The notes beneath the pieces are model-generated. The model saw nothing but the letters and a program-made list of their open reading frames with translations, did no database searches and was not told the DNA's origin. Both the position numbers and the translations under genes were made by a program. DNA of 64,000 nucleotides from Polaribacter dokdonensis (GTDB taxonomy: Bacteria; Bacteroidota; Bacteroidia; Flavobacteriales; Flavobacteriaceae): positions 206,001-270,000 of the forward strand of contig NZ_CP101505.1 of NCBI RefSeq assembly GCF_024362345.1, written 5' to 3'. Of this stretch, positions 1 to 64,000 are shown one piece after another. Within the stretch, counting starts at the first letter, position 1; each line of letters begins with the position of its first letter.

Positions 1-1
1 G

Positions 2-97
2 ACAGGTGAGAATGAAGAAGATATTGCTACAGAATTAGCTGTTTTAATGGATAAAGCAGGTGAATTCTATGATGAAGAAATGAAAAAATATGAATAA
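2..97 (+). CDS. C-terminal end of an unidentified protein
   Basis: The reading frame is open from the window edge and ends at TAA 95-97. The visible 31 residues are very acidic and end in MKKYE. The start lies outside the window and I do not recognise the family from this tail. A hairpin directly after the stop could terminate this gene as well as the convergent minus-strand gene. Confidence 0.6.
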   Translation, partial: TGENEEDIATELAVLMDKAGEFYDEEMKKYE

Positions 98-136
98 AAA
101 AAGCCCAATTTAGTTACTTAAAACTAATATTGGGCT
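96..136 (-). terminator. Hairpin terminator between convergent genes
   Basis: Bases 102-136 form an inverted repeat (AGCCCAAT with ATTGGGCT plus an inner TTAGT/ACTAA) beside a run of seven A at 96-102. Read on the minus strand this is a stem followed by a U-run, placed just after the stop of the 156-500 gene. Confidence 0.75.
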
Positions 137-155
137 CCAACTAACCAACCAGTTG

Positions 156-500
156 TTATTTTATTTTAAGGGTTACTGGTACTTTGTAAATTTCACCTTT
201 TTTGGCTCCTACAGCATTTAATTTTTTATAGTTTAATTTACTTTTTACGTAAGTATTAAACTCTGTTTGATTACTATCTACAGTTAAAACAACGAGTTCG
301 TTCTGTTTGTTAATCATAAATGAAACTTCTACTTTTTCTGCTTTTTTAAATTCAATTGGAATTTTCTTACCTAACATAGAAACAATTTCTGTTCTAAGTT
401 CTTTGGTTACTTTTGAAGGGTTTTTCTCTGATGCTGATGTAGCAAATACAGTTGATAAACTAATAGCGAAGATGGCAATGATTGATTTTAAATTTCTCAT
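156..500 (-). CDS. Small secreted protein of unknown function
   Basis: 114 residues with a clear N-terminal signal peptide (MRNLKSIIAIFAISLSTVFA, then SASE). The mature part is lysine-rich and alternates short beta strands (VEVSFMINKQ, VVLTVDS, YKVPVTLKI). This resembles the small TonB-C-like fold of many exported Bacteroidota proteins, but no diagnostic motif is present. The ATG at 498-500 is the first in frame. The gene stands alone, followed by a hairpin terminator. Envelope or periplasmic location is inferred from the signal peptide; the function is unknown. Confidence 0.7.
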   Translation of the reverse strand: MRNLKSIIAIFAISLSTVFATSASEKNPSKVTKELRTEIVSMLGKKIPIEFKKAEKVEVSFMINKQNELVVLTVDSNQTEFNTYVKSKLNYKKLNAVGAKKGEIYKVPVTLKIK

Positions 501-655
501 AATAAGTGTGTTAAGTTAAACGTATACCAATAAGACTTGATAGTTTTAAAAACGTTTCAACAAAAAGAAGGCTTTAATATAATCTTAACATCATTTAACT
601 GAAATTAAGAATAAAAAGCCTTTTTATTAAGAAATTTTAAGATGTTTGTTAACGA

Positions 656-2860
656 CTATTTTGCTTTCTCTACCAGCTCTATTTTATTGAGCGTGGTTTT
701 TGTGGTGAAAACTCCATAATTAATAGTTACGTTTTTACGGTCTATTTTATCAATAGTACCTACAGAGTTAGAATCTATAATTCTTACTCTATCATTTAAC
801 TTATAAATGTATTCAGATTTAGCTTTTGCAATTTTTGCCTCTTCTATTTTCTTTTCTTTTCTAACCTCTACAACTTTTTCTAATACTTCTTTCTCTACTT
901 TTTTTATGACCTCTTGTATTTGTTTTTCTACAACCTTGGCTTTTTGTTTCTGAGATTTGGTTTTAGGTTTTAATGGATTTTTCTTAGCATATTTTACCTT
1001 TTCATCTGCTACCCATTTATTAAAACTAGTATTTAATTGCTTTTTATTATTGGTTTGAAAGTATTTGTTTAGCAATTCATTAATCTTTCTACCAATAGAA
1101 AGCATTTTTTGATTTTTATCGTACAGTTCTTGAAAGCCAGATAATTTTTCTTGTATTCTAAGTTCCTTTTCTTGTAAACTTTCTAAATGCTCTTTTCCTT
1201 TTTCTTTTTGACTTTCTAAACTATCAGACGTTTTTTGTAAACGATTTCTTTCTTTCTGTAATTTAGAAATGGTTTTATCTAAACGTACCTTTTCTGTTTC
1301 AACTCGTTTTTTAGCTTTATTAATTAAACTAAAAGGAATACCATTTTTCTGTGCAACTTCAAAAGTGAACGAACTACCTGCTTGCCCTATAAAAAGCTTG
1401 TATAAGGGTTCTAAAGTACGTTCATCAAACTGCATATTTGCATTGGTAACATTGTCTAACTCATTGGCTAATACTTTTAGGTTAGAGTAGTGCGTAGTTA
1501 TAATTCCGAATGCTTTTTTATGATAAAACTCTTCTAAAAAAATTTCTGCTAAAGCTCCACCCAATTCAGGATCTGAACCTGTACCAAACTCATCTATCAA
1601 AAACAAGGTATTCTCATTGCATTTTCTTAGAAAGTAACGCATGTTTTTTAGGCGATAACTATAAGTACTTAATTGATTTTCTATAGATTGATTATCTCCA
1701 ATATCAGTTAAAACTGTATCAAAAATATAAGTTTCACTTCTCTCATCAACAGGAATTAAAATTCCACTCTGTACCATTATTTGCAGTAAACCAATAGTTT
1801 TTAGGGTGATACTTTTACCACCAGCATTTGGCCCAGAAATAACAATTATTTGCTGTTGTTCATCTAAATGAATGGTTTGCGAAACTGTATTTATTTTTTG
1901 TTCCTTATTTTTTTTCCATAAAATAGGATGATAAGCATCCTTAAAAAATATCTTCTTGTTTTTAGATATTTTTGGTAAAATAGCATCCATATCTTTTGCA
2001 TACTTTGCTTTTGCACCAACTGCATCTAAATGAATTAAAAACTCTAAATATTCTTCTAACAAAGAGACCATTGGACGAATAGTATCTGCCAACGCTCTTA
2101 AAATTTTAATAACCTCTTGTTTTTCTTCGTAAACTAAATTTTGATATTCTCTGCTGTAAGCCAAAGTTGCTTGTGGAGCAATGTAAACAATTCCCCCAGA
2201 TTTAGAAGAGCCTAAAAGGCTACCAGAAACTTTTCTTCTGTGCATTGCAGATACTGCCAAAACTCTTTGATTATCTACTATAGTTTCTTTAATGTCATCT
2301 AAATAACCAGCAGAAACGGCTTTAGATAAGGCTGATGAGAAACTTGCTCCAATTTTGCCTCGGACATTATTAATGTCTCTTCTAATTTGTTTTAATGCAG
2401 AAGAAGCGTTGTTTTTAACCTCTCCAGAAATATCAATTATTCTTTTAATTTCATCATCTACATAAGTAGTGAATTCAATGCTTTGTGTTAATTTGAAAAA
2501 AGTTGGAAAAAGCACCTGAAACTTTTTAAAGAATTTAATTTGCTCATTTACTGTTAAAGAGGTTGCAGCAATTTTTAAAAAGGCATCTGTTTCTATAAAA
2601 CTATTCTCTATAGCCAAACGTTTTACGCTTTCAGAAATATTATCAAAACCATGATTGGGTATTCTATTTTCATTTTGAAAAGAAGATAAATACTCATCTA
2701 CCAAATGCAATTCTTTAAATAAGTATTTTCTACTAGGAATTGGCTTAGTTTCAAGAACTCTTTCTTTGCCTAAACCAGAAATACAAAACTCTGAAATGTG
2801 TTGTAAAACCGTAGAAAATTCTAAATCTTGAAGTGTTTTTTCTGAAATATTTTTGCTCAA
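656..2860 (-). CDS. mutS2: MutS2 family ATPase without a visible Smr domain
   Basis: 734 residues. MutS2 proteins bind branched DNA or, in some bacteria, rescue collided ribosomes. Walker A GPNAGGKS is at 343-350 and the Walker B region LIDEFGTGSD at about 421-430. A long charged coiled coil (about 510-680) follows, then a KOW-like beta segment in the last 50 residues. The C-terminal Smr nuclease domain (about 80 residues with a LDLRG-like motif) found in Bacillus MutS2 is absent; the protein stops right after the KOW-like part. The start is TTG at 2860: no ATG lies near it, and a -7 promoter element sits 23 bases upstream. The gene diverges from ung. Confidence 0.9.
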   Translation of the reverse strand: MSKNISEKTLQDLEFSTVLQHISEFCISGLGKERVLETKPIPSRKYLFKELHLVDEYLSSFQNENRIPNHGFDNISESVKRLAIENSFIETDAFLKIAATSLTVNEQIKFFKKFQVLFPTFFKLTQSIEFTTYVDDEIKRIIDISGEVKNNASSALKQIRRDINNVRGKIGASFSSALSKAVSAGYLDDIKETIVDNQRVLAVSAMHRRKVSGSLLGSSKSGGIVYIAPQATLAYSREYQNLVYEEKQEVIKILRALADTIRPMVSLLEEYLEFLIHLDAVGAKAKYAKDMDAILPKISKNKKIFFKDAYHPILWKKNKEQKINTVSQTIHLDEQQQIIVISGPNAGGKSITLKTIGLLQIMVQSGILIPVDERSETYIFDTVLTDIGDNQSIENQLSTYSYRLKNMRYFLRKCNENTLFLIDEFGTGSDPELGGALAEIFLEEFYHKKAFGIITTHYSNLKVLANELDNVTNANMQFDERTLEPLYKLFIGQAGSSFTFEVAQKNGIPFSLINKAKKRVETEKVRLDKTISKLQKERNRLQKTSDSLESQKEKGKEHLESLQEKELRIQEKLSGFQELYDKNQKMLSIGRKINELLNKYFQTNNKKQLNTSFNKWVADEKVKYAKKNPLKPKTKSQKQKAKVVEKQIQEVIKKVEKEVLEKVVEVRKEKKIEEAKIAKAKSEYIYKLNDRVRIIDSNSVGTIDKIDRKNVTINYGVFTTKTTLNKIELVEKAK

Positions 2861-2865
2861 AATGG

Positions 2866-2890
2866 TATCTTTGACTTTATTACAAAAATA
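2866..2890. promoter_or_regulatory. Overlapping divergent promoters of mutS2 and ung
   Basis: The 37-base gap holds TATCTTTG at 2866-2873 (plus strand, for ung) and the reverse complement of TATTTTTG at 2883-2890 (minus strand, for mutS2). Both match the Bacteroidota -7 consensus TAnnTTTG at suitable distances from the starts. The assignment is by pattern and spacing only. Confidence 0.55.
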
Positions 2891-2897
2891 AGAAACA

Positions 2898-3563
2898 ATG
2901 CAGGTAAAAATAGCTGAACCTTGGAAAAATATTTTAAATCAAGAATTTGAGAAACCCTATTTTAAAGAGTTGGCTAATTTTGTTAAAAAGGAATATACAA
3001 CTACAACCTGTTACCCAAAAGGAGCAGATATTTTTGCAGCATTCGATTATTGTAATTTAAATAATTTAAAAGTTGTTATCATTGGGCAAGATCCTTATCA
3101 TGGGCCAAATCAAGCCAATGGTTTGTGTTTTTCTGTAAAAGATGAAATTGCTCACCCACCTTCATTAATTAATATTTTTAAAGAAATTTCTACAGATTTA
3201 AAGGTTGAATATCCTAAGAGTGGAAATTTAGAACGATGGGCAAAACAAGGTGTGCTATTGCTAAATGCAACCTTAACAGTAAGAGCTCATGAAGCAGGAA
3301 GTCATCAAAAAAAAGGATGGGAAACATTTACTGATGAAGTAATTCAACAAATTTCTAAAGAAAAAGAAGATATCATCTTTTTACTTTGGGGTGGTTTTGC
3401 AAAGAAAAAGGCCAAATTGATTGACAAAAGCAAACATCATATTTTAGAATCTGGTCATCCATCACCTTTAAGTGCAAATCGAGGCTATTGGTTTGGTAAT
3501 AAACATTTTTCTAAAACTAATGAGCTTTTATCTTCTCTAGGAAAAGAAATAATTGAGTGGTAA
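2898..3563 (+). CDS. ung: Uracil-DNA glycosylase, family 1
   Basis: 221 residues, the normal length for Ung, which removes uracil from DNA to start base excision repair. The catalytic water-activating motif GQDPYHGPNQ starts at residue 63 (Asp65), and the DNA-intercalating motif HPSPLS is at 187-192. Both are intact, so activity is expected. The ATG at 2898 follows a TAnnTTTG element by 24 bases. The gene is cytoplasmic, monocistronic and divergent from mutS2. Confidence 0.97.
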   Translation: MQVKIAEPWKNILNQEFEKPYFKELANFVKKEYTTTTCYPKGADIFAAFDYCNLNNLKVVIIGQDPYHGPNQANGLCFSVKDEIAHPPSLINIFKEISTDLKVEYPKSGNLERWAKQGVLLLNATLTVRAHEAGSHQKKGWETFTDEVIQQISKEKEDIIFLLWGGFAKKKAKLIDKSKHHILESGHPSPLSANRGYWFGNKHFSKTNELLSSLGKEIIEW

Positions 3564-3591
3564 CTTAATGAAATTAAGTAAAATAATAGAC

Positions 3592-3620
3592 AAAGAAAAA
3601 TCCACTTGGTAAAGTGGATT
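3592..3620 (-). terminator. Hairpin terminator between ung and a small lipoprotein gene
   Basis: AATCCACTT at 3599-3607 pairs with AAGTGGATT at 3612-3620 around a GGTAA loop. An A-rich stretch on the left gives a U-rich tail on the minus strand, so it suits the minus-strand small gene; it may also stop ung transcripts. Confidence 0.6.
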
Positions 3621-3651
3621 CATTGAATTTGAAATTAAGAAACAATTAGAT

Positions 3652-3789
3652 TTAAACTAAATCTGCTTGCTTTACGATTGTTTGGGTAGTTACATCATCA
3701 GCCAAACCACATGAACTTGATGTGCTTCTGCAAGAAGAAAAACAAATAATTCCTAAAATACAAACTGCAATAAATACTACTTTTTTCAT
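3652..3789 (-). CDS. 45-residue lipoprotein
   Basis: A short open frame from ATG at 3789 to TAA at 3652-3654. The product starts MKKVVFIAVCILGIICFSSC, a clear lipoprotein signal with a lipobox cysteine at residue 20, followed by a short serine- and threonine-rich tail. It lies 17 bases from the neighbouring SBP-like gene on the same strand and is followed by a hairpin terminator. It is probably a small envelope lipoprotein; the function is unknown. Confidence 0.6.
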   Translation of the reverse strand: MKKVVFIAVCILGIICFSSCRSTSSSCGLADDVTTQTIVKQADLV

Positions 3790-3806
3790 TCTATTTTATT
3801 TACGAT

Positions 3807-4667
3807 TTAAAGGTACATATTTTTTATGAAATCACTAGAATTTTTCTTCTTTTCAATAACGTTAAAGGTTATCATTTTATTTTGAATACGTGTTATTAAA
3901 TTTTTAGTGATGGGTTTATTACTATTCCAAGATGTTATTTTTAACCATTTTTGAATGTCTTCTAGCTTTTGTTTGTACCTCTTAGCCAATGTTTTATCAA
4001 TATCTGGGATAGATTTAAAGTTTTTAGTTTTTGCATTTATAATTTCTAAAACTTTTTGAACTTCGTCAAAATTATTTTCTAAAACCTCATTTCTTACAGC
4101 AATTACAAAACAAGGCCAAGGAGTAGGGCAGTTATCTATTCTTCTAAAGGTACCATCATCAACTAAAGGTTTTGTAGTAAAATGCTCCCACATAAAATAG
4201 TCTGCTTCTCCATTTGTTAAAGCTTCTATACCACCTTCTAAATTTTTAATAACTTTAAATTTAAGTTTTGTTACATCCCAACCTTGATTATGTGCATTAA
4301 CAATGGCCATTAAGTGAGAACCAGAGCCAAATCTGCTAATTGCAATAGTAGCATGTTCTAAATCATTAATAGTTTTGAATTTTGATTTTGCACCAACATG
4401 AATACCCCAAACTAAAGGAGATTTTACAAAGGTTTGCACAATTTTAGAAGGATTACCATTAGAAATATCTTTAATTATACCTTCTGTTAATACAATTGCA
4501 ATATCTACTGTACCTTCTCTTAAAGCTTTACACATTTGACCTGTACCTCCAGGATAATCTTGCCATCTTAAATTAATATTATGCTCTGTATATTCTTTAT
4601 TTTTTAAGGTTAAATACCAAGGATAATTAAAATGTTCAGGTACTCCACCTACTTTTAAATTTGTCAT
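3807..4667 (-). CDS. Periplasmic-binding-protein-like protein lacking a signal peptide
   Basis: 286 residues with the two-lobe type 2 periplasmic binding fold of the NMT1/THI5-like group: early KVGGVPEHFNYPW, then GTGQMCKALREGTVDIAIV and a central IAISRFGSGSHLMA stretch. No signal peptide or lipobox is present, so the protein should stay in the cytoplasm, unlike transporter-linked SBPs, and no permease or ATPase gene is nearby. The start codon follows the stop of the nucleoside phosphorylase gene directly (TAAATG), so the two are co-transcribed and translation is probably coupled. The ligand may be related to nucleoside or base metabolism, by context only. Confidence 0.7.
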   Translation of the reverse strand: MTNLKVGGVPEHFNYPWYLTLKNKEYTEHNINLRWQDYPGGTGQMCKALREGTVDIAIVLTEGIIKDISNGNPSKIVQTFVKSPLVWGIHVGAKSKFKTINDLEHATIAISRFGSGSHLMAIVNAHNQGWDVTKLKFKVIKNLEGGIEALTNGEADYFMWEHFTTKPLVDDGTFRRIDNCPTPWPCFVIAVRNEVLENNFDEVQKVLEIINAKTKNFKSIPDIDKTLAKRYKQKLEDIQKWLKITSWNSNKPITKNLITRIQNKMITFNVIEKKKNSSDFIKNMYL

Positions 4668-5537
4668 TTATTTAGCAATTTTATCTAAGGTATATTGTAT
4701 TAAATCTTCTACAACTTGAGCTGGCTTTTTACTAAAGGTTCCATTTGCTCTGTTTGCAATTATTGCATTCATAGAAACAGCATTATGACCTAAAAGTTTA
4801 GATAGGCCATATATAGCAGAAGTTTCCATCTCTAAATTGGTAATTCTAATTGCGTTAAAATTAAAACTATCAATTTTAGAATTTAGGTTTTCGTCTTGTA
4901 AGGCTAATCTTAATTTTCTTCCTTGAGGACCATAAAAACCACCTGCAGTTGCTGTAATTCCTGTATAGATAACATCAGAAATTATTTTGTCAGCAAGAGT
5001 TTTATTATTGGCAACTACCAAAGGAGCTGCTTTTTTGGCACTCCAATTGGTTTGAGATATAAATTCATTTTCTATTTCTGGATGCGAAATTTCATCCACT
5101 TTATAAGCTTGTAACATTCCATTTAAATCTATGGCATGAGAACTAAGTAAAAAAGAATCTACAGGAATATCTGCTTGTAGAGAACCAGACGTACCAATTC
5201 TTACAATGTTTAAAGCTGTATGATTATTTTTAATTTCTCTAGTCTTAAAATCGATGTTTACTAAAGCATCTAATTCATTTAAAACAATATCTATATTGTC
5301 TGGTCCAATACCTGTAGATTGAACAGTTAAGCGTTTACCCTTATAAAAACCTGTAGTTGTTTTAAATTCTCTTTTTTGTGTGGTAAATTCAATATTATCA
5401 AAATGTTTTGTAATTTGATCTACTCTATCTTGATCTCCAACAAAAATAATATCGTTTGAAATATGTTCTGGTCTTAAATTTAGGTGATAGATACTTCCAT
5501 CAGGATTCAAGATTAATTCAGATTCTTTTATAGGCAT
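4668..5537 (-). CDS. Nucleoside phosphorylase (uridine/purine phosphorylase superfamily)
   Basis: 289 residues. The protein has the PNP/UDP phosphorylase family signatures: VGDQDRVDQI near residue 33, RIGTSGSLQ for phosphate binding, and ITNLEMETSAIYGLSKLLGH, with the conserved MET motif that contacts the ribose. It should split a nucleoside into base and ribose-1-phosphate in the cytoplasm. Divergence from UdpA and DeoD prevents naming the substrate. It is the middle gene of a tight minus-strand run (DUF1835, this gene, SBP-like), with no gap to either neighbour. Confidence 0.85.
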   Translation of the reverse strand: MPIKESELILNPDGSIYHLNLRPEHISNDIIFVGDQDRVDQITKHFDNIEFTTQKREFKTTTGFYKGKRLTVQSTGIGPDNIDIVLNELDALVNIDFKTREIKNNHTALNIVRIGTSGSLQADIPVDSFLLSSHAIDLNGMLQAYKVDEISHPEIENEFISQTNWSAKKAAPLVVANNKTLADKIISDVIYTGITATAGGFYGPQGRKLRLALQDENLNSKIDSFNFNAIRITNLEMETSAIYGLSKLLGHNAVSMNAIIANRANGTFSKKPAQVVEDLIQYTLDKIAK

Positions 5538-6482
5538 TTAAGAGGTAATTTGTAAAAGCTTGTTTGCTTTGTTATGATGCAAATAGCTATATTTTTTAGA
5601 ACCCCCAAGATAAGAATTATCATTTCTTAAATGAGCGTAATAATTTATTTGATTTTCTAAAACCTGTTTTCCTTTTTTACTAAGCTCTACAGGATTAAAA
5701 GAAGAAAATAGCTTTTTTAATTCATTAATACTATTCTCATATTGAATATCACCAAAACCATAATCATTTTGTTGTTTTAGTAATTGGTGAATTAATTTAT
5801 TTTTGGTTACTGGTTGCTTGTTATTTGCAATTTTTAGAATTCTATTTTCTACTTCATTCAGGCCATTTTCAATAGAAGGAAATCGTTTTAAATGCATTTC
5901 TATAGCAGATGCTAAATATTGAAAAGGTGTTGTGTTTTTAAACTTATATACTGTTTCTAATCTTAGTGGAGAATCTGAGCAATATAATTGCCAAATATAA
6001 TCTGCATAGGCTATATCGTCTTCAGTAAGTAAAATTCGTTTATCAAAATGATTTTGAATTTGACTTTCATTCAATTCTGGTAAAGCATACATTTTTTTTG
6101 ATTTACCAATTTTACCACTGCAAACTAAAGAAATGTTGTATCCTTTTCTATATCTTTTTAGCCAGCTTAAAACTGCAATCATGTTAATTTGACAAAACAA
6201 ATCATACTCGAACCACAATACAATTTCATCATGACTTTTTTTGTTGCAAAGTGCTCTGTATTCTTTCAAAGTATAATCAATAAATTTTTTCTTACTAACA
6301 TTGTAAGAGGACTTTAAAAACTGAAATCTGTTTTTCCAGAAAGACTCACTACCAACATCTGTAGTTGTTTTACCTTCGCAAAGCATTTCTCTCCAAGTGA
6401 TAAATTCACCCGAAAACTGTAAGCTTTTTAAGTAATTTGTTGTGCTATCACCATTTGTGATATGTAAAATTGATGCCCCCAT
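5538..6482 (-). CDS. DUF1835 domain protein
   Basis: 314 residues with the DUF1835 signature at the N-terminus: ILHITNGDSTTNYLKS, then FITWREMLCEGKT, then VLWFEYDLFCQINM around residue 105. The C-terminal half is helical and resembles the DUF3658-type partner region. The family is of unknown function and probably binds a nucleotide or acts as an enzyme. It is the first gene of the unit with the nucleoside phosphorylase and abuts it without a gap. The ATG is at 6480-6482. Confidence 0.8.
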   Translation of the reverse strand: MGASILHITNGDSTTNYLKSLQFSGEFITWREMLCEGKTTTDVGSESFWKNRFQFLKSSYNVSKKKFIDYTLKEYRALCNKKSHDEIVLWFEYDLFCQINMIAVLSWLKRYRKGYNISLVCSGKIGKSKKMYALPELNESQIQNHFDKRILLTEDDIAYADYIWQLYCSDSPLRLETVYKFKNTTPFQYLASAIEMHLKRFPSIENGLNEVENRILKIANNKQPVTKNKLIHQLLKQQNDYGFGDIQYENSINELKKLFSSFNPVELSKKGKQVLENQINYYAHLRNDNSYLGGSKKYSYLHHNKANKLLQITS

Positions 6483-6524
6483 AATTTAATAACAAAGAAT
6501 TTTGATTTTTGTTGTTGTAGGTTA

Positions 6525-6848
6525 TTAACCTCCAACACGTTTTACCTTAAATCCTTTTTCTTTTAACATAGCCATGATTTTGTCTCTATAATCACCTTGA
6601 ATGATTATTTTATCATCCTTAAAACTACCACCTACAGAAAGTTTCTTTTTAATCTCTTTAGCTAAAGTTTTAAAGTCTGATGTTGCACCTGTGTAACCAT
6701 CTAAAATGGTAATAGGCTTTCCTTTTCTTTTTTCGTACTTGCAAAGTATTGGGTCATCTTGCAACCAAATATTCGACTTTTCTTTTGGGGGCTCAAGGGG
6801 TTCTTTATGTTCTGGAAATAAGTTTTTTAGTTGATCTTTTAAATCCAT
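6525..6848 (-). CDS. SUI1/YciH family translation factor
   Basis: 107 residues. The C-terminal half is a SUI1 (eIF1-like) domain: KGKPITILDGYTG, KKKLSVGGSFKDDKIIIQGD and a final GFKVKRVGG. Bacterial YciH proteins bind the small ribosomal subunit and affect start-codon selection. The length and the intact GG-containing loop fit the family. It lies 42 bases upstream of the DUF1835 gene on the same strand and may belong to the same transcript. Confidence 0.9.
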   Translation of the reverse strand: MDLKDQLKNLFPEHKEPLEPPKEKSNIWLQDDPILCKYEKRKGKPITILDGYTGATSDFKTLAKEIKKKLSVGGSFKDDKIIIQGDYRDKIMAMLKEKGFKVKRVGG

Positions 6849-6884
6849 ATGTTGTTTATAATCAGTTTTAAAAATTACTGATTT

Positions 6885-7832
6885 TTATTTTTTAAGTCCT
6901 AATTCTTTTAAACGCTCATCTAAAAACTCACCAGCAGTAATGTCTTCGAATTTTTTAGGGTTATTTTCATCGATACAATTTTCTAATACATCTAATTTCA
7001 TGTCAGAAACTGGGTGCATAAAAAATGGAATTGAATAACGAGAAGTACCCCACATTTCTTTTGGAGGGTTTGTAACTCTATGAATGGTAGATTTTAATTT
7101 GTTGTTACTATGTCTAGATAACATGTCTCCAACATTAATCATTAATTCATCTGGTTCAGCCATTGCATCTATCCATTCACCTTCATGATTTTGCACTTGT
7201 AAACCTTTACCTTGTGCACCCATTAAAAGGGTAATTAAATTAATATCTCCATGGGCTGCAGCTCTTTCTGCACCTTTTGGTTCTGTTTGTATTGGTGGAT
7301 AGTGAATTGGTCTTAAAATACTGTTACCGTTTTTAATATAGTTATCAAAATAGGTTTCTTCTAAGCCTAAATGTAATGCTAAAGATCTTAGCACGTATTT
7401 AGCTGTTTTCTCTAACATTTGGTAGGTTTCCTTACCAACTTTATTAAAGTTGTCTAATTCTTCTACAACTACATTTTCTGGATATTCATTAGCATATTTA
7501 GAATCTTTATCTACATATTGACCAAAATGCCAGAATTCTTTTAAATCTCCTTCCTTTTTACCCTTTGCAGATTCCTTACCAAAAGACACATAGCCTCTTT
7601 GACCACCAATTCCAGGAATTTCATATTTTTCTTTTACATCTGTAGGTAAATCGAAAAAGTTCTTTATTTCTTTATAAAGGTTATCTACCAACTTGTCATC
7701 TAAAAAATGACCTTTTAGGGCTACAAAGCCTATATTTTCATATGCATGACCAATTTCATCAATAAATTTTTGTTTGCGAGATTCATCATCAGATAAAAAA
7801 TCGGCTAAATTAACGCTTGGTATTTTATTCAT
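6885..7832 (-). CDS. Isopenicillin-N-synthase-like 2OG-Fe(II) oxygenase
   Basis: 315 residues. The N-terminal DIOX_N part starts IPSVNLADF. The iron ligands are His194 and Asp196 (AAHGDINL) and His251 (STIHRVTNP), and the 2-oxoglutarate contact is Arg265 in SRYSIPFF. All key residues are present, so this should be an active cytoplasmic oxygenase of unknown substrate. Homologues are common in flavobacteria and are unlinked to beta-lactam synthesis. It is separated from the SUI1 gene by 36 bases. Confidence 0.88.
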   Translation of the reverse strand: MNKIPSVNLADFLSDDESRKQKFIDEIGHAYENIGFVALKGHFLDDKLVDNLYKEIKNFFDLPTDVKEKYEIPGIGGQRGYVSFGKESAKGKKEGDLKEFWHFGQYVDKDSKYANEYPENVVVEELDNFNKVGKETYQMLEKTAKYVLRSLALHLGLEETYFDNYIKNGNSILRPIHYPPIQTEPKGAERAAAHGDINLITLLMGAQGKGLQVQNHEGEWIDAMAEPDELMINVGDMLSRHSNNKLKSTIHRVTNPPKEMWGTSRYSIPFFMHPVSDMKLDVLENCIDENNPKKFEDITAGEFLDERLKELGLKK

Positions 7833-7958
7833 TCTATTTAAATTTTAATAAAAAGAGATTTTAAAGTTACAAAAAAAGTTAATATTTAAGCACAAAAGCT
7901 ATAGGAACAATTTTTGAAAGTTCTGTTCTAGAAATTAATATCTATGTGTTAAGTGAAA

Positions 7959-8663
7959 TTATTTTTTTGAAAATGGAATTAGGTAACTAATGGTGTAATT
8001 AAATCCAAAGCCAGTTCCACTGTCGAAAATTCTGTTAAAACCTGGTGAATATAAAGTTTTAAAGCCTTCTTGTTCTTTTCCGCTCATTAATATTTTATAG
8101 CTAAAACTAAATCCTACAAATAAATTAGAAAAGGTTTCTACTTTAGCACCAACCATTAGCTCAGACCAATGTGCATTTAAATCGGCTGTAGTATTAGGTG
8201 TTACAGTAGTTGCAGGAAAATATTCGTTACCAATATTTGGGGTATAACTGTTTAAGGTTTGTTCAAATAAACTAAATCCATATCTATAACCTACAAAAAT
8301 TTCGTTATTCATGTCTAACCAATTGTCATACGCATTGTAATTAAATCCTAATCTAACGTAGCTACCTTTTGCTCTGGAATTGGTATAATCTTCTTGGCTA
8401 GTTTCATCTTCATAACCGAGTTCTGCTGCTACATAAAATCTTTTAGAAATTCTATAATCTCCAACAATTTCAAATCCAGAATTATAAAAGCCATCTATAG
8501 CAGATTTAATTGGCTTACTAATATCTGCTCCTAAACGTAAACCATAGGCAGTTTTATAAACAATAGAGTCTTGCTCTATCTCTGTTTTATCTATTTCTGT
8601 CTCTTGTGCAAAACCACTAGCGAAAACAAAAAATACAATTAGGCTAATGATAAATTTGTACAT
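7959..8663 (-). CDS. DUF6048 outer-membrane beta-barrel protein
   Basis: About 234 residues starting MYKFIISLIVFFVFASGFAQ, a signal peptide cut near AQ/ETEID. The rest alternates polar and aromatic beta strands (YVRLGFNYNAYDNW, EIFVGYRYGFSLF, FGFNYTISYLIPF) and ends in an aromatic strand, as outer-membrane barrels do. I chose ATG 8663 because the longer frame would start at TTG upstream of the signal peptide. Its start overlaps the stop of the DUF6452 gene by 20 bases, so the two are translated as a pair. The role is unknown. Confidence 0.75.
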   Translation of the reverse strand: MYKFIISLIVFFVFASGFAQETEIDKTEIEQDSIVYKTAYGLRLGADISKPIKSAIDGFYNSGFEIVGDYRISKRFYVAAELGYEDETSQEDYTNSRAKGSYVRLGFNYNAYDNWLDMNNEIFVGYRYGFSLFEQTLNSYTPNIGNEYFPATTVTPNTTADLNAHWSELMVGAKVETFSNLFVGFSFSYKILMSGKEQEGFKTLYSPGFNRIFDSGTGFGFNYTISYLIPFSKK

Positions 8664-9099
8664 GAGCTTCAGTTTGGTTTTCAATTGTGGTTAATGTATT
8701 TGGTTCAAAATCGGTTATCCAAGTATTGTCTGATGCAAAATTTACATCATTAAAAATTACCTTAAACCCACAAGAACGAGAAACATATTCGTTTTCTGTA
8801 GTATATTGAATGGTAAATTGATTCACAACATTGTTCTTAGAAAAGTTATAAACTGTTTCTGTTGCTGCCGAATTTAAAGGAATAAATAACGAGTCTAAAC
8901 TAGAGTTAATAAATAAACTGTCTTTACCTTCTGCCCAAACATATAGGTTATCTACAACTTTTACAGAATCTCTATTGGTATCATCATAAAAGCGTAAAAT
9001 TAGGTTTGGAGTTACAGGATTTTGAGTACAAAAATCATCTTTTTCGCAACTCAAAAATGTAAAGATTATTAAATTTAAAAGAACAAGTGATTTTCTCAT
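8644..9099 (-). CDS. DUF6452 lipoprotein
   Basis: 151 residues with a lipoprotein signal (LNLIIFTFLSC, Cys at about 18), then EKDDFCTQNPVTPNLILRF, characteristic of DUF6452. It forms a pair with the downstream DUF6048 barrel gene, and both follow the rRNA methyltransferase and pterin dehydratase genes on the same strand, an arrangement I recall from many Flavobacteriaceae. A joint role of the lipoprotein and barrel at the outer membrane is likely but unproven. Confidence 0.78.
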   Translation of the reverse strand: MRKSLVLLNLIIFTFLSCEKDDFCTQNPVTPNLILRFYDDTNRDSVKVVDNLYVWAEGKDSLFINSSLDSLFIPLNSAATETVYNFSKNNVVNQFTIQYTTENEYVSRSCGFKVIFNDVNFASDNTWITDFEPNTLTTIENQTEAHVQIYH

Positions 9100-9100
9100 A

Positions 9101-9391
9101 TTACTCTTCTACTTCTACAATTTTATTGATAGCTTCTAATAGTTTAAAGTCTAATTCAGTAACACCATCTTCATCATGAGTAGTTAAGGTGATATCTAAA
9201 GTATTATAAACGTTTGTCCATTCTGGATGATGATTTAAAGCTTCACACTCAAAGGCAATTCTATTCATGGCAGACATACAATCTTTAAAATTTTCGAATT
9301 CAAAATCTGTATGTAAGGCATCTTCGTAAAACTCCCAATCAGGATAGTTTTCTAATTTTGAATTTATTTCTTTCTCTGATAGTTTTTTCAT
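9101..9391 (-). CDS. 4a-hydroxytetrahydrobiopterin dehydratase (PCD/DCoH)
   Basis: 96 residues, the usual full length. The catalytic motif is present: EALNHHPEWTNVYNTLDI with the paired histidines, then THDEDGVTELD. The enzyme recycles the pterin cofactor of aromatic amino acid hydroxylases. The stop lies one base from the start of the DUF6452 gene, so they share a transcript. No hydroxylase gene is nearby. Confidence 0.92.
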   Translation of the reverse strand: MKKLSEKEINSKLENYPDWEFYEDALHTDFEFENFKDCMSAMNRIAFECEALNHHPEWTNVYNTLDITLTTHDEDGVTELDFKLLEAINKIVEVEE

Positions 9392-9458
9392 GATGTTAAT
9401 TTTAATTGCTAAAATAAAATGATTTTATGTAATTAACTGTTAAACAAATCAAGTAATT

Positions 9459-10910
9459 CTACTTTTCAAACAAAACTACTGTTTCTATATGAGATGTATG
9501 TGGAAATTGGTCTACCAAACTAATTTTTTTAATTTGATAACCAGCCTCTCTTAGAATCTCTGTGTCTCTAGCTTGTGTTGCTGGGTTGCAAGACACGTAA
9601 ACCATTCTATCTGCATTTAGGTTGATAATTTTTTGCAATGTTTTTGGCATAATACCAGCTCTTGCAGGATCTAAAATGATAGTTTTAATTTTATCTTGAT
9701 ATTCAGGATGCTGAGCTAAGAACTTTCCAACATCAGCTGCATAAAATTTTAGACCATCAATATTATTTCTTTTAGCATTTTCCTTAGCATCTTCAATGGC
9801 TGATGCAACAATATCTACACCTACAATTTTAGCATTATCGCTTTTAGAAGCCACAATTTGCCCAATAGTTCCTGTACCACAGAATAAATCCATTACAACA
9901 GTATTGTCTACTTTAGATTTATCTTCTAAAACGTAATCAACAACTTTTGAGTATAATTTTTCTGCGGATTTTGGATTGGTTTGAAAAAAGCTTTTCATAC
10001 TAATTTCAAAATTTAAACCCAATAACTCTTCTACAATTTTATCTTTTCCATATACTAAATCTATGCTTCCAGAGGTTGCAATGGTTCTATCACCAACTTC
10101 GTCATTTATAGTATGTAATAAACCAGCAACTCTATCACCAAAAAGATCTACTAGAAAATTAGCGAATTTATTTAAATCGAATTTTGGTAAATCATAAGAA
10201 GTAGTTACTAAATTAAAAAGTAACTCATTGGTTTTAAATGATTTTCTAACTACAAAATACCTAAAAAAGCCTTCTTTTCTAGGTCCATGCCAAGGATCTA
10301 AACCTGTATCTAAACAATATTTTCTGATGTTTTTTAAATTGTCTTCAAACTCTTTATCAAATAAACCAGAATCTTTTTCTAGATTATCTCCCATCCACCA
10401 AACTCCACGTCTTTTAAAACCTAAAGTAAATTCGTCTTTATCTCTTTTAGCAACTCTGTCATAGCCAATAGCAGAAAAACCATATTCCATTTTATTTCTA
10501 TAATGAAATACATTTGGAGAGGTTATAAATTCATCAAATAAATCTTCTATATTTTCTACTTTACCTATTCTTTTAAAAAGAGATAAAGTACTTTCTCTCT
10601 TATATTGATGTTGCAATGCTATAGGTAACTGAATATAAGGAGCTCCAGGAATGTCTTGAAAAGGCACTTCTACTTCATTTTCTGAAGGAGTTATCACATC
10701 TATTAATTTTGCCTCAGCATATTTTTTACTCGACTTTTTTATTTGGGCTTTTACCAATTGTCCTGGTAAAGTGTTAGGCACAAAAACAACAAAACTACCT
10801 TCATCAGAATGAATTCTTGCAATTCCTTTTCCACCAAAAGCATAATCTTCAATTTTAAGTTCTAAAACCTGATTTCTCTTTACAAATTTGTTTCGTTCTC
10901 TTCTTGGCAT
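9459..10910 (-). CDS. rlmD: TRAM-domain RNA uracil-C5 methyltransferase (RlmD type), Fe-S cysteines missing
   Basis: 483 residues from ATG 10910; a longer frame begins with TTG and is unlikely. The N-terminal TRAM domain runs from about 10 to 70. The SAM site VVMDLFCGTGTIGQ and the catalytic cysteine in VYVSCNPATQARD are intact, so 5-methyluridine formation in 23S rRNA is expected. The four cysteines that hold a 4Fe-4S cluster in E. coli RlmD are not seen; the corresponding stretch reads PGAPYIQLPIALQHQ. RlmCD-type specificity cannot be excluded. It is first in the gene run down to DUF6048. Confidence 0.85.
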   Translation of the reverse strand: MPRRERNKFVKRNQVLELKIEDYAFGGKGIARIHSDEGSFVVFVPNTLPGQLVKAQIKKSSKKYAEAKLIDVITPSENEVEVPFQDIPGAPYIQLPIALQHQYKRESTLSLFKRIGKVENIEDLFDEFITSPNVFHYRNKMEYGFSAIGYDRVAKRDKDEFTLGFKRRGVWWMGDNLEKDSGLFDKEFEDNLKNIRKYCLDTGLDPWHGPRKEGFFRYFVVRKSFKTNELLFNLVTTSYDLPKFDLNKFANFLVDLFGDRVAGLLHTINDEVGDRTIATSGSIDLVYGKDKIVEELLGLNFEISMKSFFQTNPKSAEKLYSKVVDYVLEDKSKVDNTVVMDLFCGTGTIGQIVASKSDNAKIVGVDIVASAIEDAKENAKRNNIDGLKFYAADVGKFLAQHPEYQDKIKTIILDPARAGIMPKTLQKIINLNADRMVYVSCNPATQARDTEILREAGYQIKKISLVDQFPHTSHIETVVLFEK

Positions 10911-10931
10911 TCTAAAATATTTGGATTGCAA

Positions 10932-11081
10932 AATTAGGAAAATTGAACACTATTTAGATTAATTTCTTATTTTTGTTTTTCTTCGAGGATGATTTCTTTC
11001 CCACGCTGAATTTCTGATTACTTTCAGAAGGATAAAGGTAGAACAGGAATGTTTTTAGTATAAACATTTAAATAAATTAAA
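10932..11081 (+). other. Leader region upstream of rocD with a hairpin
   Basis: This divergent gap is less AT-rich than its surroundings at 10981-11050. It contains a short inverted repeat, TTCTGA with TCAGAA, at about 11011-11030, followed by purine-rich sequence (AAGGATAAAGGTAGAACAGG) before the rocD start. I cannot match it to a known riboswitch class. It may be a structured 5' leader or only a promoter region. Confidence 0.3.
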
Positions 11082-12362
11082 ATGGCTGTTTTAGACAAGT
11101 TAACATCGCAACAAGCGATTGAATTAGAGAACAAATATGGTGCTCATAATTATCATCCACTACCTGTAGTTTTAAGTAGAGGAGAAGGAGTGTATGTTTG
11201 GGATGTAGAAGGTAAAAAGTATTACGATTTTCTTTCTGCTTATTCTGCAGTAAATCAAGGTCATTGTCATCCTAAGATTGTAGATGCAATGACAAATCAG
11301 GCAAAAACATTAAGCTTAACATCAAGAGCTTTTTACAATGATATGTTAGGTAGGTACGAAAAATTTGCCTCAGAGTATTTTGGTTTTGATAAGTTATTGC
11401 CTATGAATACTGGAGCAGAAGCTGTAGAAACCGCTTTAAAAATTGCAAGAAAATGGGCTTATGAAGTAAAAGGAATTGATGAAAACAAAGCCGAAATTAT
11501 TGTTTGTGAAAATAATTTTCATGGTAGAACAACAACTATTATTTCTTTTTCTAATGATCCAGTAGCAAGAAAAAACTTTGGTCCTTACACAAAAGGATTT
11601 CTAAAAATAGAGTATGATAATCTTCAAGAATTGCAAGAGGCACTCGAAAGTAGTAATAATATAGCAGCTTTTTTAGTTGAGCCTATTCAAGGTGAAGCAG
11701 GAGTTTATGTGCCTTCTGAAGGATATTTAGCTGCAGCAAAAAAGATGTGTGAAGATCATAATGTGTTATTCATTGCAGATGAAGTACAAACAGGTATAGC
11801 AAGAACAGGTCGTTTATTAGCAACTTGTGGTAATTGTTCTTGTGAAGATAAAAATTGTTCTGGAACACCAGAGGTAAAACCAGATATTTTAATTCTTGGA
11901 AAAGCTTTAAGTGGAGGAGCTTATCCTGTTTCTGCTGTATTAGCCAATGATGCAGTTATGAATGTAATAAGACCTGGAAATCATGGTTCTACATTTGGTG
12001 GTAATCCTATTGCAGCTGCAGTTGCAATGGCTGCTTTAGAAGTAGTAGCAGACGAAAAATTGGCTATTAACGCAGATAGATTAGGTAAAATCTTTAGGGA
12101 TGAATTAACTGAATTTTGTAAATCAAATGATTTAGTAAAATCAGTTAGAGGTAAAGGTTTATTAAATGCTATTTTAATTAATGATACAGAAGAAAGTTCT
12201 ACTGCTTGGGATATCTGTATTAAATTAAGAGATAATGGTTTATTAGCAAAACCTACTCATGGTAACATTATTCGTTTTGCACCACCTTTGGTTATGAATG
12301 AGGAGCAATTAAAAGAATGTATAGCTATTATAACAACTACAATTACTGACTTTAGTAAATAG
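11082..12362 (+). CDS. rocD: Ornithine aminotransferase
   Basis: 426 residues of a class III PLP aminotransferase converting ornithine and 2-oxoglutarate to glutamate semialdehyde and glutamate. Visible features are [17 protein letters not shown] for cofactor binding, [25 protein letters not shown] and the Schiff-base lysine Lys274 in [15 protein letters not shown] short cysteine-rich insert ([13 protein letters not shown]) sits near residue 250; such an insert could bind a metal. The ATG at 11082 gives the conserved N-terminus. The gene ends in a strong terminator. Confidence 0.93.
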
Positions 12363-12382
12363 GAATAACGTAGTTAAAATAT

Positions 12383-12420
12383 AAAGCCATGATTTAAATT
12401 ATTAAATCATGGCTTTTTTT
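12383..12420 (+). terminator. Rho-independent terminator of rocD
   Basis: A near-perfect stem (AAAGCCATGATTTAA with TTAAATCATGGCTTT) is followed by a run of T, 21 bases after the rocD stop. Confidence 0.92.
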
Positions 12421-12428
12421 TATTTTTG
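12421..12428 (+). promoter_or_regulatory. -7 element for the DUF5362 gene
   Basis: TATTTTTG matches TAnnTTTG and lies 22 bases before the ATG at 12451, directly after the rocD terminator. Confidence 0.5.
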
Positions 12429-12450
12429 TTAGAACCTAAATTCAAATTTG

Positions 12451-12903
12451 ATGAAAGCTCACAACCCAATAACACAATTAGAACAATTAATTTTAAATGC
12501 TGATGCTAGAATATTTCTAAAAGAGACTGCTAAATGGGCTTTCTTTATAGCAATCTTAGGAATTTTTGGAATAGCTTTTATGTTTTTGGGTGCTATTGCC
12601 TCTTTTTTTGTTTTTGATGCTTTACCTCAAGCTTCACAAGCACAAGTCCCTTTTGATATGGGTTTAGCTACATCTATCTTTTACTTAGTTATGGCTTTGT
12701 TGTATGTTTTTCCTATATATTATTTATTACAGTTTTCTACAAAACTTAAAAAAGCATTGAATACTAAAAATGATGAAGTTTTAGCAAATGCTTTCGAAAT
12801 GTTAAAATCACACTATAAGTATATTGGAGTCTTATTTATTATCATAATTTCTTTAAACGTACTAACAGTTGTTGCGTTTGCTCTAGGTGCTTTCGCTATA
12901 TAA
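12451..12903 (+). CDS. DUF5362-like membrane protein
   Basis: 150 residues. Three hydrophobic segments lie at about 28-55, 70-92 and 125-150, with a soluble helical loop between the last two. The pattern RIFLKETAKWAFFIAILG after a short cytosolic N-terminus fits the DUF5362 family of inner-membrane proteins. I use the ATG at 12451 rather than the TTG one codon earlier. It has its own promoter; the convergent AsmA-like gene ends six bases beyond. Confidence 0.75.
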   Translation: MKAHNPITQLEQLILNADARIFLKETAKWAFFIAILGIFGIAFMFLGAIASFFVFDALPQASQAQVPFDMGLATSIFYLVMALLYVFPIYYLLQFSTKLKKALNTKNDEVLANAFEMLKSHYKYIGVLFIIIISLNVLTVVAFALGAFAI

Positions 12904-12909
12904 TTAGTA

Positions 12910-15519
12910 TTACGATTTTGTAGTATCTTTCTTTTTATTGAATAAATTTTTTAAGGTATTCTTTATTTTATCTTTAGTAGCACCTTTGTTAGTTGTATTT
13001 GTAGAGTCTTTATCATCTTTTTTAGTATTAAACAAATCTTTCAGTTTGTCTTTACCTTGATTCAGTAAACTTTGTTTCTGCTTCTCTACCAATTGTTTTA
13101 CCAAATTAGAAGTAGCTGTTTTTAAGTTTGTAGAAAAATTAGGACTCGTAAAACTACCTGTAATATTTGCTTTTACAGGAATACTTTTTACTTCTGCAGC
13201 ATCTTTAGGATTTAATTTTGAAATTAAACTAGTTACTTCTGTACCCAAATATTTTACAGGTACATCAAAATTTACATCATAATCAATTTTATTTTCAAAG
13301 GTATGATTACCAGAGATTTCAATACCTACATCTTTATATTTTAAAGGAATTGGTTTGATATTCACTAGGCCATTTTCGAAAGAAAAATAGGCATTTATAC
13401 CATCTAAATCTAAACGTTCTGCATTTAAAAATGATACGTTATTACCTAGTACTTGTAACACTTTAGAGTTTTCTGTTGTAAGTTTTGGATTAATTAATTT
13501 ACCAAATAAATTACCTGTAATGGTTTTTAAATTTGGTGTCATGTTCTCATCTAAAACACCTGCAACATTAACTTTAGAGTTTATTTTACCACCAATAGTT
13601 TTTGCAATGGGCGCAATTGATTTTAGCATCTCTAAACTCGAAAAAGATTCTTTTATGTTAATTTCATTTAAATCTAAATCAACCTTAAAAGTAGAGGTGT
13701 TATTTTTTGTAGAAACGTTACCATTAAAACCAATATTACCACCAAAAACATCAGATTTTAAATTCTGTAGATTTATAGTTTCGTCTTTTACATAGATTAC
13801 TCCAGTTACATTTTTTAGGTTAATATTATCATAAGTAACATTTTTTGCATTTGCTGTAAACTTGCAATCTAAAAACGCTGGTATTTTTAAAGATGTTGAT
13901 TTTGTACTGTCTTTTACCTGTTTTGTACTGCTAGTTTCAGCTAAAAAATCAGCTACTTTAAAATTGGTAGAATTTAAATTGAAATTACCTTTTAGAACTT
14001 CATCATTAAATAAAAAGCCATAGAAATTATTTAAATTCCCATTAATATTTAGATCTGAACTTCCTGTTTTTGCATCAAATTCAGTTAAACGAATGGTGTT
14101 TGTATTAAAGTTTAAAGCGGTTTTATTGATGTAAAATGGGTTTGCAACATCTTTAGCATCGTATTTAAAATTGCTTACTATAATAGAACCTGAGTTTTGA
14201 ATATTTTGATAAAGACCTTTTTCAACAGAATTCATATCAAATTTTGTAGAAACATCTGCATTAACAATTCCTGCTAATTCTTGTTCTAATTGAATAGGGT
14301 ATACCTTGTTTATACTCGTCAAGTTTATAATTCCTTTGGCATTTAAATTCACTTTTGGGTTTGTTGTTAAATTAGCAATATTTCCATTTGCTGAAAATGC
14401 ATCATCATCTATCTTAAATGTAAGGTTGTTTACATTCACGTATGTGTCATTTGCTAAACCTGTTTTGTTGATGATCTTTGCATCTATATTAATTTGATCT
14501 ACTGCCTTTGGTAAATCATTATACTTAAACATTGCATTTTTAGAGGAGAATAAAATATCAAAAGTTGGAATGGTTTCTTTTGACAAAATACCTTTTACAA
14601 CTCCATTTAAATCAAAATTTCCTTCGGTTTTTATGTCATTTAAATTTCCTGAAAATTGTTGAGGTAAAAGTGCAATTAGGTTTTTAAAATCGGAAGTTGG
14701 TGTTTTAAATTGAAGGTCATAAAGTTGATTCTCTTCTAACAACTGAATAAAACCATCAAACTCTAAAGGCAATTGATTTATGTAACCTTTATTTTCTTTA
14801 AAAGTGTATTTGGTGTTTTTTAAATCGATACCAATTATTGCATCTAAACTAATATTAACATCAGATAAATAATTTACATCATTATAATCTAAACTCAGTA
14901 GAGCATTGGTTTCTGTATCTAAATCTAAAATCTCTTCTGCAAAATTACCAGTACCTGAATGATTTATTTCCTTTACGTTTAATTTGATGTTGTTTGTTTC
15001 ATCAACATAATTAAATGTCATGTTCTCTAATTGATAATCTTCGATATCTAAAGCTAAAGAATTCTGAGTAGTTGTTGTTGAGGTAGAATCACTTGGTATA
15101 GCAATATTATAATTATTTTGGTTCTCTTTATTGATGAATATATTTACAAAACCATCTTTGGTAGAAATACTTTGTAGGGCAATAGATTCGTCTGCACTTT
15201 TAAATAGTTCAGTAATCTTCATACTTAGATTTAATTCATTTGCTGCATACAATGTATCACCTAAAAATGGAGCTTTATTTTCTACAGTAATTTCATTTAC
15301 GGTTAAACTTGCTAAAGGAAAATTTGTGAAGAAACTTAGATTTGTGTCTGTAAAAGAAACAGTAGCATTTATATTTTTATTGATGGCATTTGTAACCATC
15401 TTCTCAATTTTACCCTTAAAAATAAAAGGAGCAGAAAATAATATGATTATTATGGTTAAAAGTGAAATTAAAATCCACTTTAATACTTTCTTTCCTGTTG
15501 ATTTTTTTTGAGTTTCCAT
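12910..15519 (-). CDS. AsmA-like envelope protein
   Basis: 869 residues. A single N-terminal transmembrane helix (about 13-33) is followed by the AsmA signature ATVSFTDTNLSFFTNFPLASLTVNEITV and a long repetitive beta-rich region. The C-terminal third contains LKTITGNLFGKLINPKL and AERLDLDGINAYFSFENGLVNI, typical of AsmA C-terminal domains. The last 60 residues are very lysine-rich. Proteins of this group bridge the periplasm and are implicated in lipid transport to the outer membrane. The gene is monocistronic. Confidence 0.85.
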   Translation of the reverse strand: METQKKSTGKKVLKWILISLLTIIIILFSAPFIFKGKIEKMVTNAINKNINATVSFTDTNLSFFTNFPLASLTVNEITVENKAPFLGDTLYAANELNLSMKITELFKSADESIALQSISTKDGFVNIFINKENQNNYNIAIPSDSTSTTTTQNSLALDIEDYQLENMTFNYVDETNNIKLNVKEINHSGTGNFAEEILDLDTETNALLSLDYNDVNYLSDVNISLDAIIGIDLKNTKYTFKENKGYINQLPLEFDGFIQLLEENQLYDLQFKTPTSDFKNLIALLPQQFSGNLNDIKTEGNFDLNGVVKGILSKETIPTFDILFSSKNAMFKYNDLPKAVDQINIDAKIINKTGLANDTYVNVNNLTFKIDDDAFSANGNIANLTTNPKVNLNAKGIINLTSINKVYPIQLEQELAGIVNADVSTKFDMNSVEKGLYQNIQNSGSIIVSNFKYDAKDVANPFYINKTALNFNTNTIRLTEFDAKTGSSDLNINGNLNNFYGFLFNDEVLKGNFNLNSTNFKVADFLAETSSTKQVKDSTKSTSLKIPAFLDCKFTANAKNVTYDNINLKNVTGVIYVKDETINLQNLKSDVFGGNIGFNGNVSTKNNTSTFKVDLDLNEINIKESFSSLEMLKSIAPIAKTIGGKINSKVNVAGVLDENMTPNLKTITGNLFGKLINPKLTTENSKVLQVLGNNVSFLNAERLDLDGINAYFSFENGLVNIKPIPLKYKDVGIEISGNHTFENKIDYDVNFDVPVKYLGTEVTSLISKLNPKDAAEVKSIPVKANITGSFTSPNFSTNLKTATSNLVKQLVEKQKQSLLNQGKDKLKDLFNTKKDDKDSTNTTNKGATKDKIKNTLKNLFNKKKDTTKS

Positions 15520-15597
15520 TTACTAGTTTTAGACACTACAAAGTTACTTGAATAAAGCAAAGAGATTAATTCATTTACTGTTAAATATAACTCAAAA

Positions 15598-15631
15598 CAA
15601 AAAAAATCCAGCTTTTTATAAAGCTGGATTT
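15598..15631 (-). terminator. Terminator of the CCC-motif membrane protein gene
   Basis: AAATCCAGCTT at 15604-15614 pairs with AAGCTGGATTT at 15621-15631. A run of A on the left becomes the U-run on the minus strand, 22 bases after the stop at 15653. Confidence 0.85.
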
Positions 15632-15652
15632 CTATTTGATAAACAATATGTT

Positions 15653-15970
15653 CTATTGTTGATATTGTTGCATTTTTTCTTCAAATTCTAACATAAAGGT
15701 ATCCCAATCTGTTGTTGCTAAACCATAAAGGCTGTATAAGAAATATACCCCATTTATACCTAGAGCAATTAGTGCAAATGTTTTTGCTTTACCCATAGCA
15801 TTAATGTCTTCTGCATCATATTCTTCAGGATTTAATTCAGCTTCCTTTAATTTTTTATTTGCTATTAAGTAAGAAGGTAAGGCTAATAAAATACCTAAAC
15901 CTAAACAAATACAGCAAACTAAACTGATAGAAGATAAAACATAAATTAAGGTTGTGTTCAGTTTTTTCAT
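15653..15970 (-). CDS. CCC-motif membrane protein
   Basis: 105 residues with two transmembrane segments at about 10-34 and 62-84. The first contains the cysteine pair SLVCCICLGLG, and NPEEYDAEDINAMGKAKT lies between the helices. This matches a small Bacteroidota membrane family named after its cysteine motif, often found beside DUF2752 genes, as here. The function is unknown. The gene is last in a minus-strand run that starts with ybaB. Confidence 0.75.
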   Translation of the reverse strand: MKKLNTTLIYVLSSISLVCCICLGLGILLALPSYLIANKKLKEAELNPEEYDAEDINAMGKAKTFALIALGINGVYFLYSLYGLATTDWDTFMLEFEEKMQQYQQ

Positions 15971-15980
15971 GTAATTCTTT

Positions 15981-16268
15981 TTAAATACTAATTTTAATTA
16001 GATAGTTGATAATGATTATTGATAAGTTTATATATGCTAATCTACCAATAATTTTATTAGCATTTTTTATCTTTTTAAAAAAATTAAAAATTGCAAAGCT
16101 TATTAGTAAAATGAGCGTAAAAATTGCAGGATACATTTTAAATGCATCAAAAAAATGACCATTTATTAAAAGCAGAAAAGAACGTTGCAAACCACAACCA
16201 AGACATTCTATGTTTAAGAATGTTTTGCTAAAGCAAGGCAACATGTAACTTTCTAAATCCTGAAACAT
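15981..16268 (-). CDS. DUF2752 membrane protein
   Basis: 95 residues. The family hallmark CLGCGLQRSFLLLINGHFFDAF is at about 22-45, split here between the cysteine motif and an amphipathic helix. Two transmembrane helices follow at about 47-64 and 75-93. DUF2752 proteins are small inner-membrane proteins of unknown role. It lies ten bases upstream of the CCC-motif gene and three bases after ybaB, suggesting one transcript. Confidence 0.85.
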   Translation of the reverse strand: MFQDLESYMLPCFSKTFLNIECLGCGLQRSFLLLINGHFFDAFKMYPAIFTLILLISFAIFNFFKKIKNANKIIGRLAYINLSIIIINYLIKISI

Positions 16269-16271
16269 AAC

Positions 16272-16595
16272 TTATTTAAACATGTCCATTCCTGGAATAT
16301 TAGGCATACCACTTTTAGCAGCTATAGCCATTTCGTTTTCGTTTATTTTAGAAGCCTTTTCTATTGCTTTATTTAAGGTTATAATTAAGTAATCCTCAAG
16401 CTCTTCTGCATCGTTCAATAAAGAATCATCTATAGTAATAGATTTTATTTTTCTGTTAGCAGTTAGTGTTACTTTTATTTTATCGTCAGCAGAATTCTCA
16501 TCAACCAAAACTGTATCTAACCTCTTTTTTGTTTCTTCTACCTTTTGCTGGGCTTCTTTTAATTTGCCCATCATTCCTGAAATATCTCCAAACAT
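16272..16595 (-). CDS. ybaB: YbaB/EbfC nucleoid-associated protein
   Basis: 107 residues, the family's full length. It has an N-terminal helix [18 protein letters not shown], a central beta sheet [22 protein letters not shown] and a C-terminal helix with a methionine/proline-rich tail ([11 protein letters not shown]). YbaB forms dimers that bind DNA. In many bacteria it follows dnaX and precedes recR, but neither is adjacent here. A TAnnTTTG-like element occurs on the minus strand at 16622-16629. Confidence 0.93.
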
Positions 16596-16702
16596 TTTCT
16601 TTCGATTTATTTATTTGCAAGCAAATTTAATAAATCAAATACATTTATCTTGATTCTTATTAAAATGAAAAGAAAATTTCTACAAGGCTTACAATTAAGT
16701 CT

Positions 16703-16710
16703 TATTTTTG
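16703..16710 (+). promoter_or_regulatory. -7 element for oligopeptidase B
   Basis: TATTTTTG fits TAnnTTTG and ends 22 bases before the ATG at 16733. Confidence 0.5.
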
Positions 16711-16732
16711 CTGACGCCAAAAATTACTAGAA

Positions 16733-18832
16733 ATGAAGAGTACAGATGCTAAACATCCAATTGCAGAAAAGAAACCTACTAGATTAGAGAAACATGGAGA
16801 TGTTAGAGTAGATAACTATTCTTGGATGCGTTTGTCTGATGAGCAAAAATTAGCTCCAATAAAAGATGAGCAAACTCAAAAAGTTACCAATTATTTAGAA
16901 GCCGAAAACGACTATTATAAAGAAGTTACAGCATATACTAAAGATTTTCAAGAAGATTTGTTTCAAGAAATGAAAGGTAGAATTAAAGAAGATGATTCTT
17001 CTGTACCTTATAAAAACAATGGCTATTTCTATAATACCAGATATGAGGTTGGGAAACAATATCCTATCTACAGCAGAAAAAAAGGGAATTTAGGAGCGAG
17101 AGAAGAAATTTTGTTTGATGTAAACGAAATGGCTAAAGGTTTTGAATATTTCCAATTAGGAGGTTTAAATGTATCACCTAATAATAAATTGGTTGTTTTT
17201 GCCACAGATACTGTAAGTAGAAGACAATACTTTTTAAGAATTAAGAATTTAGAAACTGGTGAAATCTATGACGATATTATAGAAAATACTACTGGAGGCT
17301 CTGTTTGGGCAAATGACAATAAAACCATTTTCTATACCAAGAAAAACCCAACTACCTTAAGAAGCGAAAAGATTTTTAGACATATTTTAGGAACACCAAC
17401 TTCTGAAGATGTAGAAATTTATCATGAAGAAGATGACACTTTTGGAACTTATGTAACCAAGTCAAAATCTAAGAAATATATTATTATAAGTTCTTTTGCA
17501 ACAATGACAACTGAATCTAGGTATTTAGATGCAGATAATCCTACAGGAGAATTTACAGTTTTACAACCAAGATTAAAAAACTTAGAGTACAATGTTTCTC
17601 ATTATAAAGATCATTTCTATTTTTTAACAAACAAAGATGGTGCTACTAATTTTAAGTTGATGAAAACGCCTGTTTCTAAAACAACTGTAGAAAATTGGGT
17701 AGACGTAATTCCACATAGAAAAGATACCTTATTAGAAGATTTTTCTATTTACAGTGATTATTTGGTTTTAGAAGAAAGAACAAATGGACTCAATAAAATA
17801 CGCATAAAACGTTGGGATGATACAGTAGATTACTATTTGCCTTTTGATGAAGAAACCTATTCAGCAGGTGTTTATGGTAATCCTGAGTTTGATACTGAAG
17901 TAATAAGATATTCATACAATTCTTTTACAACACCAAGTTCTGTTATCGATTTTAATATGGCTACCAAAGCCAAAGAAATTAAAAAACAGCAAGAAGTTTT
18001 AGGAGGTAAATTTCAACAAGAAAATTATAAAAGCGAACGTGTTTGGGCAACAGCAAGAGATGGTAAAAAAGTAGCTATTTCTTTAGTTTATCACAAAGAC
18101 ACTGTGTTAGATGAAAACACACCATTGTTGCAATATGCTTATGGTTCTTATGGATATACCATTCCTGATAGTTTTTCTACAACTCGTTTAAGTTTGTTAG
18201 ACAGGGGGTTTGTATATGCCTTAGCACATATTAGAGGAAGTGAATATTTAGGACGAGATTGGTATGATGAAGGAAAAATGTTGCATAAAAAAAATACGTT
18301 TTATGATTTTATAGATTGTTCTCAATTTTTGATTGATAATAAATATACATCAGCCAAACATTTATATGCTATGGGTGGTTCTGCAGGAGGTTTATTAATG
18401 GGTGCAATTATAAATATGAAACCAGAAATTTACAATGGTATTATAGCAGCTGTGCCTTTTGTAGACGTAGTTTCTACTATGTTAGATGATAGTATACCAC
18501 TTACAACAGGCGAGTATGATGAATGGGGAAACCCTAACAATAAAGAGTTTTACGATTATATAAAATCATATTCTCCTTATGATAATGTTGAAGCTAAAGA
18601 ATATCCACACATGCTTGTAACCACAGGTTTTCATGACTCTCAAGTACAATATTGGGAGCCTGCAAAATGGGTTGCTAAATTAAGAGAGTTAAAAACAGAC
18701 TCAAACTTATTGTTTTTAGATACAAATATGGAAACAGGTCATGGAGGAGCATCTGGACGTTTTGAAGCATTAAAGGAAACAGCTAAAGATTATACATTTA
18801 TTTTAGCGCTAGAAAATAAGTTAGATAATTAA
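16733..18832 (+). CDS. ptrB: Oligopeptidase B (S9A serine peptidase)
   Basis: 699 residues, the normal length. It has an N-terminal beta-propeller and a C-terminal alpha/beta-hydrolase domain. The catalytic triad is Ser550 in GGSAGG, Asp635 in FHDSQVQYW and His670 in [10 protein letters not shown], all intact. It cleaves short peptides after basic residues. No signal peptide is present, so it acts in the cytoplasm. The gene has its own promoter and diverges from ybaB. Confidence 0.93.
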
Positions 18833-18868
18833 AAGTACGTGCATTTTTTGTAATTCAAATAGGAAATG

Positions 18869-18876
18869 TACTTTTG
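18869..18876 (+). promoter_or_regulatory. -7 element for the cysteine-synthase-like gene
   Basis: TACTTTTG fits TAnnTTTG, with a TTG about 20 bases upstream as a -33 element. It overlaps a TTG that could be mistaken for an earlier start codon, so translation must start at 18889 or 18898. Confidence 0.6.
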
Positions 18877-18888
18877 CACTCGATTGAA

Positions 18889-19896
18889 ATGACAACAATG
18901 ACAAGAAATCAGGGCATAAAAGATTCTATCTTAGATTTAGTAGGGCAAACGCCACTTGTAAAATTACAAAGAGTTACCAAAGATTTAAAAGGATCTTATT
19001 TCGCAAAATTAGAAGCTTTTAATCCAGGGTTATCTCAAAAAGATAGAATTGCATTGCACATTGTAGAAAATGCAGAGAAAAAAGGTATTCTAACAAAAGG
19101 AGCTACAATTGTAGAAACTACTTCTGGTAATACTGGTTACAGTTTGGCAATGATTGGCTTAGTTAAAGGCTACAAATGTATCTTAGCAGTATCAGATAAA
19201 TCATCTCAAGACAAAATTGATTTACTAAAAACAATGGGAGCAGAGGTACATGTTTGTCCAGCAAATGTGCCAGCAGACGATCCAAGATCTTATTACGAAG
19301 TTGCAAAGAGAATTCATTTAGAAACTCCGAATTCTGTTTATATCAATCAATATTTTAACGAATTAAATAGCGAAGCACATTATAAAACCACTGGGCCAGA
19401 AATTTGGAAACAAACAGAAGGTAAAATTACACATTTAGTTGTTGCTAGTGGAACAGGAGGTACAATTTCAGGTACAGGTCAATATCTAAAAGAGCAAAAT
19501 CCTAATATTAAAATTTTAGGTGTAGATGCTATAGGTTCTGTATTAAAAAAATATCATGAAACAGGTGAGTTAGATTTAAATGAGGTTTCACCTTATAAAA
19601 TTGAAGGTTTAGGAAAAAATTTAATACCAACTGCTACCAACTTTGATGTGATAGATATTTACGAAAAGGTTTCAGATAAAGAAGCAGCTTTTGCTGCTAG
19701 AGATATTGTACAGCAAGAAGGTATTTTCTGTGGATACACTTGTGGTGCAGTTTTACAAGCAACAAAACAATACAATGCACAAAATTATTTTACAGAAGAT
19801 AGTTTTGTTGTACTTATATTTCCTGATCATGGCTCTAGATACATGAATAAGATTTATAATGCAAAATGGATGAAAATTCAGGGTTTTATCGATTAA
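18889..19896 (+). CDS. PLP-dependent cysteine-synthase/CBS-like enzyme, possible cysteate synthase
   Basis: About 335 residues of fold type II PLP enzyme. The PLP lysine is in LSQKDRIAL (Lys51 from this start), the substrate loop is [12 protein letters not shown] and the phosphate-binding loop is [12 protein letters not shown]. The C-terminus has [12 protein letters not shown]. It could make cysteine or cystathionine, or cysteate from O-phosphoserine and sulfite. The next gene is an acyl-CoA:amino acid condensing enzyme, and in capnine biosynthesis a cysteate synthase pairs with such an enzyme. That role is an inference from context. I chose ATG 18889 over an upstream TTG inside the promoter. 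Confidence 0.82.
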
Positions 19897-19949
19897 TTTT
19901 TTAAAATTAGAACAAAACTTCGCTAATTGTCTAAACTCTATTTTTTTGC

Positions 19950-19957
19950 TAACTTTG
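19950..19957 (+). promoter_or_regulatory. -7 element for the AONS/SPT-like gene
   Basis: TAACTTTG matches TAnnTTTG, with TTG at 19927-19929 as a -33 element. It shows that the acyltransferase gene has its own promoter besides possible readthrough. Confidence 0.6.
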
Positions 19958-19980
19958 CAAACTTGAAAAAATAGTAGAAA

Positions 19981-21228
19981 ATGACGACAGATTTATTCGA
20001 TAGAATTAAAAAAGATAAGGGTCCTTTAGGAAAATGGGCAGATCAAGCAGAAGGATATTATGTGTTTCCTAAGTTAGAAGGTCCTATTTCTAATAGAATG
20101 TCTTTTAATGGTAAGAAAGTAGTTACTTGGAGTATTAATGATTATCTAGGTTTAGCTAACCATCCAGAAGTACTTAAAGTTGATGGAGAGGCTGCTTTAG
20201 AGCATGGTATGGCTTATCCAATGGGTGCAAGAATGATGTCTGGTCATACACCTTTCCACGAACAATTAGAAGAAGAATGTGCTGCTTTTGTAGAAAAAGA
20301 AAAGGCATACTTATTAAACTTCGGTTATCAAGGTATTATGTCTGCAATTGATGCATTAGTTTCAAAAAACGATGTTATTGTTTATGACATAGATACACAC
20401 GCTTGTATTATTGATGGTGTTCGTTTACATGCAGGTAAACGTTTCGTATATCGTCATAATGATATGGAAAGTTTTGAGAAAAACATTAAACGTGCTGCAA
20501 AGATGGCAGAAAAAACAGGTGGAGGAATTTTGGTAATTTCTGAAGGTGTTTTTGGAATGCGTGGAGAGCAAGGTCGTTTAAAAGAAATAGTTGCCTTTAA
20601 AAAAGAATACAACTTTAGATTATTAGTAGATGATGCTCATGGTTTTGGTACACTTGGTGAAGGTGGTAAAGGAACTGGTTTTGAGCAAGGAGTTCAAGAA
20701 GATATAGACGTCTATTTTGCAACTTTCGCAAAATCGATGGCAGGTATTGGAGCTTTCTTAGCAGGAGATAAAGATGTAATTCAGTTTTTACAATACAATT
20801 TACGTTCTCAAATGTTTGCAAAATCTTTACCAATGGCAATGGTTAAAGGTGCTTTAAAACGTTTAGATATGATGCGTACAATGCCAGAGTTAAAAGAGAA
20901 ATTGTGGGAAAACACAAATGCTTTGCAATCTGGTTTAAGAGATGCTGGTTTCGATCTTGGAACTACACAAACGTGTATAACTCCAGTTTTCTTAAAAGGA
21001 GATATTCCAGAAGCAATGGCTATGGTTAACGATTTACGAGAAAATCATGGTATATTCTGTTCTATTGTTGTGTATCCTGTAATTCCAAAAGGATTAATTA
21101 TTTTAAGATTAATACCAACAGCAACACATACTCAAGAAGATATTGATGAAACCATTACTGCTTTTTCTGCAATTAGAGAGAATTTAGAAAATGGAACTTA
21201 TAAGAAAATTGCTGCATCAATGATGTAA
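19981..21228 (+). CDS. Alpha-oxoamine synthase (AONS/SPT-like), possible cysteate acyltransferase
   Basis: 415 residues of the class II PLP enzymes that condense an amino acid with an acyl thioester. SINDYLGLANHPEV, the DDAHGFGTLGEGG motif and Lys251 in TFAKSMAGIGAF are all intact. The family includes serine palmitoyltransferase, KBL, BioF and the cysteate acyltransferase of sulfonolipid synthesis. No biotin genes are nearby, and the neighbour is a cysteine-synthase-like gene, so lipid-base synthesis (sphingoid or capnoid) is more likely than BioF. The exact substrate cannot be read from sequence alone. Confidence 0.8.
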   Translation: MTTDLFDRIKKDKGPLGKWADQAEGYYVFPKLEGPISNRMSFNGKKVVTWSINDYLGLANHPEVLKVDGEAALEHGMAYPMGARMMSGHTPFHEQLEEECAAFVEKEKAYLLNFGYQGIMSAIDALVSKNDVIVYDIDTHACIIDGVRLHAGKRFVYRHNDMESFEKNIKRAAKMAEKTGGGILVISEGVFGMRGEQGRLKEIVAFKKEYNFRLLVDDAHGFGTLGEGGKGTGFEQGVQEDIDVYFATFAKSMAGIGAFLAGDKDVIQFLQYNLRSQMFAKSLPMAMVKGALKRLDMMRTMPELKEKLWENTNALQSGLRDAGFDLGTTQTCITPVFLKGDIPEAMAMVNDLRENHGIFCSIVVYPVIPKGLIILRLIPTATHTQEDIDETITAFSAIRENLENGTYKKIAASMM

Positions 21229-21246
21229 ATGAAATTTTCATAAAAC

Positions 21247-21278
21247 AAAAAAGCCAAACAGCAATGTTTGGCTTTTTT
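21247..21278. terminator. Bidirectional terminator
   Basis: AAGCCAAACA at 21251-21260 pairs with TGTTTGGCTT at 21265-21274. A-run and T-run on opposite sides suit both the acyltransferase gene and the convergent YwqK-like gene. Confidence 0.9.
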
Positions 21279-21285
21279 GTTTTAA

Positions 21286-21843
21286 TTAATCTTCAGTAAA
21301 TCCATTTTTCTTTAGAATACTACTATACCACTGGTAAGATATTTCACCTCGTTTATAGTAAGCTTTTACTTCTTCTATACTACCTTTTTTACCATAATCT
21401 ATTGTATTGTTTAAAGAACCATCTTTATTGTAATATTTCCATTCACCAATTTTAATTCGCCAATTCTTGTAAGTACCTTTTGACTTTAAAATCCCATTTT
21501 TATAAAATTTTTGAATTGAGCCTTCTACTAAATTGTTATTATAGTTTCCTATTTCTTTATAATTTCCGTTTTCATAATAGTTAATCCATTTTCCTTGTCC
21601 AACACCATTTTCAAATTCTTGCCAAGATTCATAATTCCCATTTTTATATTTGGCAAATAAAATTCCTGTAAAAGGTTTATTATCACCTTTGGCATAATAT
21701 TTATAAACTCCATTAGTAGTTTTACCAGTTGCATCTGCCATAGAAATCTCTTTTTTGATTTCTGTATTACTCATTGGCAACATTTGTTGAGCGAAATTAT
21801 TTATCGTATATAAAATGCTAATAAAGGTTAAAATACTTTTCAT
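21286..21843 (-). CDS. Secreted YwqK/MORN-repeat protein
   Basis: 185 residues with a signal peptide ending INNFAQ. The mature part is a series of about 22-residue MORN-like repeats (YENGNYKEIGNYNNN, FYKNGILKSKGTYKN, YYNKDGSLNNTIDYG). Databases often call this family the YwqK antitoxin, but the secretion signal and lack of a partner argue against a toxin-antitoxin role here. The function is unknown; the repeats suggest a beta-sheet scaffold. Confidence 0.75.
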   Translation of the reverse strand: MKSILTFISILYTINNFAQQMLPMSNTEIKKEISMADATGKTTNGVYKYYAKGDNKPFTGILFAKYKNGNYESWQEFENGVGQGKWINYYENGNYKEIGNYNNNLVEGSIQKFYKNGILKSKGTYKNWRIKIGEWKYYNKDGSLNNTIDYGKKGSIEEVKAYYKRGEISYQWYSSILKKNGFTED

Positions 21844-21982
21844 TATTTAAGTTGTTAATTATTAATGTTTTAAGTCATTAAATTACAAAATACAACTTTA
21901 AAGAAATGTTAAATCTTTTTAGAATATATCTACTTTAAATAAGGGAATTGGAATAAGCTACTTAAGCTATTCTTAAAGGCTT

Positions 21983-23317
21983 TTATCTGTCTAAATTGTA
22001 ATCAGGTTGTGAAATTTGTTTAACAAAGATTAAGGCATCATAGGTGTCTGCATATACCTTATTTATCATTATTTTATGAAGAGGTTTTGGTTGATAGCCA
22101 CCAGCAGCAATTAATAAATGTTTGTTTTTTTTGTTAAAAAAGTTAGAAGTACCATTTTTATTCGCTTTCTCTAAATCTACAAAATAAATATTCTTATTTA
22201 CAGACATTAGAGTATAGGCGTATGTTTTTTTAAAAGGTTTTTTTATATGATGAATTTCCCAACGATTACCACTTTTTTTGTTAGTTGTTAAACCATCAAT
22301 TTTACCAACTCCAAAATCAAACCCAATACTATAGTAATCATCTTTATAATAGTCTTTTAAATGGCGACCTAAATTTATGATTTCACTTCCTGTATAATAC
22401 ATCTCTTTTTTATTGACATGTTCATTATGTGCCCAAATAAATGCCTTACCATTTTCAGCTTCATTTTCAACAATCCATTTAACATTTTCGAACATCTTTA
22501 AATCTCTACTCTTTGTGCTTTCTGGATATTTTAAATTAATTTTTGATGCGTATTCAGTATATTTAATCAAATAATCTAGACTTCTTTCTACTGAATTGTA
22601 TGCTACATCTTTCTTGTTAGATTTTAAAATTTCTTTTTTTAATTGATTTAATACAGGAAGTTGTTGTTGCCACCAATTATCTTTAACACTGTAATTTATT
22701 TTTTTGTTTGCACAACTATCTACAATTTTTAATATTTTCTCTGAAATATTAATTTTATTAGCATCAATAAACTCGCGTATTTCTAGGTTAATTCTTTTAC
22801 CAACTTGAATATCCATTCCATAAAATCGAATTTGGTTTTCTATTGGTTTGTTTGCGTTATAATTTCTCATCCATGCTAAGAGGTTCACAATTTCTTTGGT
22901 ATACCAATAGCCAATATTAAAATTTTTAGCAATTGTTTTAATATCTCCTTTTCCACCACTTATCCATTCATTAATTCCTTTTTCTGCTTGATAAGATTCT
23001 TCCATAATAAAAGTTCTTACACCTTGTGTTTTAACTAAATATTTAAAAAATTTAGCTTTCAGGTTAAAAAACTCCTTGGTATTATGAGAAGCCTCTCCAA
23101 AACCAAAAATTTTAGCATTTTTAAATTTTTCAGGTATATTTTTATTAAAATTAATCAGTTCAGAATCAGGGTTAGCGTTTTCAATCTCGATAGAATTTTT
23201 TGTAATCCAATTTATGGTTTCTTGCTTTTGAGAATTTATAGAAAGAGGTAGGATTAAGATGAAAAGGAGCAAAATTTTATTATTAGAAAAAAGTCTATTA
23301 ATTAATTTTAGAATCAC
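21983..23317 (-). CDS. Erythromycin-esterase-like hydrolase, secreted
   Basis: 444 residues starting at GTG 23317, with an N-terminal signal peptide (LLLFILILPLSINSQ). The family signatures are IFGFGEASHNTKEFFNLK near residue 70, FIMEESYQAEKGINEW, and KAFIWAHNEHV with the conserved histidine. Relatives include macrolide esterases (Ere) and many housekeeping proteins of unknown substrate. Antibiotic resistance should not be inferred from family membership alone. The gene stands alone. Confidence 0.82.
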   Translation of the reverse strand: MILKLINRLFSNNKILLLFILILPLSINSQKQETINWITKNSIEIENANPDSELINFNKNIPEKFKNAKIFGFGEASHNTKEFFNLKAKFFKYLVKTQGVRTFIMEESYQAEKGINEWISGGKGDIKTIAKNFNIGYWYTKEIVNLLAWMRNYNANKPIENQIRFYGMDIQVGKRINLEIREFIDANKINISEKILKIVDSCANKKINYSVKDNWWQQQLPVLNQLKKEILKSNKKDVAYNSVERSLDYLIKYTEYASKINLKYPESTKSRDLKMFENVKWIVENEAENGKAFIWAHNEHVNKKEMYYTGSEIINLGRHLKDYYKDDYYSIGFDFGVGKIDGLTTNKKSGNRWEIHHIKKPFKKTYAYTLMSVNKNIYFVDLEKANKNGTSNFFNKKNKHLLIAAGGYQPKPLHKIMINKVYADTYDALIFVKQISQPDYNLDR

Positions 23318-23446
23318 TTTTATATTATTTACTATAGATTAAGCATCGAATGTAGTAAAAACGAACAGTATAAACATTAATGCTTATCTACAATTAACTT
23401 TACTTTATGTTTCTAAAGAGTTATAAAAGTAACCCTCACTTTAACT

Positions 23447-24301
23447 TTATTTTTCATGAAATTCTAAAATAGCTTTTAGAACTTTATTTGGAGTTTCTAC
23501 ATGAGGATAATGCCCAGAATTTTCTAGCAAAGTAATGTTTGCATTAGGTATTAATATTGCATATCTATCAGCCATATGTTTACCTGAAATTGGATCTTCA
23601 ATACCATTAATAAGCAATAGAGGAATAAAATTTTTAACTAATGGAGCTAACCATCTTTCTCTATGTAGTTTTCGCTCTTTCATATAACGAATTAATCTAG
23701 GAATCATAGCAATACCATTGTTATGAACTATTAAATTCCATGTTTCATTTAAAAACTCTGAAGTAGGAGGATGAGCTTTGCTGAAAATTCCGTTCATGCT
23801 ATTTGTAAATGATTTTTTAGACATGAATTTAGTTACAAAAGAACCTAAAGGAGAAATGAGCAGTTTTTGAATAAAAAGAGCTTTATGTGTTTCAGGAAAA
23901 AGACCACCATTCAGAAAAATACAAGATTGCCAAAGTATTTTAGAACTGTTTTCTGCTTGCCTTGCTAATAATTCTTGAGCAATAGTATCACCTAAATCAT
24001 GAGCTAATATATGTGCTTTAGAAACGTTTTTCTGAATCAATAACTCTTCTATCATATCTGCTTGTAAACTAATTGATAATGCTCTATCAGGTTTTGCAGA
24101 TTTTCCTAATCCAATTAAATCAAAAGTAATAACGTCAAACCTTGCTGTTAGTTTTGACCATATTTTTTCAAAGTCCCAAGAAGAAGAAGGAAAACCATGA
24201 ATACAAACTAATGTTTCACCTGTTCCAGCTCTTTTATTAAAAATCTTGAGCTCATTTACTTTAGTAAATTCACCACTTTTGTACCATTCTTTTACGTTCA
24301 T
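23447..24301 (-). CDS. Alpha/beta hydrolase, haloalkane-dehalogenase-like
   Basis: 284 residues. The oxyanion region HGFPSSSWDF is at about 35-44, and the nucleophile elbow AHDLGD has Asp102 in place of serine. The catalytic histidine lies in ENSGHYPHVE near the C-terminus. An aspartate nucleophile fits haloalkane dehalogenases and epoxide hydrolases. The substrate is unknown. No signal peptide is present, so it is cytoplasmic. Confidence 0.8.
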   Translation of the reverse strand: MNVKEWYKSGEFTKVNELKIFNKRAGTGETLVCIHGFPSSSWDFEKIWSKLTARFDVITFDLIGLGKSAKPDRALSISLQADMIEELLIQKNVSKAHILAHDLGDTIAQELLARQAENSSKILWQSCIFLNGGLFPETHKALFIQKLLISPLGSFVTKFMSKKSFTNSMNGIFSKAHPPTSEFLNETWNLIVHNNGIAMIPRLIRYMKERKLHRERWLAPLVKNFIPLLLINGIEDPISGKHMADRYAILIPNANITLLENSGHYPHVETPNKVLKAILEFHEK

Positions 24302-24438
24302 AATCCTCTATTCACATAATCTTTGAAAGTACTAATTATTTAGTTAATGTGTCGTTAATAAAATATTCTCTTTAATTACTGATGATATTTTTAGCTTCAA
24401 ATTTTTTATTTCTGAATTTAGACTTATTAACTTTAATT

Positions 24439-25533
24439 TTATTCTTTAAAAGTGGGAATAAAAATATCATTCAAAAAAGCAAAAGGTAATTTGTCTTTTG
24501 GTGAGTTATAAGCACCACCTGTAAAGATGGCTACTAAGTTCAATGAAGGCAGAATCATTATGTATTGGCCTCCATTTCCTGTAGCTATTTTAGATTGAAT
24601 AATAGTGTTTTTGTGGTTAAAAGGAATGTTCCACCATAAATAACCATAATCTATATTTGTAATTTTAGTTTTAGGTGAAGTAGCTTCTTCAATCCATTTT
24701 TTTGATACAATTTGTTCGCCTTTCCAAGTGCCATTATTTAGAACTAACTGTCCTATTTTAGCCAAATCTCTAGGAGTCATATAAACTCTTTTGGCTGATG
24801 GTATCACCTTTTTTTTAGAAGTATGGCTCCAATAGAAATTATCAATTCGTAAAGGGTCAAATAAATATGTTTTGGCAAACTCATCTATAGATAATCCAGA
24901 AGTTTGACTAATGATTTCAGCTGTCAATACAACACCCATTGTGCAATAAGTAGAGGTTGAGCCTGGTTCATTAATTATTGGTAAATTTAATGTGTACTGC
25001 AGCCAATCTTTTCGCTTATAAACTTTATCCTCTTGTCCTTTCGATTTTTTATTCCAGTCATCACAATCTAAACCACTAGACATGGTGATTAGATTTTTTA
25101 TGGTGATTTCGTTTTTCCTTTTATCAATATTTTTAGCAGGTACAGGGCTTTTTAAATATTTTGAAATAGGATCATTTATATCTTCAATAATATTCTTATC
25201 TAAGGCTATACCTAATAAAATAGCAACAATACTTTTAGTTACAGATCTTAGATCATGAGGTTTATCAATAGTGTATCCTTTATAATATTCCTCAAGAACT
25301 AGTTCGTTATTTTTTATAAGTAAAATACTATGAATTTCATTTTCTATGTTTAAAAGCTGAGTAAATGCTTTATGAATTAAAGTAGTATCTATATTCTGGT
25401 TTAGAATGCTACCTGTTTGCCAGCCATCTTTAAGTGTTACAGGTTTTTTGTAAGTGTATATGTTTTGAGAATAACCAATAAAAACGATTAAAGAAAAGAA
25501 GAAAAAGAGAAGTGTTTTTTTATTCAATTTCAT
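24439..25533 (-). CDS. Serine hydrolase of the class C beta-lactamase family
   Basis: About 364 residues from ATG 25533, with a signal peptide ending IGYSQN. The catalytic Ser-x-x-Lys motif is SVTK at 97-100, and the second motif region is TSTYCTMG. Most such exported proteins are D-aminopeptidase or esterase-like rather than true beta-lactamases. The start overlaps the end of the upstream YiiX-like gene by 14 bases, so the two form an operon. I preferred ATG 25533 to TTG 25545 because it gives a clean signal peptide. Confidence 0.8.
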   Translation of the reverse strand: MKLNKKTLLFFFFSLIVFIGYSQNIYTYKKPVTLKDGWQTGSILNQNIDTTLIHKAFTQLLNIENEIHSILLIKNNELVLEEYYKGYTIDKPHDLRSVTKSIVAILLGIALDKNIIEDINDPISKYLKSPVPAKNIDKRKNEITIKNLITMSSGLDCDDWNKKSKGQEDKVYKRKDWLQYTLNLPIINEPGSTSTYCTMGVVLTAEIISQTSGLSIDEFAKTYLFDPLRIDNFYWSHTSKKKVIPSAKRVYMTPRDLAKIGQLVLNNGTWKGEQIVSKKWIEEATSPKTKITNIDYGYLWWNIPFNHKNTIIQSKIATGNGGQYIMILPSLNLVAIFTGGAYNSPKDKLPFAFLNDIFIPTFKE

Positions 25534-26194
25534 AATCATGCACAAATGTTAGGTGAGGACTACTAGCCATTAAATTAGGATTTGTGCCTTCAATTCCTTC
25601 AGGAATAGAATGTTTACGTTCTTTGTAATACTTAATCCAACTAGGCATGGGTTTACCTGATTTGCCATTAAAAGTCATTGGATGAGTAAGAAAAGGAATA
25701 GCATCTTTTGGTAAATTTTGTGACGAAAACATCTTGTAAACTAGCTCAGAACAATAGTAAGAGTTGTCATCCCATAGAAAAATTTCATCATAAGGAGTAC
25801 CTAATCTATCTAAACCATATTGAATGGCTTTCGAAAAGTATTTTTGATAATTTTCATCTAGTCTTGCAACTGTAGTCTGAGATTTATTCGCCTTATTTTT
25901 ATTTCTATCTAAAAAATCATTTAAAGATGTTTTTTGAATTCCCTTTTTGGGGATAGCTTCAACCACAAACCATTCACCATTCTTTTTTGTGGCTATACCA
26001 ACATGAGAATAATTTTTGGCCATTTCTGTAGCTGTTACATCTTTTATTGCAGTATCAATTTCATCTGTGCCTGTATTTTGAAACAGTATATCACCTTCTT
26101 TCAGTTGAAAATTATTATTTGTTTTAGTTGTACAGCTCAATAATAAAAAAGAGAAAATAAATACAAAATATATACATTTATAGCTACTAATCAT
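25520..26194 (-). CDS. YiiX-like NlpC/P60 cysteine hydrolase, lipoprotein
   Basis: 224 residues. The lipobox FLLLSC is near residue 21. The YiiX signatures are EGDILFQNTGTDEIDTAI, the catalytic histidine in NYSHVGIA and the cysteine in NSYYCSELVYKMF, so the catalytic pair is present. It is probably an envelope amidase or peptidase. It is translated ahead of, and overlaps, the serine hydrolase gene, suggesting a joint role in cell-wall or peptide metabolism. Confidence 0.82.
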   Translation of the reverse strand: MISSYKCIYFVFIFSFLLLSCTTKTNNNFQLKEGDILFQNTGTDEIDTAIKDVTATEMAKNYSHVGIATKKNGEWFVVEAIPKKGIQKTSLNDFLDRNKNKANKSQTTVARLDENYQKYFSKAIQYGLDRLGTPYDEIFLWDDNSYYCSELVYKMFSSQNLPKDAIPFLTHPMTFNGKSGKPMPSWIKYYKERKHSIPEGIEGTNPNLMASSPHLTFVHDYEIE

Positions 26195-26354
26195 AATGTT
26201 GTTTTTGAATTAAAGTTTATTATTCTATGTAGATAAATACCTTTTTTTATGATGCATCGAATTTAGGAAATAATGTTGGAATGCTTAAATGTAAATTAAA
26301 TCCAAATCATTAAATTTTAAAACTAGATTATGGTTTAAAGTAGTAATCACATTA

Positions 26355-26813
26355 TTAATCAATCTTATAGATATAATCGTGCTTCATTCTCTCAGATTTT
26401 GATTTTAATTGAGAAATACTAAGAGATTCATTATTGATGGTTATATTTTTTATTAAATAATTTGCCCATCTATAATTACTAGATTTTGCAATTTGAATAG
26501 TAGTATTTGGCTTTGCATAAAATACAAATGTAGAATCTGATGTTTCTGTGAATAATAATTTCACATCAGTTTTATTTTGCTGAAATTTTTTAGGATTATG
26601 TATACCTGTAACAGCTTTAAGACTAAATGATTTTAAAATAGCATTTTTTAGTTTTAAGCTTGATTTTAAGCTTGATTTTAAGCTATGTGTAATCTCAATT
26701 TTTTGAGTTGTTTTCGTAGAATTTTGGATGTAAAAGTCTGTTGGAATAGTACAATTGTAAAAAGTTAATAATAAGGTAACTAATAAAAATAAGTTAAATT
26801 TTCTCTTAATCAT
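26355..26813 (-). CDS. Lipoprotein of unknown function
   Basis: 152 residues with lipoprotein signal FLLVTLLLTFYNC, Cys at about 21. The mature protein is short and basic, with no motif I recognise. The KSSLKSSLKLK stretch near residue 50 is encoded by a 12-base tandem repeat, which may vary between strains. It stands alone between the YiiX/serine hydrolase pair and the polymerase genes. Confidence 0.6.
   Translation of the reverse strand: MIKRKFNLFLLVTLLLTFYNCTIPTDFYIQNSTKTTQKIEITHSLKSSLKSSLKLKNAILKSFSLKAVTGIHNPKKFQQNKTDVKLLFTETSDSTFVFYAKPNTTIQIAKSSNYRWANYLIKNITINNESLSISQLKSKSERMKHDYIYKID
26652..26684 (-). repeat. 12-base tandem repeat inside a lipoprotein gene
   Basis: The unit TTTTAAGCTTGA occurs 2.75 times in perfect copies and adds the four-residue unit KSSL in frame. 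The repeat length keeps the frame. Confidence 0.8.
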
Positions 26814-26912
26814 TTATGAATTGAGTTTGTAATTATTTGCTATTTACAACAGATAAATCAAGTAAATGTTTTAATAGGTATTCTAAAATATGAAAGTATT
26901 AAATATATAAAA

Positions 26913-29900
26913 TTAACAACGAGGATTTAAAGCAATACTCATTTTTTTAGACTTTATAATATTCATACTACAAAAACCAAATCTGTTGGTAATTTTACCA
27001 TAACAAGCATAAATACCCATACCATTTATTGGGTACAAGTGCACCACATTTGTAAAGTGTACAGCATCAAAATAATTACCATCTACATCTATAAAAGTGC
27101 TTAATCTCATTAATTTTCCTGTACTTGTTTTGTTATATCTTGTGGTTACAAGTTTACCATAAAGAAGCACATTTTTATCAGCATATTTATACATGTCTTT
27201 TGCTTTAATATGCTTGTGATAATCTTCTATAACCAAAGAAAAATAATCATAAGTAGTAAAATCTATCAATTCTAATTGATCATAAACATCTTCTAACCAA
27301 TGACTTTCTAGTTTTGGTATCTTAAATTGTTGATGTGGAACTCCAAATAGTTTTCCTTGGCTTACTAATTCGTTTTTCTTAGTTCCATTTATTCTAAAGG
27401 TAGCCTCCCATAACAAAGTTGTTTTTGGTTTTTTTGTAAACCTAAAAGCATTAATTCTAATTAAAATAGTGAGTTGCTCTATAGATATAGAAACTCTATC
27501 TAAAAAATTATTTAGAGAAAGGAATTTACCTTCTGTTTGACGACTGCTTAAAATTCTTTCTATTAATAAATGTTCTAAGTTTTTTAGGTAACCAAAGCCT
27601 AAAAAGATGGTTTTACCTTTTACAATATTAGGATGATCGCTTGTGTTTATACAAGGCAATTCAATTGTTGCACCTCGCATTTTTGCTTCATGAATATAGT
27701 GTTCTGTAGAATAAAAACCACCACCATTATTTAAAACAGCAGTCATAAACTCAATAGGGTAGTAGCATTTTAAAAATAAACTTTGGTAGCTTTCTACAGC
27801 ATAAGAAGCAGAGTGTCCTTTAGCAAAAGCATAACCTGCAAAACTTTTAATTTGATTCCAAACCTCAAAGATTAACTCATCTTTAAACCCTTTTTTTCTA
27901 CAGTTTTCTATAAATTTATTTTCTACAGCTTTAAACTCAGATACTGATCTGTATTTACCACTCATTCCTCTTCGTAAAACATCAGCTTCGCCTAAAGTTA
28001 AATCTGCAAATTGATTGGCAACTTTCATTACATCTTCTTGGTATACCATAACTCCATAGGTTTCTGGCATAATTTTTAACAAAATAGGATTAGCATTTTT
28101 TCGATGTTCAGGGTATCTGTGCCTTTTAATAAACTCATCTTTCATTCCAGAGCTAGAAACCCCAGGTCTAATAATAGAACTTGCAGCTACCAGACCTAAA
28201 TAATCTTGCGTTTGTAGTTTTTGCATTAAACCACGCATTGCAGGCGATTCTACATAATAAGCCCCAATTGCGCCTCCTGTTTTTAAAAGGTTGTTTATTT
28301 TTTTATCGTTCTTAAAACGCTCAATATCTGTAATGTCTATTTCTGGTGCATCAGGATTATTTTCTTTAATTAGAGCTAATGCATCTTTTATTTTTGCCAA
28401 ACCTCGCTGACCAAGAATATCAAATTTAAAAATACCAACATCGTCTGCAATATTCATATCAAACTGAACTGTAGGAAAGTTTTTTGGAGGCAAACTTGTT
28501 GCAGAAAAATAATGAATAGGTTTGTCTAAAATTAGAATTCCTGCAGAATGTACACTTACATAATTTGGGAAGCCTTCTATGAGTTTTCCGTATTTTAAAA
28601 CCAAATGAGCCATAGAATCAAACTGACTCTTTTTTTCTTGATTGATTTTCTTAGTGGTAGTTGCTAATTTTTGAGACCTTGAATAGTTACCAAGGGTAGA
28701 AACACCTTTGCTTAGTTTGTCTATTTCTTCTTTTGGCAAACCAAAAACTTTACCCAATTCTCTTACAATAGCTCTGTATTTAAAGGTTACATAGGTAGCT
28801 AATAAAGCAACATTGTTAAAACGATTAAAAATATAATTGGTTACAATGTCTCTATCTTTCCAAGAAAAATCGATATCAAAATCTGGAGGAGATGCTCTAA
28901 ATGGATTTATAAAACGCTCAAAATACAAATCTAATTCTATAGGATCTACATCTGTAATACCAATAATATAAGCAACAATACTATTGGCTCCACTTCCTCT
29001 ACCAACATGAAAAAAGTTGTTTCTTTTGGCAAAGTGTATAATATCATAATTTATTAAAAAGAACGATACAAACTTTAAGTCTACAATAACCTTTAGCTCT
29101 TTTTCTAAACGATCATATACTTTTTGAGTAGGCTTTGTATATCTTTTTTTTAAATTTTCTGCACATAGTTTCTTTAGTAATTTACAATCTTCATCAAAAG
29201 AATTGGTGTAAAATTTTAAGTTTTGATTGGTTCTGTTTTCATTAAACCCAAAGTTGATAGTACACGCATTTAATAAGTTTTCTGTATTGGTTATAACATT
29301 CGTAAAATCTTTAAAGTAATTTTTTAAGTCTTGAAGCGTGTACATAACATCTGTTTCTAAACACTCTTCAGTTTTAGATAATTTACTTAACAGAATATTT
29401 TTATCTATAGCTCTAAGTAAACGATGTGCATTAAAGTCTTTTTTATTGCGAACAGTAACTTGTTGTTGAATTACAATTTTGTCTTTGTATTTATTTAAAT
29501 AAGAAAATCTAAGCTTATTAATTTCGGCTACAGAAACCCCTACAAATTCGTTTTTTTTAAACGATGTTAAATTAAGTTCTAGTGCTTTCTCAAAAGGATA
29601 AATAATAAAAACATCCTCTAAATATTTAGGTTGATTAGGAAAATCTATTTTAGCTTCTAAAAAGTAAGAGAGGTAAGCATTAATTTGTTGAAAACCCCTG
29701 TTGTTTTTAGCAATAGCAACAAATTGTTGTGAGTTTCCATTTCTAAAATCTACCCCAATTACAGGTTTAATATTTAATTTATTTGCTTGCTGCACAAAAT
29801 TCATACAAGCAGAAGTATTATTAATATCTGTAAGTGCAATACAGTTGCTCTTATTTTTTACAGCCAGTTGCAAAAGGTCTATTTCAGAGAAGGTTCCAAA

Positions 29901-29936
29901 ACGCAAAGAGTAATATGTATGACAATTTAAATACAT
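26913..29936 (-). CDS. DnaE2/ImuC-like DNA polymerase III alpha subunit
   Basis: 1007 residues, shorter than replicative DnaE (about 1160) and near the DnaE2 size. The N-terminal PHP domain starts LNCHTYYSLRFG; the catalytic aspartates are in PPDFDIDFSW at about 350-359, preceded by GRGSGANSIVAYI. An OB-fold region lies at the C-terminus. It follows dinB with a three-base gap, and the pair diverges from an S24 repressor gene. This is the layout of damage-inducible mutagenesis cassettes, in which the second alpha subunit does error-prone synthesis. Confidence 0.88.
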   Translation of the reverse strand: MYLNCHTYYSLRFGTFSEIDLLQLAVKNKSNCIALTDINNTSACMNFVQQANKLNIKPVIGVDFRNGNSQQFVAIAKNNRGFQQINAYLSYFLEAKIDFPNQPKYLEDVFIIYPFEKALELNLTSFKKNEFVGVSVAEINKLRFSYLNKYKDKIVIQQQVTVRNKKDFNAHRLLRAIDKNILLSKLSKTEECLETDVMYTLQDLKNYFKDFTNVITNTENLLNACTINFGFNENRTNQNLKFYTNSFDEDCKLLKKLCAENLKKRYTKPTQKVYDRLEKELKVIVDLKFVSFFLINYDIIHFAKRNNFFHVGRGSGANSIVAYIIGITDVDPIELDLYFERFINPFRASPPDFDIDFSWKDRDIVTNYIFNRFNNVALLATYVTFKYRAIVRELGKVFGLPKEEIDKLSKGVSTLGNYSRSQKLATTTKKINQEKKSQFDSMAHLVLKYGKLIEGFPNYVSVHSAGILILDKPIHYFSATSLPPKNFPTVQFDMNIADDVGIFKFDILGQRGLAKIKDALALIKENNPDAPEIDITDIERFKNDKKINNLLKTGGAIGAYYVESPAMRGLMQKLQTQDYLGLVAASSIIRPGVSSSGMKDEFIKRHRYPEHRKNANPILLKIMPETYGVMVYQEDVMKVANQFADLTLGEADVLRRGMSGKYRSVSEFKAVENKFIENCRKKGFKDELIFEVWNQIKSFAGYAFAKGHSASYAVESYQSLFLKCYYPIEFMTAVLNNGGGFYSTEHYIHEAKMRGATIELPCINTSDHPNIVKGKTIFLGFGYLKNLEHLLIERILSSRQTEGKFLSLNNFLDRVSISIEQLTILIRINAFRFTKKPKTTLLWEATFRINGTKKNELVSQGKLFGVPHQQFKIPKLESHWLEDVYDQLELIDFTTYDYFSLVIEDYHKHIKAKDMYKYADKNVLLYGKLVTTRYNKTSTGKLMRLSTFIDVDGNYFDAVHFTNVVHLYPINGMGIYACYGKITNRFGFCSMNIIKSKKMSIALNPRC

Positions 29937-29939
29937 ACA

Positions 29940-31154
29940 TTATTGTTTTCTATGAGCTAAAACTAAAGGAGGTTCACCATTAAAAGGATTATTGAATCTG
30001 CCAATGGTTTTTGCACCCATTGCAGAAGCTCTCATAATGCTTAATTCGCCATATTTATCACGAACAGTATCCATTGCATTGTACAGATTTAGCATTTGCT
30101 GAGTATCATCAAATAAATTAATTTGATAATTACCATTTACAATATCAGATACTTTTACACCTATCAAACGTATTAATAATCTTCTTTGATATAGTTTTTG
30201 AAAAAGGTCTAAAACTGTTGGTATAATAATATGATCTGCACTTGTGTAAGGTATTTTTATTTGCTTGCTGTAAGTGTTAAAGTCTGAGTATCTAATTTTT
30301 ACACTAAAAACAGAAGCTAATTTGTTTCCCTTTCTAAGCTGATAAGCTAAATTTTCTGCCATTGCAAAAATGGTTTCTTTTAGCTTTTTTACATCTATAG
30401 TGTCTTTATTATAAGTTCTTTCTGTAGATAATGATTTGCGCTCATGATAGGTAATAATAGGAGGGTTGTCTAACCCATTTGCACGTTTCCAAATGGTTTT
30501 TCCGTTTTTGCCTAACACACTTATCATCATTTCTAAAGGCATTTCTTGTATCACTTTTACTTTATCTACACCTAGATTTCGTAAAACTTGATAGGTTTTT
30601 TCACCCACAGAAGGTATTTTTTTAATTGATAAAGGAGCTAAAAAGTCTTTTTCAAAACCCTTATTTATTAAAAGTTGATTGTTAGGTTTTGCTTCTCCTG
30701 TTGCAACTTTAGAAACAATTTTGTTTTGAGATAACCCAAAAGAAATGGGTAAACCACTTTCTTTAATAATTTTCTGACGCAATTCTGATGCATATTTATA
30801 GCTGCCAAAAAAAGCATCCATTCCAGATAAATCTGCATAAAACTCATCAATACTCGCTTTTTCAAAAACAGGAACTTTATCACTTATAATTTCTGTAACA
30901 ATATTTGAGTATTTAGAATAAATACCTGTATTGCCTCTAATAACAGCAGCTTCTGGACATAGTTTTCTGGCAATTTTCATAGACATTCCAGAATGTATAC
31001 CAAAAGCTCTAGTTTCATAACTACAAGCAGCAACAACACCTCTGTCTCCTGTACCACCTACTAAAAGCGGTTTTTTTTGAAGCCTACTATCAATCAATCG
31101 TTCACAGGAAACGAAAAAAGTATCTAAATCAAGATGTAAAATATGTTTATTCAC
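29940..31154 (-). CDS. dinB: Y-family DNA polymerase (DinB/Pol IV-like)
   Basis: 404 residues from GTG 31154. The metal-binding residues are in HLDLDTFF (Asp9, Asp11) and SIDEFYADLS (Asp103, Glu104), so the active site is intact. A helix-hairpin-helix part KKIPSVGEKTYQVLRNLG and a little-finger domain follow. The final segment does not show a clear beta-clamp motif. A TAnnTTTG element at 31159-31166 on the minus strand would place the transcript start almost at the start codon, suggesting a leaderless mRNA. It is co-transcribed with the DnaE2-like gene. Confidence 0.9.
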   Translation of the reverse strand: MNKHILHLDLDTFFVSCERLIDSRLQKKPLLVGGTGDRGVVAACSYETRAFGIHSGMSMKIARKLCPEAAVIRGNTGIYSKYSNIVTEIISDKVPVFEKASIDEFYADLSGMDAFFGSYKYASELRQKIIKESGLPISFGLSQNKIVSKVATGEAKPNNQLLINKGFEKDFLAPLSIKKIPSVGEKTYQVLRNLGVDKVKVIQEMPLEMMISVLGKNGKTIWKRANGLDNPPIITYHERKSLSTERTYNKDTIDVKKLKETIFAMAENLAYQLRKGNKLASVFSVKIRYSDFNTYSKQIKIPYTSADHIIIPTVLDLFQKLYQRRLLIRLIGVKVSDIVNGNYQINLFDDTQQMLNLYNAMDTVRDKYGELSIMRASAMGAKTIGRFNNPFNGEPPLVLAHRKQ

Positions 31155-31206
31155 ACTACAAAATTAGCTACAAATTCATACATTTGTTGCTCAATATTGT
31201 AGCATT
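31155..31206. promoter_or_regulatory. Divergent operator/promoter of the S24 repressor and dinB
   Basis: The 52-base gap contains minus-strand -7 TAATTTTG (31159-31166) and plus-strand -7 TACATTTG (31179-31186). AGCTACAA (31166-31173) and TTGTAGC (31197-31203) form an inverted repeat, and a further CTACAA lies at 31157-31162. These are plausible binding sites for the adjacent repressor. Confidence 0.5.
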
Positions 31207-31980
31207 ATGAATAATTTATCAAAAAACATTAAGCATTTAAGAAATCTTAAAAAGTTAACACAAGAAGCTTTAGCAGAAGAATTATCTGTAACTAGATCTA
31301 GAATAAGTTCTTACGAAGAGAACAGATCATCACCAACTATAGAGTTTTTAATAGATTTTTCTAAGTATTTTAAAATACCTATTGATATTATCATAAAAAA
31401 CGATTTAACAAAAGCTAATGATGTGTCTTTTATAGAGGTTGGTAATAAGCGTGTATTGTTTCCTATTGCTGTAGATAGTGAGAATGAAAACCTTATAGAG
31501 GTAATACCAGCAAAAGCTTCTGCAGGGTATTTATTAGGCTATGATGACCCTGAATATATAGAACAGTTAGAAAAGATTAAACTGCCTTTTTTACCTACAG
31601 GAAAACACAGGGCTTTTCCTATTAAAGGTGATTCTATGTTGCCTATGAAAGATGGTTCTTATGTGGTTGCAGAGTTTGTAGAAGATATAAAACAGGCAAA
31701 AAGCGGCTATTCTTATATTGTTGTTACTAAAAATGATGGTATGACCTATAAAAGGGTAGAGAATCTTATAGAAGAAAAAGGTTGCTTTTTGTTAAAGCCA
31801 GATAATCCTTCATATCAATCTTATCAAGTGCCAATTTCTGAGGTTCTAGAGCTTTGGAAGTTTACATGCAGTATTAATACTCAAGAATATGAAGAGCATG
31901 AATTAAAGATTAGTAGTATTATTAATATGTTTCAAAATTTAGGGGTAGAGTTAGCTTCGCTTAATAAATTAAGCAGGTAA
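31207..31980 (+). CDS. XRE-S24 (LexA-like) self-cleaving repressor
   Basis: 257 residues. The N-terminal helix-turn-helix of XRE type is at about 8-60. The S24 peptidase part has Ser143 in KGDSMLPM and the general-base lysine Lys182 in MTYKRVE, with a candidate Ala-Gly cleavage site at 106-107 (KASAGY). These are the features of RecA-stimulated autocleaving repressors. Its divergent position relative to dinB and the DnaE2-like gene makes it their probable repressor, relieved on DNA damage. It differs from classical LexA by its XRE-type DNA-binding domain. Confidence 0.88.
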   Translation: MNNLSKNIKHLRNLKKLTQEALAEELSVTRSRISSYEENRSSPTIEFLIDFSKYFKIPIDIIIKNDLTKANDVSFIEVGNKRVLFPIAVDSENENLIEVIPAKASAGYLLGYDDPEYIEQLEKIKLPFLPTGKHRAFPIKGDSMLPMKDGSYVVAEFVEDIKQAKSGYSYIVVTKNDGMTYKRVENLIEEKGCFLLKPDNPSYQSYQVPISEVLELWKFTCSINTQEYEEHELKISSIINMFQNLGVELASLNKLSR

Positions 31981-31997
31981 ATTAGAGGCGTAGTTTA

Positions 31998-32170
31998 TTA
32001 ATCTTTTATTTCTAACCATTCTTTATAAGTAACAACTCGTTTTTCGCTGTTAGATTTCGTTTTTCAGCTCCAAACCTGCATTGTGTAAAAACAAGAACTT
32101 TAGCATAAAACTCAATTGATTTTTCTAAATTCTCAACATATAAATGTGTTTCATAAAGTCCTTTTATCAT
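31998..32170 (-). pseudogene. Remnant of a VOC/glyoxalase-family gene
   Basis: The minus strand from ATG 32170 reads MIKGLYETHLYVENLEKSIE, the classic start of a VOC protein, and continues FYAKVL. It then turns into unrelated sequence. Another frame ends RVVTYKEWLEIKD at 31998, which looks like the family's C-terminus. The full family is about 120-150 residues, so the middle is missing and the frame is broken. The next gene also has a VOC-like domain, which may have shared its ancestry or not. Confidence 0.65.
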
Positions 32171-32246
32171 AGGAGTTCTTGTTTTTTAGGCGAAATAGAA
32201 AATTATTACTGGTTTTTGTAAGTAGGGTAGTACTAGTTTTTTTAGA

Positions 32247-33080
32247 TTATAAATATATAATTAATGGCAAATCTGGTCTTAAATCAAAAGATTTTCCTTG
32301 AAAATTATTGTCAAAATAGAGTTTCATTAAATGTTCTTTACCTTTTTTAACTGTTAAATTTTCAATTTCATTTACAGCCTTAATGGTTGCAGTATTCGTG
32401 TTTAAATTATCTGAAGTAATTTCAATTTTAGTTATTTTTTTTGCTCCATTAGGATGTTTATAGAACGTCCTCCAAATTGCGTGTTCTTCAGGAATATTCT
32501 TTAAATCAGATAACGTTTCAAACCTTTCGAATTCCATTTCTGGGTAAACCACAAAAATTGAAGGCTCTTTAAGTTCTATGTTTGAGTTTTTGGCTGCATA
32601 TATATTCATATGCTCATCCATCCAATCTTGATGATAAGCAACTTTTTTAAAAGGTATTTTTTCTATGTAATAGCCTTTTACTTTAAGAGCTAGGCTAAAA
32701 GGAGATGCTCCATTTTTATTAAAGTTGGCTCTTTTTGTAAAGTCTAAATCTTTATTCTTTTCATTGTTTTGTTCTAATTCATTTTGGTCGTAGACAAAAA
32801 TGAATTCGAGATAGCTATTTAAAAAACGAAAATATCTACCAGAAGTACCCTGGCCTATATGCACTGCTGAAAGTGAGTCAGGTACAGCTGTAAACCCAAT
32901 TTCTCTAAGTTTATTTTTAGCTTTTTCTGGTTGTTTAACCCAGATGTTAAAATGATCAAGTTCTAAGTCACTTGAAACATTTTTACTTATTTCAATTGGC
33001 TTTATTGTATTTTTTTTGTCTTTACAAGCGTATAAATTAAATACTAAAACTAAGACTACAAGTTTGTAAAAAAGTTTCAT
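32247..33080 (-). CDS. Lipoprotein with a VOC/glyoxalase-like domain
   Basis: 277 residues with lipobox FNLYAC at about residue 19. The mature part begins LELDHFNIWVKQPEKAKNKL, followed by GQGTSGRYFRFLNSYLEFIFV, matching the glyoxalase-like VOC fold in which one domain carries metal and substrate sites. The predicted location is the envelope, which is unusual for VOC proteins. The substrate is unknown. It is located beside the VOC pseudogene on the same strand. Confidence 0.72.
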   Translation of the reverse strand: MKLFYKLVVLVLVFNLYACKDKKNTIKPIEISKNVSSDLELDHFNIWVKQPEKAKNKLREIGFTAVPDSLSAVHIGQGTSGRYFRFLNSYLEFIFVYDQNELEQNNEKNKDLDFTKRANFNKNGASPFSLALKVKGYYIEKIPFKKVAYHQDWMDEHMNIYAAKNSNIELKEPSIFVVYPEMEFERFETLSDLKNIPEEHAIWRTFYKHPNGAKKITKIEITSDNLNTNTATIKAVNEIENLTVKKGKEHLMKLYFDNNFQGKSFDLRPDLPLIIYL

Positions 33081-33212
33081 TTTAATATGCTATTCATTTT
33101 CCATGTGGTAGTTTAAAGAACTAAGTTAGTAAAGTAGAAGCAAATCAATTAATTACTATGCTAAATTCGTAAGTGGAGTAGTAGCAGTAATTACTTAAAT
33201 ATAGTAATTGTT

Positions 33213-33680
33213 TTAATTAGAGGTATTTATTATTTCGAATTTCCAACCTTTCTCTATTTTATGATTTTTATTAATATTTGGCGATTTTATTCCTGCATAT
33301 ATCATTCCTGCTGCAGGTAAAACCAACCAATAAGCTGTAGAATCTACCAATACACCAATTAAAACTCCTAAACCAGCTGTTACAGAACCTACATAAATAA
33401 GAAACCCAGAGGTAAGTAGAGATGTTAGAAGAGGATCTCGTTTCAACTCTTCAATATCGGCTAAATTTATCTCAGAGTTATTAATAATTATGTTATTGTT
33501 TTCTAATTTAAAACGACCACTAATTTTTTCTCCATCAAAAGTTTTTAGTTGTATTCTTTTATTTTCTTTGATAACCTTTTCTTTATTGGTTTTTAAGTTG
33601 GTTATTTTAAGTGCCTTGTTTTGTGACAGGGTTACATTGAAAAACAAGATGCTTAAAACAAAAAATAATAGCTTTTTCAT
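33213..33680 (-). CDS. Exported protein with a hydrophobic hairpin
   Basis: 155 residues with a signal peptide ending VTLSQ. The N-terminal mature part resembles a short beta domain (TFDGEKISGRFKLENNNI), followed by two hydrophobic segments (about 90-112 and 115-132) rich in glycine and alanine. I do not recognise the family. It is the last chromosomal gene before the cassette array, which starts about 120 bases upstream of it. Confidence 0.6.
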   Translation of the reverse strand: MKKLLFFVLSILFFNVTLSQNKALKITNLKTNKEKVIKENKRIQLKTFDGEKISGRFKLENNNIIINNSEINLADIEELKRDPLLTSLLTSGFLIYVGSVTAGLGVLIGVLVDSTAYWLVLPAAGMIYAGIKSPNINKNHKIEKGWKFEIINTSN

Positions 33681-33801
33681 GTGATGTTATTTTCTACAAG
33701 TTATAAAAATTAAAAAATATGGATTTAGGCAAATTATAAATGATAAAATAATTAATCCAATTCCGATTTTTGATTTCATAGTTTTTTCAGTCCGTAAATA
33801 G

Positions 33802-33934
33802 ATACAACGTTTTTGTGTATCATTTCGTTGCGTGTTTAAGCACTAAAGTTAGCAAATAAAACACAGATAGAAAGTCCGAAAGGATTTTCGTAAGTATACA
33901 TGTACCAAACAATCCATTTTATACGGTGTTGTAA
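33802..33934 (-). repeat. attC-like site 1 (distal end of array)
   Basis: 133 bases from ATACAAC to GTTGTAA. The central stem is near GAAAGTCC/GGATTTTC with mismatches. It is the last site before ordinary chromosome. Its right core is complementary to TTTACAAC at 34508-34515 across the first cassette. Confidence 0.8.
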
Positions 33935-33964
33935 ACAGTTTTTTTGTTTTCATTTTTAGCCAAT

Positions 33965-34348
33965 CTATTCCATTTTTTGGAAATAATGATTTGTATCGGC
34001 ATTCATTATGATTTTTGGTTGTTCAAATAATCTATTTACAAAATAAGTATAGTGTCCAGCTTTTCCGTTTCTATTTTCATAATGTAGTTCAATTTCAGTT
34101 TCAAATATTCCGTAATTGACTTTGTAAGTTCCAACTCCAAAAAAATTACTTGATAATGTTCTATCAAGTTTCAGAGTTAAAGTGTCTGGTTTATGAGGTG
34201 ATTCAATGCAACAGATTTTCTTTTGATAATTTTTATTAATATAGATACCTGCAATATCATTCTTCATCAAAGGTATGTTTCCATTGCACTGTAAAATAAA
34301 AATTAGTACGATTAAAACTCCGCTAATTTTAATTGCTATTCTTTTCAT
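33965..34348 (-). CDS. Cassette 1: small lipoprotein
   Basis: 127 residues with lipoprotein signal ISGVLIVLIFILQC, Cys at about 22. The mature part has alternating short strands (TLKLDRTLSSNFFGVGTYKV, YGIFETEIELHY), suggesting a small beta-sandwich or lipocalin-like domain, but no family is recognised. It is the most distal cassette of the array, with its stop 31 bases from the core of site 1. Confidence 0.65.
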   Translation of the reverse strand: MKRIAIKISGVLIVLIFILQCNGNIPLMKNDIAGIYINKNYQKKICCIESPHKPDTLTLKLDRTLSSNFFGVGTYKVNYGIFETEIELHYENRNGKAGHYTYFVNRLFEQPKIIMNADTNHYFQKME

Positions 34349-34484
34349 TTTTTCGGTTTTTCTTAACCTCTTTTTTAATCACACTTTTTCGAGCCCATTC
34401 TGTTAATTCAGAATTTGGGTTTTGAGTTTGTTCGTCAAGTTCGGTTTCAGTTAAATCGTTAAAATTCTTCCTTGTAATATGAAT
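34329..34484 (-). CDS. Possible small second gene or remnant in cassette 1
   Basis: An open frame with no ATG lies upstream of the lipoprotein gene and overlaps it by 20 bases. It encodes about 51 residues containing FNDLTETELDEQTQNPNSEL and TEWARKS, protein-like in composition. The frame is closed by TAA at 34488-34490, so only a rare start such as ATT at 34484 could be used. It may be a truncated gene. Confidence 0.3.
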   Translation of the reverse strand: MHITRKNFNDLTETELDEQTQNPNSELTEWARKSVIKKEVKKNRKNEKNSN

Positions 34485-34508
34485 GCTTTATTACATTTCT
34501 TAAATTGT

Positions 34509-34640
34509 TTACAACGTATTTGTTTATTCTTAGTTGCGTGGTTGCCCAAGTAAGTTAACAAACATTTACGAATCCGATAGAATTCCGCAGGAATTTTCGC
34601 AAGTAGGCGAACCAGCAATTAATTATAAACGGTGTTGCCA
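34509..34640 (-). repeat. attC-like site 2
   Basis: 132 bases from TTACAAC to GTTGCCA. The apex stem is GAATTCC/GGAATTTTC around GCA. It contains the stop codon of the MutS-like gene. Confidence 0.85.
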
Positions 34641-36292
34641 GTAGTGTTTTTTGCTACATATGTTTTATCTAATTCTTTTGCTAATTCGATTGCTTCCTTC
34701 ACAACTTCTTTTGGGTAATTATTAATTTCAAGTATTCTAATTGCATTTCTATTTCTTAGTTTTCCTTCTTTCAGTTTGTAATCAAAACCTACTGTTTTCT
34801 CGTTTACTGTTTCGCTGAAGTGATACAGCTCATATTCGTTAGAAAGCATATCTGTCAATTCTATGTCGTGAGTTGAAACCAATATTTTATTATTATTCTT
34901 TGTTAAAGCAGATAGAATAGATTTCCCAGCAGAAATACGCTCTATTGTATTTGTACCTTTAAATATTTCATCTAAAAGAAATAAGTTTTTATTTCCTTTT
35001 GCACTCTCATTAAGCATTTCTTTAATGGTTAATACTTCTTCAAAATAATAACTTTTGTCATTCATTAAATCATCACTTATTCTGATAGCCGAAAACACTT
35101 TTAACAAAGGAAAAGTCATTGATTTTGCAAAACAAGTATTAATTGTAAATCCAGTTATAACATTTAGTCCAATTGCACGAATAAAAGACGTTTTTCCAGA
35201 CATATTTGAACCTGTAAGAAGTATGGATTTTTCAGATATTTTTATGCTGTTAGTTGTGCAATTAAAAATTAAAGGATGACTGATCTCTTCAACAATGATT
35301 TTATCTCCATCATTAATAATTGGTAAACAGAATGTTTTAACTCCGTTTCTTAAAGACGCTATTGAAATTAGCATATCAATATGCCCAACAAATTTAAAGA
35401 CATTTTCTATGTCGCCTCTTTTGTTATTTAACCTTTTTAAAACTCCAAATAATAATAAGGGCTCAAGCAAAAACATTGTTTTAAAGATCTCAAATACAAA
35501 CCAAGCTATGATTTCAAATTCTCCTTGAAGTTTGGCTTCAAGTGAAAAAAATGACATTCTATTTTTAACTTCATTTATTAATTTGATGGACTTTGGTAAG
35601 TCAGGATTTATCTTTTTAAACAATGAGTTGGTAAATAAATGAGAAGCCACATTATTAAGCCTTAAAAGTTGTGGAATTGAATTTACATACTGAATTAAAT
35701 TATTTTTATTCCAATAATGTAATACAAAATTCACACAGAAGACGCCTAATAAAACTATAAAAAATTTAGGGTCGAAAAAGGCGAAAATCAATGAAAATAA
35801 ACTTGTTAACGACAATAATTTTATAACAAAAAACCATTTTGGTGGCTTAATATGCTCGTCTTGAAATAATGTAGTTATGTAGTAGGCATCTTTATGTTTT
35901 AGTTTTTCAAACTTTTTTTGAACCGAAACTCTTAATTCTGGATTTTTCGATAATTCAGTTATTATTTCTTCGTTCAGTTTGGTTTGCTTTTCATTTACTT
36001 TTATTGTCCGAAGATTATTGTAAAAGTATTGTTGACCAACTTTTGAATTAGTTCGGTCAAGAAACATAAATAAGTCATCAAAATCCAAGTCGTTACAGGT
36101 TTTGTCTGATAATACTTGATGTGCTTTTGAATTATCTTTTTTTCTGAAGTATTTTTCAATGGCTTCAAAGTCAAAGGAATCATCTTTCAGTTTTCCAAAT
36201 GATTCTTTTAACCTTTGATTTAACTCTTTTTTTCTATTGAATTTTATTTGAGAAAAAGTGTATTTAATTCGAAAAATTATGTCTTTAATCAT
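34619..36292 (-). CDS. Cassette 2: membrane-anchored MutS-like ATPase
   Basis: 557 residues. A cytosolic N-terminal part is followed by two transmembrane helices at about 153-171 and 175-193, then a MutS-type ATPase domain: Walker A GSNMSGKT at 361-368, Walker B LLDEIFKGTN at about 439-448 and STHDIEL. The mismatch-recognition and connector domains of MutS are absent. Such membrane MutS relatives are known in Bacteroidota, but their role is not established. The last six residues (GNTVYN) and the stop come from the attC-like site. It is the sole gene of its cassette. Confidence 0.82.
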   Translation of the reverse strand: MIKDIIFRIKYTFSQIKFNRKKELNQRLKESFGKLKDDSFDFEAIEKYFRKKDNSKAHQVLSDKTCNDLDFDDLFMFLDRTNSKVGQQYFYNNLRTIKVNEKQTKLNEEIITELSKNPELRVSVQKKFEKLKHKDAYYITTLFQDEHIKPPKWFFVIKLLSLTSLFSLIFAFFDPKFFIVLLGVFCVNFVLHYWNKNNLIQYVNSIPQLLRLNNVASHLFTNSLFKKINPDLPKSIKLINEVKNRMSFFSLEAKLQGEFEIIAWFVFEIFKTMFLLEPLLLFGVLKRLNNKRGDIENVFKFVGHIDMLISIASLRNGVKTFCLPIINDGDKIIVEEISHPLIFNCTTNSIKISEKSILLTGSNMSGKTSFIRAIGLNVITGFTINTCFAKSMTFPLLKVFSAIRISDDLMNDKSYYFEEVLTIKEMLNESAKGNKNLFLLDEIFKGTNTIERISAGKSILSALTKNNNKILVSTHDIELTDMLSNEYELYHFSETVNEKTVGFDYKLKEGKLRNRNAIRILEINNYPKEVVKEAIELAKELDKTYVAKNTTGNTVYN

Positions 36293-36386
36293 TAAACAAT
36301 TAGTGTAGGATTTCTATTTAATGTTACAAAAAATGTTCAGTTTATTGTTCATTTGATTAATTTTAACAAGGTGTTTTTTACATTAC

Positions 36387-36521
36387 TGGCAATGTGTTCG
36401 TGTGATGATGTGTTGAGTTGACTAGGAACTAAGTTAGTAAAAGGAAACGAACCTTAGGGAAATCCGTATAATTTTCCGAGTACATACAGACCCAAGCAAT
36501 TAATTATACACGGGGTTGTGT
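36387..36521 (-). repeat. attC-like site 3
   Basis: 135 bases from TGGCAAT to GTTGTGT. Left core ends AAT rather than AAC, and the apex stem is imperfect. The right end pairs with ACACAAC at 39035 across the three-gene cassette. Confidence 0.8.
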
Positions 36522-36525
36522 GTAG

Positions 36526-37044
36526 TTAGTTTTTGATTTCATTTTCTATATCAACCAATTTCAACTCCTTATGGTAGGTATCAATTCTTGAATAGGCGGT
36601 TCCATCTATTAATAAGATAACAATTAGCATAGCAATCGTTGTGATACTAATTGCACGCCAAGTTGGTGTATTAATAAAAATAATTGACAAGGCTGCTACA
36701 ATGATTATAATCGGAATAGTCTTAAAAACTATTGTATTATATTCTTTAAGAGTTGCTTCGGTACGAATGATTTCTGATTCTATGAATGTGGAAATATCTT
36801 TATTGTAAGCAGTTTCAAATTGTGTAATCCTTGACTTATTGGTGAAAAATAATCCAAGTCCTATGGTTATAAGCAGAACACCTGATACCACAGTCGGAAT
36901 TATGTATGCTCTTGCTACATCTGTTTTTCCAAGTTGCCAAAATCCTATACTTGCTGAAATAAATACAATTCCGAAAAGAATGAAAAATGGAGTTGAGAAT
37001 AATTCGGATTTTGCCCAGTCTGTTGCCGTTTTTAATATATCCAT
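36526..37044 (-). CDS. Cassette 3, third gene: membrane protein
   Basis: 172 residues with four predicted transmembrane segments: about 16-34, 42-66, 106-124 and 128-146. A charged loop (TQFETAYNKDISTF) separates the two pairs. No family is recognised. The start lies four bases after the AraC-type gene, so it is the last gene of an SDR-AraC-membrane protein operon carried in one cassette. Confidence 0.65.
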   Translation of the reverse strand: MDILKTATDWAKSELFSTPFFILFGIVFISASIGFWQLGKTDVARAYIIPTVVSGVLLITIGLGLFFTNKSRITQFETAYNKDISTFIESEIIRTEATLKEYNTIVFKTIPIIIIVAALSIIFINTPTWRAISITTIAMLIVILLIDGTAYSRIDTYHKELKLVDIENEIKN

Positions 37045-37048
37045 AATT

Positions 37049-37960
37049 TTAATTTAATTTATATTTTTCTCTGTATTCCGTTGGACTTATACCTTCTTTC
37101 TTTTTAAATAATCTTGAAAAATATTGTGGGTATTCGAACCCCAACTCATAAGCTACTTCTGAAATACTTTTATTCGGTTTCAATAAAATATTTTTTGCTT
37201 CATCAATTAAACGCAAGTGTAAATGTTCGGTAGTCGTTTTTCCTGTTTCTTTTTTAAGTGTATCACTTAAATAGCGTTGAGAAACTGACATTTTATTAGC
37301 TATTTGTTTTATGTTTGGAATACCTTTTTCTTGTAGCTGTCCTAATTCAAAATATTCAGACAATAGTAGATTAAATCGCTCCAACAAGTTATTTGATAAT
37401 TCTTTTCTATTCAAAAACTGTCTTTCATAAAATCGATTGGAATACTTAAAAAGCGTACTTAATTGAGAAATGATAATTTCTTTGCTAAATTCATCTTGAT
37501 TGTTCTGGTATTCTATTTCAATATTTGCAACTATAGATTCTATTTGCTTTTCTTCTTTTGGCGAAAGATGTAATGCTTCATTTACTGAATAGGAAAAGAA
37601 ACCGTATTTTTTTATTTGTTGTGCTAATTCTGTTCCTTTTAAAAAATCTTCGTGGAAGTTTATTGAAAAGCCTTTTCGCTCAAAAACCACGCTACTGTCC
37701 CATTGTAGAATTTGCCTTGGAGCAATGAAAATTAACGCTCCATTGGTAAAATCATATTTTGTTCGTCCGTAGTTTAAGTCGCCTTTTACAAATTTCTTTA
37801 AGCTAATGGAATAGCAATCGTTTGTAATTGGTGGTGAACTTTCTTTTGGACAAGGTAGAAATCCATCCCCTTTTGAGTTGAAAACACTCAACATAGGGTG
37901 TTCTGGTCTCGGCAGTTCCAAATAATCTAAATAGGATGATACTGTTTTAAAATGTTGCAT
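37049..37960 (-). CDS. Cassette 3, second gene: AraC-family transcription regulator
   Basis: 303 residues. The N-terminal half is a cupin-like effector domain. The C-terminal 100 residues hold two helix-turn-helix units: IKQIANKMSVSQRYLSDTLK and ISEVAYELGFEYPQYFSRLF, then KKEGISPTEYR, the AraC signature. It should bind DNA and probably regulates its own operon, since the SDR gene lies nine bases upstream of it. Regulators are uncommon in typical integron cassettes. Confidence 0.9.
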   Translation of the reverse strand: MQHFKTVSSYLDYLELPRPEHPMLSVFNSKGDGFLPCPKESSPPITNDCYSISLKKFVKGDLNYGRTKYDFTNGALIFIAPRQILQWDSSVVFERKGFSINFHEDFLKGTELAQQIKKYGFFSYSVNEALHLSPKEEKQIESIVANIEIEYQNNQDEFSKEIIISQLSTLFKYSNRFYERQFLNRKELSNNLLERFNLLLSEYFELGQLQEKGIPNIKQIANKMSVSQRYLSDTLKKETGKTTTEHLHLRLIDEAKNILLKPNKSISEVAYELGFEYPQYFSRLFKKKEGISPTEYREKYKLN

Positions 37961-37969
37961 AATACAAAT

Positions 37970-38920
37970 TTAGATATTCCATTTTATACCTGTTTCTTTT
38001 TCCGAAAGTTCCCATAATTTTTTTGATACGATTTTATCTTTTGCGTGCGATTCTAATTTATGTGGTCCAACTGGACCCGTCCAATTATTTCTTCCTGTAG
38101 GACCATAAAAACTACTTTGGTCTAAATTAGGTTCTGTGGCACACATCAATTGCGGATAAGCACCTTTTTCAGCTGATTGTGTTAATGGCGACAATTTCAT
38201 TAGATTAAAGATGAATTTCATCATAAAGCTACCACTTGAATTTATTAAGTTGGTTCTTGAAGAACCAGGATGACAAGCGTAAGCTTTAACATCTGTTTTC
38301 CCAGCTTCTTTTAATCTATCTTGTAATTCGTACATAGACATTATCTGCGCCAGTTTACTTTGACTATATGCATTATTAGGCGTGTAATCTTTATTCCAAT
38401 TCAAATCGTCAAATTTGATGGTTTTAATTCCCATATCATATCCCAAACTTCCTACCGTTACAATTCGTCCTTTGGATTTCTCAACAAGTGGGAACAATAA
38501 TGCTTGAAGCGTAAAATTCCCATAGTAATTCGTTCCCATTTGACTCTCCCACCCATCTACTGTTAATGTTTGTTTAGGTACTTGTGCAATTGCTGCATTG
38601 CAAATAAGTGCATCGATTTGATGAACTGTTTTTATAACTTTTTCAGTAGCTTTTTTTACAGAGGTTTGTTCGGATAAGTCCATTTGAATGTTAATTACAT
38701 CAATATCGTTACCCAATTCTTGTTTCAATGAAGCAATGGTGACTTCTGCTTTTTTAGGATTCCTATTAAGCATTACAACTTTAGCTCCTTTTGATAGCAA
38801 TATTTTCGCTGCTTCAAATCCTGTTCCGCTTGTAGTTCCTGTAATGACGTATGTTTTACCATTTAATTTTTCAATTCTATCTGGTGTCCAACCTTTTTTA
38901 CCAAATCGATTTGTATTCAT
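37970..38920 (-). CDS. Cassette 3, first gene: short-chain dehydrogenase/reductase
   Basis: 316 residues from ATG 38920; a longer frame begins at a TTG inside the attC core and is rejected. The NAD(P) motif TGTTSGTG is at 27-34 and the catalytic YSQSK at 185-189, with GSLG at 157-160 and the CNAA motif near 107. It resembles the protochlorophyllide-reductase-like and retinol-dehydrogenase-like SDRs. The substrate is unknown. It is the first gene of the cassette operon with an AraC regulator, a common pair for inducible oxidoreductases. Confidence 0.88.
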   Translation of the reverse strand: MNTNRFGKKGWTPDRIEKLNGKTYVITGTTSGTGFEAAKILLSKGAKVVMLNRNPKKAEVTIASLKQELGNDIDVINIQMDLSEQTSVKKATEKVIKTVHQIDALICNAAIAQVPKQTLTVDGWESQMGTNYYGNFTLQALLFPLVEKSKGRIVTVGSLGYDMGIKTIKFDDLNWNKDYTPNNAYSQSKLAQIMSMYELQDRLKEAGKTDVKAYACHPGSSRTNLINSSGSFMMKFIFNLMKLSPLTQSAEKGAYPQLMCATEPNLDQSSFYGPTGRNNWTGPVGPHKLESHAKDKIVSKKLWELSEKETGIKWNI

Positions 38921-39034
38921 TTTGTCTATTTTTTTTAAGATTAAAATTATAAGACAAAGGTCGGGTAGTAGTAGTCTTAATTCCTTATACGGATTTTCAA
39001 ATGTTGTATACTTTTTGGTATGAGTGGTAATTAC

Positions 39035-39168
39035 ACACAACGGTCTCGTATAACCGTCAGTTACGGGTTAATATACACAGACTTTTCGGTTTAGCACAGG
39101 CGTTAGTAATTCCGAGTGGATTCGGACGTAGTCGAATCCGCCGTAATTGCGGTTATACATTGTTGTGC
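39035..39168 (-). repeat. attC-like site 4 (divergent class)
   Basis: 134 bases from ACACAAC to GTTGTGC. The core ends match the array rule, but the interior is unlike the others: the apex stem is GGATTCG (39118-39124) with CGAATCC (39133-39139), and outer arms are ATAACCG/CGGTTAT. It is a separate attC subfamily and more GC-rich. Confidence 0.8.
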
Positions 39169-39179
39169 TTTCGTACTTT

Positions 39180-39698
39180 TTATTCCGATTTATGTACTTC
39201 AAGTTCGATTTCAATCATAAATTCAGGTAATGCTAATCCTTTTACTTCAAGCCAAGAACCAGTCGGAAATCCATTTTTATAAATTTCAGCACGATATGCT
39301 GATTTTTCAAGCATTTGAGCCATATCAGTTGTAAAAATATCTTCTTTTACAACATCGTCAAATGTGCAACCAAAGTGTTTTAATATTTTTTCTAAATCAG
39401 CATAACAGTTTTTCATCTGCTGTTCTATATCTCCAACAGCTGTTGGATTTCCTTCATTGTCCATACTTACTGCACCAGATATTTTGATGTCGTTTCCAAT
39501 TTTCACAGCGTGTGAATATCCGTATGCTTTTTCTACTTCTGGACGCAGGAGAAAATATTCAGGTTTTTCGGATTCAATAATTATTTCTTTTTCCACCTCT
39601 TTAGTTTCTTCCTTTTGTTTTTGTTCACAACTTTGGAATCCAAAAGCGAATGCAAAAAGTATTGCGAGTAAAGTCAATCGGTTAGTTAGTTTTTTCAT
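39180..39698 (-). CDS. Cassette 4: RidA-family lipoprotein
   Basis: 172 residues. A lipoprotein signal (FAFAFGFQSC) at the N-terminus is followed by a glutamate/lysine-rich linker and a RidA/YjgF domain: SHAVKIGNDIKISGAVSMD, EQQMKNCYADLEKILKHFG and VKEDIFTTDMAQ. RidA enzymes deaminate imines in the cytosol; here the domain is exported and membrane-linked, which is unusual. The typical active-site Arg is not obvious. It is the sole gene of its cassette. Confidence 0.85.
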   Translation of the reverse strand: MKKLTNRLTLLAILFAFAFGFQSCEQKQKEETKEVEKEIIIESEKPEYFLLRPEVEKAYGYSHAVKIGNDIKISGAVSMDNEGNPTAVGDIEQQMKNCYADLEKILKHFGCTFDDVVKEDIFTTDMAQMLEKSAYRAEIYKNGFPTGSWLEVKGLALPEFMIEIELEVHKSE

Positions 39699-39778
39699 TA
39701 TTTTTAATTATTTATAGCCTACTTTAGTCGGTTTTCGGCTTTCCCGTTTTTAATATCCGTTTCGTTTTTCAGTATGAA

Positions 39779-39976
39779 GCACAATGTGTTTGTATAAGAT
39801 TAGTGTGGGATATAAAAATCGACAAGATTTATTGAAGCTACGCTAAGCTTATAATTAATTGTGTTTTTATCTTGGTGACCTAAAAATAATTAAATAGTTA
39901 TAAGCGACATAGCAAATAGGCGAGAATCTTTAAGTTAAGCTAGAAACACCCGCATTAATTTTATACGATGTTGCCA
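39779..39976 (-). repeat. attC-like site 5 (long class)
   Basis: 198 bases from GCACAAT to GTTGCCA. The outer arms GTATAAGATTAGTGTGGG and CCGCATTAATTTTATAC pair imperfectly. The interior is about 60 bases longer than in the common class and resembles sites 23 and 24. Confidence 0.8.
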
Positions 39977-39998
39977 TTTCGTTGGCTTTAGAAATTTG

Positions 39999-40535
39999 TT
40001 ATTCTAAATTTAAAATTGATTCATTAGATATTAATTGGCGAATAGAAGCTATAGAAACCGTTAATTTCATAGCTTGGTCAATGGCTTCAGGATTTTGTTG
40101 AAGTCTCTCTAAAGAAGTAATATGACTATCAAAGCACATATATCCAGCATTTAAAAGGGAAAACGAGATACAGGCATAATGATAAGCAACAACATCATAA
40201 ATTTTTAACGCCATAAATTGACGTAAGTTTAAAACGTCCAAAGTACCTCCTGCTTTTACTGAATGAACGTTTCTTCCCATAAAATATGGATTTGTTATAC
40301 TCATTCGTGAAGAAGCAATTAAAACTATCTTTTCCTCCTCGGTTGTAAGCTTTCCAATTTTATTTTCTATAATTTTTTTAATTTCTACATGCTTTAGTTG
40401 TGCACAAGAAGCCCAGGCTATTATTCTTATTTGTGATTCGGATAAATAAGTTTGATCTGAAATTGTTTCTTCAAAGAGATCAATTTGATCCTTTATTTCA
40501 GGATATTTTTTTAACAGGTTTTCGAAAATATTCAT
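39999..40535 (-). CDS. Cassette 5: AhpD-like (carboxymuconolactone decarboxylase superfamily) protein
   Basis: 178 residues, mostly helical. The central sequence SSRMSITNPYFMGRNVHS resembles the AhpD/CMD-like family, and an Ile-Ile-Ala-Trp-Ala-Ser-Cys helix comes before it. The canonical CxxC redox motif of AhpD is missing, since only single cysteines are present, so peroxidase activity cannot be assumed. No signal peptide is present. It is a sole cassette gene. Confidence 0.5.
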   Translation of the reverse strand: MNIFENLLKKYPEIKDQIDLFEETISDQTYLSESQIRIIAWASCAQLKHVEIKKIIENKIGKLTTEEEKIVLIASSRMSITNPYFMGRNVHSVKAGGTLDVLNLRQFMALKIYDVVAYHYACISFSLLNAGYMCFDSHITSLERLQQNPEAIDQAMKLTVSIASIRQLISNESILNLE

Positions 40536-40558
40536 TTTTTAATAGTTTTCACTATGAA

Positions 40559-40692
40559 TAGCAACGTGTTTGTGTTATGATTAGTTGCGTTGGCTGAGAA
40601 TAAAGATAATAAATAGAAAGCGAATGGCAGAAAATCCGTAGGATTTTCCCAAGTAAGCGATTAAAAGCAATTAATTATACACGTTGTTGTAA
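40559..40692 (-). repeat. attC-like site 6
   Basis: 134 bases from TAGCAAC to GTTGTAA. The apex stem is GAAAATCC/GGATTTTC around GTA. Common class. Confidence 0.85.
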
Positions 40693-40715
40693 GCAGGCTT
40701 TTATATTTCTACTTT

Positions 40716-41147
40716 TCAGTTCTTTGAAATATTTATTTTATTATTCAATTCCAATAATTTTGAAACGAATTTTTCTTCATTTTTCGGACTAATAAAAACA
40801 TCATCATATTTTTTATATTTTACTAATATTCCATTTATTGCAGTTGCAGGTCTTATTCCATACCAAACATTTTTATTTGTTTCTACCTCATTTATACTTT
40901 CAATTTTTATTTTCCCTCTAATTAGTCCAGATTTATATATTAATTCCGTTTTGTTTAGTTCGTATTGTGTTCCAAAATATGTCCACAAAATATATAAAGT
41001 ACATAATAATAAGAGTATTTCAGCCATTTCAAATTCATAATTTTCAATTCCTCCAGAGAAAATTCGATAAATAGAAAAACTTGAAATTCCGAAAAAAAAT
41101 AAAGTCATTAATTTAAATACTATATTTTTCCTACTTTTAAATTTCAT
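40716..41147 (-). CDS. Cassette 6: bacterial PH-domain membrane protein
   Basis: 143 residues. Two transmembrane segments (about 10-28 and 40-58) are followed by a bacterial PH-like domain: YELNKTELIYKSGLIRGKIK, then NEVETNKNVWYGIRPA. This matches the DUF1200/PH domain family, also seen in SunI-type immunity proteins, but a bacteriocin-immunity role is only a possibility. It is a sole cassette gene. Confidence 0.78.
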   Translation of the reverse strand: MKFKSRKNIVFKLMTLFFFGISSFSIYRIFSGGIENYEFEMAEILLLLCTLYILWTYFGTQYELNKTELIYKSGLIRGKIKIESINEVETNKNVWYGIRPATAINGILVKYKKYDDVFISPKNEEKFVSKLLELNNKINISKN

Positions 41148-41169
41148 ATGTAGTTCATTTTTAGCTTGC

Positions 41170-41301
41170 TTACAACGTGTTTGTATATTGTTTGTTGCGT
41201 GTTTTAAGCACTTAATTTAGTAAATAAAAACCGAATAGAAAATCCGCGAGGATTTTCGTAAGTAGGCTAGAACTAGCAATAAATTATATACGGTGTTGCC
41301 T
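41170..41301 (-). repeat. attC-like site 7
   Basis: 132 bases from TTACAAC to GTTGCCT. The apex stem GAAAATCC (41238-41245) with GGATTTTC (41250-41257) is perfect around GCGA. Common class. Confidence 0.88.
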
Positions 41302-41309
41302 ACAGTTTT

Positions 41310-42029
41310 TTATGTACAATCATATGATGAAATCGTAAATGTTCCATCTTTATTTACAATAATTTTCAAATCTTGTGTTGCTCCTTCACCTTCAAACAGA
41401 TATTCATTTCCTTTCTTTTCTGTAAAACGTGGAATCTCTATAAAGTTTCCATCTTTGGTTTCGTTAATTACTACGCTATTAACTGTTAATTGATGATATA
41501 CTTCATTCAATGTCAAATTCTTATACACATAAATGTGGTCAAAACAACCATTGAATGCAGTATAAGTATAAGTCACATTTTCAAATTCCGTTATTTCATC
41601 CTCAATTTCATATTCTTTATTGTCAAATTTTTCAATTCGTTTTTCAATTCGTTTACTTTTTTCTTTCCCATCAATATCAGGAATTATAATGCTCTTTTGA
41701 ACTTCTCTCAATAATGGTTTTATTTTCGTCAAGTCAGAACTAAAAACAAAACCTTTAATTGATTCGCTTTGAATTTTAATAAAACTTCCACCAAGATAAA
41801 AGTCATCTCCTATTTTCTTTGATTGATCAGTTTTCAGAATCTCTTTCGCAATAATTTTCTCACCAACCTTAATTTTTCGAATTACTTTCGAATCCAATGA
41901 AGGTTTTTCATATAATTCAGCACCTAAAACGTTTATTACATAAAAACATTCTTTTTCATTCGCTTTTTGTCCAGAAGAACAGGATATAATTCCAAAAATT
42001 AATATTGTAAGTAAAAATATCTTTTTCAT
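41310..42029 (-). CDS. Cassette 7: SH3-like-domain lipoprotein
   Basis: 239 residues from ATG 42029. Lipobox FGIISC is at about 16. The N-terminal mature part (VINVLGAELYEKPSLDSKVIRKIKVGEKI, shown here only in outline) resembles a bacterial SH3 domain, which often binds cell-wall peptides. The remainder is of unknown type. A TTG at 42041 lies inside the attC core and is not the start. It is a sole cassette gene. Confidence 0.7.
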   Translation of the reverse strand: MKKIFLLTILIFGIISCSSGQKANEKECFYVINVLGAELYEKPSLDSKVIRKIKVGEKIIAKEILKTDQSKKIGDDFYLGGSFIKIQSESIKGFVFSSDLTKIKPLLREVQKSIIIPDIDGKEKSKRIEKRIEKFDNKEYEIEDEITEFENVTYTYTAFNGCFDHIYVYKNLTLNEVYHQLTVNSVVINETKDGNFIEIPRFTEKKGNEYLFEGEGATQDLKIIVNKDGTFTISSYDCT

Positions 42030-42035
42030 AATTGT

Positions 42036-42166
42036 TGGCAACGTTTTTGTATATGAAAAGTTGCGTTTTTTGGAACGCTAATTTTCATAGTATTTTGTTT
42101 TTTATAAAAATACCCAATTTTTCAACAGAGTAGCTGTGCAGCAATTTTTTATATACGTTGTTGCCA
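42036..42166 (-). repeat. attC-like site 8 (divergent centre)
   Basis: 131 bases from TGGCAAC to GTTGCCA. Outer arms fit the common class, but the centre lacks the usual apex stem and is T/A-rich, with GTATTTT/AAAATAC as the likely stem. Confidence 0.8.
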
Positions 42167-42170
42167 ATAG

Positions 42171-44219
42171 TTAATTGTTCAGTATGTTATTACGTTTATC
42201 TTTAAATGCATTTAAAATAATCTCACCTCTAAGCTCTTTAAGTTCATTAAGATTATTTAAGTCGGAGTATTTTCTGAAATCTGAAAGGTCAATAAATTCA
42301 TACTTTTTTATCTCATCTATCAACCATTCATTTGTGATTTCTGTAAGTTTTTTATTACTCTTACTGACATTTTCATCTTTCGGTAGTAAAGCTAAATTAA
42401 ATATATTATGAACAATTACTTCTTTGTTTTCAATTGTTGATGCTTTAAACAATGATTGTGGTATAATATGATCTACTTCAATCTTATAATTAGTATCTGG
42501 TCCCTGAATTTTTGATATTGCATAAAAATGATAAAGAATGGGTTGAACCAATCCTTGATTTATTGGATTACCATCAATTGTTGAGTCTTCTAAAATTTCA
42601 TTTAGTAGAGAATTCCATTTATTATCCGAAATTGGCTTAATAATGTCGTGTTGATTATTAAATTCAGCTAAGTTTCTCGAAATTTTTGAATCACTCGAAC
42701 CTCTCCAAATTTTTGTCACATATTCATATATTGAATTGTCCAGTATGCTAAATGCATTTTTTTGTAGTTGTTTAACTCTCAAATCATTTCCAATTGGTTT
42801 ACCTTTTCTAACCCAATCTTTATAAGTTAATAAAATGAAATTTATAGATATTGCATCACTTAGTTGAGTAATAATTGAAAATTTCCAAGATTTTAAATAC
42901 TTAAAATAATCTGAACTTAAAATTAATTTAGATACTGTATTTAGATCACCGACAAATTCTTCAAATTCAGATTCCCAATGGATGTTTTTGTTCCTACCTA
43001 ATTTGTCAATATCATCTTTTGTAACTCCATTTTGATATTTACCTGCTAATATTTTAAACCCTAAAGTAATTGATTTTGAAAAATCAGTTTTTGAGTTTTC
43101 ATTAAATTCCTTAAAAAATAAATTACAATACTCTATCCTATTTAATAATGTTGCCGGTAAATCCCATTTTACGATATCTTCATTTATTACATTAATTGTC
43201 TTATAAAGGTCTTTTATTGCATTAATTTGAGGTTCGTTCGGGTTTTTTATAACTACGTTCCAACTCGGCTTTGCAGAAAGGATTTCTACAGCAGAGAGTT
43301 TTGTTCCTTCAGAGTTAATTATATTAAATATTTTCTGAGCATCAACAGATTTTAAATTTTTAACTTCGATTAAACCTATTTTTGAATTTAAGTAAAGATT
43401 GTTTATTTTGTCTAATATGTCAATTCTCTCGAATATATTATCCCATCGCTGTGATATTTTTAATTCAATATTTCTTTGAGTTTTATCGTCAAAAGAAAAT
43501 CTATATTTCATGAATTGTTCAAAACTTTCTTCTAATGTGTAATCTAGGCTATCATTTGAGCAGTAATTCTTGTATTCACTAATAAATGATTTTAATTTTA
43601 AAGAACTTAAAACTTTTTTTCCATTTTCATTAACAATTGAATATGGTAAATTTGGGATTTCTTTTGTGAAATCAAAAGGTCTAGTGAAGCCACTATATTT
43701 AGTGGATTTGTTATGCGTTAATTTTATTATATGTAATAATAATTCGAGTCCTGTTTTAGATTTGTCATATTTTTGTTCGGTTTCATTCAATTCATCTTGA
43801 TCTAAATTTTCAACACCAATATATTCAGAATTTGAATTTTCATCAACTTCTTCATTTAATTCATCTTCTTCAAGATATTCATTGATTTTTTTCCAAAACT
43901 TTTCATCAATATCGAGTAGTTGATCAGTTGCTTTTAAGCCTATGAATTTTTTTGCCCATAAATAAACATTTTCAGGGTCTCGGTAGAATTTAGTAAGAGC
44001 ATTTCTTCTTTGTCTACCATCTAACAACCATCTTGTTTTTAAACCACCATTATCTTCCACATTTAGAATACTTACTCCTAGAGGGTACTCTTTAAATATA
44101 CTAATACATAGTTGAAAGTTCTTTTTGTCATCCCAAGTTTGTTTTCTCTGAAATCTTGGAAGTTTAATGTTAGTATCTTCTATAAAGCTTTTTAATGATT
44201 CTGGTCGGATTTCGTACAT
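42171..44219 (-). CDS. Cassette 8: DUF262-HNH nuclease (GmrSD-like)
   Basis: 682 residues. The N-terminal DUF262 domain has PRFQRKQTWD and the signature LLDGRQRRNA at 66-75, a ParB-like fold. The C-terminal end is a DUF1524/HNH nuclease: VDHIIPQS at 582-589, then HNIFNLALLP at about 604-613, with the histidine and asparagine expected. This two-domain plan occurs in type IV restriction enzymes such as GmrSD, which cleave modified phage DNA, and in related BREX- and SspE-like defence proteins. It fills a whole cassette. A defence role is likely; the target is not known. Confidence 0.85.
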   Translation of the reverse strand: MYEIRPESLKSFIEDTNIKLPRFQRKQTWDDKKNFQLCISIFKEYPLGVSILNVEDNGGLKTRWLLDGRQRRNALTKFYRDPENVYLWAKKFIGLKATDQLLDIDEKFWKKINEYLEEDELNEEVDENSNSEYIGVENLDQDELNETEQKYDKSKTGLELLLHIIKLTHNKSTKYSGFTRPFDFTKEIPNLPYSIVNENGKKVLSSLKLKSFISEYKNYCSNDSLDYTLEESFEQFMKYRFSFDDKTQRNIELKISQRWDNIFERIDILDKINNLYLNSKIGLIEVKNLKSVDAQKIFNIINSEGTKLSAVEILSAKPSWNVVIKNPNEPQINAIKDLYKTINVINEDIVKWDLPATLLNRIEYCNLFFKEFNENSKTDFSKSITLGFKILAGKYQNGVTKDDIDKLGRNKNIHWESEFEEFVGDLNTVSKLILSSDYFKYLKSWKFSIITQLSDAISINFILLTYKDWVRKGKPIGNDLRVKQLQKNAFSILDNSIYEYVTKIWRGSSDSKISRNLAEFNNQHDIIKPISDNKWNSLLNEILEDSTIDGNPINQGLVQPILYHFYAISKIQGPDTNYKIEVDHIIPQSLFKASTIENKEVIVHNIFNLALLPKDENVSKSNKKLTEITNEWLIDEIKKYEFIDLSDFRKYSDLNNLNELKELRGEIILNAFKDKRNNILNN

Positions 44220-44238
44220 GATTTCTTTTTCTAATTAT

Positions 44239-44373
44239 TGGCAACGTGTTTGTGTATGGTTAGTTGCGTGGTTTAGCAACTAAGTTAACAAACTTTTACG
44301 GACCAGAGAAAATTCCGCAGGAATTTTCGCAAGTAAGCACGTAAAAAGCAATTAATTATACACGTTGTTGTGT
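44239..44373 (-). repeat. attC-like site 9
   Basis: 135 bases from TGGCAAC to GTTGTGT. Apex stem GAAAATTCC (44308-44316) with GGAATTTTC (44320-44328) is perfect around GCA. It contains the stop codon of the next gene. Confidence 0.88.
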
Positions 44374-45200
44374 GCAGTTATTTTTTTCTTTTTCGTTATT
44401 GTGTCTTTCAGAATGTTTTTCGTGATTATCAATTCCGTATTTTCATATTTACTATTATCATAAGTAGATTCCGATACTTTTTTTATCGTGTCATTTATTT
44501 TTAAATATAGTATTTCAGATTTTATTTTTTCGTTACTATCATAAGTAGTAATTGTAATTCTAAATGGCTCTTTGAATTCAAAAGTTGATTCAATCATTTT
44601 TCCATTTAGGTATTTCATTTTTCGTCTTTGCAAAGTGTCATTATCAAATATTAAATATCCGAGTACAGGTTTCCCTTTTTTATTATATTCTGTATAGTCC
44701 AGAGAATTTATAGAATCTGTTTTAGATGTTATAAATAAACTTTCTTTTTTTCCATCACTATCATATTTGTAGTCATATTTCATAGAGATTGTGTCATTTG
44801 TACTTTCAGAAGCGATACTTATCATTTGAGCGTTGACAATTTCATTGTCTTTATTAACAAAGGTTTGAAAGATTGATTTAAATTCTTCATTTATTCTGGT
44901 TTCTTGATAAAACAAATCTTCATTATTGCGAAAATAACTTTGTTGTATTGGTTGTCCGTCTACTTTAGGAAAATATTCTTTTAATGTGTAAAGGATTTTT
45001 TCGTTATCATCAGTTTTAGTTTTGACAATTGAAATTGTATCAATAATGTTTTCGTTATCATCGATTGAAACTTCAAATGTCGTTTTGCTAAAATTCAATT
45101 TGTCGATTTTCTTAATGAGAGGTTTGTTATCAGTCAAAAGGTCAGATTGACAAGATTGAATTATGAATAGTAGTAATAAAAATAGTAGACTTTTTCTCAA
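44352..45200 (-). CDS. Cassette 9: lipoprotein of unknown function
   Basis: About 283 residues. No ATG lies near the signal sequence; the best start is TTG 45200, giving LRKSLLFLLLLFIIQSC, a lipoprotein signal. The remainder resembles a repetitive beta protein of the kind used by surface lipoproteins, with YDYKYDSDGKKESLF and EYNKKGKPVLGYLIF similar to YD/RHS-like or YwqK-like repeats. Its C-terminal residues HNNVYN and stop are provided by the attC-like site. It is a sole cassette gene. Confidence 0.65.
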   Translation of the reverse strand: MRKSLLFLLLLFIIQSCQSDLLTDNKPLIKKIDKLNFSKTTFEVSIDDNENIIDTISIVKTKTDDNEKILYTLKEYFPKVDGQPIQQSYFRNNEDLFYQETRINEEFKSIFQTFVNKDNEIVNAQMISIASESTNDTISMKYDYKYDSDGKKESLFITSKTDSINSLDYTEYNKKGKPVLGYLIFDNDTLQRRKMKYLNGKMIESTFEFKEPFRITITTYDSNEKIKSEILYLKINDTIKKVSESTYDNSKYENTELIITKNILKDTITKKKKITAHNNVYN

Positions 45201-45224
45201 AGTTTGTTGGTTTGGGTTAATTGC

Positions 45225-45356
45225 ACACAACGTGATTGTATAAGAATAGTGCGGTTTTGTGTGCGAGGATTTTCCGAAGGAAAATCAGAAGCTAGCAAAA
45301 CGCACTAACCTTTGATTAAGCACTAAACTAAGCATTATTTTTATACGGTGTTAGCA
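45225..45356 (-). repeat. attC-like site 10
   Basis: 132 bases from ACACAAC to GTTAGCA. The apex stem is GGATTTTCC/GGAAAATC around GAA; this subclass shares the GTGCGAGG stretch with sites 14 and 18. Confidence 0.85.
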
Positions 45357-45364
45357 AATGTTTT

Positions 45365-46330
45365 TTATATATAAATCATTATGTCTAATTGAGATTCCAC
45401 AGGATTATTGTCCTTAAGTGCAGGTTTCAATTGTCCTAGTTTTTTCAATTCGGAAATTGCCATTTCTGAACTAATTTTTCCAGATTGACTAATTATATTA
45501 ATATCTATTAGTTTTCCATTTTTATCTACTATACAGCAAACATTTATTATCCCATCACAACCATATTTGCATTTTATAATTCTTTGATATAATTCACTTT
45601 CCTTGTCAAAACTTGCTCTTAAATCAGGGTTTAAAATATAAGATTTATTGTCAATAAAATATTTAGAATGATAAGTGAAATATATTGTTTTATGAAAAGA
45701 TTTTTCCACATACTTACCATTATAAGTATAAGGTTTCCAGTCTTTAAAACCTTCAATCAATTTAACTGCGTTTTTTACAAATACCTCACTATCAGTTTTA
45801 ATTAAGTCTTTATTATTATTGGATGTTCTAGGAATAGGATTTCTATGTTTCGATAGCTTTATATTTTTTGGTTTTCCATTATTGTCAACTTCAAATTCTA
45901 AATCTATTTCTATAACTAATGATTCTCCTTTAGGTATATTAAAACTGATTTCAGGCAGATTTAGATTTAACATAGCAAATTCATTAAAATCAAGTTCTAT
46001 TTGGTGAAGTTCTGGATGATTATTATGCTCTGGTGCTACATAAGTATTCATTTTGTAATTTGGGTCAATCTCTGCTTTAATTAATTCCAAAGCATTTTCA
46101 AAATAGTCATTAGGTTCTGAAGATGTTTCAAAAGAAAATTCTTCTCCATTTTTCATTTTAATTTTTAAGATTCCATTTTTTTCAAAAATATGATGACTCA
46201 CTTTTTCTACATCTGAATAATTAAACTTTTCATTCTTAAAGTCAAAATTAGATTTGATTTTGAAGAAAGTCTCATCAATTAAAATTTTCGGAAAATCTGA
46301 ACTATTAAAAGTTAATTTCAGTCCTTTCAT
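45365..46330 (-). CDS. Cassette 10: protein with a TonB-C-like domain
   Basis: 321 residues. The N-terminal half is a small beta domain of unknown type. The C-terminal 60 residues look like the TonB C-terminal fold: GIINVCCIVDKNGKLIDINI, then AISELKKLGQLKPAL and ESQLDIMIYI. There is no transmembrane anchor or signal peptide and no ExbB/D genes nearby, so a true energy-transducing role is unlikely. It is a sole cassette gene. Confidence 0.6.
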   Translation of the reverse strand: MKGLKLTFNSSDFPKILIDETFFKIKSNFDFKNEKFNYSDVEKVSHHIFEKNGILKIKMKNGEEFSFETSSEPNDYFENALELIKAEIDPNYKMNTYVAPEHNNHPELHQIELDFNEFAMLNLNLPEISFNIPKGESLVIEIDLEFEVDNNGKPKNIKLSKHRNPIPRTSNNNKDLIKTDSEVFVKNAVKLIEGFKDWKPYTYNGKYVEKSFHKTIYFTYHSKYFIDNKSYILNPDLRASFDKESELYQRIIKCKYGCDGIINVCCIVDKNGKLIDINIISQSGKISSEMAISELKKLGQLKPALKDNNPVESQLDIMIYI

Positions 46331-46347
46331 TTTTTTTTGGGAATATT

Positions 46348-46477
46348 TGCTAACGTGTTCGTGTATGATTAGTTGCGGAAAATCAGTTTTGTTTTTCCAA
46401 TGAACTAATATAGTAAATTGTGAGAATAAATCTTCTTCTTAACCATCAGTAGCAATTAATTATACACGTTGTTGGGC
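46348..46477 (-). repeat. attC-like site 11 (divergent centre)
   Basis: 130 bases from TGCTAAC to GTTGGGC. Outer arms fit; the centre lacks the standard apex and shows GGAAAA/TTTTTCC instead. The right core GTTGGGC fits the classic GTTRRRY. Confidence 0.8.
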
Positions 46478-48007
46478 TTAGTTTATTAAATGTGTATTAC
46501 ATTCTAAACAATTATAATGTTTTTTATCAAAATCCCTGTAAGCAAAAGTTTTGCATTCAGAAACAACACATCTTCTAATCTTATTCTTAATAAAGGAATC
46601 TAAGTCTAAAGATGGGTTTGCATATCTAGCCATTCTAATATCTGAAAAAGCATATTCGTTAACTGCTTTCTTTGATTTTCTTTTTACTAATCCTATTTTT
46701 TTTAAAAGTTCTGATTTAGTCCATGGTAAAATTATATTCCTAATTGCAGGGGAATCAGCTGCTACTTTTTTCGTTACTAATTCTTCAATTGTAAATGAAA
46801 CAGCATTTATTTTTGTTAAATGCCTTAAGTTACTTTGGTTTAATATTATTTCCTCAACTTTTTCTTTACAAAACATATCAATTGCTCTATTAACTATATG
46901 AGGTTGGAATTTTAAAGAATTTGGGTTTTCTTTTAATTGTTCAGATAATATTCTGTTGCATATTCTTATGCAGTCTCTTGGAGAAAATTCGGAAAAGACA
47001 ATGACTCTTCCAAAGCTCTCTTTTTTTTCAAAAAGGGCAGATGCGTCTTTGATTTTTCCATTACTAAAAACAGATAATCTTTTATTAAGCATTACTCTTA
47101 TTTGCTTAACTGTCCATTTTAATTGATAACTATATACTCTATCTGGTCTTGCATCTTTTGCACAATATTGTTTTAATTCATCCCAAAGGAAAAATTTAAA
47201 ACCCATTCCAGGTGTTTCTAATAATTCTAAATCGCGTATAATTTGTGAGATAAAAAGGTAACTAGCTTTTGGGTTATTACCAGTCAAACTTAATTCATCT
47301 ACTTTATCTACTAAAACATAAATTGTATCAATACCTACTCTTTCTAAAAATGAACGAATATTAAATAGATTATCCTTGTGTGATAATTGAATTTTTTTAT
47401 CGAACTCAATTTTAGATATATCAACTTCTACTCCTTTTGCCTTACTTATTTTTTTTATTACTTCAGCAAATGGAGTTCTAAATTTATTCCAGATATCTGT
47501 AGCATGATCTTCAATAGATTTTAAAGAATTAATTGCTTGATTTGGAAATGAAGCAGGAGTTTCAAATAAATATATTCTACAAAGTTTGTATATGAACTGT
47601 CTTTCTTTATATGAAAATTGATATATGTATTGAAAATCATGTAATTCATTTAGTCTATTAAAAAAGGAAAGAAGCAATAACCTGTTTAAATACTCTAAAT
47701 GATAACTAGAATCTACATCTTCAATTTTTTTGAATTTAGATAAATCATGTTCAGTGTATGTTATACTAAGTATATTGTCAATTGGTTGAGCTCTTTTTTC
47801 AATCATTACCCTTTGTGCAGTTTTTCCAGCACCTCTAGGAGCATAAACGATATTAGATACTGGGTTTTCAGGGTCGCCCCAAACGTCTTCAAAATAATCA
47901 GGAGAAACGAAATATTTATCTATTATATCACTTTCTTTATCAGCATTAGTATGTTGAAAAGGATTAGCTGAAAGTCCAATTGAATTAAGATATTCTTTTT
48001 TTGTCAT
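46478..48007 (-). CDS. Cassette 11: P-loop ATPase of the Sll1717 type with a C-terminal Zn motif
   Basis: 509 residues. Walker A YAPRGAGKT at 55-63 and Walker B-like VLVDKVDEL at 231-239 define an AAA+/STAND-like ATPase. The mid part FSPRDCIRICNRIL is typical of the Sll1717 family. The C-terminus has four cysteines (RRCVVSECKTF and YNCLECNTH), suggesting a zinc ribbon. Related ATPases are often found in anti-phage islands, but the activity is unproven. The stop codon starts the base after the attC core. It is a sole gene, with about 105 bases upstream that could hold a promoter. Confidence 0.75.
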   Translation of the reverse strand: MTKKEYLNSIGLSANPFQHTNADKESDIIDKYFVSPDYFEDVWGDPENPVSNIVYAPRGAGKTAQRVMIEKRAQPIDNILSITYTEHDLSKFKKIEDVDSSYHLEYLNRLLLLSFFNRLNELHDFQYIYQFSYKERQFIYKLCRIYLFETPASFPNQAINSLKSIEDHATDIWNKFRTPFAEVIKKISKAKGVEVDISKIEFDKKIQLSHKDNLFNIRSFLERVGIDTIYVLVDKVDELSLTGNNPKASYLFISQIIRDLELLETPGMGFKFFLWDELKQYCAKDARPDRVYSYQLKWTVKQIRVMLNKRLSVFSNGKIKDASALFEKKESFGRVIVFSEFSPRDCIRICNRILSEQLKENPNSLKFQPHIVNRAIDMFCKEKVEEIILNQSNLRHLTKINAVSFTIEELVTKKVAADSPAIRNIILPWTKSELLKKIGLVKRKSKKAVNEYAFSDIRMARYANPSLDLDSFIKNKIRRCVVSECKTFAYRDFDKKHYNCLECNTHLIN

Positions 48008-48112
48008 TATTTTAAGCCTTACTAAACGTTATAATTTTACTTTTTAAAAGTACTACAAAAAAAATGAAGTATATTTTAATACTAGTTAGATTTTCGAATT
48101 GTATAGAATTAA

Positions 48113-48245
48113 GCCCAACGTGTTTGTATAAGATTTGTTGCGTGGTTTAAGCAATGAATTTACTAAATAAAACACGAATGGCGAAATTCCGAAGGAATTT
48201 CCCAAGTTAGCTAAAACTAGCAATAAAGTTTATACGGTGTTGCCC
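48113..48245 (-). repeat. attC-like site 12
   Basis: 133 bases from GCCCAAC to GTTGCCC, matching the RYYYAAC consensus on the left. The apex stem is GAAATTCC/GGAATTTC around GAA. Confidence 0.88.
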
Positions 48246-48249
48246 ACAG

Positions 48250-48654
48250 TTATTTATTCAATTGGACTAATAACGAATCACATTGTACATTAATGTACTT
48301 TAATTTTGGAACTAATTCCATTGAAGTTGGTTCGTTTATCCAATCTTGTGGTTTGCCCCAAAATTTTGATTTGCTATGTAAATAATCTGGTAATTCCTTT
48401 AATTCAGCGTTGATTGATTTTTGAAGTGCAACATTCCATAATTTCGCTAAATCCATATTTGGTTCATATCCATTATTGTCTATGAAATTTCGTGTTTCGA
48501 TAGATGCATATTGAATAGAGGTCAAAGCCTCCGACAATCTTTCTCTTTTTTCTTGAGACATACCGATGAGTTTAATTTCCTCCATCAATTTTTTAATTGA
48601 AGCTTTTACTGTTTCAACTAAAACTAATTTTCCTATAAATTCTGCTGCTGCCAT
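48250..48654 (-). CDS. Cassette 12, second gene: helical protein
   Basis: 134 residues from ATG 48654, giving MAAAEFIGKLVLVETVKASI; the longer frame overlaps the upstream gene and is rejected. It is helical, with no signal peptide and no recognised family. It begins four bases after the stop of the first gene, so the two are translated together, and they probably act together. Confidence 0.6.
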   Translation of the reverse strand: MAAAEFIGKLVLVETVKASIKKLMEEIKLIGMSQEKRERLSEALTSIQYASIETRNFIDNNGYEPNMDLAKLWNVALQKSINAELKELPDYLHSKSKFWGKPQDWINEPTSMELVPKLKYINVQCDSLLVQLNK

Positions 48655-48658
48655 ATTG

Positions 48659-49618
48659 TTAAATTTCCTCTGTTGCTTTCCAAGATTCATTAATGTCATA
48701 ATTTCCACCTCTCGCTAATCTATTGTGAAAGTTAATTACAATTTGTTCCACAAGTCCCATTTTTTCATAGGTTTTTAATACTTTTGGAAAAGCTTTAATG
48801 TAGTCAGCAATAAAAATACTCAACATCATAAAAGCAGTTTGTAAATTAAAAATCACCATATTTTTATAAGCACTTTCATTTTTACCAAACATATCCTTAA
48901 ATTGAAAAACAGCGACGTTTGATGGATGTGCATAAAGGGAAAAGTAAGTATAAATTTGGTCAAGTTTATCACCTTTAATATCCATTACTTTTACTAATTC
49001 TCTCCAACTCAAAAAGGACACTTGATTACCATTGAATTTAATTAAGTAATCCTTTTTTTTAATCATTGTTCGAATTTTTCCTTGATTTTTTTCATCCATA
49101 CTTCGGAAAAGCGGATTTTGTTCAATTTCTTTTCGGATTGATTCCATTTGCTTTAATTCATCTTCCATCTTATCTTTATTTTCTTGAAGCGTAATTACTC
49201 CATCAAATCTGTTTCGATAAGAAAGTCCAGCGTGAACCCAAAGTAAATATTTAATTTGCTTTTCATCTTTGGTTTTTGGTTCGTGATAAATCAAATTGAA
49301 CATACCTGTAGTTTCGTAGATGTTCCGAATTAATGAAGCAACAATAGTTGGGTCAATGATATTATTTAATGTTTTCCCTTTTTTAGATGTAAAATCAACT
49401 CCATTTAGTACATTCTTTAAGTGTAGTACTTTAGTCATCATCATTTGCAAAACCATTCTTGCGTCAGCATCTGCTTGTGAATCAACTTTGTCATAATTAT
49501 GATTAACTACTGCCTCGAAGAAAAAGTTAGCGTAAACATCCAATAATTCTTGACAAATAGGAATTGTATCACACCAAAAAAAGTGTTTACATTGTCGTCT
49601 TAATTCTTCAATTTCCAT
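48659..49618 (-). CDS. Cassette 12, first gene: DUF5677-like helical protein
   Basis: 319 residues. The sequence is helical. Motifs IVASLIRNIYETTGMFNL and YTYFSLYAHPSNVA resemble the DUF5677 family of helical proteins, with a conserved histidine in the YAHPS motif. HEPN-like folds show such a pattern, but I cannot prove the relation. The partner follows closely. A two-gene unit of unknown function; toxin-antitoxin or defence is one option. Confidence 0.5.
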   Translation of the reverse strand: MEIEELRRQCKHFFWCDTIPICQELLDVYANFFFEAVVNHNYDKVDSQADADARMVLQMMMTKVLHLKNVLNGVDFTSKKGKTLNNIIDPTIVASLIRNIYETTGMFNLIYHEPKTKDEKQIKYLLWVHAGLSYRNRFDGVITLQENKDKMEDELKQMESIRKEIEQNPLFRSMDEKNQGKIRTMIKKKDYLIKFNGNQVSFLSWRELVKVMDIKGDKLDQIYTYFSLYAHPSNVAVFQFKDMFGKNESAYKNMVIFNLQTAFMMLSIFIADYIKAFPKVLKTYEKMGLVEQIVINFHNRLARGGNYDINESWKATEEI

Positions 49619-49644
49619 ATTTTCGAAAAGTTGGTTTTAATTGT

Positions 49645-49835
49645 GGGCAACGGTTAGTATAAGAAACGTAGGGCAGAGTATAAGTACTACATTTCGGATT
49701 ATTACTAAGTCAAATTTACATATTTTGCTTTTAATTTTTTCTAAATGCCAAATTGGAAATTTGGCGACCTCATAAAGAAGCACGAACCTTCAAATTAAGC
49801 CTAAACCGCCCTATGTTTTTTATACATTGTTGCCA
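49645..49835 (-). repeat. attC-like site 13 (long class)
   Basis: 191 bases from GGGCAAC to GTTGCCA. The apex stem GCCAAATT (49747-49754) with AATTTGGC (49758-49765) is perfect around GGA. The outer arms include GTAGGGC and GCCCTAT. Confidence 0.82.
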
Positions 49836-49842
49836 GTAGTTT

Positions 49843-50094
49843 TTATTCCGTTTCTTCTACATTTTCTACTTCAGTATCTTCTTCTTCGTCAAAAATGTTT
49901 GAAATTTTTTCTAACATATCCTCTAGGTTTTGTTTTTCCTCATCTGAAAGGTTTCCGAAATCGGTATCATCAATTGTATTGTTTTCTAGAAGTTGTTTTA
50001 TCATTTCTGTATAAGTGAATTCTACAGGTATAGTTCCTTGTTGGATTTTTACAGTTATATCGTTATTATCTTCCTTATTGAATATTAATTTCAT
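49843..50094 (-). CDS. Cassette 13, second gene: small acidic protein
   Basis: 83 residues, with a strongly acidic C-terminus (FDEEEDTEVENVEETE) and an early IKQGTIPVEFTYTEM-like stretch. No family is recognised. Its ATG overlaps the stop of the TrlF-like gene by one base (TAATG), so translation is coupled and its amount is tied to the ATPase. It could act as a partner, an inhibitor or a DNA mimic; the last two ideas rest only on its charge. Confidence 0.65.
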   Translation of the reverse strand: MKLIFNKEDNNDITVKIQQGTIPVEFTYTEMIKQLLENNTIDDTDFGNLSDEEKQNLEDMLEKISNIFDEEEDTEVENVEETE

Positions 50095-52397
50095 TATTCA
50101 CTAAATTTTTTGAGGTTATACTTTTTAACTCTTTTTTTGATTGAAGATTTTCCACCATCTGTAATTTTAGCAATTAGGTCAACGACATTTATTCCTTCAA
50201 TTTCGCCTTCTAAAGGACTAGATTTTATTATTAGTTTATTGTTTTCATTTCTACACAGTATTATATTTTGAGCATCAGCTAACATTGGTATTGTTGCATT
50301 GTGAGAAACTAATATAATTTGTTTTTGACTTTTTATTTTTTTGACTGCCGTAACAAGTCCTTTATTTATGTAATCAGTTGCCAGATTATCCTCAGGTTGG
50401 TCTATTATTATTGGAGCACTATCTTTATCATATCCTAGAATTATATCAAGAATTACTGATGTTTTCCAGCCTGGGCTAAGTTTATCAAATTCACGACCAT
50501 CATTAGTAATGATTTTATATTTCTTCTTATTTAGCTCTTCAAAACTGTTATATATTCTGTTTTCGAAATCGTCATAATCTTTAACTTTAGGTTTTTGTTT
50601 TTTAAAGTTACTTTCAAAGAGTAATTCAGGTGTAATATTCTCAAAACTACTTATTTTATTTTTTAGAAAATGATTGACTATTTCAATAAACTTATCTGTA
50701 CTTAGTATAAAATCATTCTCTATGTATAATTTATGCCCCATTGATTCTATTTCCTCTGAATCAAAATTGAGAGTATAACTTGAAATTGAATTTATAGTTC
50801 TATGAAATTTTCTATAAGCTCTAACATATTTTTTTAAGGACTCTAAAAGCTTGATAAAGTTTTGACTTTTAGTTTGTTCTTCAGAATTTGAATGTCTCAA
50901 TACTTGATTGTATGACTCTTGCTCTTGCTCAAGTAAATTTCTAACTTGTTTTTCCTTATTTGAAATTTTTAAAACATCTGACAATTCAGATTTGAGTTTA
51001 GTCACTAAATCAGAATCGTGTTTAATAAATGGGTATTTAGATAAAAAGTTATCTATCGATTCTAAGGATTGAACATATTCATCATAAGTCCCTATTGTGA
51101 ATCTTAATTTTTCATTCTCTACTTCACTTGATTGAAGGTTGTCGTAAATATTGGTTTCTAAATTATCTCTTGTAATTAACCTTGAAATAATAGGAGTAGT
51201 TTGTAATGTTTTACTTTCGTGTTCAAGAGTTTTTACACTGTCAATTAATGAGATTATATTCTTTTTAAATTCTCGTAAACCATTATTAATACTTGTTTTG
51301 ATATCTTCATCTCCGGGAAAGGCTCTTTTTATTATATCTATATTTTCAATTTTATCTTCACTGATATTATTGACAACTCCCATAATGTAATTTTGAGAGA
51401 GGTAATGAGGTTTCATTCCTGATGGGTTTACAATATTAATCTTATCGATTTCATATTGTTTATATATTGAGTCTTCTACAGTCTTATTTATACCTTTGAC
51501 GATAGAATCGACAAGTAGTGTTTTTCCACTAGATGAACCTCCGATTATTACGTTTAACCCAGAGGTAAGTTCAACATCTATTTCTAGATTTTCTTCTTTG
51601 TGAGAAACAGATTTAATATTCTCTGAATAAAATTTAGGCTTAGTTTCCGAATAAATTAATCTAGATTGTTCTGATAATGATAATCTTAAGCCATTAAAAG
51701 TTGGCTTTGCAAGCATCCAAGTTGGGTTAAAAGGATTTTTGTCTTTACCATTAGGATATGTTGATGGTGTATAATTATCACTACAAGTGATAAGATTTAC
51801 AAATTCGTTTATTCCAAGTTTTTTGAAATAATCTTGAGTTTTTTCAAGTCCTTTGTCTCCTCTTGCAGTAAATCCTTCAAAATGATTGTAGTAAACATTT
51901 CTTTCTAAAGTACTATCTAATCTCGTATCCTTTGGTATAGAAGTGTTAAATGTTGCGTGTGATTGTCCACCGTGTGGCAATAACATAAATTCATAAGAAT
52001 CAAATTTGTTAATTATTTCTTGAATTGTAGGTATAGTTGGGTCTTTTTTGACAACTTCTTTGTTGGGATATAATTCATCGAGTTTCTTGTTTATATCATC
52101 AAGTATATCTTCCGTGATTTCTTTTATGTCAAAATAAATATGACAATGATATGCAGGACAATCGTCATAATTTTTTATATGTAATTCTACACCAAGAATG
52201 ATATTTAAGTTTAAAGCTATCGCTTTTAGATAAGCACTCTTATTAACCATATTATGGTCAGTTAGTGAAATTAAAAAATCGGAATTCCCATTGAATTCTT
52301 GAATTTTTGTGACTAATAAATTGATGTCATAATCTTCATTTACTTCATTAGGATTAGCAGAAGTGTGAATGTGTGTATCTAAGTAAATAGGATTCAA
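50094..52397 (-). CDS. Cassette 13, first gene: TrlF-like PHP-domain ATPase
   Basis: 767 residues from TTG 52397. The N-terminal PHP phosphoesterase domain has YLDTHIHTS (His9, His11), SLTDHNM (Asp47, His48) and LPHGGQSHATF. The ATPase part is SMC/RecF-like: Walker A GGSSSGKT at 286-293, a coiled-coil insert, and Walker B IIIDQPEDN at 663-671 followed by VSHN. The plan matches the TrlF family. A PHP nuclease or phosphatase fused to an SMC-type ATPase is typical of anti-mobile-element systems, which would be its likely role here. Confidence 0.85.
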   Translation of the reverse strand: MNPIYLDTHIHTSANPNEVNEDYDINLLVTKIQEFNGNSDFLISLTDHNMVNKSAYLKAIALNLNIILGVELHIKNYDDCPAYHCHIYFDIKEITEDILDDINKKLDELYPNKEVVKKDPTIPTIQEIINKFDSYEFMLLPHGGQSHATFNTSIPKDTRLDSTLERNVYYNHFEGFTARGDKGLEKTQDYFKKLGINEFVNLITCSDNYTPSTYPNGKDKNPFNPTWMLAKPTFNGLRLSLSEQSRLIYSETKPKFYSENIKSVSHKEENLEIDVELTSGLNVIIGGSSSGKTLLVDSIVKGINKTVEDSIYKQYEIDKINIVNPSGMKPHYLSQNYIMGVVNNISEDKIENIDIIKRAFPGDEDIKTSINNGLREFKKNIISLIDSVKTLEHESKTLQTTPIISRLITRDNLETNIYDNLQSSEVENEKLRFTIGTYDEYVQSLESIDNFLSKYPFIKHDSDLVTKLKSELSDVLKISNKEKQVRNLLEQEQESYNQVLRHSNSEEQTKSQNFIKLLESLKKYVRAYRKFHRTINSISSYTLNFDSEEIESMGHKLYIENDFILSTDKFIEIVNHFLKNKISSFENITPELLFESNFKKQKPKVKDYDDFENRIYNSFEELNKKKYKIITNDGREFDKLSPGWKTSVILDIILGYDKDSAPIIIDQPEDNLATDYINKGLVTAVKKIKSQKQIILVSHNATIPMLADAQNIILCRNENNKLIIKSSPLEGEIEGINVVDLIAKITDGGKSSIKKRVKKYNLKKFSE

Positions 52398-52417
52398 TGA
52401 GTGTGTTTTTAAATTAC

Positions 52418-52550
52418 TGGCAACGTGTTTGTGTATGAAAAGTTGCGTTTTTGTAAGCGAGGATTTTCCGTAGGAAAATCAGACGTAACAAAAGTGCAAC
52501 GATCTTTATTTAAGCACTAATGTAGCATTTTTTTATACACGATGTTGGCA
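52418..52550 (-). repeat. attC-like site 14
   Basis: 133 bases from TGGCAAC to GTTGGCA. The apex stem is GATTTTCC/GGAAAATC around GTA; same subclass as sites 10 and 18. Confidence 0.85.
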
Positions 52551-52558
52551 GTAGTTTT

Positions 52559-53089
52559 TTAATATGTTCTTATTATTTCATCCATTTCTTTGCACCAATC
52601 TATTATTTCTCCTTTGTCGTTAAATTCAATATGATAGGTTACATAAATATTCTCGTGTGTTTCGTGAATATTCACAAAAATTCGGTCAGTTCCATTTTTT
52701 TCTTTGTGAGGTGCAGTTATATTTAATCTTGGATAATTTCCTTTTCCACGTTTTTTTATTTTAAATTTCTTTTTGTCTAAATCAGAGAAGTCAAGTTCAA
52801 ACCTTTCAGAATCGATTTTTCTTTGGCTCTCAACATATGATTCTATAGGTTGAAATTGTTCATTGTTTTTCCATTTAATTCCTAAACAATTAGGATTTGA
52901 AAACACAAAATAGTCAGGTTGAAAATCATTTACGTATTGATAAACTTTTATTTTCTTTTTAGTCGGAAAAGAGTCAATAAGTTTTGATTGATAAAAGTCA
53001 AATGCAATTTGCTCATAAAAAGGAAATTCAGTTTGTGAAATTCCAATTCCACATTTGAGTAAGAAAATCAGAAGTATTGTTTTTTTCAA
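52559..53089 (-). CDS. Cassette 14: small secreted protein
   Basis: 176 residues from TTG 53089, with a signal peptide ending GIGISQ. The mature protein is rich in lysine and aromatic residues (FVFSNPNCLGIKWKN, ENIYVTYHIEFNDKGE). No family is recognised. About 107 bases precede it in the cassette, enough for a promoter. It is a sole cassette gene. Confidence 0.6.
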   Translation of the reverse strand: MKKTILLIFLLKCGIGISQTEFPFYEQIAFDFYQSKLIDSFPTKKKIKVYQYVNDFQPDYFVFSNPNCLGIKWKNNEQFQPIESYVESQRKIDSERFELDFSDLDKKKFKIKKRGKGNYPRLNITAPHKEKNGTDRIFVNIHETHENIYVTYHIEFNDKGEIIDWCKEMDEIIRTY

Positions 53090-53196
53090 AATCAGTTATT
53101 TAAAATTCAATTCCAATTTAATTCAGTTTACTTTTTAATAAAAGGCTTAATGAGTGAAACGTTACTTACGATTAGTTAACGGATTTCTCAAATTAC

Positions 53197-53329
53197 TGCC
53201 AACGTTGTCGTGTATGATTAGTTGCGTGTTTAAGTAACTAATTTAGCAAAAATGGAACGAATCAGAGGAAATTCCGCAGGAATTTCCACGTAAGCTAAAA
53301 CTAGCAATTAATTATACACATTGTTGGCA
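53197..53329 (-). repeat. attC-like site 15
   Basis: 133 bases from TGCCAAC to GTTGGCA. The apex stem is GAAATTCC/GGAATTTC around GCA. Confidence 0.87.
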
Positions 53330-53337
53330 ACTGGCTT

Positions 53338-53784
53338 TTATTCAGTCGGCATATCACCTTCGCCTGATGGTACTATTACAAATCCATATTCCACATCATC
53401 AGGGACTTTATACTTTTTCCAATATTCGCCACCAATTCCAGCTAATTCACCTTTTTTGTCCTCAACTTCAAGTCCAGTATCTCCGAAATAAATTTTAGGT
53501 CCAATATTAAATAAAATAGAATCTGTATCTACGAATTCGAATATTTTCTCTTCATTCGGTTGCAAGGTGAATTTATCTTTAATACTCACAGGTTTATCAG
53601 TTTCGTTTCGTAAAAAGATTTTATATTTTTCTCCTGATTTTTCATACTCGGCTGGGATTATATATGTTTCATCTCCTTTTTCAATGATTTCATTTCCGTG
53701 TTTGTCTTTGTATCTATTTTCTTCTTTACAACCAAACAAAAATGATAGAATTCCCATAGTCAGTATTATTGTTTTTGTTTTCAT
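53338..53784 (-). CDS. Cassette 15, second gene: lipoprotein
   Basis: 148 residues. Lipobox SFLFGC is at about 19. The mature part has an immunoglobulin-like pattern (KYKIFLRNETDKPVSIKD, IFEFVDTDSILFNI). No family is recognised. It is 13 bases downstream of the CdiI-like immunity gene in the same cassette; the pair might defend against a neighbour's toxin both inside and outside the cell, but this is speculation. Confidence 0.6.
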   Translation of the reverse strand: MKTKTIILTMGILSFLFGCKEENRYKDKHGNEIIEKGDETYIIPAEYEKSGEKYKIFLRNETDKPVSIKDKFTLQPNEEKIFEFVDTDSILFNIGPKIYFGDTGLEVEDKKGELAGIGGEYWKKYKVPDDVEYGFVIVPSGEGDMPTE

Positions 53785-53797
53785 TTTTAGCTTGATG

Positions 53798-54196
53798 TCA
53801 ATTGGCTTTTACCTTTTCATTTATTCGGTCAAATTTTTTCTCTCCGAGTTCATTTTTTATTAATTCCGAATTTTGTTCCACAATGTTTTTAAAAGTCAGA
53901 AATTCAGTTTGATTTTCATTCCAAAATTCAGTCGGTAAACTTGAAACAGCGACAAGTAAATCGCCTTCATAAAAATCACATTCGGTCAAAATATTCCGTT
54001 TGAGTTTTTCGAGTGCGATTCTGATTAGATACTCAACTCCGATTTGTTGAGAAATCAGAAGCCTTATTTGTTCGTTAGTCAATTCCGCAATACTTATTTT
54101 CCGAAAATGATAGCATTTTTCAACCATATCAGTCGGAAATTCGGAAGGGTTGTTCCAAATATTTTTTTCTAATTGTTCGATTGATTTTGTTTCCAT
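53798..54196 (-). CDS. Cassette 15, first gene: CdiI-type contact-dependent inhibition immunity protein
   Basis: 132 residues. The sequence fits the CdiI_2 family: KSIEQLEKNIW near the start, FRKISIAELTNEQIRLLISQ, QQIGVEYLIRIALEKLKRN, and DFYEGDLLVAVSSLP then EFW. Such proteins neutralise the toxic tip of a CdiA-like or T6SS-like effector. No toxin gene is present, so this is an orphan immunity gene carried on a cassette. Confidence 0.82.
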   Translation of the reverse strand: METKSIEQLEKNIWNNPSEFPTDMVEKCYHFRKISIAELTNEQIRLLISQQIGVEYLIRIALEKLKRNILTECDFYEGDLLVAVSSLPTEFWNENQTEFLTFKNIVEQNSELIKNELGEKKFDRINEKVKAN

Positions 54197-54216
54197 TCTC
54201 GGTTTTTTCAGCTTGT

Positions 54217-54350
54217 TGCCAACGTTGTTGTATATGGTTTGTTGCGTGTTTTAAGCAACTAATTTAGTAAATAATTACGGACAAAGAAAGTCCGAGAGGA
54301 CTTTCGCAAGTAGGCAAGAAGCCAGCAATAAATTATATACGGTGTTGCCA
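54217..54350 (-). repeat. attC-like site 16
   Basis: 134 bases from TGCCAAC to GTTGCCA. The apex stem GAAAGTCC (54286-54293) with GGACTTTC (54298-54305) is perfect around GAGA and shows a compensated base pair relative to sites 7 and 9. Confidence 0.88.
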
Positions 54351-54357
54351 ACAGTAT

Positions 54358-55269
54358 TTATTTTTTCCATTCTGTTTCTTTTCCTATTTCTATTAATTTA
54401 CTATAAACTGCCATTAACCCAAAAGTACCAATCATACCATAATCTCTTATTTTTTTTATGCTATTGTCATTGAAATGAATAGTCAAAGTACTAGTTTGAT
54501 CATCTGACCAAGCAACAGAATAGTTATCTTTTAGTTTTTTAACTTCAATAAATTCCAGTAATTCCTGTATTTGATTAAATAATTTAATTGGTATTTTTCT
54601 TTCAGACTTTCCTTTGTGCTTTATATACGCTTGTCCATTAAATTCGGCTTTTCCTTTATAATTTATTTTTAAGTTAAATACAGGACAAGTTCCATAACAG
54701 CCACTAGTTTGAAATTCAATTCCTTTGATTTTATAATTTGCAGGTTTTTTATTAAGCTCTATAAATTCCTGAAACTTAAAAATTAACGTATCCTTTATAA
54801 TTAATTCTTTAGATTCCATTAATCCTACTTGCTCTTGTTTTTTAATATAAATTTTTAAATAATTTAAATCACCTTTTTTGATTGGTTTAAACAATTCACA
54901 ATTATCAAAAACATTCTTTGAAAGCGTATAAGTCTTGAAGCTATTATTTCCATTATCTACGATTGCGTAGCTGTAAAGAGTTGTTCCCCAATAGGCAGTT
55001 AAAATCAAATCGGTTAATCCGTCATTTGTTATGTCAATTTTTTCCCAATTTTTCATTCCTAGTAAATCATATTCATCTTTACAGGAAACTTTCTCTTTCA
55101 CTTTTTCTGTTGATATTATTTTGAATTCAGACCATTCAAATTTGGTGAATTTTGGATATATCTTTTTCGCAAATTCTTCCACGTCTTTTGAGTTGTTCAA
55201 ACTGTCAATTTGATTAGCAAACAAGAATGTTGAAGTAAAAATGAATATTATTAGAAGTACTTTTTTCAT
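54358..55269 (-). CDS. Cassette 16: secreted DUF6438 protein
   Basis: 303 residues from ATG 55269, with a signal peptide ending STFLFA. The C-terminal half is a DUF6438 domain: IEFQTSGCYGTCPVFNLKIN with its paired cysteines, and KLKDNYSVAWSDDQTSTLTI. The N-terminal half contains a VCBS-like or repeat-type segment (ITNDGLTDLILTAYWGTTLY). The function is unknown. It is a sole cassette gene. Confidence 0.75.
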   Translation of the reverse strand: MKKVLLIIFIFTSTFLFANQIDSLNNSKDVEEFAKKIYPKFTKFEWSEFKIISTEKVKEKVSCKDEYDLLGMKNWEKIDITNDGLTDLILTAYWGTTLYSYAIVDNGNNSFKTYTLSKNVFDNCELFKPIKKGDLNYLKIYIKKQEQVGLMESKELIIKDTLIFKFQEFIELNKKPANYKIKGIEFQTSGCYGTCPVFNLKINYKGKAEFNGQAYIKHKGKSERKIPIKLFNQIQELLEFIEVKKLKDNYSVAWSDDQTSTLTIHFNDNSIKKIRDYGMIGTFGLMAVYSKLIEIGKETEWKK

Positions 55270-55274
55270 ATTGT

Positions 55275-55406
55275 TGGCAACGTGTTCGTGTATGGTTAGT
55301 TGTGTTGGCAAGAACTAAGTTAACAAAAGAAAACGAACCAGAGGAAAATCCGTAGGATTTTCCGAGTACACACAGAACCAGCAATTGATTATACACGTTG
55401 TTGGCA
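55275..55406 (-). repeat. attC-like site 17
   Basis: 132 bases from TGGCAAC to GTTGGCA. The apex stem is GAAAATCC/GGATTTTC around GTA. Confidence 0.87.
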
Positions 55407-55440
55407 ATAGTTAACTAATAAATATCCCTTTTGAGTGCCT

Positions 55441-55896
55441 CTAGGCAATTACAGTAATAGAAATATTATACATTTCAATAATGTGCCATACTACAAAACT
55501 GATTACACCTAAATAGAAAAGTATTTCTTGAATATATAAATGCTTTTCATACTTCTGATTAATTCTTTCTATATCCTTCATTGTCAATTCTGCTGCATAT
55601 TCTTGATGAGCTTTTGATTTATTGAAGTCATCAACTTTACCATCCAATATATCTAAGTACAGATTATTTCCATAAAGAAGATTTAACCTGCTTTTTACAA
55701 AAGCAAATCCAATATAAACACTAACACTCCATAATAACAATGCGATCCCAAGAGGAATATGCGAATAATCTAATGATTGTCCTGATGTCTGAACAATGGA
55801 AAAGCCAATCGCAGCAACACATAAGGCTATTATGTAATAAACAAACTTTGAAGTTTGTGCACGATGTTCTTTTTTTATCTCTTCTCTATCAGCCAT
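55441..55896 (-). CDS. Cassette 17, second gene: membrane protein
   Basis: 151 residues with three predicted transmembrane helices at about 19-37, 46-66 and 126-146. Between the second and third is a soluble helical loop. No family is recognised. It overlaps the upstream HEPN-like gene by eight bases, so the two proteins are made together. A cytosolic effector with a membrane partner fits an abortive-infection layout, as inference. Confidence 0.62.
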   Translation of the reverse strand: MADREEIKKEHRAQTSKFVYYIIALCVAAIGFSIVQTSGQSLDYSHIPLGIALLLWSVSVYIGFAFVKSRLNLLYGNNLYLDILDGKVDDFNKSKAHQEYAAELTMKDIERINQKYEKHLYIQEILFYLGVISFVVWHIIEMYNISITVIA

Positions 55897-56551
55897 TATT
55901 TTGATTTTTATAGAATTCTCTTTTTGATTTATCTAAATCAATTTCCGTTCTGACTTTCATTAAGTCAGCCATTGTATTAATGAAATACATTAATAGTTTT
56001 AAAAAATTTAGAAACGATTCTATAGCTTTTATGGAATCAGTTTTGTTTAATTTTTTTACAAGCTCATAATATTCTGTAAAATTTTTATCAAAATGCCCCG
56101 CAGTTTTGTTTCTAATAGGTCCAATCTCTGTTTTGTGATTATATTTGGATTTGTATTCTTTTAGAAAGCTATTCAATTTTTTATAATCATCTAGTAAATT
56201 TGGATGATCGTTATCTACAATTTTCTTTATTTCTTTTTGATGAAAATGATATGTATTTATAGTTTCATAAATAGTTAAAAAACCAGATTTTGAATAATAA
56301 ATATCTTCCCATTCAGATTCCGAATTAAATAACCCTTTTAAAGTACAAAGTAAGTCTAAAAATGAAGAAGTTAAAAAACTGAAATACTTAATGTTTATCT
56401 CTGAATATTTAAATATATGTTCAAGTTTTTCAGTCATTTCCAATCGACTCTCGCTTACCTTAAGGAAATTTACAACCTTCATAGATTCTTTTAAATTATC
56501 GTGATGACTATTTATAAGTTCTATATATTCTTTGTTGTCTTCGATTTTCAT
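55889..56551 (-). CDS. Cassette 17, first gene: HEPN-like helical protein
   Basis: 220 residues, almost entirely helical. IRNKTAGHF at about 146-154 contains the R-x5-H spacing (Arg147, His153) that fits the HEPN RNase motif Rx4-6H. Known HEPN toxins act as RNases against tRNA or phage RNA. The match is one motif only and needs structural support. The gene overlaps a membrane protein gene in the same cassette. Confidence 0.5.
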   Translation of the reverse strand: MKIEDNKEYIELINSHHDNLKESMKVVNFLKVSESRLEMTEKLEHIFKYSEINIKYFSFLTSSFLDLLCTLKGLFNSESEWEDIYYSKSGFLTIYETINTYHFHQKEIKKIVDNDHPNLLDDYKKLNSFLKEYKSKYNHKTEIGPIRNKTAGHFDKNFTEYYELVKKLNKTDSIKAIESFLNFLKLLMYFINTMADLMKVRTEIDLDKSKREFYKNQNNG

Positions 56552-56559
56552 ATAATTAT

Positions 56560-56692
56560 TGCCAACGTTGATGTGTATGAAAAGTTGCGGTTTTGTGTGC
56601 GAGGATTTTCCGAAGGAAAATCAAAGTGCATAAAAACGCAACTGCCTTTGGTTAAGTACTAAAATAGCAATTTTTTATACACGGTGTTACCC
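56560..56692 (-). repeat. attC-like site 18
   Basis: 133 bases from TGCCAAC to GTTACCC. The apex stem is GATTTTCC/GGAAAATC around GAA; subclass of sites 10 and 14. Confidence 0.85.
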
Positions 56693-56702
56693 AACGTTTT
56701 TA

Positions 56703-57260
56703 TTAATTTTCAATTTCTTCGTAAATATCATTTATAGATTTGTCATATTTTTCATTTATGTATTTATTCACTAATTTATTATAGCATTCCATTTCTGTTC
56801 TTAAAAGACAGCCCATTGAAAAATATTCAATATCATATTTAGATTTCATAATTTCTCTCATTCCAGAAATAGAGGCTATTCCAAAATGAAAGTATTTCAA
56901 TTCTTCTTTTGTTAAGTCAGCATTAAATCTTTTTTCCATCTTTTCGCAAGTTTCTAATTCGGAATATTCTGAAAGGCGATTTTGGCGTAATATATTTTCA
57001 AAATTTTCGGTCGAAAGATGTATGTTCAGAATTAGAGAAATTCCTAAAGATCCAATTATTATTTTAATTAAAATTTTTCGGTGTTTTGTAATAATAAAAT
57101 ATAGTCCAAAACCTATTAAACCAATTATAAATAGGATTTGAGAAATTTCCAATTCCAATTTAAAATCATACCAATACCACATTTCAATAGAATTAAAAAT
57201 TATTAGAATAGTTCCAATAATTCCTAATGTTAAAAGTAAATATTTCGTTTTTGAGTTCAT
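56703..57260 (-). CDS. Cassette 18: membrane protein
   Basis: 185 residues. Three transmembrane helices lie at about 7-24, 38-58 and 64-82, followed by a soluble helical region with FGIASISGMREIMKSKYDIE and several cysteines. No family is recognised. It is a sole cassette gene; its start is 12 bases from the next attC core. Confidence 0.58.
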   Translation of the reverse strand: MNSKTKYLLLTLGIIGTILIIFNSIEMWYWYDFKLELEISQILFIIGLIGFGLYFIITKHRKILIKIIIGSLGISLILNIHLSTENFENILRQNRLSEYSELETCEKMEKRFNADLTKEELKYFHFGIASISGMREIMKSKYDIEYFSMGCLLRTEMECYNKLVNKYINEKYDKSINDIYEEIEN

Positions 57261-57271
57261 TCGCTAATGTT

Positions 57272-57403
57272 GGGTAACGTGTTTGTATAAGATTAGTTGC
57301 GTGGTTTGAGCACCTAATTTAGCAAATAAAAACCGAATAGAAAATCCGCGAGGATTTTCGTAAGTAGGCTAGAACTAGCAATAAATTATATACGGTGTTG
57401 CTA
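57272..57403 (-). repeat. attC-like site 19
   Basis: 132 bases from GGGTAAC to GTTGCTA. The apex stem GAAAATCC/GGATTTTC is around GCGA, and the interior is almost identical to site 7. Confidence 0.88.
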
Positions 57404-57412
57404 CACGTTTTT

Positions 57413-58201
57413 TTATTCCCAAAATTCATATTTGAAATATCTTGGTACATATCCACGAACGCTTTTTAAAAGTCCGTTTTCGTAATATTTATAATTCAGT
57501 TCATATTCATTAGTTCGGTCATTCATAAATACGGATTTAATATCTGATTTTATAAGTTGACCTTTTTCGTTAAAACTGTTCTTAATGGTTTTATTATCCT
57601 CAAATCTTTGTAAATCGGTTTGGTCAGAATATGCCAAAGTATTTGTTATTCCGTTTTCCGTCGTTTTTACTTTTTTTAGTTTAGATTTTAAATAATAACC
57701 GAAAAATCTACTAACATAAAAGTCTTTTTCATATTCTTTTGTCTTTTCGTAAACCAGTATTGAATCCTTTTTCTGCGTTGTGGTTGATTTAAATGGTTCG
57801 TAATAGTAATTCGTTTCATAAACAAAACTGCCTAAATTTTTTCTTGATGAAATCAGTTTATTATTTGTTCCATATTTAAATGTTGTTGAATCTTTCCCTA
57901 TTGAATCTATTATTTTAATTAATCGATTTTGAGAGTCGTATTCATAACGATTTATTTTGTCAGTTAATTTGTGTTTTCGGCTTTTACGATTATAAGACGC
58001 ACTAAATTCAGTCGAGCGTATCCTTTTTCCATTTCGGTCAAATTCTACAATTTCGGATATGTCTTTAGGTGAATTTAAATAGACAAATATTTTCTTTACT
58101 TGTCGGTTTACGTAAATACTATCAGGTTGCCATCTATTTTCAATTTGTCCAAAACTCCAAAATGGAATAGAAATAAATATTATAAAAAATAGTTTGTTCA
58201 T
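57413..58201 (-). CDS. Cassette 19: secreted YD-repeat-like protein
   Basis: 262 residues from ATG 58201, with a signal peptide ending IPFWSFGQ. Repeats of the YD type are present: RYEYDSQNRLIKIID, FKYGTNNKLISSRKN and YKYYENGLLKSVRGY. These occur in RHS-like surface proteins but are short here, without a toxin tip. A surface role is likely; the function is unknown. It is a sole cassette gene. Confidence 0.68.
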   Translation of the reverse strand: MNKLFFIIFISIPFWSFGQIENRWQPDSIYVNRQVKKIFVYLNSPKDISEIVEFDRNGKRIRSTEFSASYNRKSRKHKLTDKINRYEYDSQNRLIKIIDSIGKDSTTFKYGTNNKLISSRKNLGSFVYETNYYYEPFKSTTTQKKDSILVYEKTKEYEKDFYVSRFFGYYLKSKLKKVKTTENGITNTLAYSDQTDLQRFEDNKTIKNSFNEKGQLIKSDIKSVFMNDRTNEYELNYKYYENGLLKSVRGYVPRYFKYEFWE

Positions 58202-58230
58202 TTTATGGAATTCGGTTTTTCTCAAATGTG

Positions 58231-58363
58231 TGGCAACGTTGTTGTATATGATTTGTTGCGTGTTTCAAGCACTAAAGTTAGCAAATAAAACACAGATAGA
58301 AAGTCCGCGAGGACTTTCGTAAGTAGGCAAGAAGCCAGCAATAAATTATATACGGTGTTGTAA
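58231..58363 (-). repeat. attC-like site 20
   Basis: 133 bases from TGGCAAC to GTTGTAA. The apex stem is GAAAGTCC/GGACTTTC around GCGA, a compensated variant shared with site 16. Confidence 0.88.
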
Positions 58364-58370
58364 ACTGGCT

Positions 58371-59357
58371 TTATCCTAAAACCTTAATATTTTCTTCAAA
58401 CCTTTTAATCGCTGTTTCTTTGTTTAGATGACTTGGGAAACTATTCAATATTTTTTCATATTTTACTATACCAATGGCTTTTGCTATGTAAGCTTCGTGG
58501 ACAAAATTTAAATAGTAAATTAATTCTCCTAAACTCGAATGAAAACTTTTAAAATCGATGTCAGCATTAATAAAACTTTCAATATCTCTATAATTTGCTT
58601 TAATTCTCAACCTATAAAGTAGATTGAAAATTGAAGTTATTGGGATTGTTTTGTAAATAATATCCCAATGATTCTTACTAAATGATTTTCTAAATTCCCC
58701 TTTTCCATTTCTAAATCTTTTATCGTTTTGTTTTGCTAAACGATTTCGTTTATCTTCTGCGTTTCTTTTTCGTGTAGTTTTTAAAAAAGTAGCTAACTGT
58801 ATTTCCGCGTCTTCTAAACATTCTATTTTTCTTAAAACACTGCTGTCTTTTGGGAATTCCTTAAAAGTCGGCAATCCTTGATATTCAAATTCATTTTTCA
58901 AGCCTGATGAATAAAAAGAAATTGCAGATGGATAATGATTGTCTTTTATTGAATTTCCAAAAAGTTTAATTGATTTTTCGTGCTGTTCGTTTGCTAAACC
59001 TTGTGTTTCGTGGAAAGCTGTCATAGATAGATAAACCGAATAATATGCTTGAGGAAAGTTCCAATGAAGAGAGAATTTATAGTATTCATCATTATCAATT
59101 TTTTCCCCAATTCGATAAGCGTATTCTGTACTCCAAGAATTCCAAAGTAGTTTTCTAACTTCGTCTATATTAAAACTACTATTCTTAATTTTTATGTCAT
59201 TATAATATGGAATCTTTTTTAATTCAAATTTCTCACTATTACAATTAAGACAATAAATTATAGAAAAGAAATGATTAAAAAAGACTTTTGATGGAATTGA
59301 TTTTGCTTGTTCAGCTCGTGTTTTCAAAAACATTTCCATAATTCCTGTTAATGCCAT
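58371..59357 (-). CDS. Cassette 20: helical protein of unknown function
   Basis: 328 residues, mostly helical. YCLNCNSEKF near residue 35 is a possible half zinc site. The stretch PQAYYSVYLSMTAFHETQG resembles the core helix of HEPN-like or AbiV-like proteins, but no Rx4-6H pair is clear. No signal peptide is present. The context of defence-type cassettes makes this a candidate worth testing, not a call. It is a sole cassette gene. Confidence 0.5.
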   Translation of the reverse strand: MALTGIMEMFLKTRAEQAKSIPSKVFFNHFFSIIYCLNCNSEKFELKKIPYYNDIKIKNSSFNIDEVRKLLWNSWSTEYAYRIGEKIDNDEYYKFSLHWNFPQAYYSVYLSMTAFHETQGLANEQHEKSIKLFGNSIKDNHYPSAISFYSSGLKNEFEYQGLPTFKEFPKDSSVLRKIECLEDAEIQLATFLKTTRKRNAEDKRNRLAKQNDKRFRNGKGEFRKSFSKNHWDIIYKTIPITSIFNLLYRLRIKANYRDIESFINADIDFKSFHSSLGELIYYLNFVHEAYIAKAIGIVKYEKILNSFPSHLNKETAIKRFEENIKVLG

Positions 59358-59375
59358 AAGTTTATTTTAGCTTGT

Positions 59376-59508
59376 TTACAACGTGTTTGTACAAGGTTAG
59401 TTGCGTGGTTTAGCTATAAATTTACTAAATAATTACTGACAAAGAAAATCTGCAAGGATTTTCGTAAGTAAGCAAAAAGCAAGCAATTAATTTTGTACGG
59501 TGTTGGCT
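59376..59508 (-). repeat. attC-like site 21
   Basis: 133 bases from TTACAAC to GTTGGCT. The apex stem is GAAAATCT/GGATTTTC around GCAA, with one wobble pair. Its last base lies inside the stop codon of the next gene. Confidence 0.87.
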
Positions 59509-60169
59509 ACAGTTTTTTCTCCATTGATTTATAAAATTCATTTATTTCCAATGTATATTCATCTAATAATGATTTCTCTCTTTCAAATAAATCAGTTAAT
59601 TTATATAAAGGGTCTTTGAGTTTACATAAATAAAAAGTTTCCATTTTTTTAAAAAACAATTCTTTCATTTCAGAATTCAATGGTGATATATGAATTCGTT
59701 TTTTTATTAATTCAAAAGACCTAATTACTAAAATTATACTGTCAGCTATATAATATTGACTGAATTTCTTATTTCCTGAATAAAATTTGAAAACTGAATT
59801 ACAATAATCTATTAGAGCTTCGTGTCCAAATTTTCGAATTCTCTCACCTTTATTTGTTGAGTATAAGTATATCTGATTATATTCATTATCAAGTTGATTG
59901 AAAAGCATAAAAATTATATCACTTTCATTTTTTATTTTTTGGTCATTAAAACTATCTATTTGTCTGTTCAGTGTTAAATACAAAAAAATTACACTTATAA
60001 TTCCTAAGAGAGGGGAAGTAATTCCTCCAATAGTGTCTCCTATACTTGAAGTATTTGTTAAGTCAAATACTTTCCAAATATTAGGTAGTGTCAGAATGTA
60101 GATCAATAGCAAAGAAATTATTATTAATCCAATAGTCAAAATGATTGTTTTAAATATTATTTTTTTCAT
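59507..60169 (-). CDS. Cassette 21, second gene: two-helix membrane protein resembling abortive-infection proteins
   Basis: 220 residues. Two N-terminal transmembrane helices (about 5-27 and 48-66) flank the loop SIGDTIGGITSPLLGIISVI, a pattern I recall from a family named putative phage abortive infection protein. A cytosolic helical region with LFNQLDNEYNQIYL follows. The assignment rests on that loop and topology. It is five bases downstream of the zinc-ribbon gene. Confidence 0.55.
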   Translation of the reverse strand: MKKIIFKTIILTIGLIIISLLLIYILTLPNIWKVFDLTNTSSIGDTIGGITSPLLGIISVIFLYLTLNRQIDSFNDQKIKNESDIIFMLFNQLDNEYNQIYLYSTNKGERIRKFGHEALIDYCNSVFKFYSGNKKFSQYYIADSIILVIRSFELIKKRIHISPLNSEMKELFFKKMETFYLCKLKDPLYKLTDLFEREKSLLDEYTLEINEFYKSMEKKL

Positions 60170-60174
60170 TCAAT

Positions 60175-60606
60175 TTATTTTCCAATTATATTTTTCCAAA
60201 TTTCTTTCATTATTCTTTTCGGAAAAGAAACTGGTTTTTCCTCATTTGGGTCTTCTAACCAAAAGTCACAAACGTCACAAACAACCTCATTTTTGTAAGT
60301 TGCTTTTCCACCAATTCCATCTGCAATTGCTATTTCATCTGCAAGTCCAATTCCACCATCTGTGTTTGTCCATTCCACTTTATTTTTCCGAATTTTGTCA
60401 GAGTAACAGCGTGGACATTTTTTCAGATTATCTTCAAGTTTTGATTCAGGATTTTCAGCAATTAATCTTTCAATTTTAGATTCATTCAAATTTCTTTCAA
60501 CTAAATATTCCTTAATTTTTGATTGAGTTACTTTCATATATGTTGACAATTTGAATTTTGCAAAAAAGGCTAATTCATAATCATCTAATTCATTTATTTT
60601 GCTCAT
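60175..60606 (-). CDS. Cassette 21, first gene: zinc-ribbon-like protein
   Basis: 143 residues. Two CxxC pairs (KCPRCYSD near 82 and VVCDVCDFW near 120) suggest a single zinc ribbon with a long insert. The N-terminal half is helical (ELAFFAKFKLSTYMK). No family is recognised. It is directly followed by the membrane protein gene, and the two form the cassette operon. Confidence 0.6.
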   Translation of the reverse strand: MSKINELDDYELAFFAKFKLSTYMKVTQSKIKEYLVERNLNESKIERLIAENPESKLEDNLKKCPRCYSDKIRKNKVEWTNTDGGIGLADEIAIADGIGGKATYKNEVVCDVCDFWLEDPNEEKPVSFPKRIMKEIWKNIIGK

Positions 60607-60620
60607 TTCTTGTTAATTGT

Positions 60621-60754
60621 AGCCAACGGTTTTGTGTAAGGATAGTTGCGTGTGCAAGCAACCAACTTACTAAAAATGGAACGAACCAGAGGAAAATCCG
60701 TAGGATTTTCCGAGTAGGCAAGAACCAAGCAATTATTTTTACACGGTGTTGGCA
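60621..60754 (-). repeat. attC-like site 22
   Basis: 134 bases from AGCCAAC to GTTGGCA. The apex stem is GAAAATCC/GGATTTTC around GTA. Common class. Confidence 0.87.
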
Positions 60755-60758
60755 ATAG

Positions 60759-61265
60759 TTATTTTTTATTCCGTTTGTTCAATCTTTTCAATCGGTTTAT
60801 TTCCGATTTCTTTGTTCGGTTCAGATTTTTAGTCCGAGTGCAAAGGTCAGTCGAAAAATACGGTTCAACTTTATTATTCTCTTCGAAAGTGTTTACTTGT
60901 AAATCCGTTTCGTATGAGTAAATCAAATGTTCCGAGTTCAGGTCAAAATAATTTCCACAATCCGCTCCTCCACCAGAAGTTACAATAGTTATGAAATCCG
61001 ATTTTTCTTTTCCTTTAATCAGTTCCGTAACTTTAAAAACAAACTCAATTCTATTAATTTCTCGAATGTAATATTTTCCTTTTTCAGTTGAGCTTGGGAT
61101 TGAGTCATACACCTTTCCTTCGTTAATTTCCACAACTTTTCCAGTAAAAATCAAGTCCGAATGTTCAAATCCATATTTAACGCTTGATTTTTCACAAGAA
61201 CAAGAATAAACCTTGTTTGCTGAAAAAATCAGAATAAACATTGTTATGATTATCGGGTTCTTCAT
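60759..61265 (-). CDS. Cassette 22: secreted TIMP/NTR-like protein
   Basis: 168 residues from ATG 61265; a TTG at 61277 is inside the attC core. The signal peptide is followed by CSCEKSSVKYGFEHSDLIFT, then FVFKVTELIKGKEK, a pattern seen in bacterial TIMP-like or NTR-fold secreted proteins. Cysteines are paired across the mature part, as expected for disulphides. It is probably periplasmic or secreted. A sole cassette gene. Confidence 0.7.
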   Translation of the reverse strand: MKNPIIITMFILIFSANKVYSCSCEKSSVKYGFEHSDLIFTGKVVEINEGKVYDSIPSSTEKGKYYIREINRIEFVFKVTELIKGKEKSDFITIVTSGGGADCGNYFDLNSEHLIYSYETDLQVNTFEENNKVEPYFSTDLCTRTKNLNRTKKSEINRLKRLNKRNKK

Positions 61266-61271
61266 AATTAT

Positions 61272-61471
61272 TGCCAACGTTTTTGTATAAGATTAGTGTG
61301 GGAGGTAGACAAACTTTATTTTGTCAGCCGAGCCACTAAGCTTATACTTATTTTGTGTTTTTTTCTTTGTCGACCTAAAAATAGATAAATAAGTTTAAGC
61401 GGACTTTATAAATAAACCAAAACTTTGGACTAAACCATAAAAACCCACATTAATTTTATACGGTGTTACAT
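61272..61471 (-). repeat. attC-like site 23 (long class)
   Basis: 200 bases from TGCCAAC to GTTACAT. The arms TATAAGATTAGTGTGGG and CCCACATTAATTTTATAC pair well. The interior resembles site 24, including the shared stretch AAATAAGTTTAAGCGGAC. Confidence 0.85.
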
Positions 61472-62230
61472 GCTGTTTGATTTGCCATCAAAACTTCTGA
61501 AATCTAAAGGGAATGGATAATATGTCGGATATTTGTTTAATATTATTGGAGCATGTTTTAAAGACTTATATTTATTATAAAATTTAAAACCTGTTATATC
61601 AGTCACTTTATCCAGTGGTTTGTCATTATCTATGCTTAATACAAATCCGAACGGTGGAAAAGTAAAATCGCATATTGCTCCATAAAGATTAGTGAAGAAA
61701 ATTGTACCTTTTTTAACCTGACCCTCATTATTTAGATACATATAAATTTTATACCTATCACTTAATTTTTCCAATTCGGGGTCTTTTACAAAGTCAATCA
61801 ATTCAGGATACTGATCAGTAAATACACTTTGATTATTACAAATAAATATTGCTATTATTTGTTTTAAAAATTTTAAATGATTTATATCAGATATATCGAA
61901 TTGATAAGCTTTTGCATTTTTATCCTCATGGGTAATGATACTCATACAAATATTTGCAAATTTCTTGTATTCTCTTACGTATTTTGATCCGAGGAAACTA
62001 TTGCAATCAAAGCATAAGCAGTAATCTCCTATTCCACCTTGTTCAACTTTGGTTTTTATCTTCTCCTCTTTACTCAAATACTTTTCTACTTTTGTATAAT
62101 ATTCAGTCGAATCAACTATTTGGTATCTACTTTTGTTAAAGGCTGACCTTGGAGGAATATGCTCAAAATTTAATTCTTTTTCTTCTTTGCAAATTCTACA
62201 AATTCCAATCTTAGTTTTTTTGTTTTTCAT
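61466..62230 (-). CDS. Cassette 23: HNH-like zinc-binding protein
   Basis: 254 residues from ATG 62230; an upstream extension lies inside the attC-like site. The N-terminus has CRICKEEKELNFEHIPPRSA followed by a CLCFDCNSFLGSKYVREY motif. Paired CxxC and a central histidine-proline motif resemble HNH endonucleases of the zinc-finger type. The C-terminal half is of unknown fold. A nuclease function is possible. Confidence 0.6.
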   Translation of the reverse strand: MKNKKTKIGICRICKEEKELNFEHIPPRSAFNKSRYQIVDSTEYYTKVEKYLSKEEKIKTKVEQGGIGDYCLCFDCNSFLGSKYVREYKKFANICMSIITHEDKNAKAYQFDISDINHLKFLKQIIAIFICNNQSVFTDQYPELIDFVKDPELEKLSDRYKIYMYLNNEGQVKKGTIFFTNLYGAICDFTFPPFGFVLSIDNDKPLDKVTDITGFKFYNKYKSLKHAPIILNKYPTYYPFPLDFRSFDGKSNSM

Positions 62231-62247
62231 TTTTTTTGGAAAATTGC

Positions 62248-62443
62248 ATGTAACGGTTTGGCTAAGCTTAGTGTGGGATTTGATACTCACAAATTATCGA
62301 AGACATCACTTAGCTTAGACTTATTTTATAGTTTTTTCTTTATTGACTTAAAATTAATCAAATAAGTTTAAGCGGACAAAATAAAAAAGCCAAAAACTTC
62401 GAGAAAGGAATAAAACCCACATTAAGTTTAGCCGTTGTTGTAG
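62248..62443 (-). repeat. attC-like site 24 (long class)
   Basis: 196 bases from ATGTAAC to GTTGTAG. The outer arms GGCTAAGCTTAGTGTGGG and CCCACATTAAGTTTAGCC are complementary, with base changes on both sides relative to site 23. Confidence 0.85.
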
Positions 62444-63472
62444 CTAGTTTTTTTTATATTTACCTTCAATTCGACAAAAGGCACCTAACTGCCATTTTTC
62501 ATATGAATCATTTGATGAAATCTGAATAGTTTCATTGTTTTTAATAATTTTTAAATGATGCTTTGATTCAAATATTTCTCCTTTGTCAGAGTATACAAAA
62601 CCTTCATAAAAATTTTCTTTAGATTTTGATAATATTCCTTCATAATTAGGCATAGCACATTTTTCATTGGAAATCATTAAGTCAATTTTTATACTCTCAT
62701 TATCAATGTTAACTATTTCTAAATGATTCGTATGGTTGTAGTAATTTTCAATTTTTGTTGATGGTTCAAAATTCAAATATTCTCTAATGTCATTATATTT
62801 ATATTTTAAGTCAATAGCTGGAGTCATATTCTTAATAGCATTTGGAAGAGAACAAGTTTCAATGAATTCTATGTGATTTTCATTTAAAGAAAAATCTCCT
62901 AATTCTTCATCATTCTTACATTTATTCAAGTATTCATATACCCAATCATATTCATTTTTGTCAATATCTTTTTGTTTAAAAAGTTCTTTAAGTTGTTTTA
63001 TTTCATTTTCAAATTGTTCATTTTTCTTATTAAGAATTTGTTGCTTAAAGTTATTCAACTTTAAAAGCGAATCAATTTTAATAGGTTTTCCAGTTTTTGT
63101 ATTGTAATTGAAATAGGATTTCCAATAAGTACAATATGCAGCGCATCCTTCAGTTTCAATATTAAATGATATTATATTATTTCTATTGTAAGTTATGTTA
63201 AAATTTATATAACCTATTTGGTCACCAATCCATTGTTTTAAAGTTTTATTTATAGATGAATTAGGAGCTTCATTATAAGTATATTTATTTTTTAAATCGA
63301 AATTTATTAAAGAATCGATTTTCTTATTTCCTGTTTTGAATATTGGGTATATTAATTTGTCTAATGGTGAAGTATTTTGCTCACTTTTATAAAGATGTAA
63401 AGTGTCTATTTTGACTGTTTGAGAAAATGAATTCAAAGAAATTATTAATATAAAGTATAATAGTTTTTTCAT
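62444..63472 (-). CDS. Cassette 24: secreted protein resembling DUF3298/RsiV
   Basis: 342 residues with a signal peptide ending ISLNSFSQ. The N-terminal half has ISFNIETEGCAAYCTYWKSY and FNYNTKTGKPIKIDSLL, a pattern found in the DUF3298/RsiV-like fold. The remainder is charged and lacks known motifs. A periplasmic role is likely. It is the sole gene of the last complete cassette in the window. Confidence 0.6.
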   Translation of the reverse strand: MKKLLYFILIISLNSFSQTVKIDTLHLYKSEQNTSPLDKLIYPIFKTGNKKIDSLINFDLKNKYTYNEAPNSSINKTLKQWIGDQIGYINFNITYNRNNIISFNIETEGCAAYCTYWKSYFNYNTKTGKPIKIDSLLKLNNFKQQILNKKNEQFENEIKQLKELFKQKDIDKNEYDWVYEYLNKCKNDEELGDFSLNENHIEFIETCSLPNAIKNMTPAIDLKYKYNDIREYLNFEPSTKIENYYNHTNHLEIVNIDNESIKIDLMISNEKCAMPNYEGILSKSKENFYEGFVYSDKGEIFESKHHLKIIKNNETIQISSNDSYEKWQLGAFCRIEGKYKKN

Positions 63473-63485
63473 TTTTCGTAATTAG

Positions 63486-63619
63486 CTACAACGTGTTTGT
63501 ACAAGGTTAGTTGCGTGGTTTAAGCAATAAATTTACTAAATAATTACTGACAAAGAAAATCCGCGAGGATTTTCGTAAGTAAGCAAAAAGCAAGCAATTA
63601 ATTTTGTACGGTGTTGGGC
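63486..63619 (-). repeat. attC-like site 25
   Basis: 134 bases from CTACAAC to GTTGGGC, with a classic right core. The apex stem is GAAAATCC/GGATTTTC around GCGA. The interior is nearly identical to site 21. Confidence 0.88.
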
Positions 63620-63623
63620 ACAG

Positions 63624-63998
63624 TTATTTATATTCAATTTTCCTAGTTTTAATATATTCTAGTTTTCCATTTTCAAAAGACTCTCTTTTAATCCAATTTT
63701 TGAATTTGTCAAATTCATATTTATATTCTGTTTTTGAAATTAGCGAATCTTTATCGTTAAATTCCTTTACTGCTTTTAAGATTCCACATTCATATTCATA
63801 TTTAGAATTTATATTTCTTTCGGGTTTTATTAAATCAGATAATCTAGATTCAGTTATTAATTCCTTTTTGTCATATTTACTAATTTCAATTGTATTCGAA
63901 ATTGTATCATTGGATTCAATATCTATATATTGGTTTAGTAATGAAGTTTGTTTTAGGGTCTTGTCAGAATTATATTCATATTTTCCAATTTGTTTCAT
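63624..63998 (-). CDS. Cassette 25 (partial): YD-repeat-like protein
   Basis: The frame is open to the window edge, so at least 124 residues are visible; the methionine at 63998 is probably internal. The sequence has repeats of the YD/RHS-like type (GKYEYNSDKTLKQTSLL, KYEYECGILKAVKEF, YKYEFDKFKNWIKRES). The stop lies four bases from the attC core. It resembles the cassette 19 product in style but not in detail. The promoter and start lie outside the window. Confidence 0.6.
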   Translation of the reverse strand: MKQIGKYEYNSDKTLKQTSLLNQYIDIESNDTISNTIEISKYDKKELITESRLSDLIKPERNINSKYEYECGILKAVKEFNDKDSLISKTEYKYEFDKFKNWIKRESFENGKLEYIKTRKIEYK

Positions 63999-64000
63999 AT

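Follow-up and report, generated by a model that had tools for sequence, protein, structure and literature searches.

A chromosomal cassette array with its own tyrosine recombinase, likely a new type of integron, in Polaribacter dokdonensis and related flavobacteria

The chromosomal stretch of Polaribacter dokdonensis analysed here (64,000 nucleotides of contig NZ_CP101505.1, hereafter the window) holds a large part of a chromosomal cassette array that has its own tyrosine recombinase and an attI-like core. Judging from sequence, this array is likely to function as a new type of integron, widespread in related flavobacteria. The recombinase fails the accepted definition of IntI, though the array appears to resemble an integron in its workings. 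A sequence-only reading had proposed a chromosomal integron or CALIN: the integron-like system is well supported, but the array is not a CALIN, because right beside it lie a tyrosine recombinase gene and an attI-like core.

The 25 sites and the 24 complete cassettes announced by that reading were all located in the window (Table 1). Specifically, a scan with the pattern AAC-spacer-stem...stem-spacer-GTT listed 21 of the 25 sites, plus 4 chance matches elsewhere, and the remaining four were placed by reading the sequence; four sites belong to a longer type of 183-192 bases. The proposed extent, 33801..64000, is indeed occupied by the array, but the array extends further, to window coordinate 68,265 or so, and the integrase gene comes after it. 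The full array consists of 29 cassettes in tandem and in the same orientation, set between 29 structured sites, with 4 sites, the attI-like core and the recombinase gene beyond the window end, the last at 4.3 kb. A minus-strand ORF is present in each of the 29 cassettes, which bears out the claim that all genes lie on one strand, and from 33.9 to 63.5 kb each plus-strand ORF overlaps a minus-strand ORF. A Pfam scan of the 30 ORFs of 33928-63492 gave no match for 19 of them at E 1e-4; those with a match include the four ORFs listed in Table 1. Of 10 cassette proteins submitted to PADLOC, 3 gave weak or partial matches and 7 none, and Rfam had no match in the window at gathering scores.

Table 1. 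Features of the cassette array. Positions are window coordinates; for positions marked L009, which continue the array, window coordinate = L009 position + 63000.
Feature	Position	Strand	Basis or remark
attC-like site 1, array end distal to integrase	33806..33930	+	reading
attC-like site 2	34513..34636	+	scan
attC-like site 3, AAT in place of AAC	36391..36517	+	reading
attC-like site 4, stem sequence differs	39039..39164	+	scan
attC-like site 5, long type (190 bases), arms worn	39783..39972	+	reading
attC-like site 6	40563..40688	+	reading
attC-like site 7	41174..41297	+	scan
attC-like site 8	42040..42162	+	scan
attC-like site 9	44243..44369	+	scan
attC-like site 10	45229..45352	+	scan
attC-like site 11	46352..46473	+	scan
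attC-like site 12	48117..48241	+	scan
attC-like site 13, long type (183 bases)	49649..49831	+	scan
attC-like site 14	52422..52546	+	scan
attC-like site 15	53201..53325	+	scan
attC-like site 16	54221..54346	+	scan
attC-like site 17	55279..55402	+	scan
attC-like site 18	56564..56688	+	scan
attC-like site 19	57276..57399	+	scan
attC-like site 20	58235..58359	+	scan
attC-like site 21	59380..59504	+	scan
attC-like site 22	60625..60750	+	scan
attC-like site 23, long type (192 bases)	61276..61467	+	scan
attC-like site 24, long type (188 bases), stem GGCTAA/TTAGCC	62252..62439	+	scan
attC-like site 25	63490..63615	+	scan
24 complete cassettes	33928..63492	-	ORFs, cassette ends, Pfam scan
Cassette 25, first part	63613..64000	-	array continues in L009
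MutS_V ORF	34619-36292	-	Pfam
AraC-type regulator ORF	37049-37960	-	Pfam
GmrSD-like ORF	42171-44219	-	Pfam
CDI-immunity-like ORF	53798-54196	-	Pfam
Sites beyond window	L009:1410-1533, 3129-3254, 3875-3998, 4612-4737
attI-like core	near L009:5263
Integrase gene	L009:5302-6486 = G000:C1:274302-275486	-

The ends of each cassette are complementary to one another, with the junction at GTT. Both pairs quoted in support of cassette-specific ends were found (cassettes 44367-45231 and 61465-62254), and over the array the seven bases that follow GTT agree, position by position, with the opposite end of their own cassette in 29, 29, 27, 28, 29, 29 and 24 of 29 cases. Eight end positions were scored in every one of the 29 cassettes, those beyond the window included, and 195 of the 232 match; chance is excluded as the cause because 10,000 permutations averaged 90.7 matches and never gave more than 124. 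The same holds in relatives: in 34 loci, 227 of 268 cassettes have 6 or all 7 arm bases complementary, compared with a mean of 11.6 and a maximum of 23 in 1,000 shuffles. Closest to the integrase, five cassettes in a row have their first seven arm bases fully matched, and worn arms occur toward the distal end (cassettes starting at 39162 and 39970).

Covariation and structure prediction point to a site that folds as a single strand, the bottom strand being favoured. In the stem, 41 cells changed on both sides, while shuffles gave 11.7 and none of 500 reached the observed value. The bottom (template) strand is predicted to be the more stable in all 29 modelled excised sites (mean -26.1 versus -21.5 kcal/mol). 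The stem forms a helix of 16 pairs in which G.T pairs are conserved and no conserved bulge was seen. Three stem positions are G.T in 135, 135 and 143 of the 144 rows, each row being a best model match; at arm position 8, G.T occurs in 202 of 227. The sites depart from the canonical attC boxes RYYYAAC and GTTRRRY, with only 2 of 29 R' boxes fitting GTTRRRY.

The adjoining recombinase is encoded by an intact gene of 394 residues on the cassette strand, reading toward the array. The sequence-only reading had named an integrase with the IntI-specific insert as a check; the tyrosine recombinase that was found lacks this insert of about 40 residues and carries an extra N-terminal domain of about 75 residues. 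The two-motif spacing is 64-65 residues in 119 of 120 relatives (one was not measurable) compared with 105-106 in two canonical IntIs, and the alignment with IntI4 shows a gap in the recombinase. Model TIGR02249 gave 208.5 bits on a protein 97% identical to the recombinase (P0001), for a cut-off of 265, and the array gene itself also falls below the cut-off. In the tree, 17 integrases of the array family form one group (100/100) and IntI another (100/99, with only two IntIs included). Insert, model score and tree position thus all place the recombinase outside IntI. Residues R224, K249, H314, R317, H340 and Y349, which we take to be the catalytic ones, are invariant in 24 proteins. Flags of internal stops on integrase matches were traced, in the 9 readable stretches of 13, to terminal rather than in-frame stops. 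According to the title of a study by Messier and Roy, the IntI-specific insert is reportedly necessary for activity.

The N-terminal domain, predicted with a pLDDT of 92, may have a fold like that of the DNA-binding domains of SMARCAL1 (HARP) and XPB. The two best Foldseek matches were SMARCAL1 HARP, at a weak level of similarity (E 0.096, TM 0.50, rmsd 7.2 A). With VIA-align, XPB (6.3) was among the best matches, tied with CASTOR1 (6.6) and aIF1/eIF1 (about 6), and neither HARP nor SMARCAL1 appeared among the best 50, an absence that carries no weight either way. In Pfam, HARP matched 1 of 12 members (E 0.012) and DUF5710 matched 4 of 12, and a PDB profile search gave a single chance match, with no clear HARP or XPB sequence match. 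The domain is also found on relative L096, a locus without a model site. That a HARP/XPB-like domain recognises the hairpin is therefore offered as a hypothesis, grounded in a weak structural similarity.

Linkage of sites and recombinase was followed in relatives. Among 42 genus matches, the 31 besides P. dokdonensis with room on the contig were examined, and nhmmer placed sites in 28 of these 31 loci, in all 28 on the strand opposite the integrase. L049 and L054 gave weaker model matches with the same polarity, L127 one weak site match and L072 none, while 10 further loci from other genera show the same arrangement; at L123, 8 sites lie on the same strand as a recombinase of another clade. 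In 35 of 39 loci a recurrent core, presumably used as attI, lies no more than 170 nt from the integrase stop. Its pattern occurs in 109 of 7,800 random stretches, but the rate at the loci is flattering since the pattern was drawn from loci of this kind. Model R1 misses the four long sites of the P. dokdonensis array. Across the family, model sites occur in 209 of 249 genomes (limit 1e-4) and integrases in 102 (limit 1e-60), and 5 of 7 site-bearing genus genomes have sites without an integrase at E 1e-30. One genome (G027) has many sites and a shorter, diverged integrase. A blastn search with a single site matched 5 plasmid records and no phage, and IS elements were seen within or beside some sites.

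Gain and loss of cassettes had been suggested as a check, and differences were indeed observed, the comparison being between sister species and not between strains. In three sister pairs, the flank is covered to 90, 88 and 90% at 89.3, 87.6 and 87.8% identity, and the array-side stretch to 9, 14 and 5%. A comparison of 285 cassettes across genomes gave 12 homologous pairs, which belong to 6 cassette families, and a homologous neighbour was detected for none of the 12. The first cassette of G021 recurs in the array of G013 at 94-95%, and P. dokdonensis and G041 have one cassette in common, at about 76-77%. Two other pairs (G010/G016 and G050/G052) have no common flank and are uninformative on turnover.

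These data, all of them comparative, suggest the following mechanism. The template strand of the site would fold into a hairpin, in which the conserved G.T wobble pairs would mark the right strand, the opposite strand presenting C.A mismatches. The recombinase would cut at GTT and insert cassettes at the attI-like core beside its own gene; new cassettes would therefore enter at the integrase end, to be shuffled or lost later. The role of the IntI insert would be taken by other means, most likely the N-terminal domain, which is the weakest step. A broader proposal, which we put forward tentatively and would not bet on, is that Flavobacteriaceae have a second class of integron, dominant there, in which XerA-like integrases acquired hairpin recombination apart from IntI, with a HARP/XPB-type N-terminal domain reading the folded site instead of the insert, and with G.T wobbles, not extrahelical bases, to mark the strand.

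Could the array instead be a decayed canonical one, a CALIN whose sites were moved by an ordinary IntI, now elsewhere or lost, with the XerA-type recombinase a bystander? The excess of sites over integrases in the family, some genomes having sites only, would suit this reading, as would the reported IntI1-driven recombination at one attC of Polaribacter phage P12002L (PMC9892861, in the part consulted); the phage has sites with the same core, the attC of that paper not being matched to them by coordinates. Yet none of the 58 genus genomes or the 249 family genomes yielded a canonical IntI (TIGR02249) above the cut-off. In these searches no control genome matched at the strict limit, and the model was therefore controlled on two known IntIs, which it scored at 508.6 and 394 bits. 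In addition, the fixed polarity at the genus loci and the recurrent core would be unexpected for a bystander, and we judge a decayed canonical array unlikely.

A real integron-like system that is now a fossil in this strain, its integrase silent or defective, would explain the worn distal arms and has a parallel in the diverged integrase of G027; the intact gene, the residues invariant in relatives, the fully matched arms nearest the integrase and the differences between sister species speak against it and make it quite improbable. It is scarcely credible, finally, that a transposase moves these repeats as transposon-like or REP-like elements that merely happen to lie between genes. The sites are palindromic and numerous, with IS elements in or beside some, but a hopping repeat would not give ends that match within each cassette, nor a single orientation across an array anchored on one recombinase.

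The preferred reading, an integron of a new type, has found no counterpart in the integron literature searched, which covered sources other than subscription journals and preprints. In surveys, the IntI-specific domain is what defines an integron integrase, at least in the sections seen (PMC2426708, PMC9668308), and integrons have been recorded in the phylum (PMC8618304, PMC2426708, in part). In the portion consulted, the IntegronFinder 2.0 paper names one complete Bacteroidetes integron, from Salinibacter, with only In0 elements earlier (PMC9024848); IntegronFinder reportedly found no integron in a Tenacibaculum genome (PMC10013915, same limit), and terms in Bacteroid or Flavobact are absent from the parts seen of PMC8352920 and PMC10963911. 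If our reading is right, a large gene-capture system, with model sites in most sampled genomes of the family, has been overlooked, and standard searches would miss integrons of this type. It also makes testable how folded single-strand sites can serve a tyrosine recombinase that lacks an insert thought essential.

Compared with known systems, the array resembles Vibrio-type sedentary chromosomal integrons and class 1-3 integrons in the single cassette orientation, the end match within cassettes, the favoured bottom strand, GTT at the presumed exchange point and the attI-like core beside the integrase. It differs from them in the integrase, which lacks the IntI insert and has the extra N-terminal domain, and in the R-box pairing, which here spans 7 cassette-specific bases after GTT. 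Canonical attC sites use extrahelical bases, whereas the stem described here is a helix with conserved G.T pairs. Treponema integrons, as described in the part of PMC3607928 consulted, are alike in that the integrase gene points toward attI and thus the way the cassettes lie; their integrases are treated as IntI there, while the flavobacterial one scores below the cut-off of that model.

The CALIN of phage P12002L has the same AAC-ACC-GTATAT core and GTT end, and R1 matches it at 39123, 14503 and 38036 (E 2e-9 to 2e-6), a short site at 38880 reaching only E 0.06. It differs in two sites that are only 54-56 bases long, and no IntI match was found in the phage. One of its attC sites was active with IntI1 through the bottom strand only, according to the part of PMC9892861 available to us. 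For SMARCAL1 HARP and the XPB N-terminal domain, a common fold is possible and its function here would be a guess. The best family model for the recombinase is XerA (NF040815; 227.7 bits, cut-off 220), its best PDB relative is 5hxy, and the motif spacing is similar; unlike XerA, the recombinase heads a cassette array and carries the added domain. The NCBI label of NF040815 reads 'site-specific tyrosine recombinase/integron integrase'.

The window (bases 206001-270000 of a chromosome of 3,087,453 bases, present as a single contig) contains all of the 25 attC-like sites that the sequence-only reading had counted. Four more follow within the next 3.8 kb, in L009, the stretch that continues past the window's end (window coordinate = L009 position + 63000), and after them come a final cassette and a tyrosine recombinase gene. 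A pattern scan of the window and L009 listed 25 of these 29 sites together with four chance matches, and the remaining four were placed by reading. Read on the plus strand, each site of the window opens with AAC (AAT in two sites) and closes with GTT; between these lie two stem arms around a variable middle, set off from AAC by a spacer usually of 6 bases and from GTT by one usually of 3. The earlier claim that the cassette genes share one strand also holds, with a minus-strand ORF in each of the 29 cassettes; since the recombinase gene lies on the same strand, it reads towards the array. Nine additional matches to the profile built on the sites (model sites), distant from the main array and arranged as small clusters and singles, may be CALIN-like, i.e. 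attC clusters without an integrase.

Coordinates of the array and of the other features discussed
Feature	Sequence	Coordinates	Strand	Remark
Array sites	window	33806-63615		25 sites: 21 of ~125 bases, 4 of 183-192 bases
Tyrosine recombinase gene	L009	5302-6486	minus	394 residues
Cargo resembling defence or immunity genes	window	42171-44219; 50094-52397; 53798-54196		GmrSD-type protein; weak matches to AAA-type defence models; CDI immunity-like protein
Remote model sites, same chromosome	G000:C1	1692041-1697700; 1002157-1026378; 2137855; 2792698	minus; plus;;	nine sites in all
Model sites over ~138 kb, another genome of the genus	G037:C1	~1084055-1221899	one strand	would be a very large array
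IS3-like element (by eye)	L068	14143-15575		inside a site's central palindrome
Array of opposite polarity with its neighbouring recombinase, Salegentibacter flavus	L123	180-971; 3036-9772	sites on that of the adjoining recombinase
Annotated tyrosine recombinase + IS91-family transposase pairs, Tenacibaculum finnmarkense plasmid CP116296.1	L188	4985-7008; 8248-10232

The cassette-specific complementary ends proposed from the sequence were clearly borne out. The seven bases after GTT differ among cassettes and agree with the other end of their own cassette in 29, 29, 27, 28, 29, 29 and 24 of 29 cases, position by position. At position 8 agreement is 0/29, and at the next two positions, by eye near-constant T's and hence little informative, it is 27/29 and 27/29. 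Comparable values were obtained for 268 cassettes from 34 loci, with 255, 242, 239, 240, 236, 238 and 189 agreeing at bases 1-7, 5 at position 8, and 233 and 218 at the two following; among the 227 cassettes whose arms are good, 202 have at position 8 a G that faces T on the site strand. Such matching ends are as would be predicted if each cassette were excised as a circle through GTT. Only 2/29 R' boxes fit GTTRRRY.

Directly after the integrase stop, an attI-like core was found, consisting of ATATAA(C/A), two or three bases, GTT and then the arm of the first cassette. This pattern, defined after viewing the loci, lies within 170 nt of the integrase stop in 35/39 loci (41 were tried, two of them without a readable integrase end), compared with 109/7,800 random stretches of the same loci; in two of the four misses (L067 and L070) a near variant is visible.

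The fold of the sites was assessed by covariation. Specifically, when the array's 25 short sites (21 from the window and 4 from L009) were aligned with MAFFT, 9 of the 19 pairs tested showed two-sided change, with 41 covarying cells versus 11.7 after shuffling, a value reached in none of 500 shuffles. In 150 model-fitted sites (144 distinct, the best model matches in 33 sources), whose alignment is biased towards structure, the count was 199 versus 51.8. In the 144 distinct sites, three stem pairs are almost invariably G.T (in 135, 135 and 143 of them). Folding models of the excised form predicted greater stability for the plus strand, which is the template strand of the genes and corresponds to the integron "bottom strand", in 29/29 sites (mean -26.1 vs -21.5 kcal/mol), while 100 random stretches from the window's first 33 kb averaged -9.7 kcal/mol. 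As the G.T pairs turn into C.A on the opposite strand, and the plus strand is the one predicted stabler, strand polarity seems to rest on these pairs. Inspection of the stem for a conserved bulged base revealed none.

The recombinase contains the Pfam catalytic domain and a SAM-like core-binding domain, with no trusted Pfam domain within its first ~95 residues. In the PDB it is matched best by XerA, an archaeal Xer, and IntI4, in agreement with Foldseek, and the IntI4 match is interrupted where IntI4 has ~40 extra residues. The earlier reading had looked to an adjoining integrase with the IntI-specific insert: a tyrosine recombinase does follow the array, but the insert is absent, the KGxKxR-HxLRH spacing being 64 or 65 in 119/120 relatives (one not measurable) and 62-72 in other measurable Xer-like proteins, versus 105-106 in IntI1 and a Shewanella phage IntI. 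A 97% identical relative, P0001, scored 227.7 with the NCBIfam XerA model (cut-off 220), whose label includes 'integron integrase', and 208.5, below the cut-off of 265, with the integron model. A tree of 51 proteins groups the 17 array-family integrases together (100/100) and the two IntIs apart from them (100/99); between these groups lie proteins without an observed array. The nearest named relatives of this integrase come from Ochrovirga, Wenyingzhuangia, Flavicella and Polaribacter, which points to Flavobacteriaceae as the family of the genome. The accessible part of PMC8138268 describes the insertion as 'not fully conserved' in an integron-like recombinase subgroup, yet essential for integron function, and links no array to such proteins.

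Judged by its anatomy, the array works like an integron, and its integrase falls outside the definition of IntI. The proposal of a chromosomal integron or CALIN is thus upheld for the integron-like anatomy with a recombinase beside the array, but not for the integrase; we therefore call the system a new variant of the integron, for which we infer catalysis, insertion direction and what the N-terminal domain does. In addition, according to the accessible part of PMC9892861, IntI1 recombined one attC of Polaribacter phage P12002L, on the bottom strand only, and sites that share the core of the array's sites are present in this phage. Sites of this kind are therefore probably true attCs.

The 285 cassettes delimited by nhmmer-detected sites include 12 pairs, in 6 cassette families, that are homologous between genomes (≥75% identity over ≥80% of both), and a homologous neighbour was detected beside 0/12. 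In three pairs of sister genomes, the 12 kb upstream of the integrase align over 88-90% of their length with 87.6-89.3% identity. On the array side, G057 and G020 have the integrase and its edge alone in common (9% of 20 kb) and nothing in the following 20 kb, while G021 and G013 share the integrase end and the ~0.5-kb first cassette of G021 (14%), which reappears within the array of G013 at 94-95% identity. Between this genome (G000) and G041, 5% of 33 kb (the window's last 14 kb plus L009) matched: one 949-base cassette (76% identity), a 224-base stretch (74%) and 586 bases of flank. Two further pairs have no flank in common and are hence uninformative on turnover. Since the flank is 87.8% identical in G000 and G041, yet their integrases (that of G041 in L042/L195) share 51% protein identity, the integrase may itself have been exchanged. 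Copies of the IS3-like element of L068 in L043 and L069 are also flanked by two partial site matches, and cassettes copied within the same locus occur in L063 (16), L064 (7), L052 (6), L051 (5), L048 (4) and L042 (2).

In the genus, the integrase was detected in 39/58 genomes at E 1e-60 and model sites in at least 55/58 at E 1e-4 (with a maximum of 60 candidates scored in each genome); within the family, the integrase was found in 102/249 genomes at E 1e-60 and sites in at least 209/249 (at least 197/235 genera; up to 14 candidates scored per genome). A phylum sample gave sites in just 39/247 genomes, of which 16 belong to the same family, indicating that the model does not match indiscriminately. 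Canonical IntI above cut-off was found in 0/58 genus and 0/249 family genomes, with a model that recognises two known IntIs. Of 80 named loci, many of which stop shortly past the integrase or carry more distant recombinases, ten have sites downstream of the integrase on the expected strand: Winogradskyella (two), Hanstruepera, Subsaximicrobium, Lutibacter, Aurantibacter, Mesonia, Croceitalea, an uncultured Flavobacteriaceae and a Flavobacteriales MAG. One locus (L127) has a single weak site match, and the recombinase of L123 belongs to another clade than the array-family integrases. Finally, plasmids of Tenacibaculum finnmarkense, Flagellimonas and Persicobacter bear sites, and in the first of these (L188) the recombinase and transposase pairs are placed directly after model sites.
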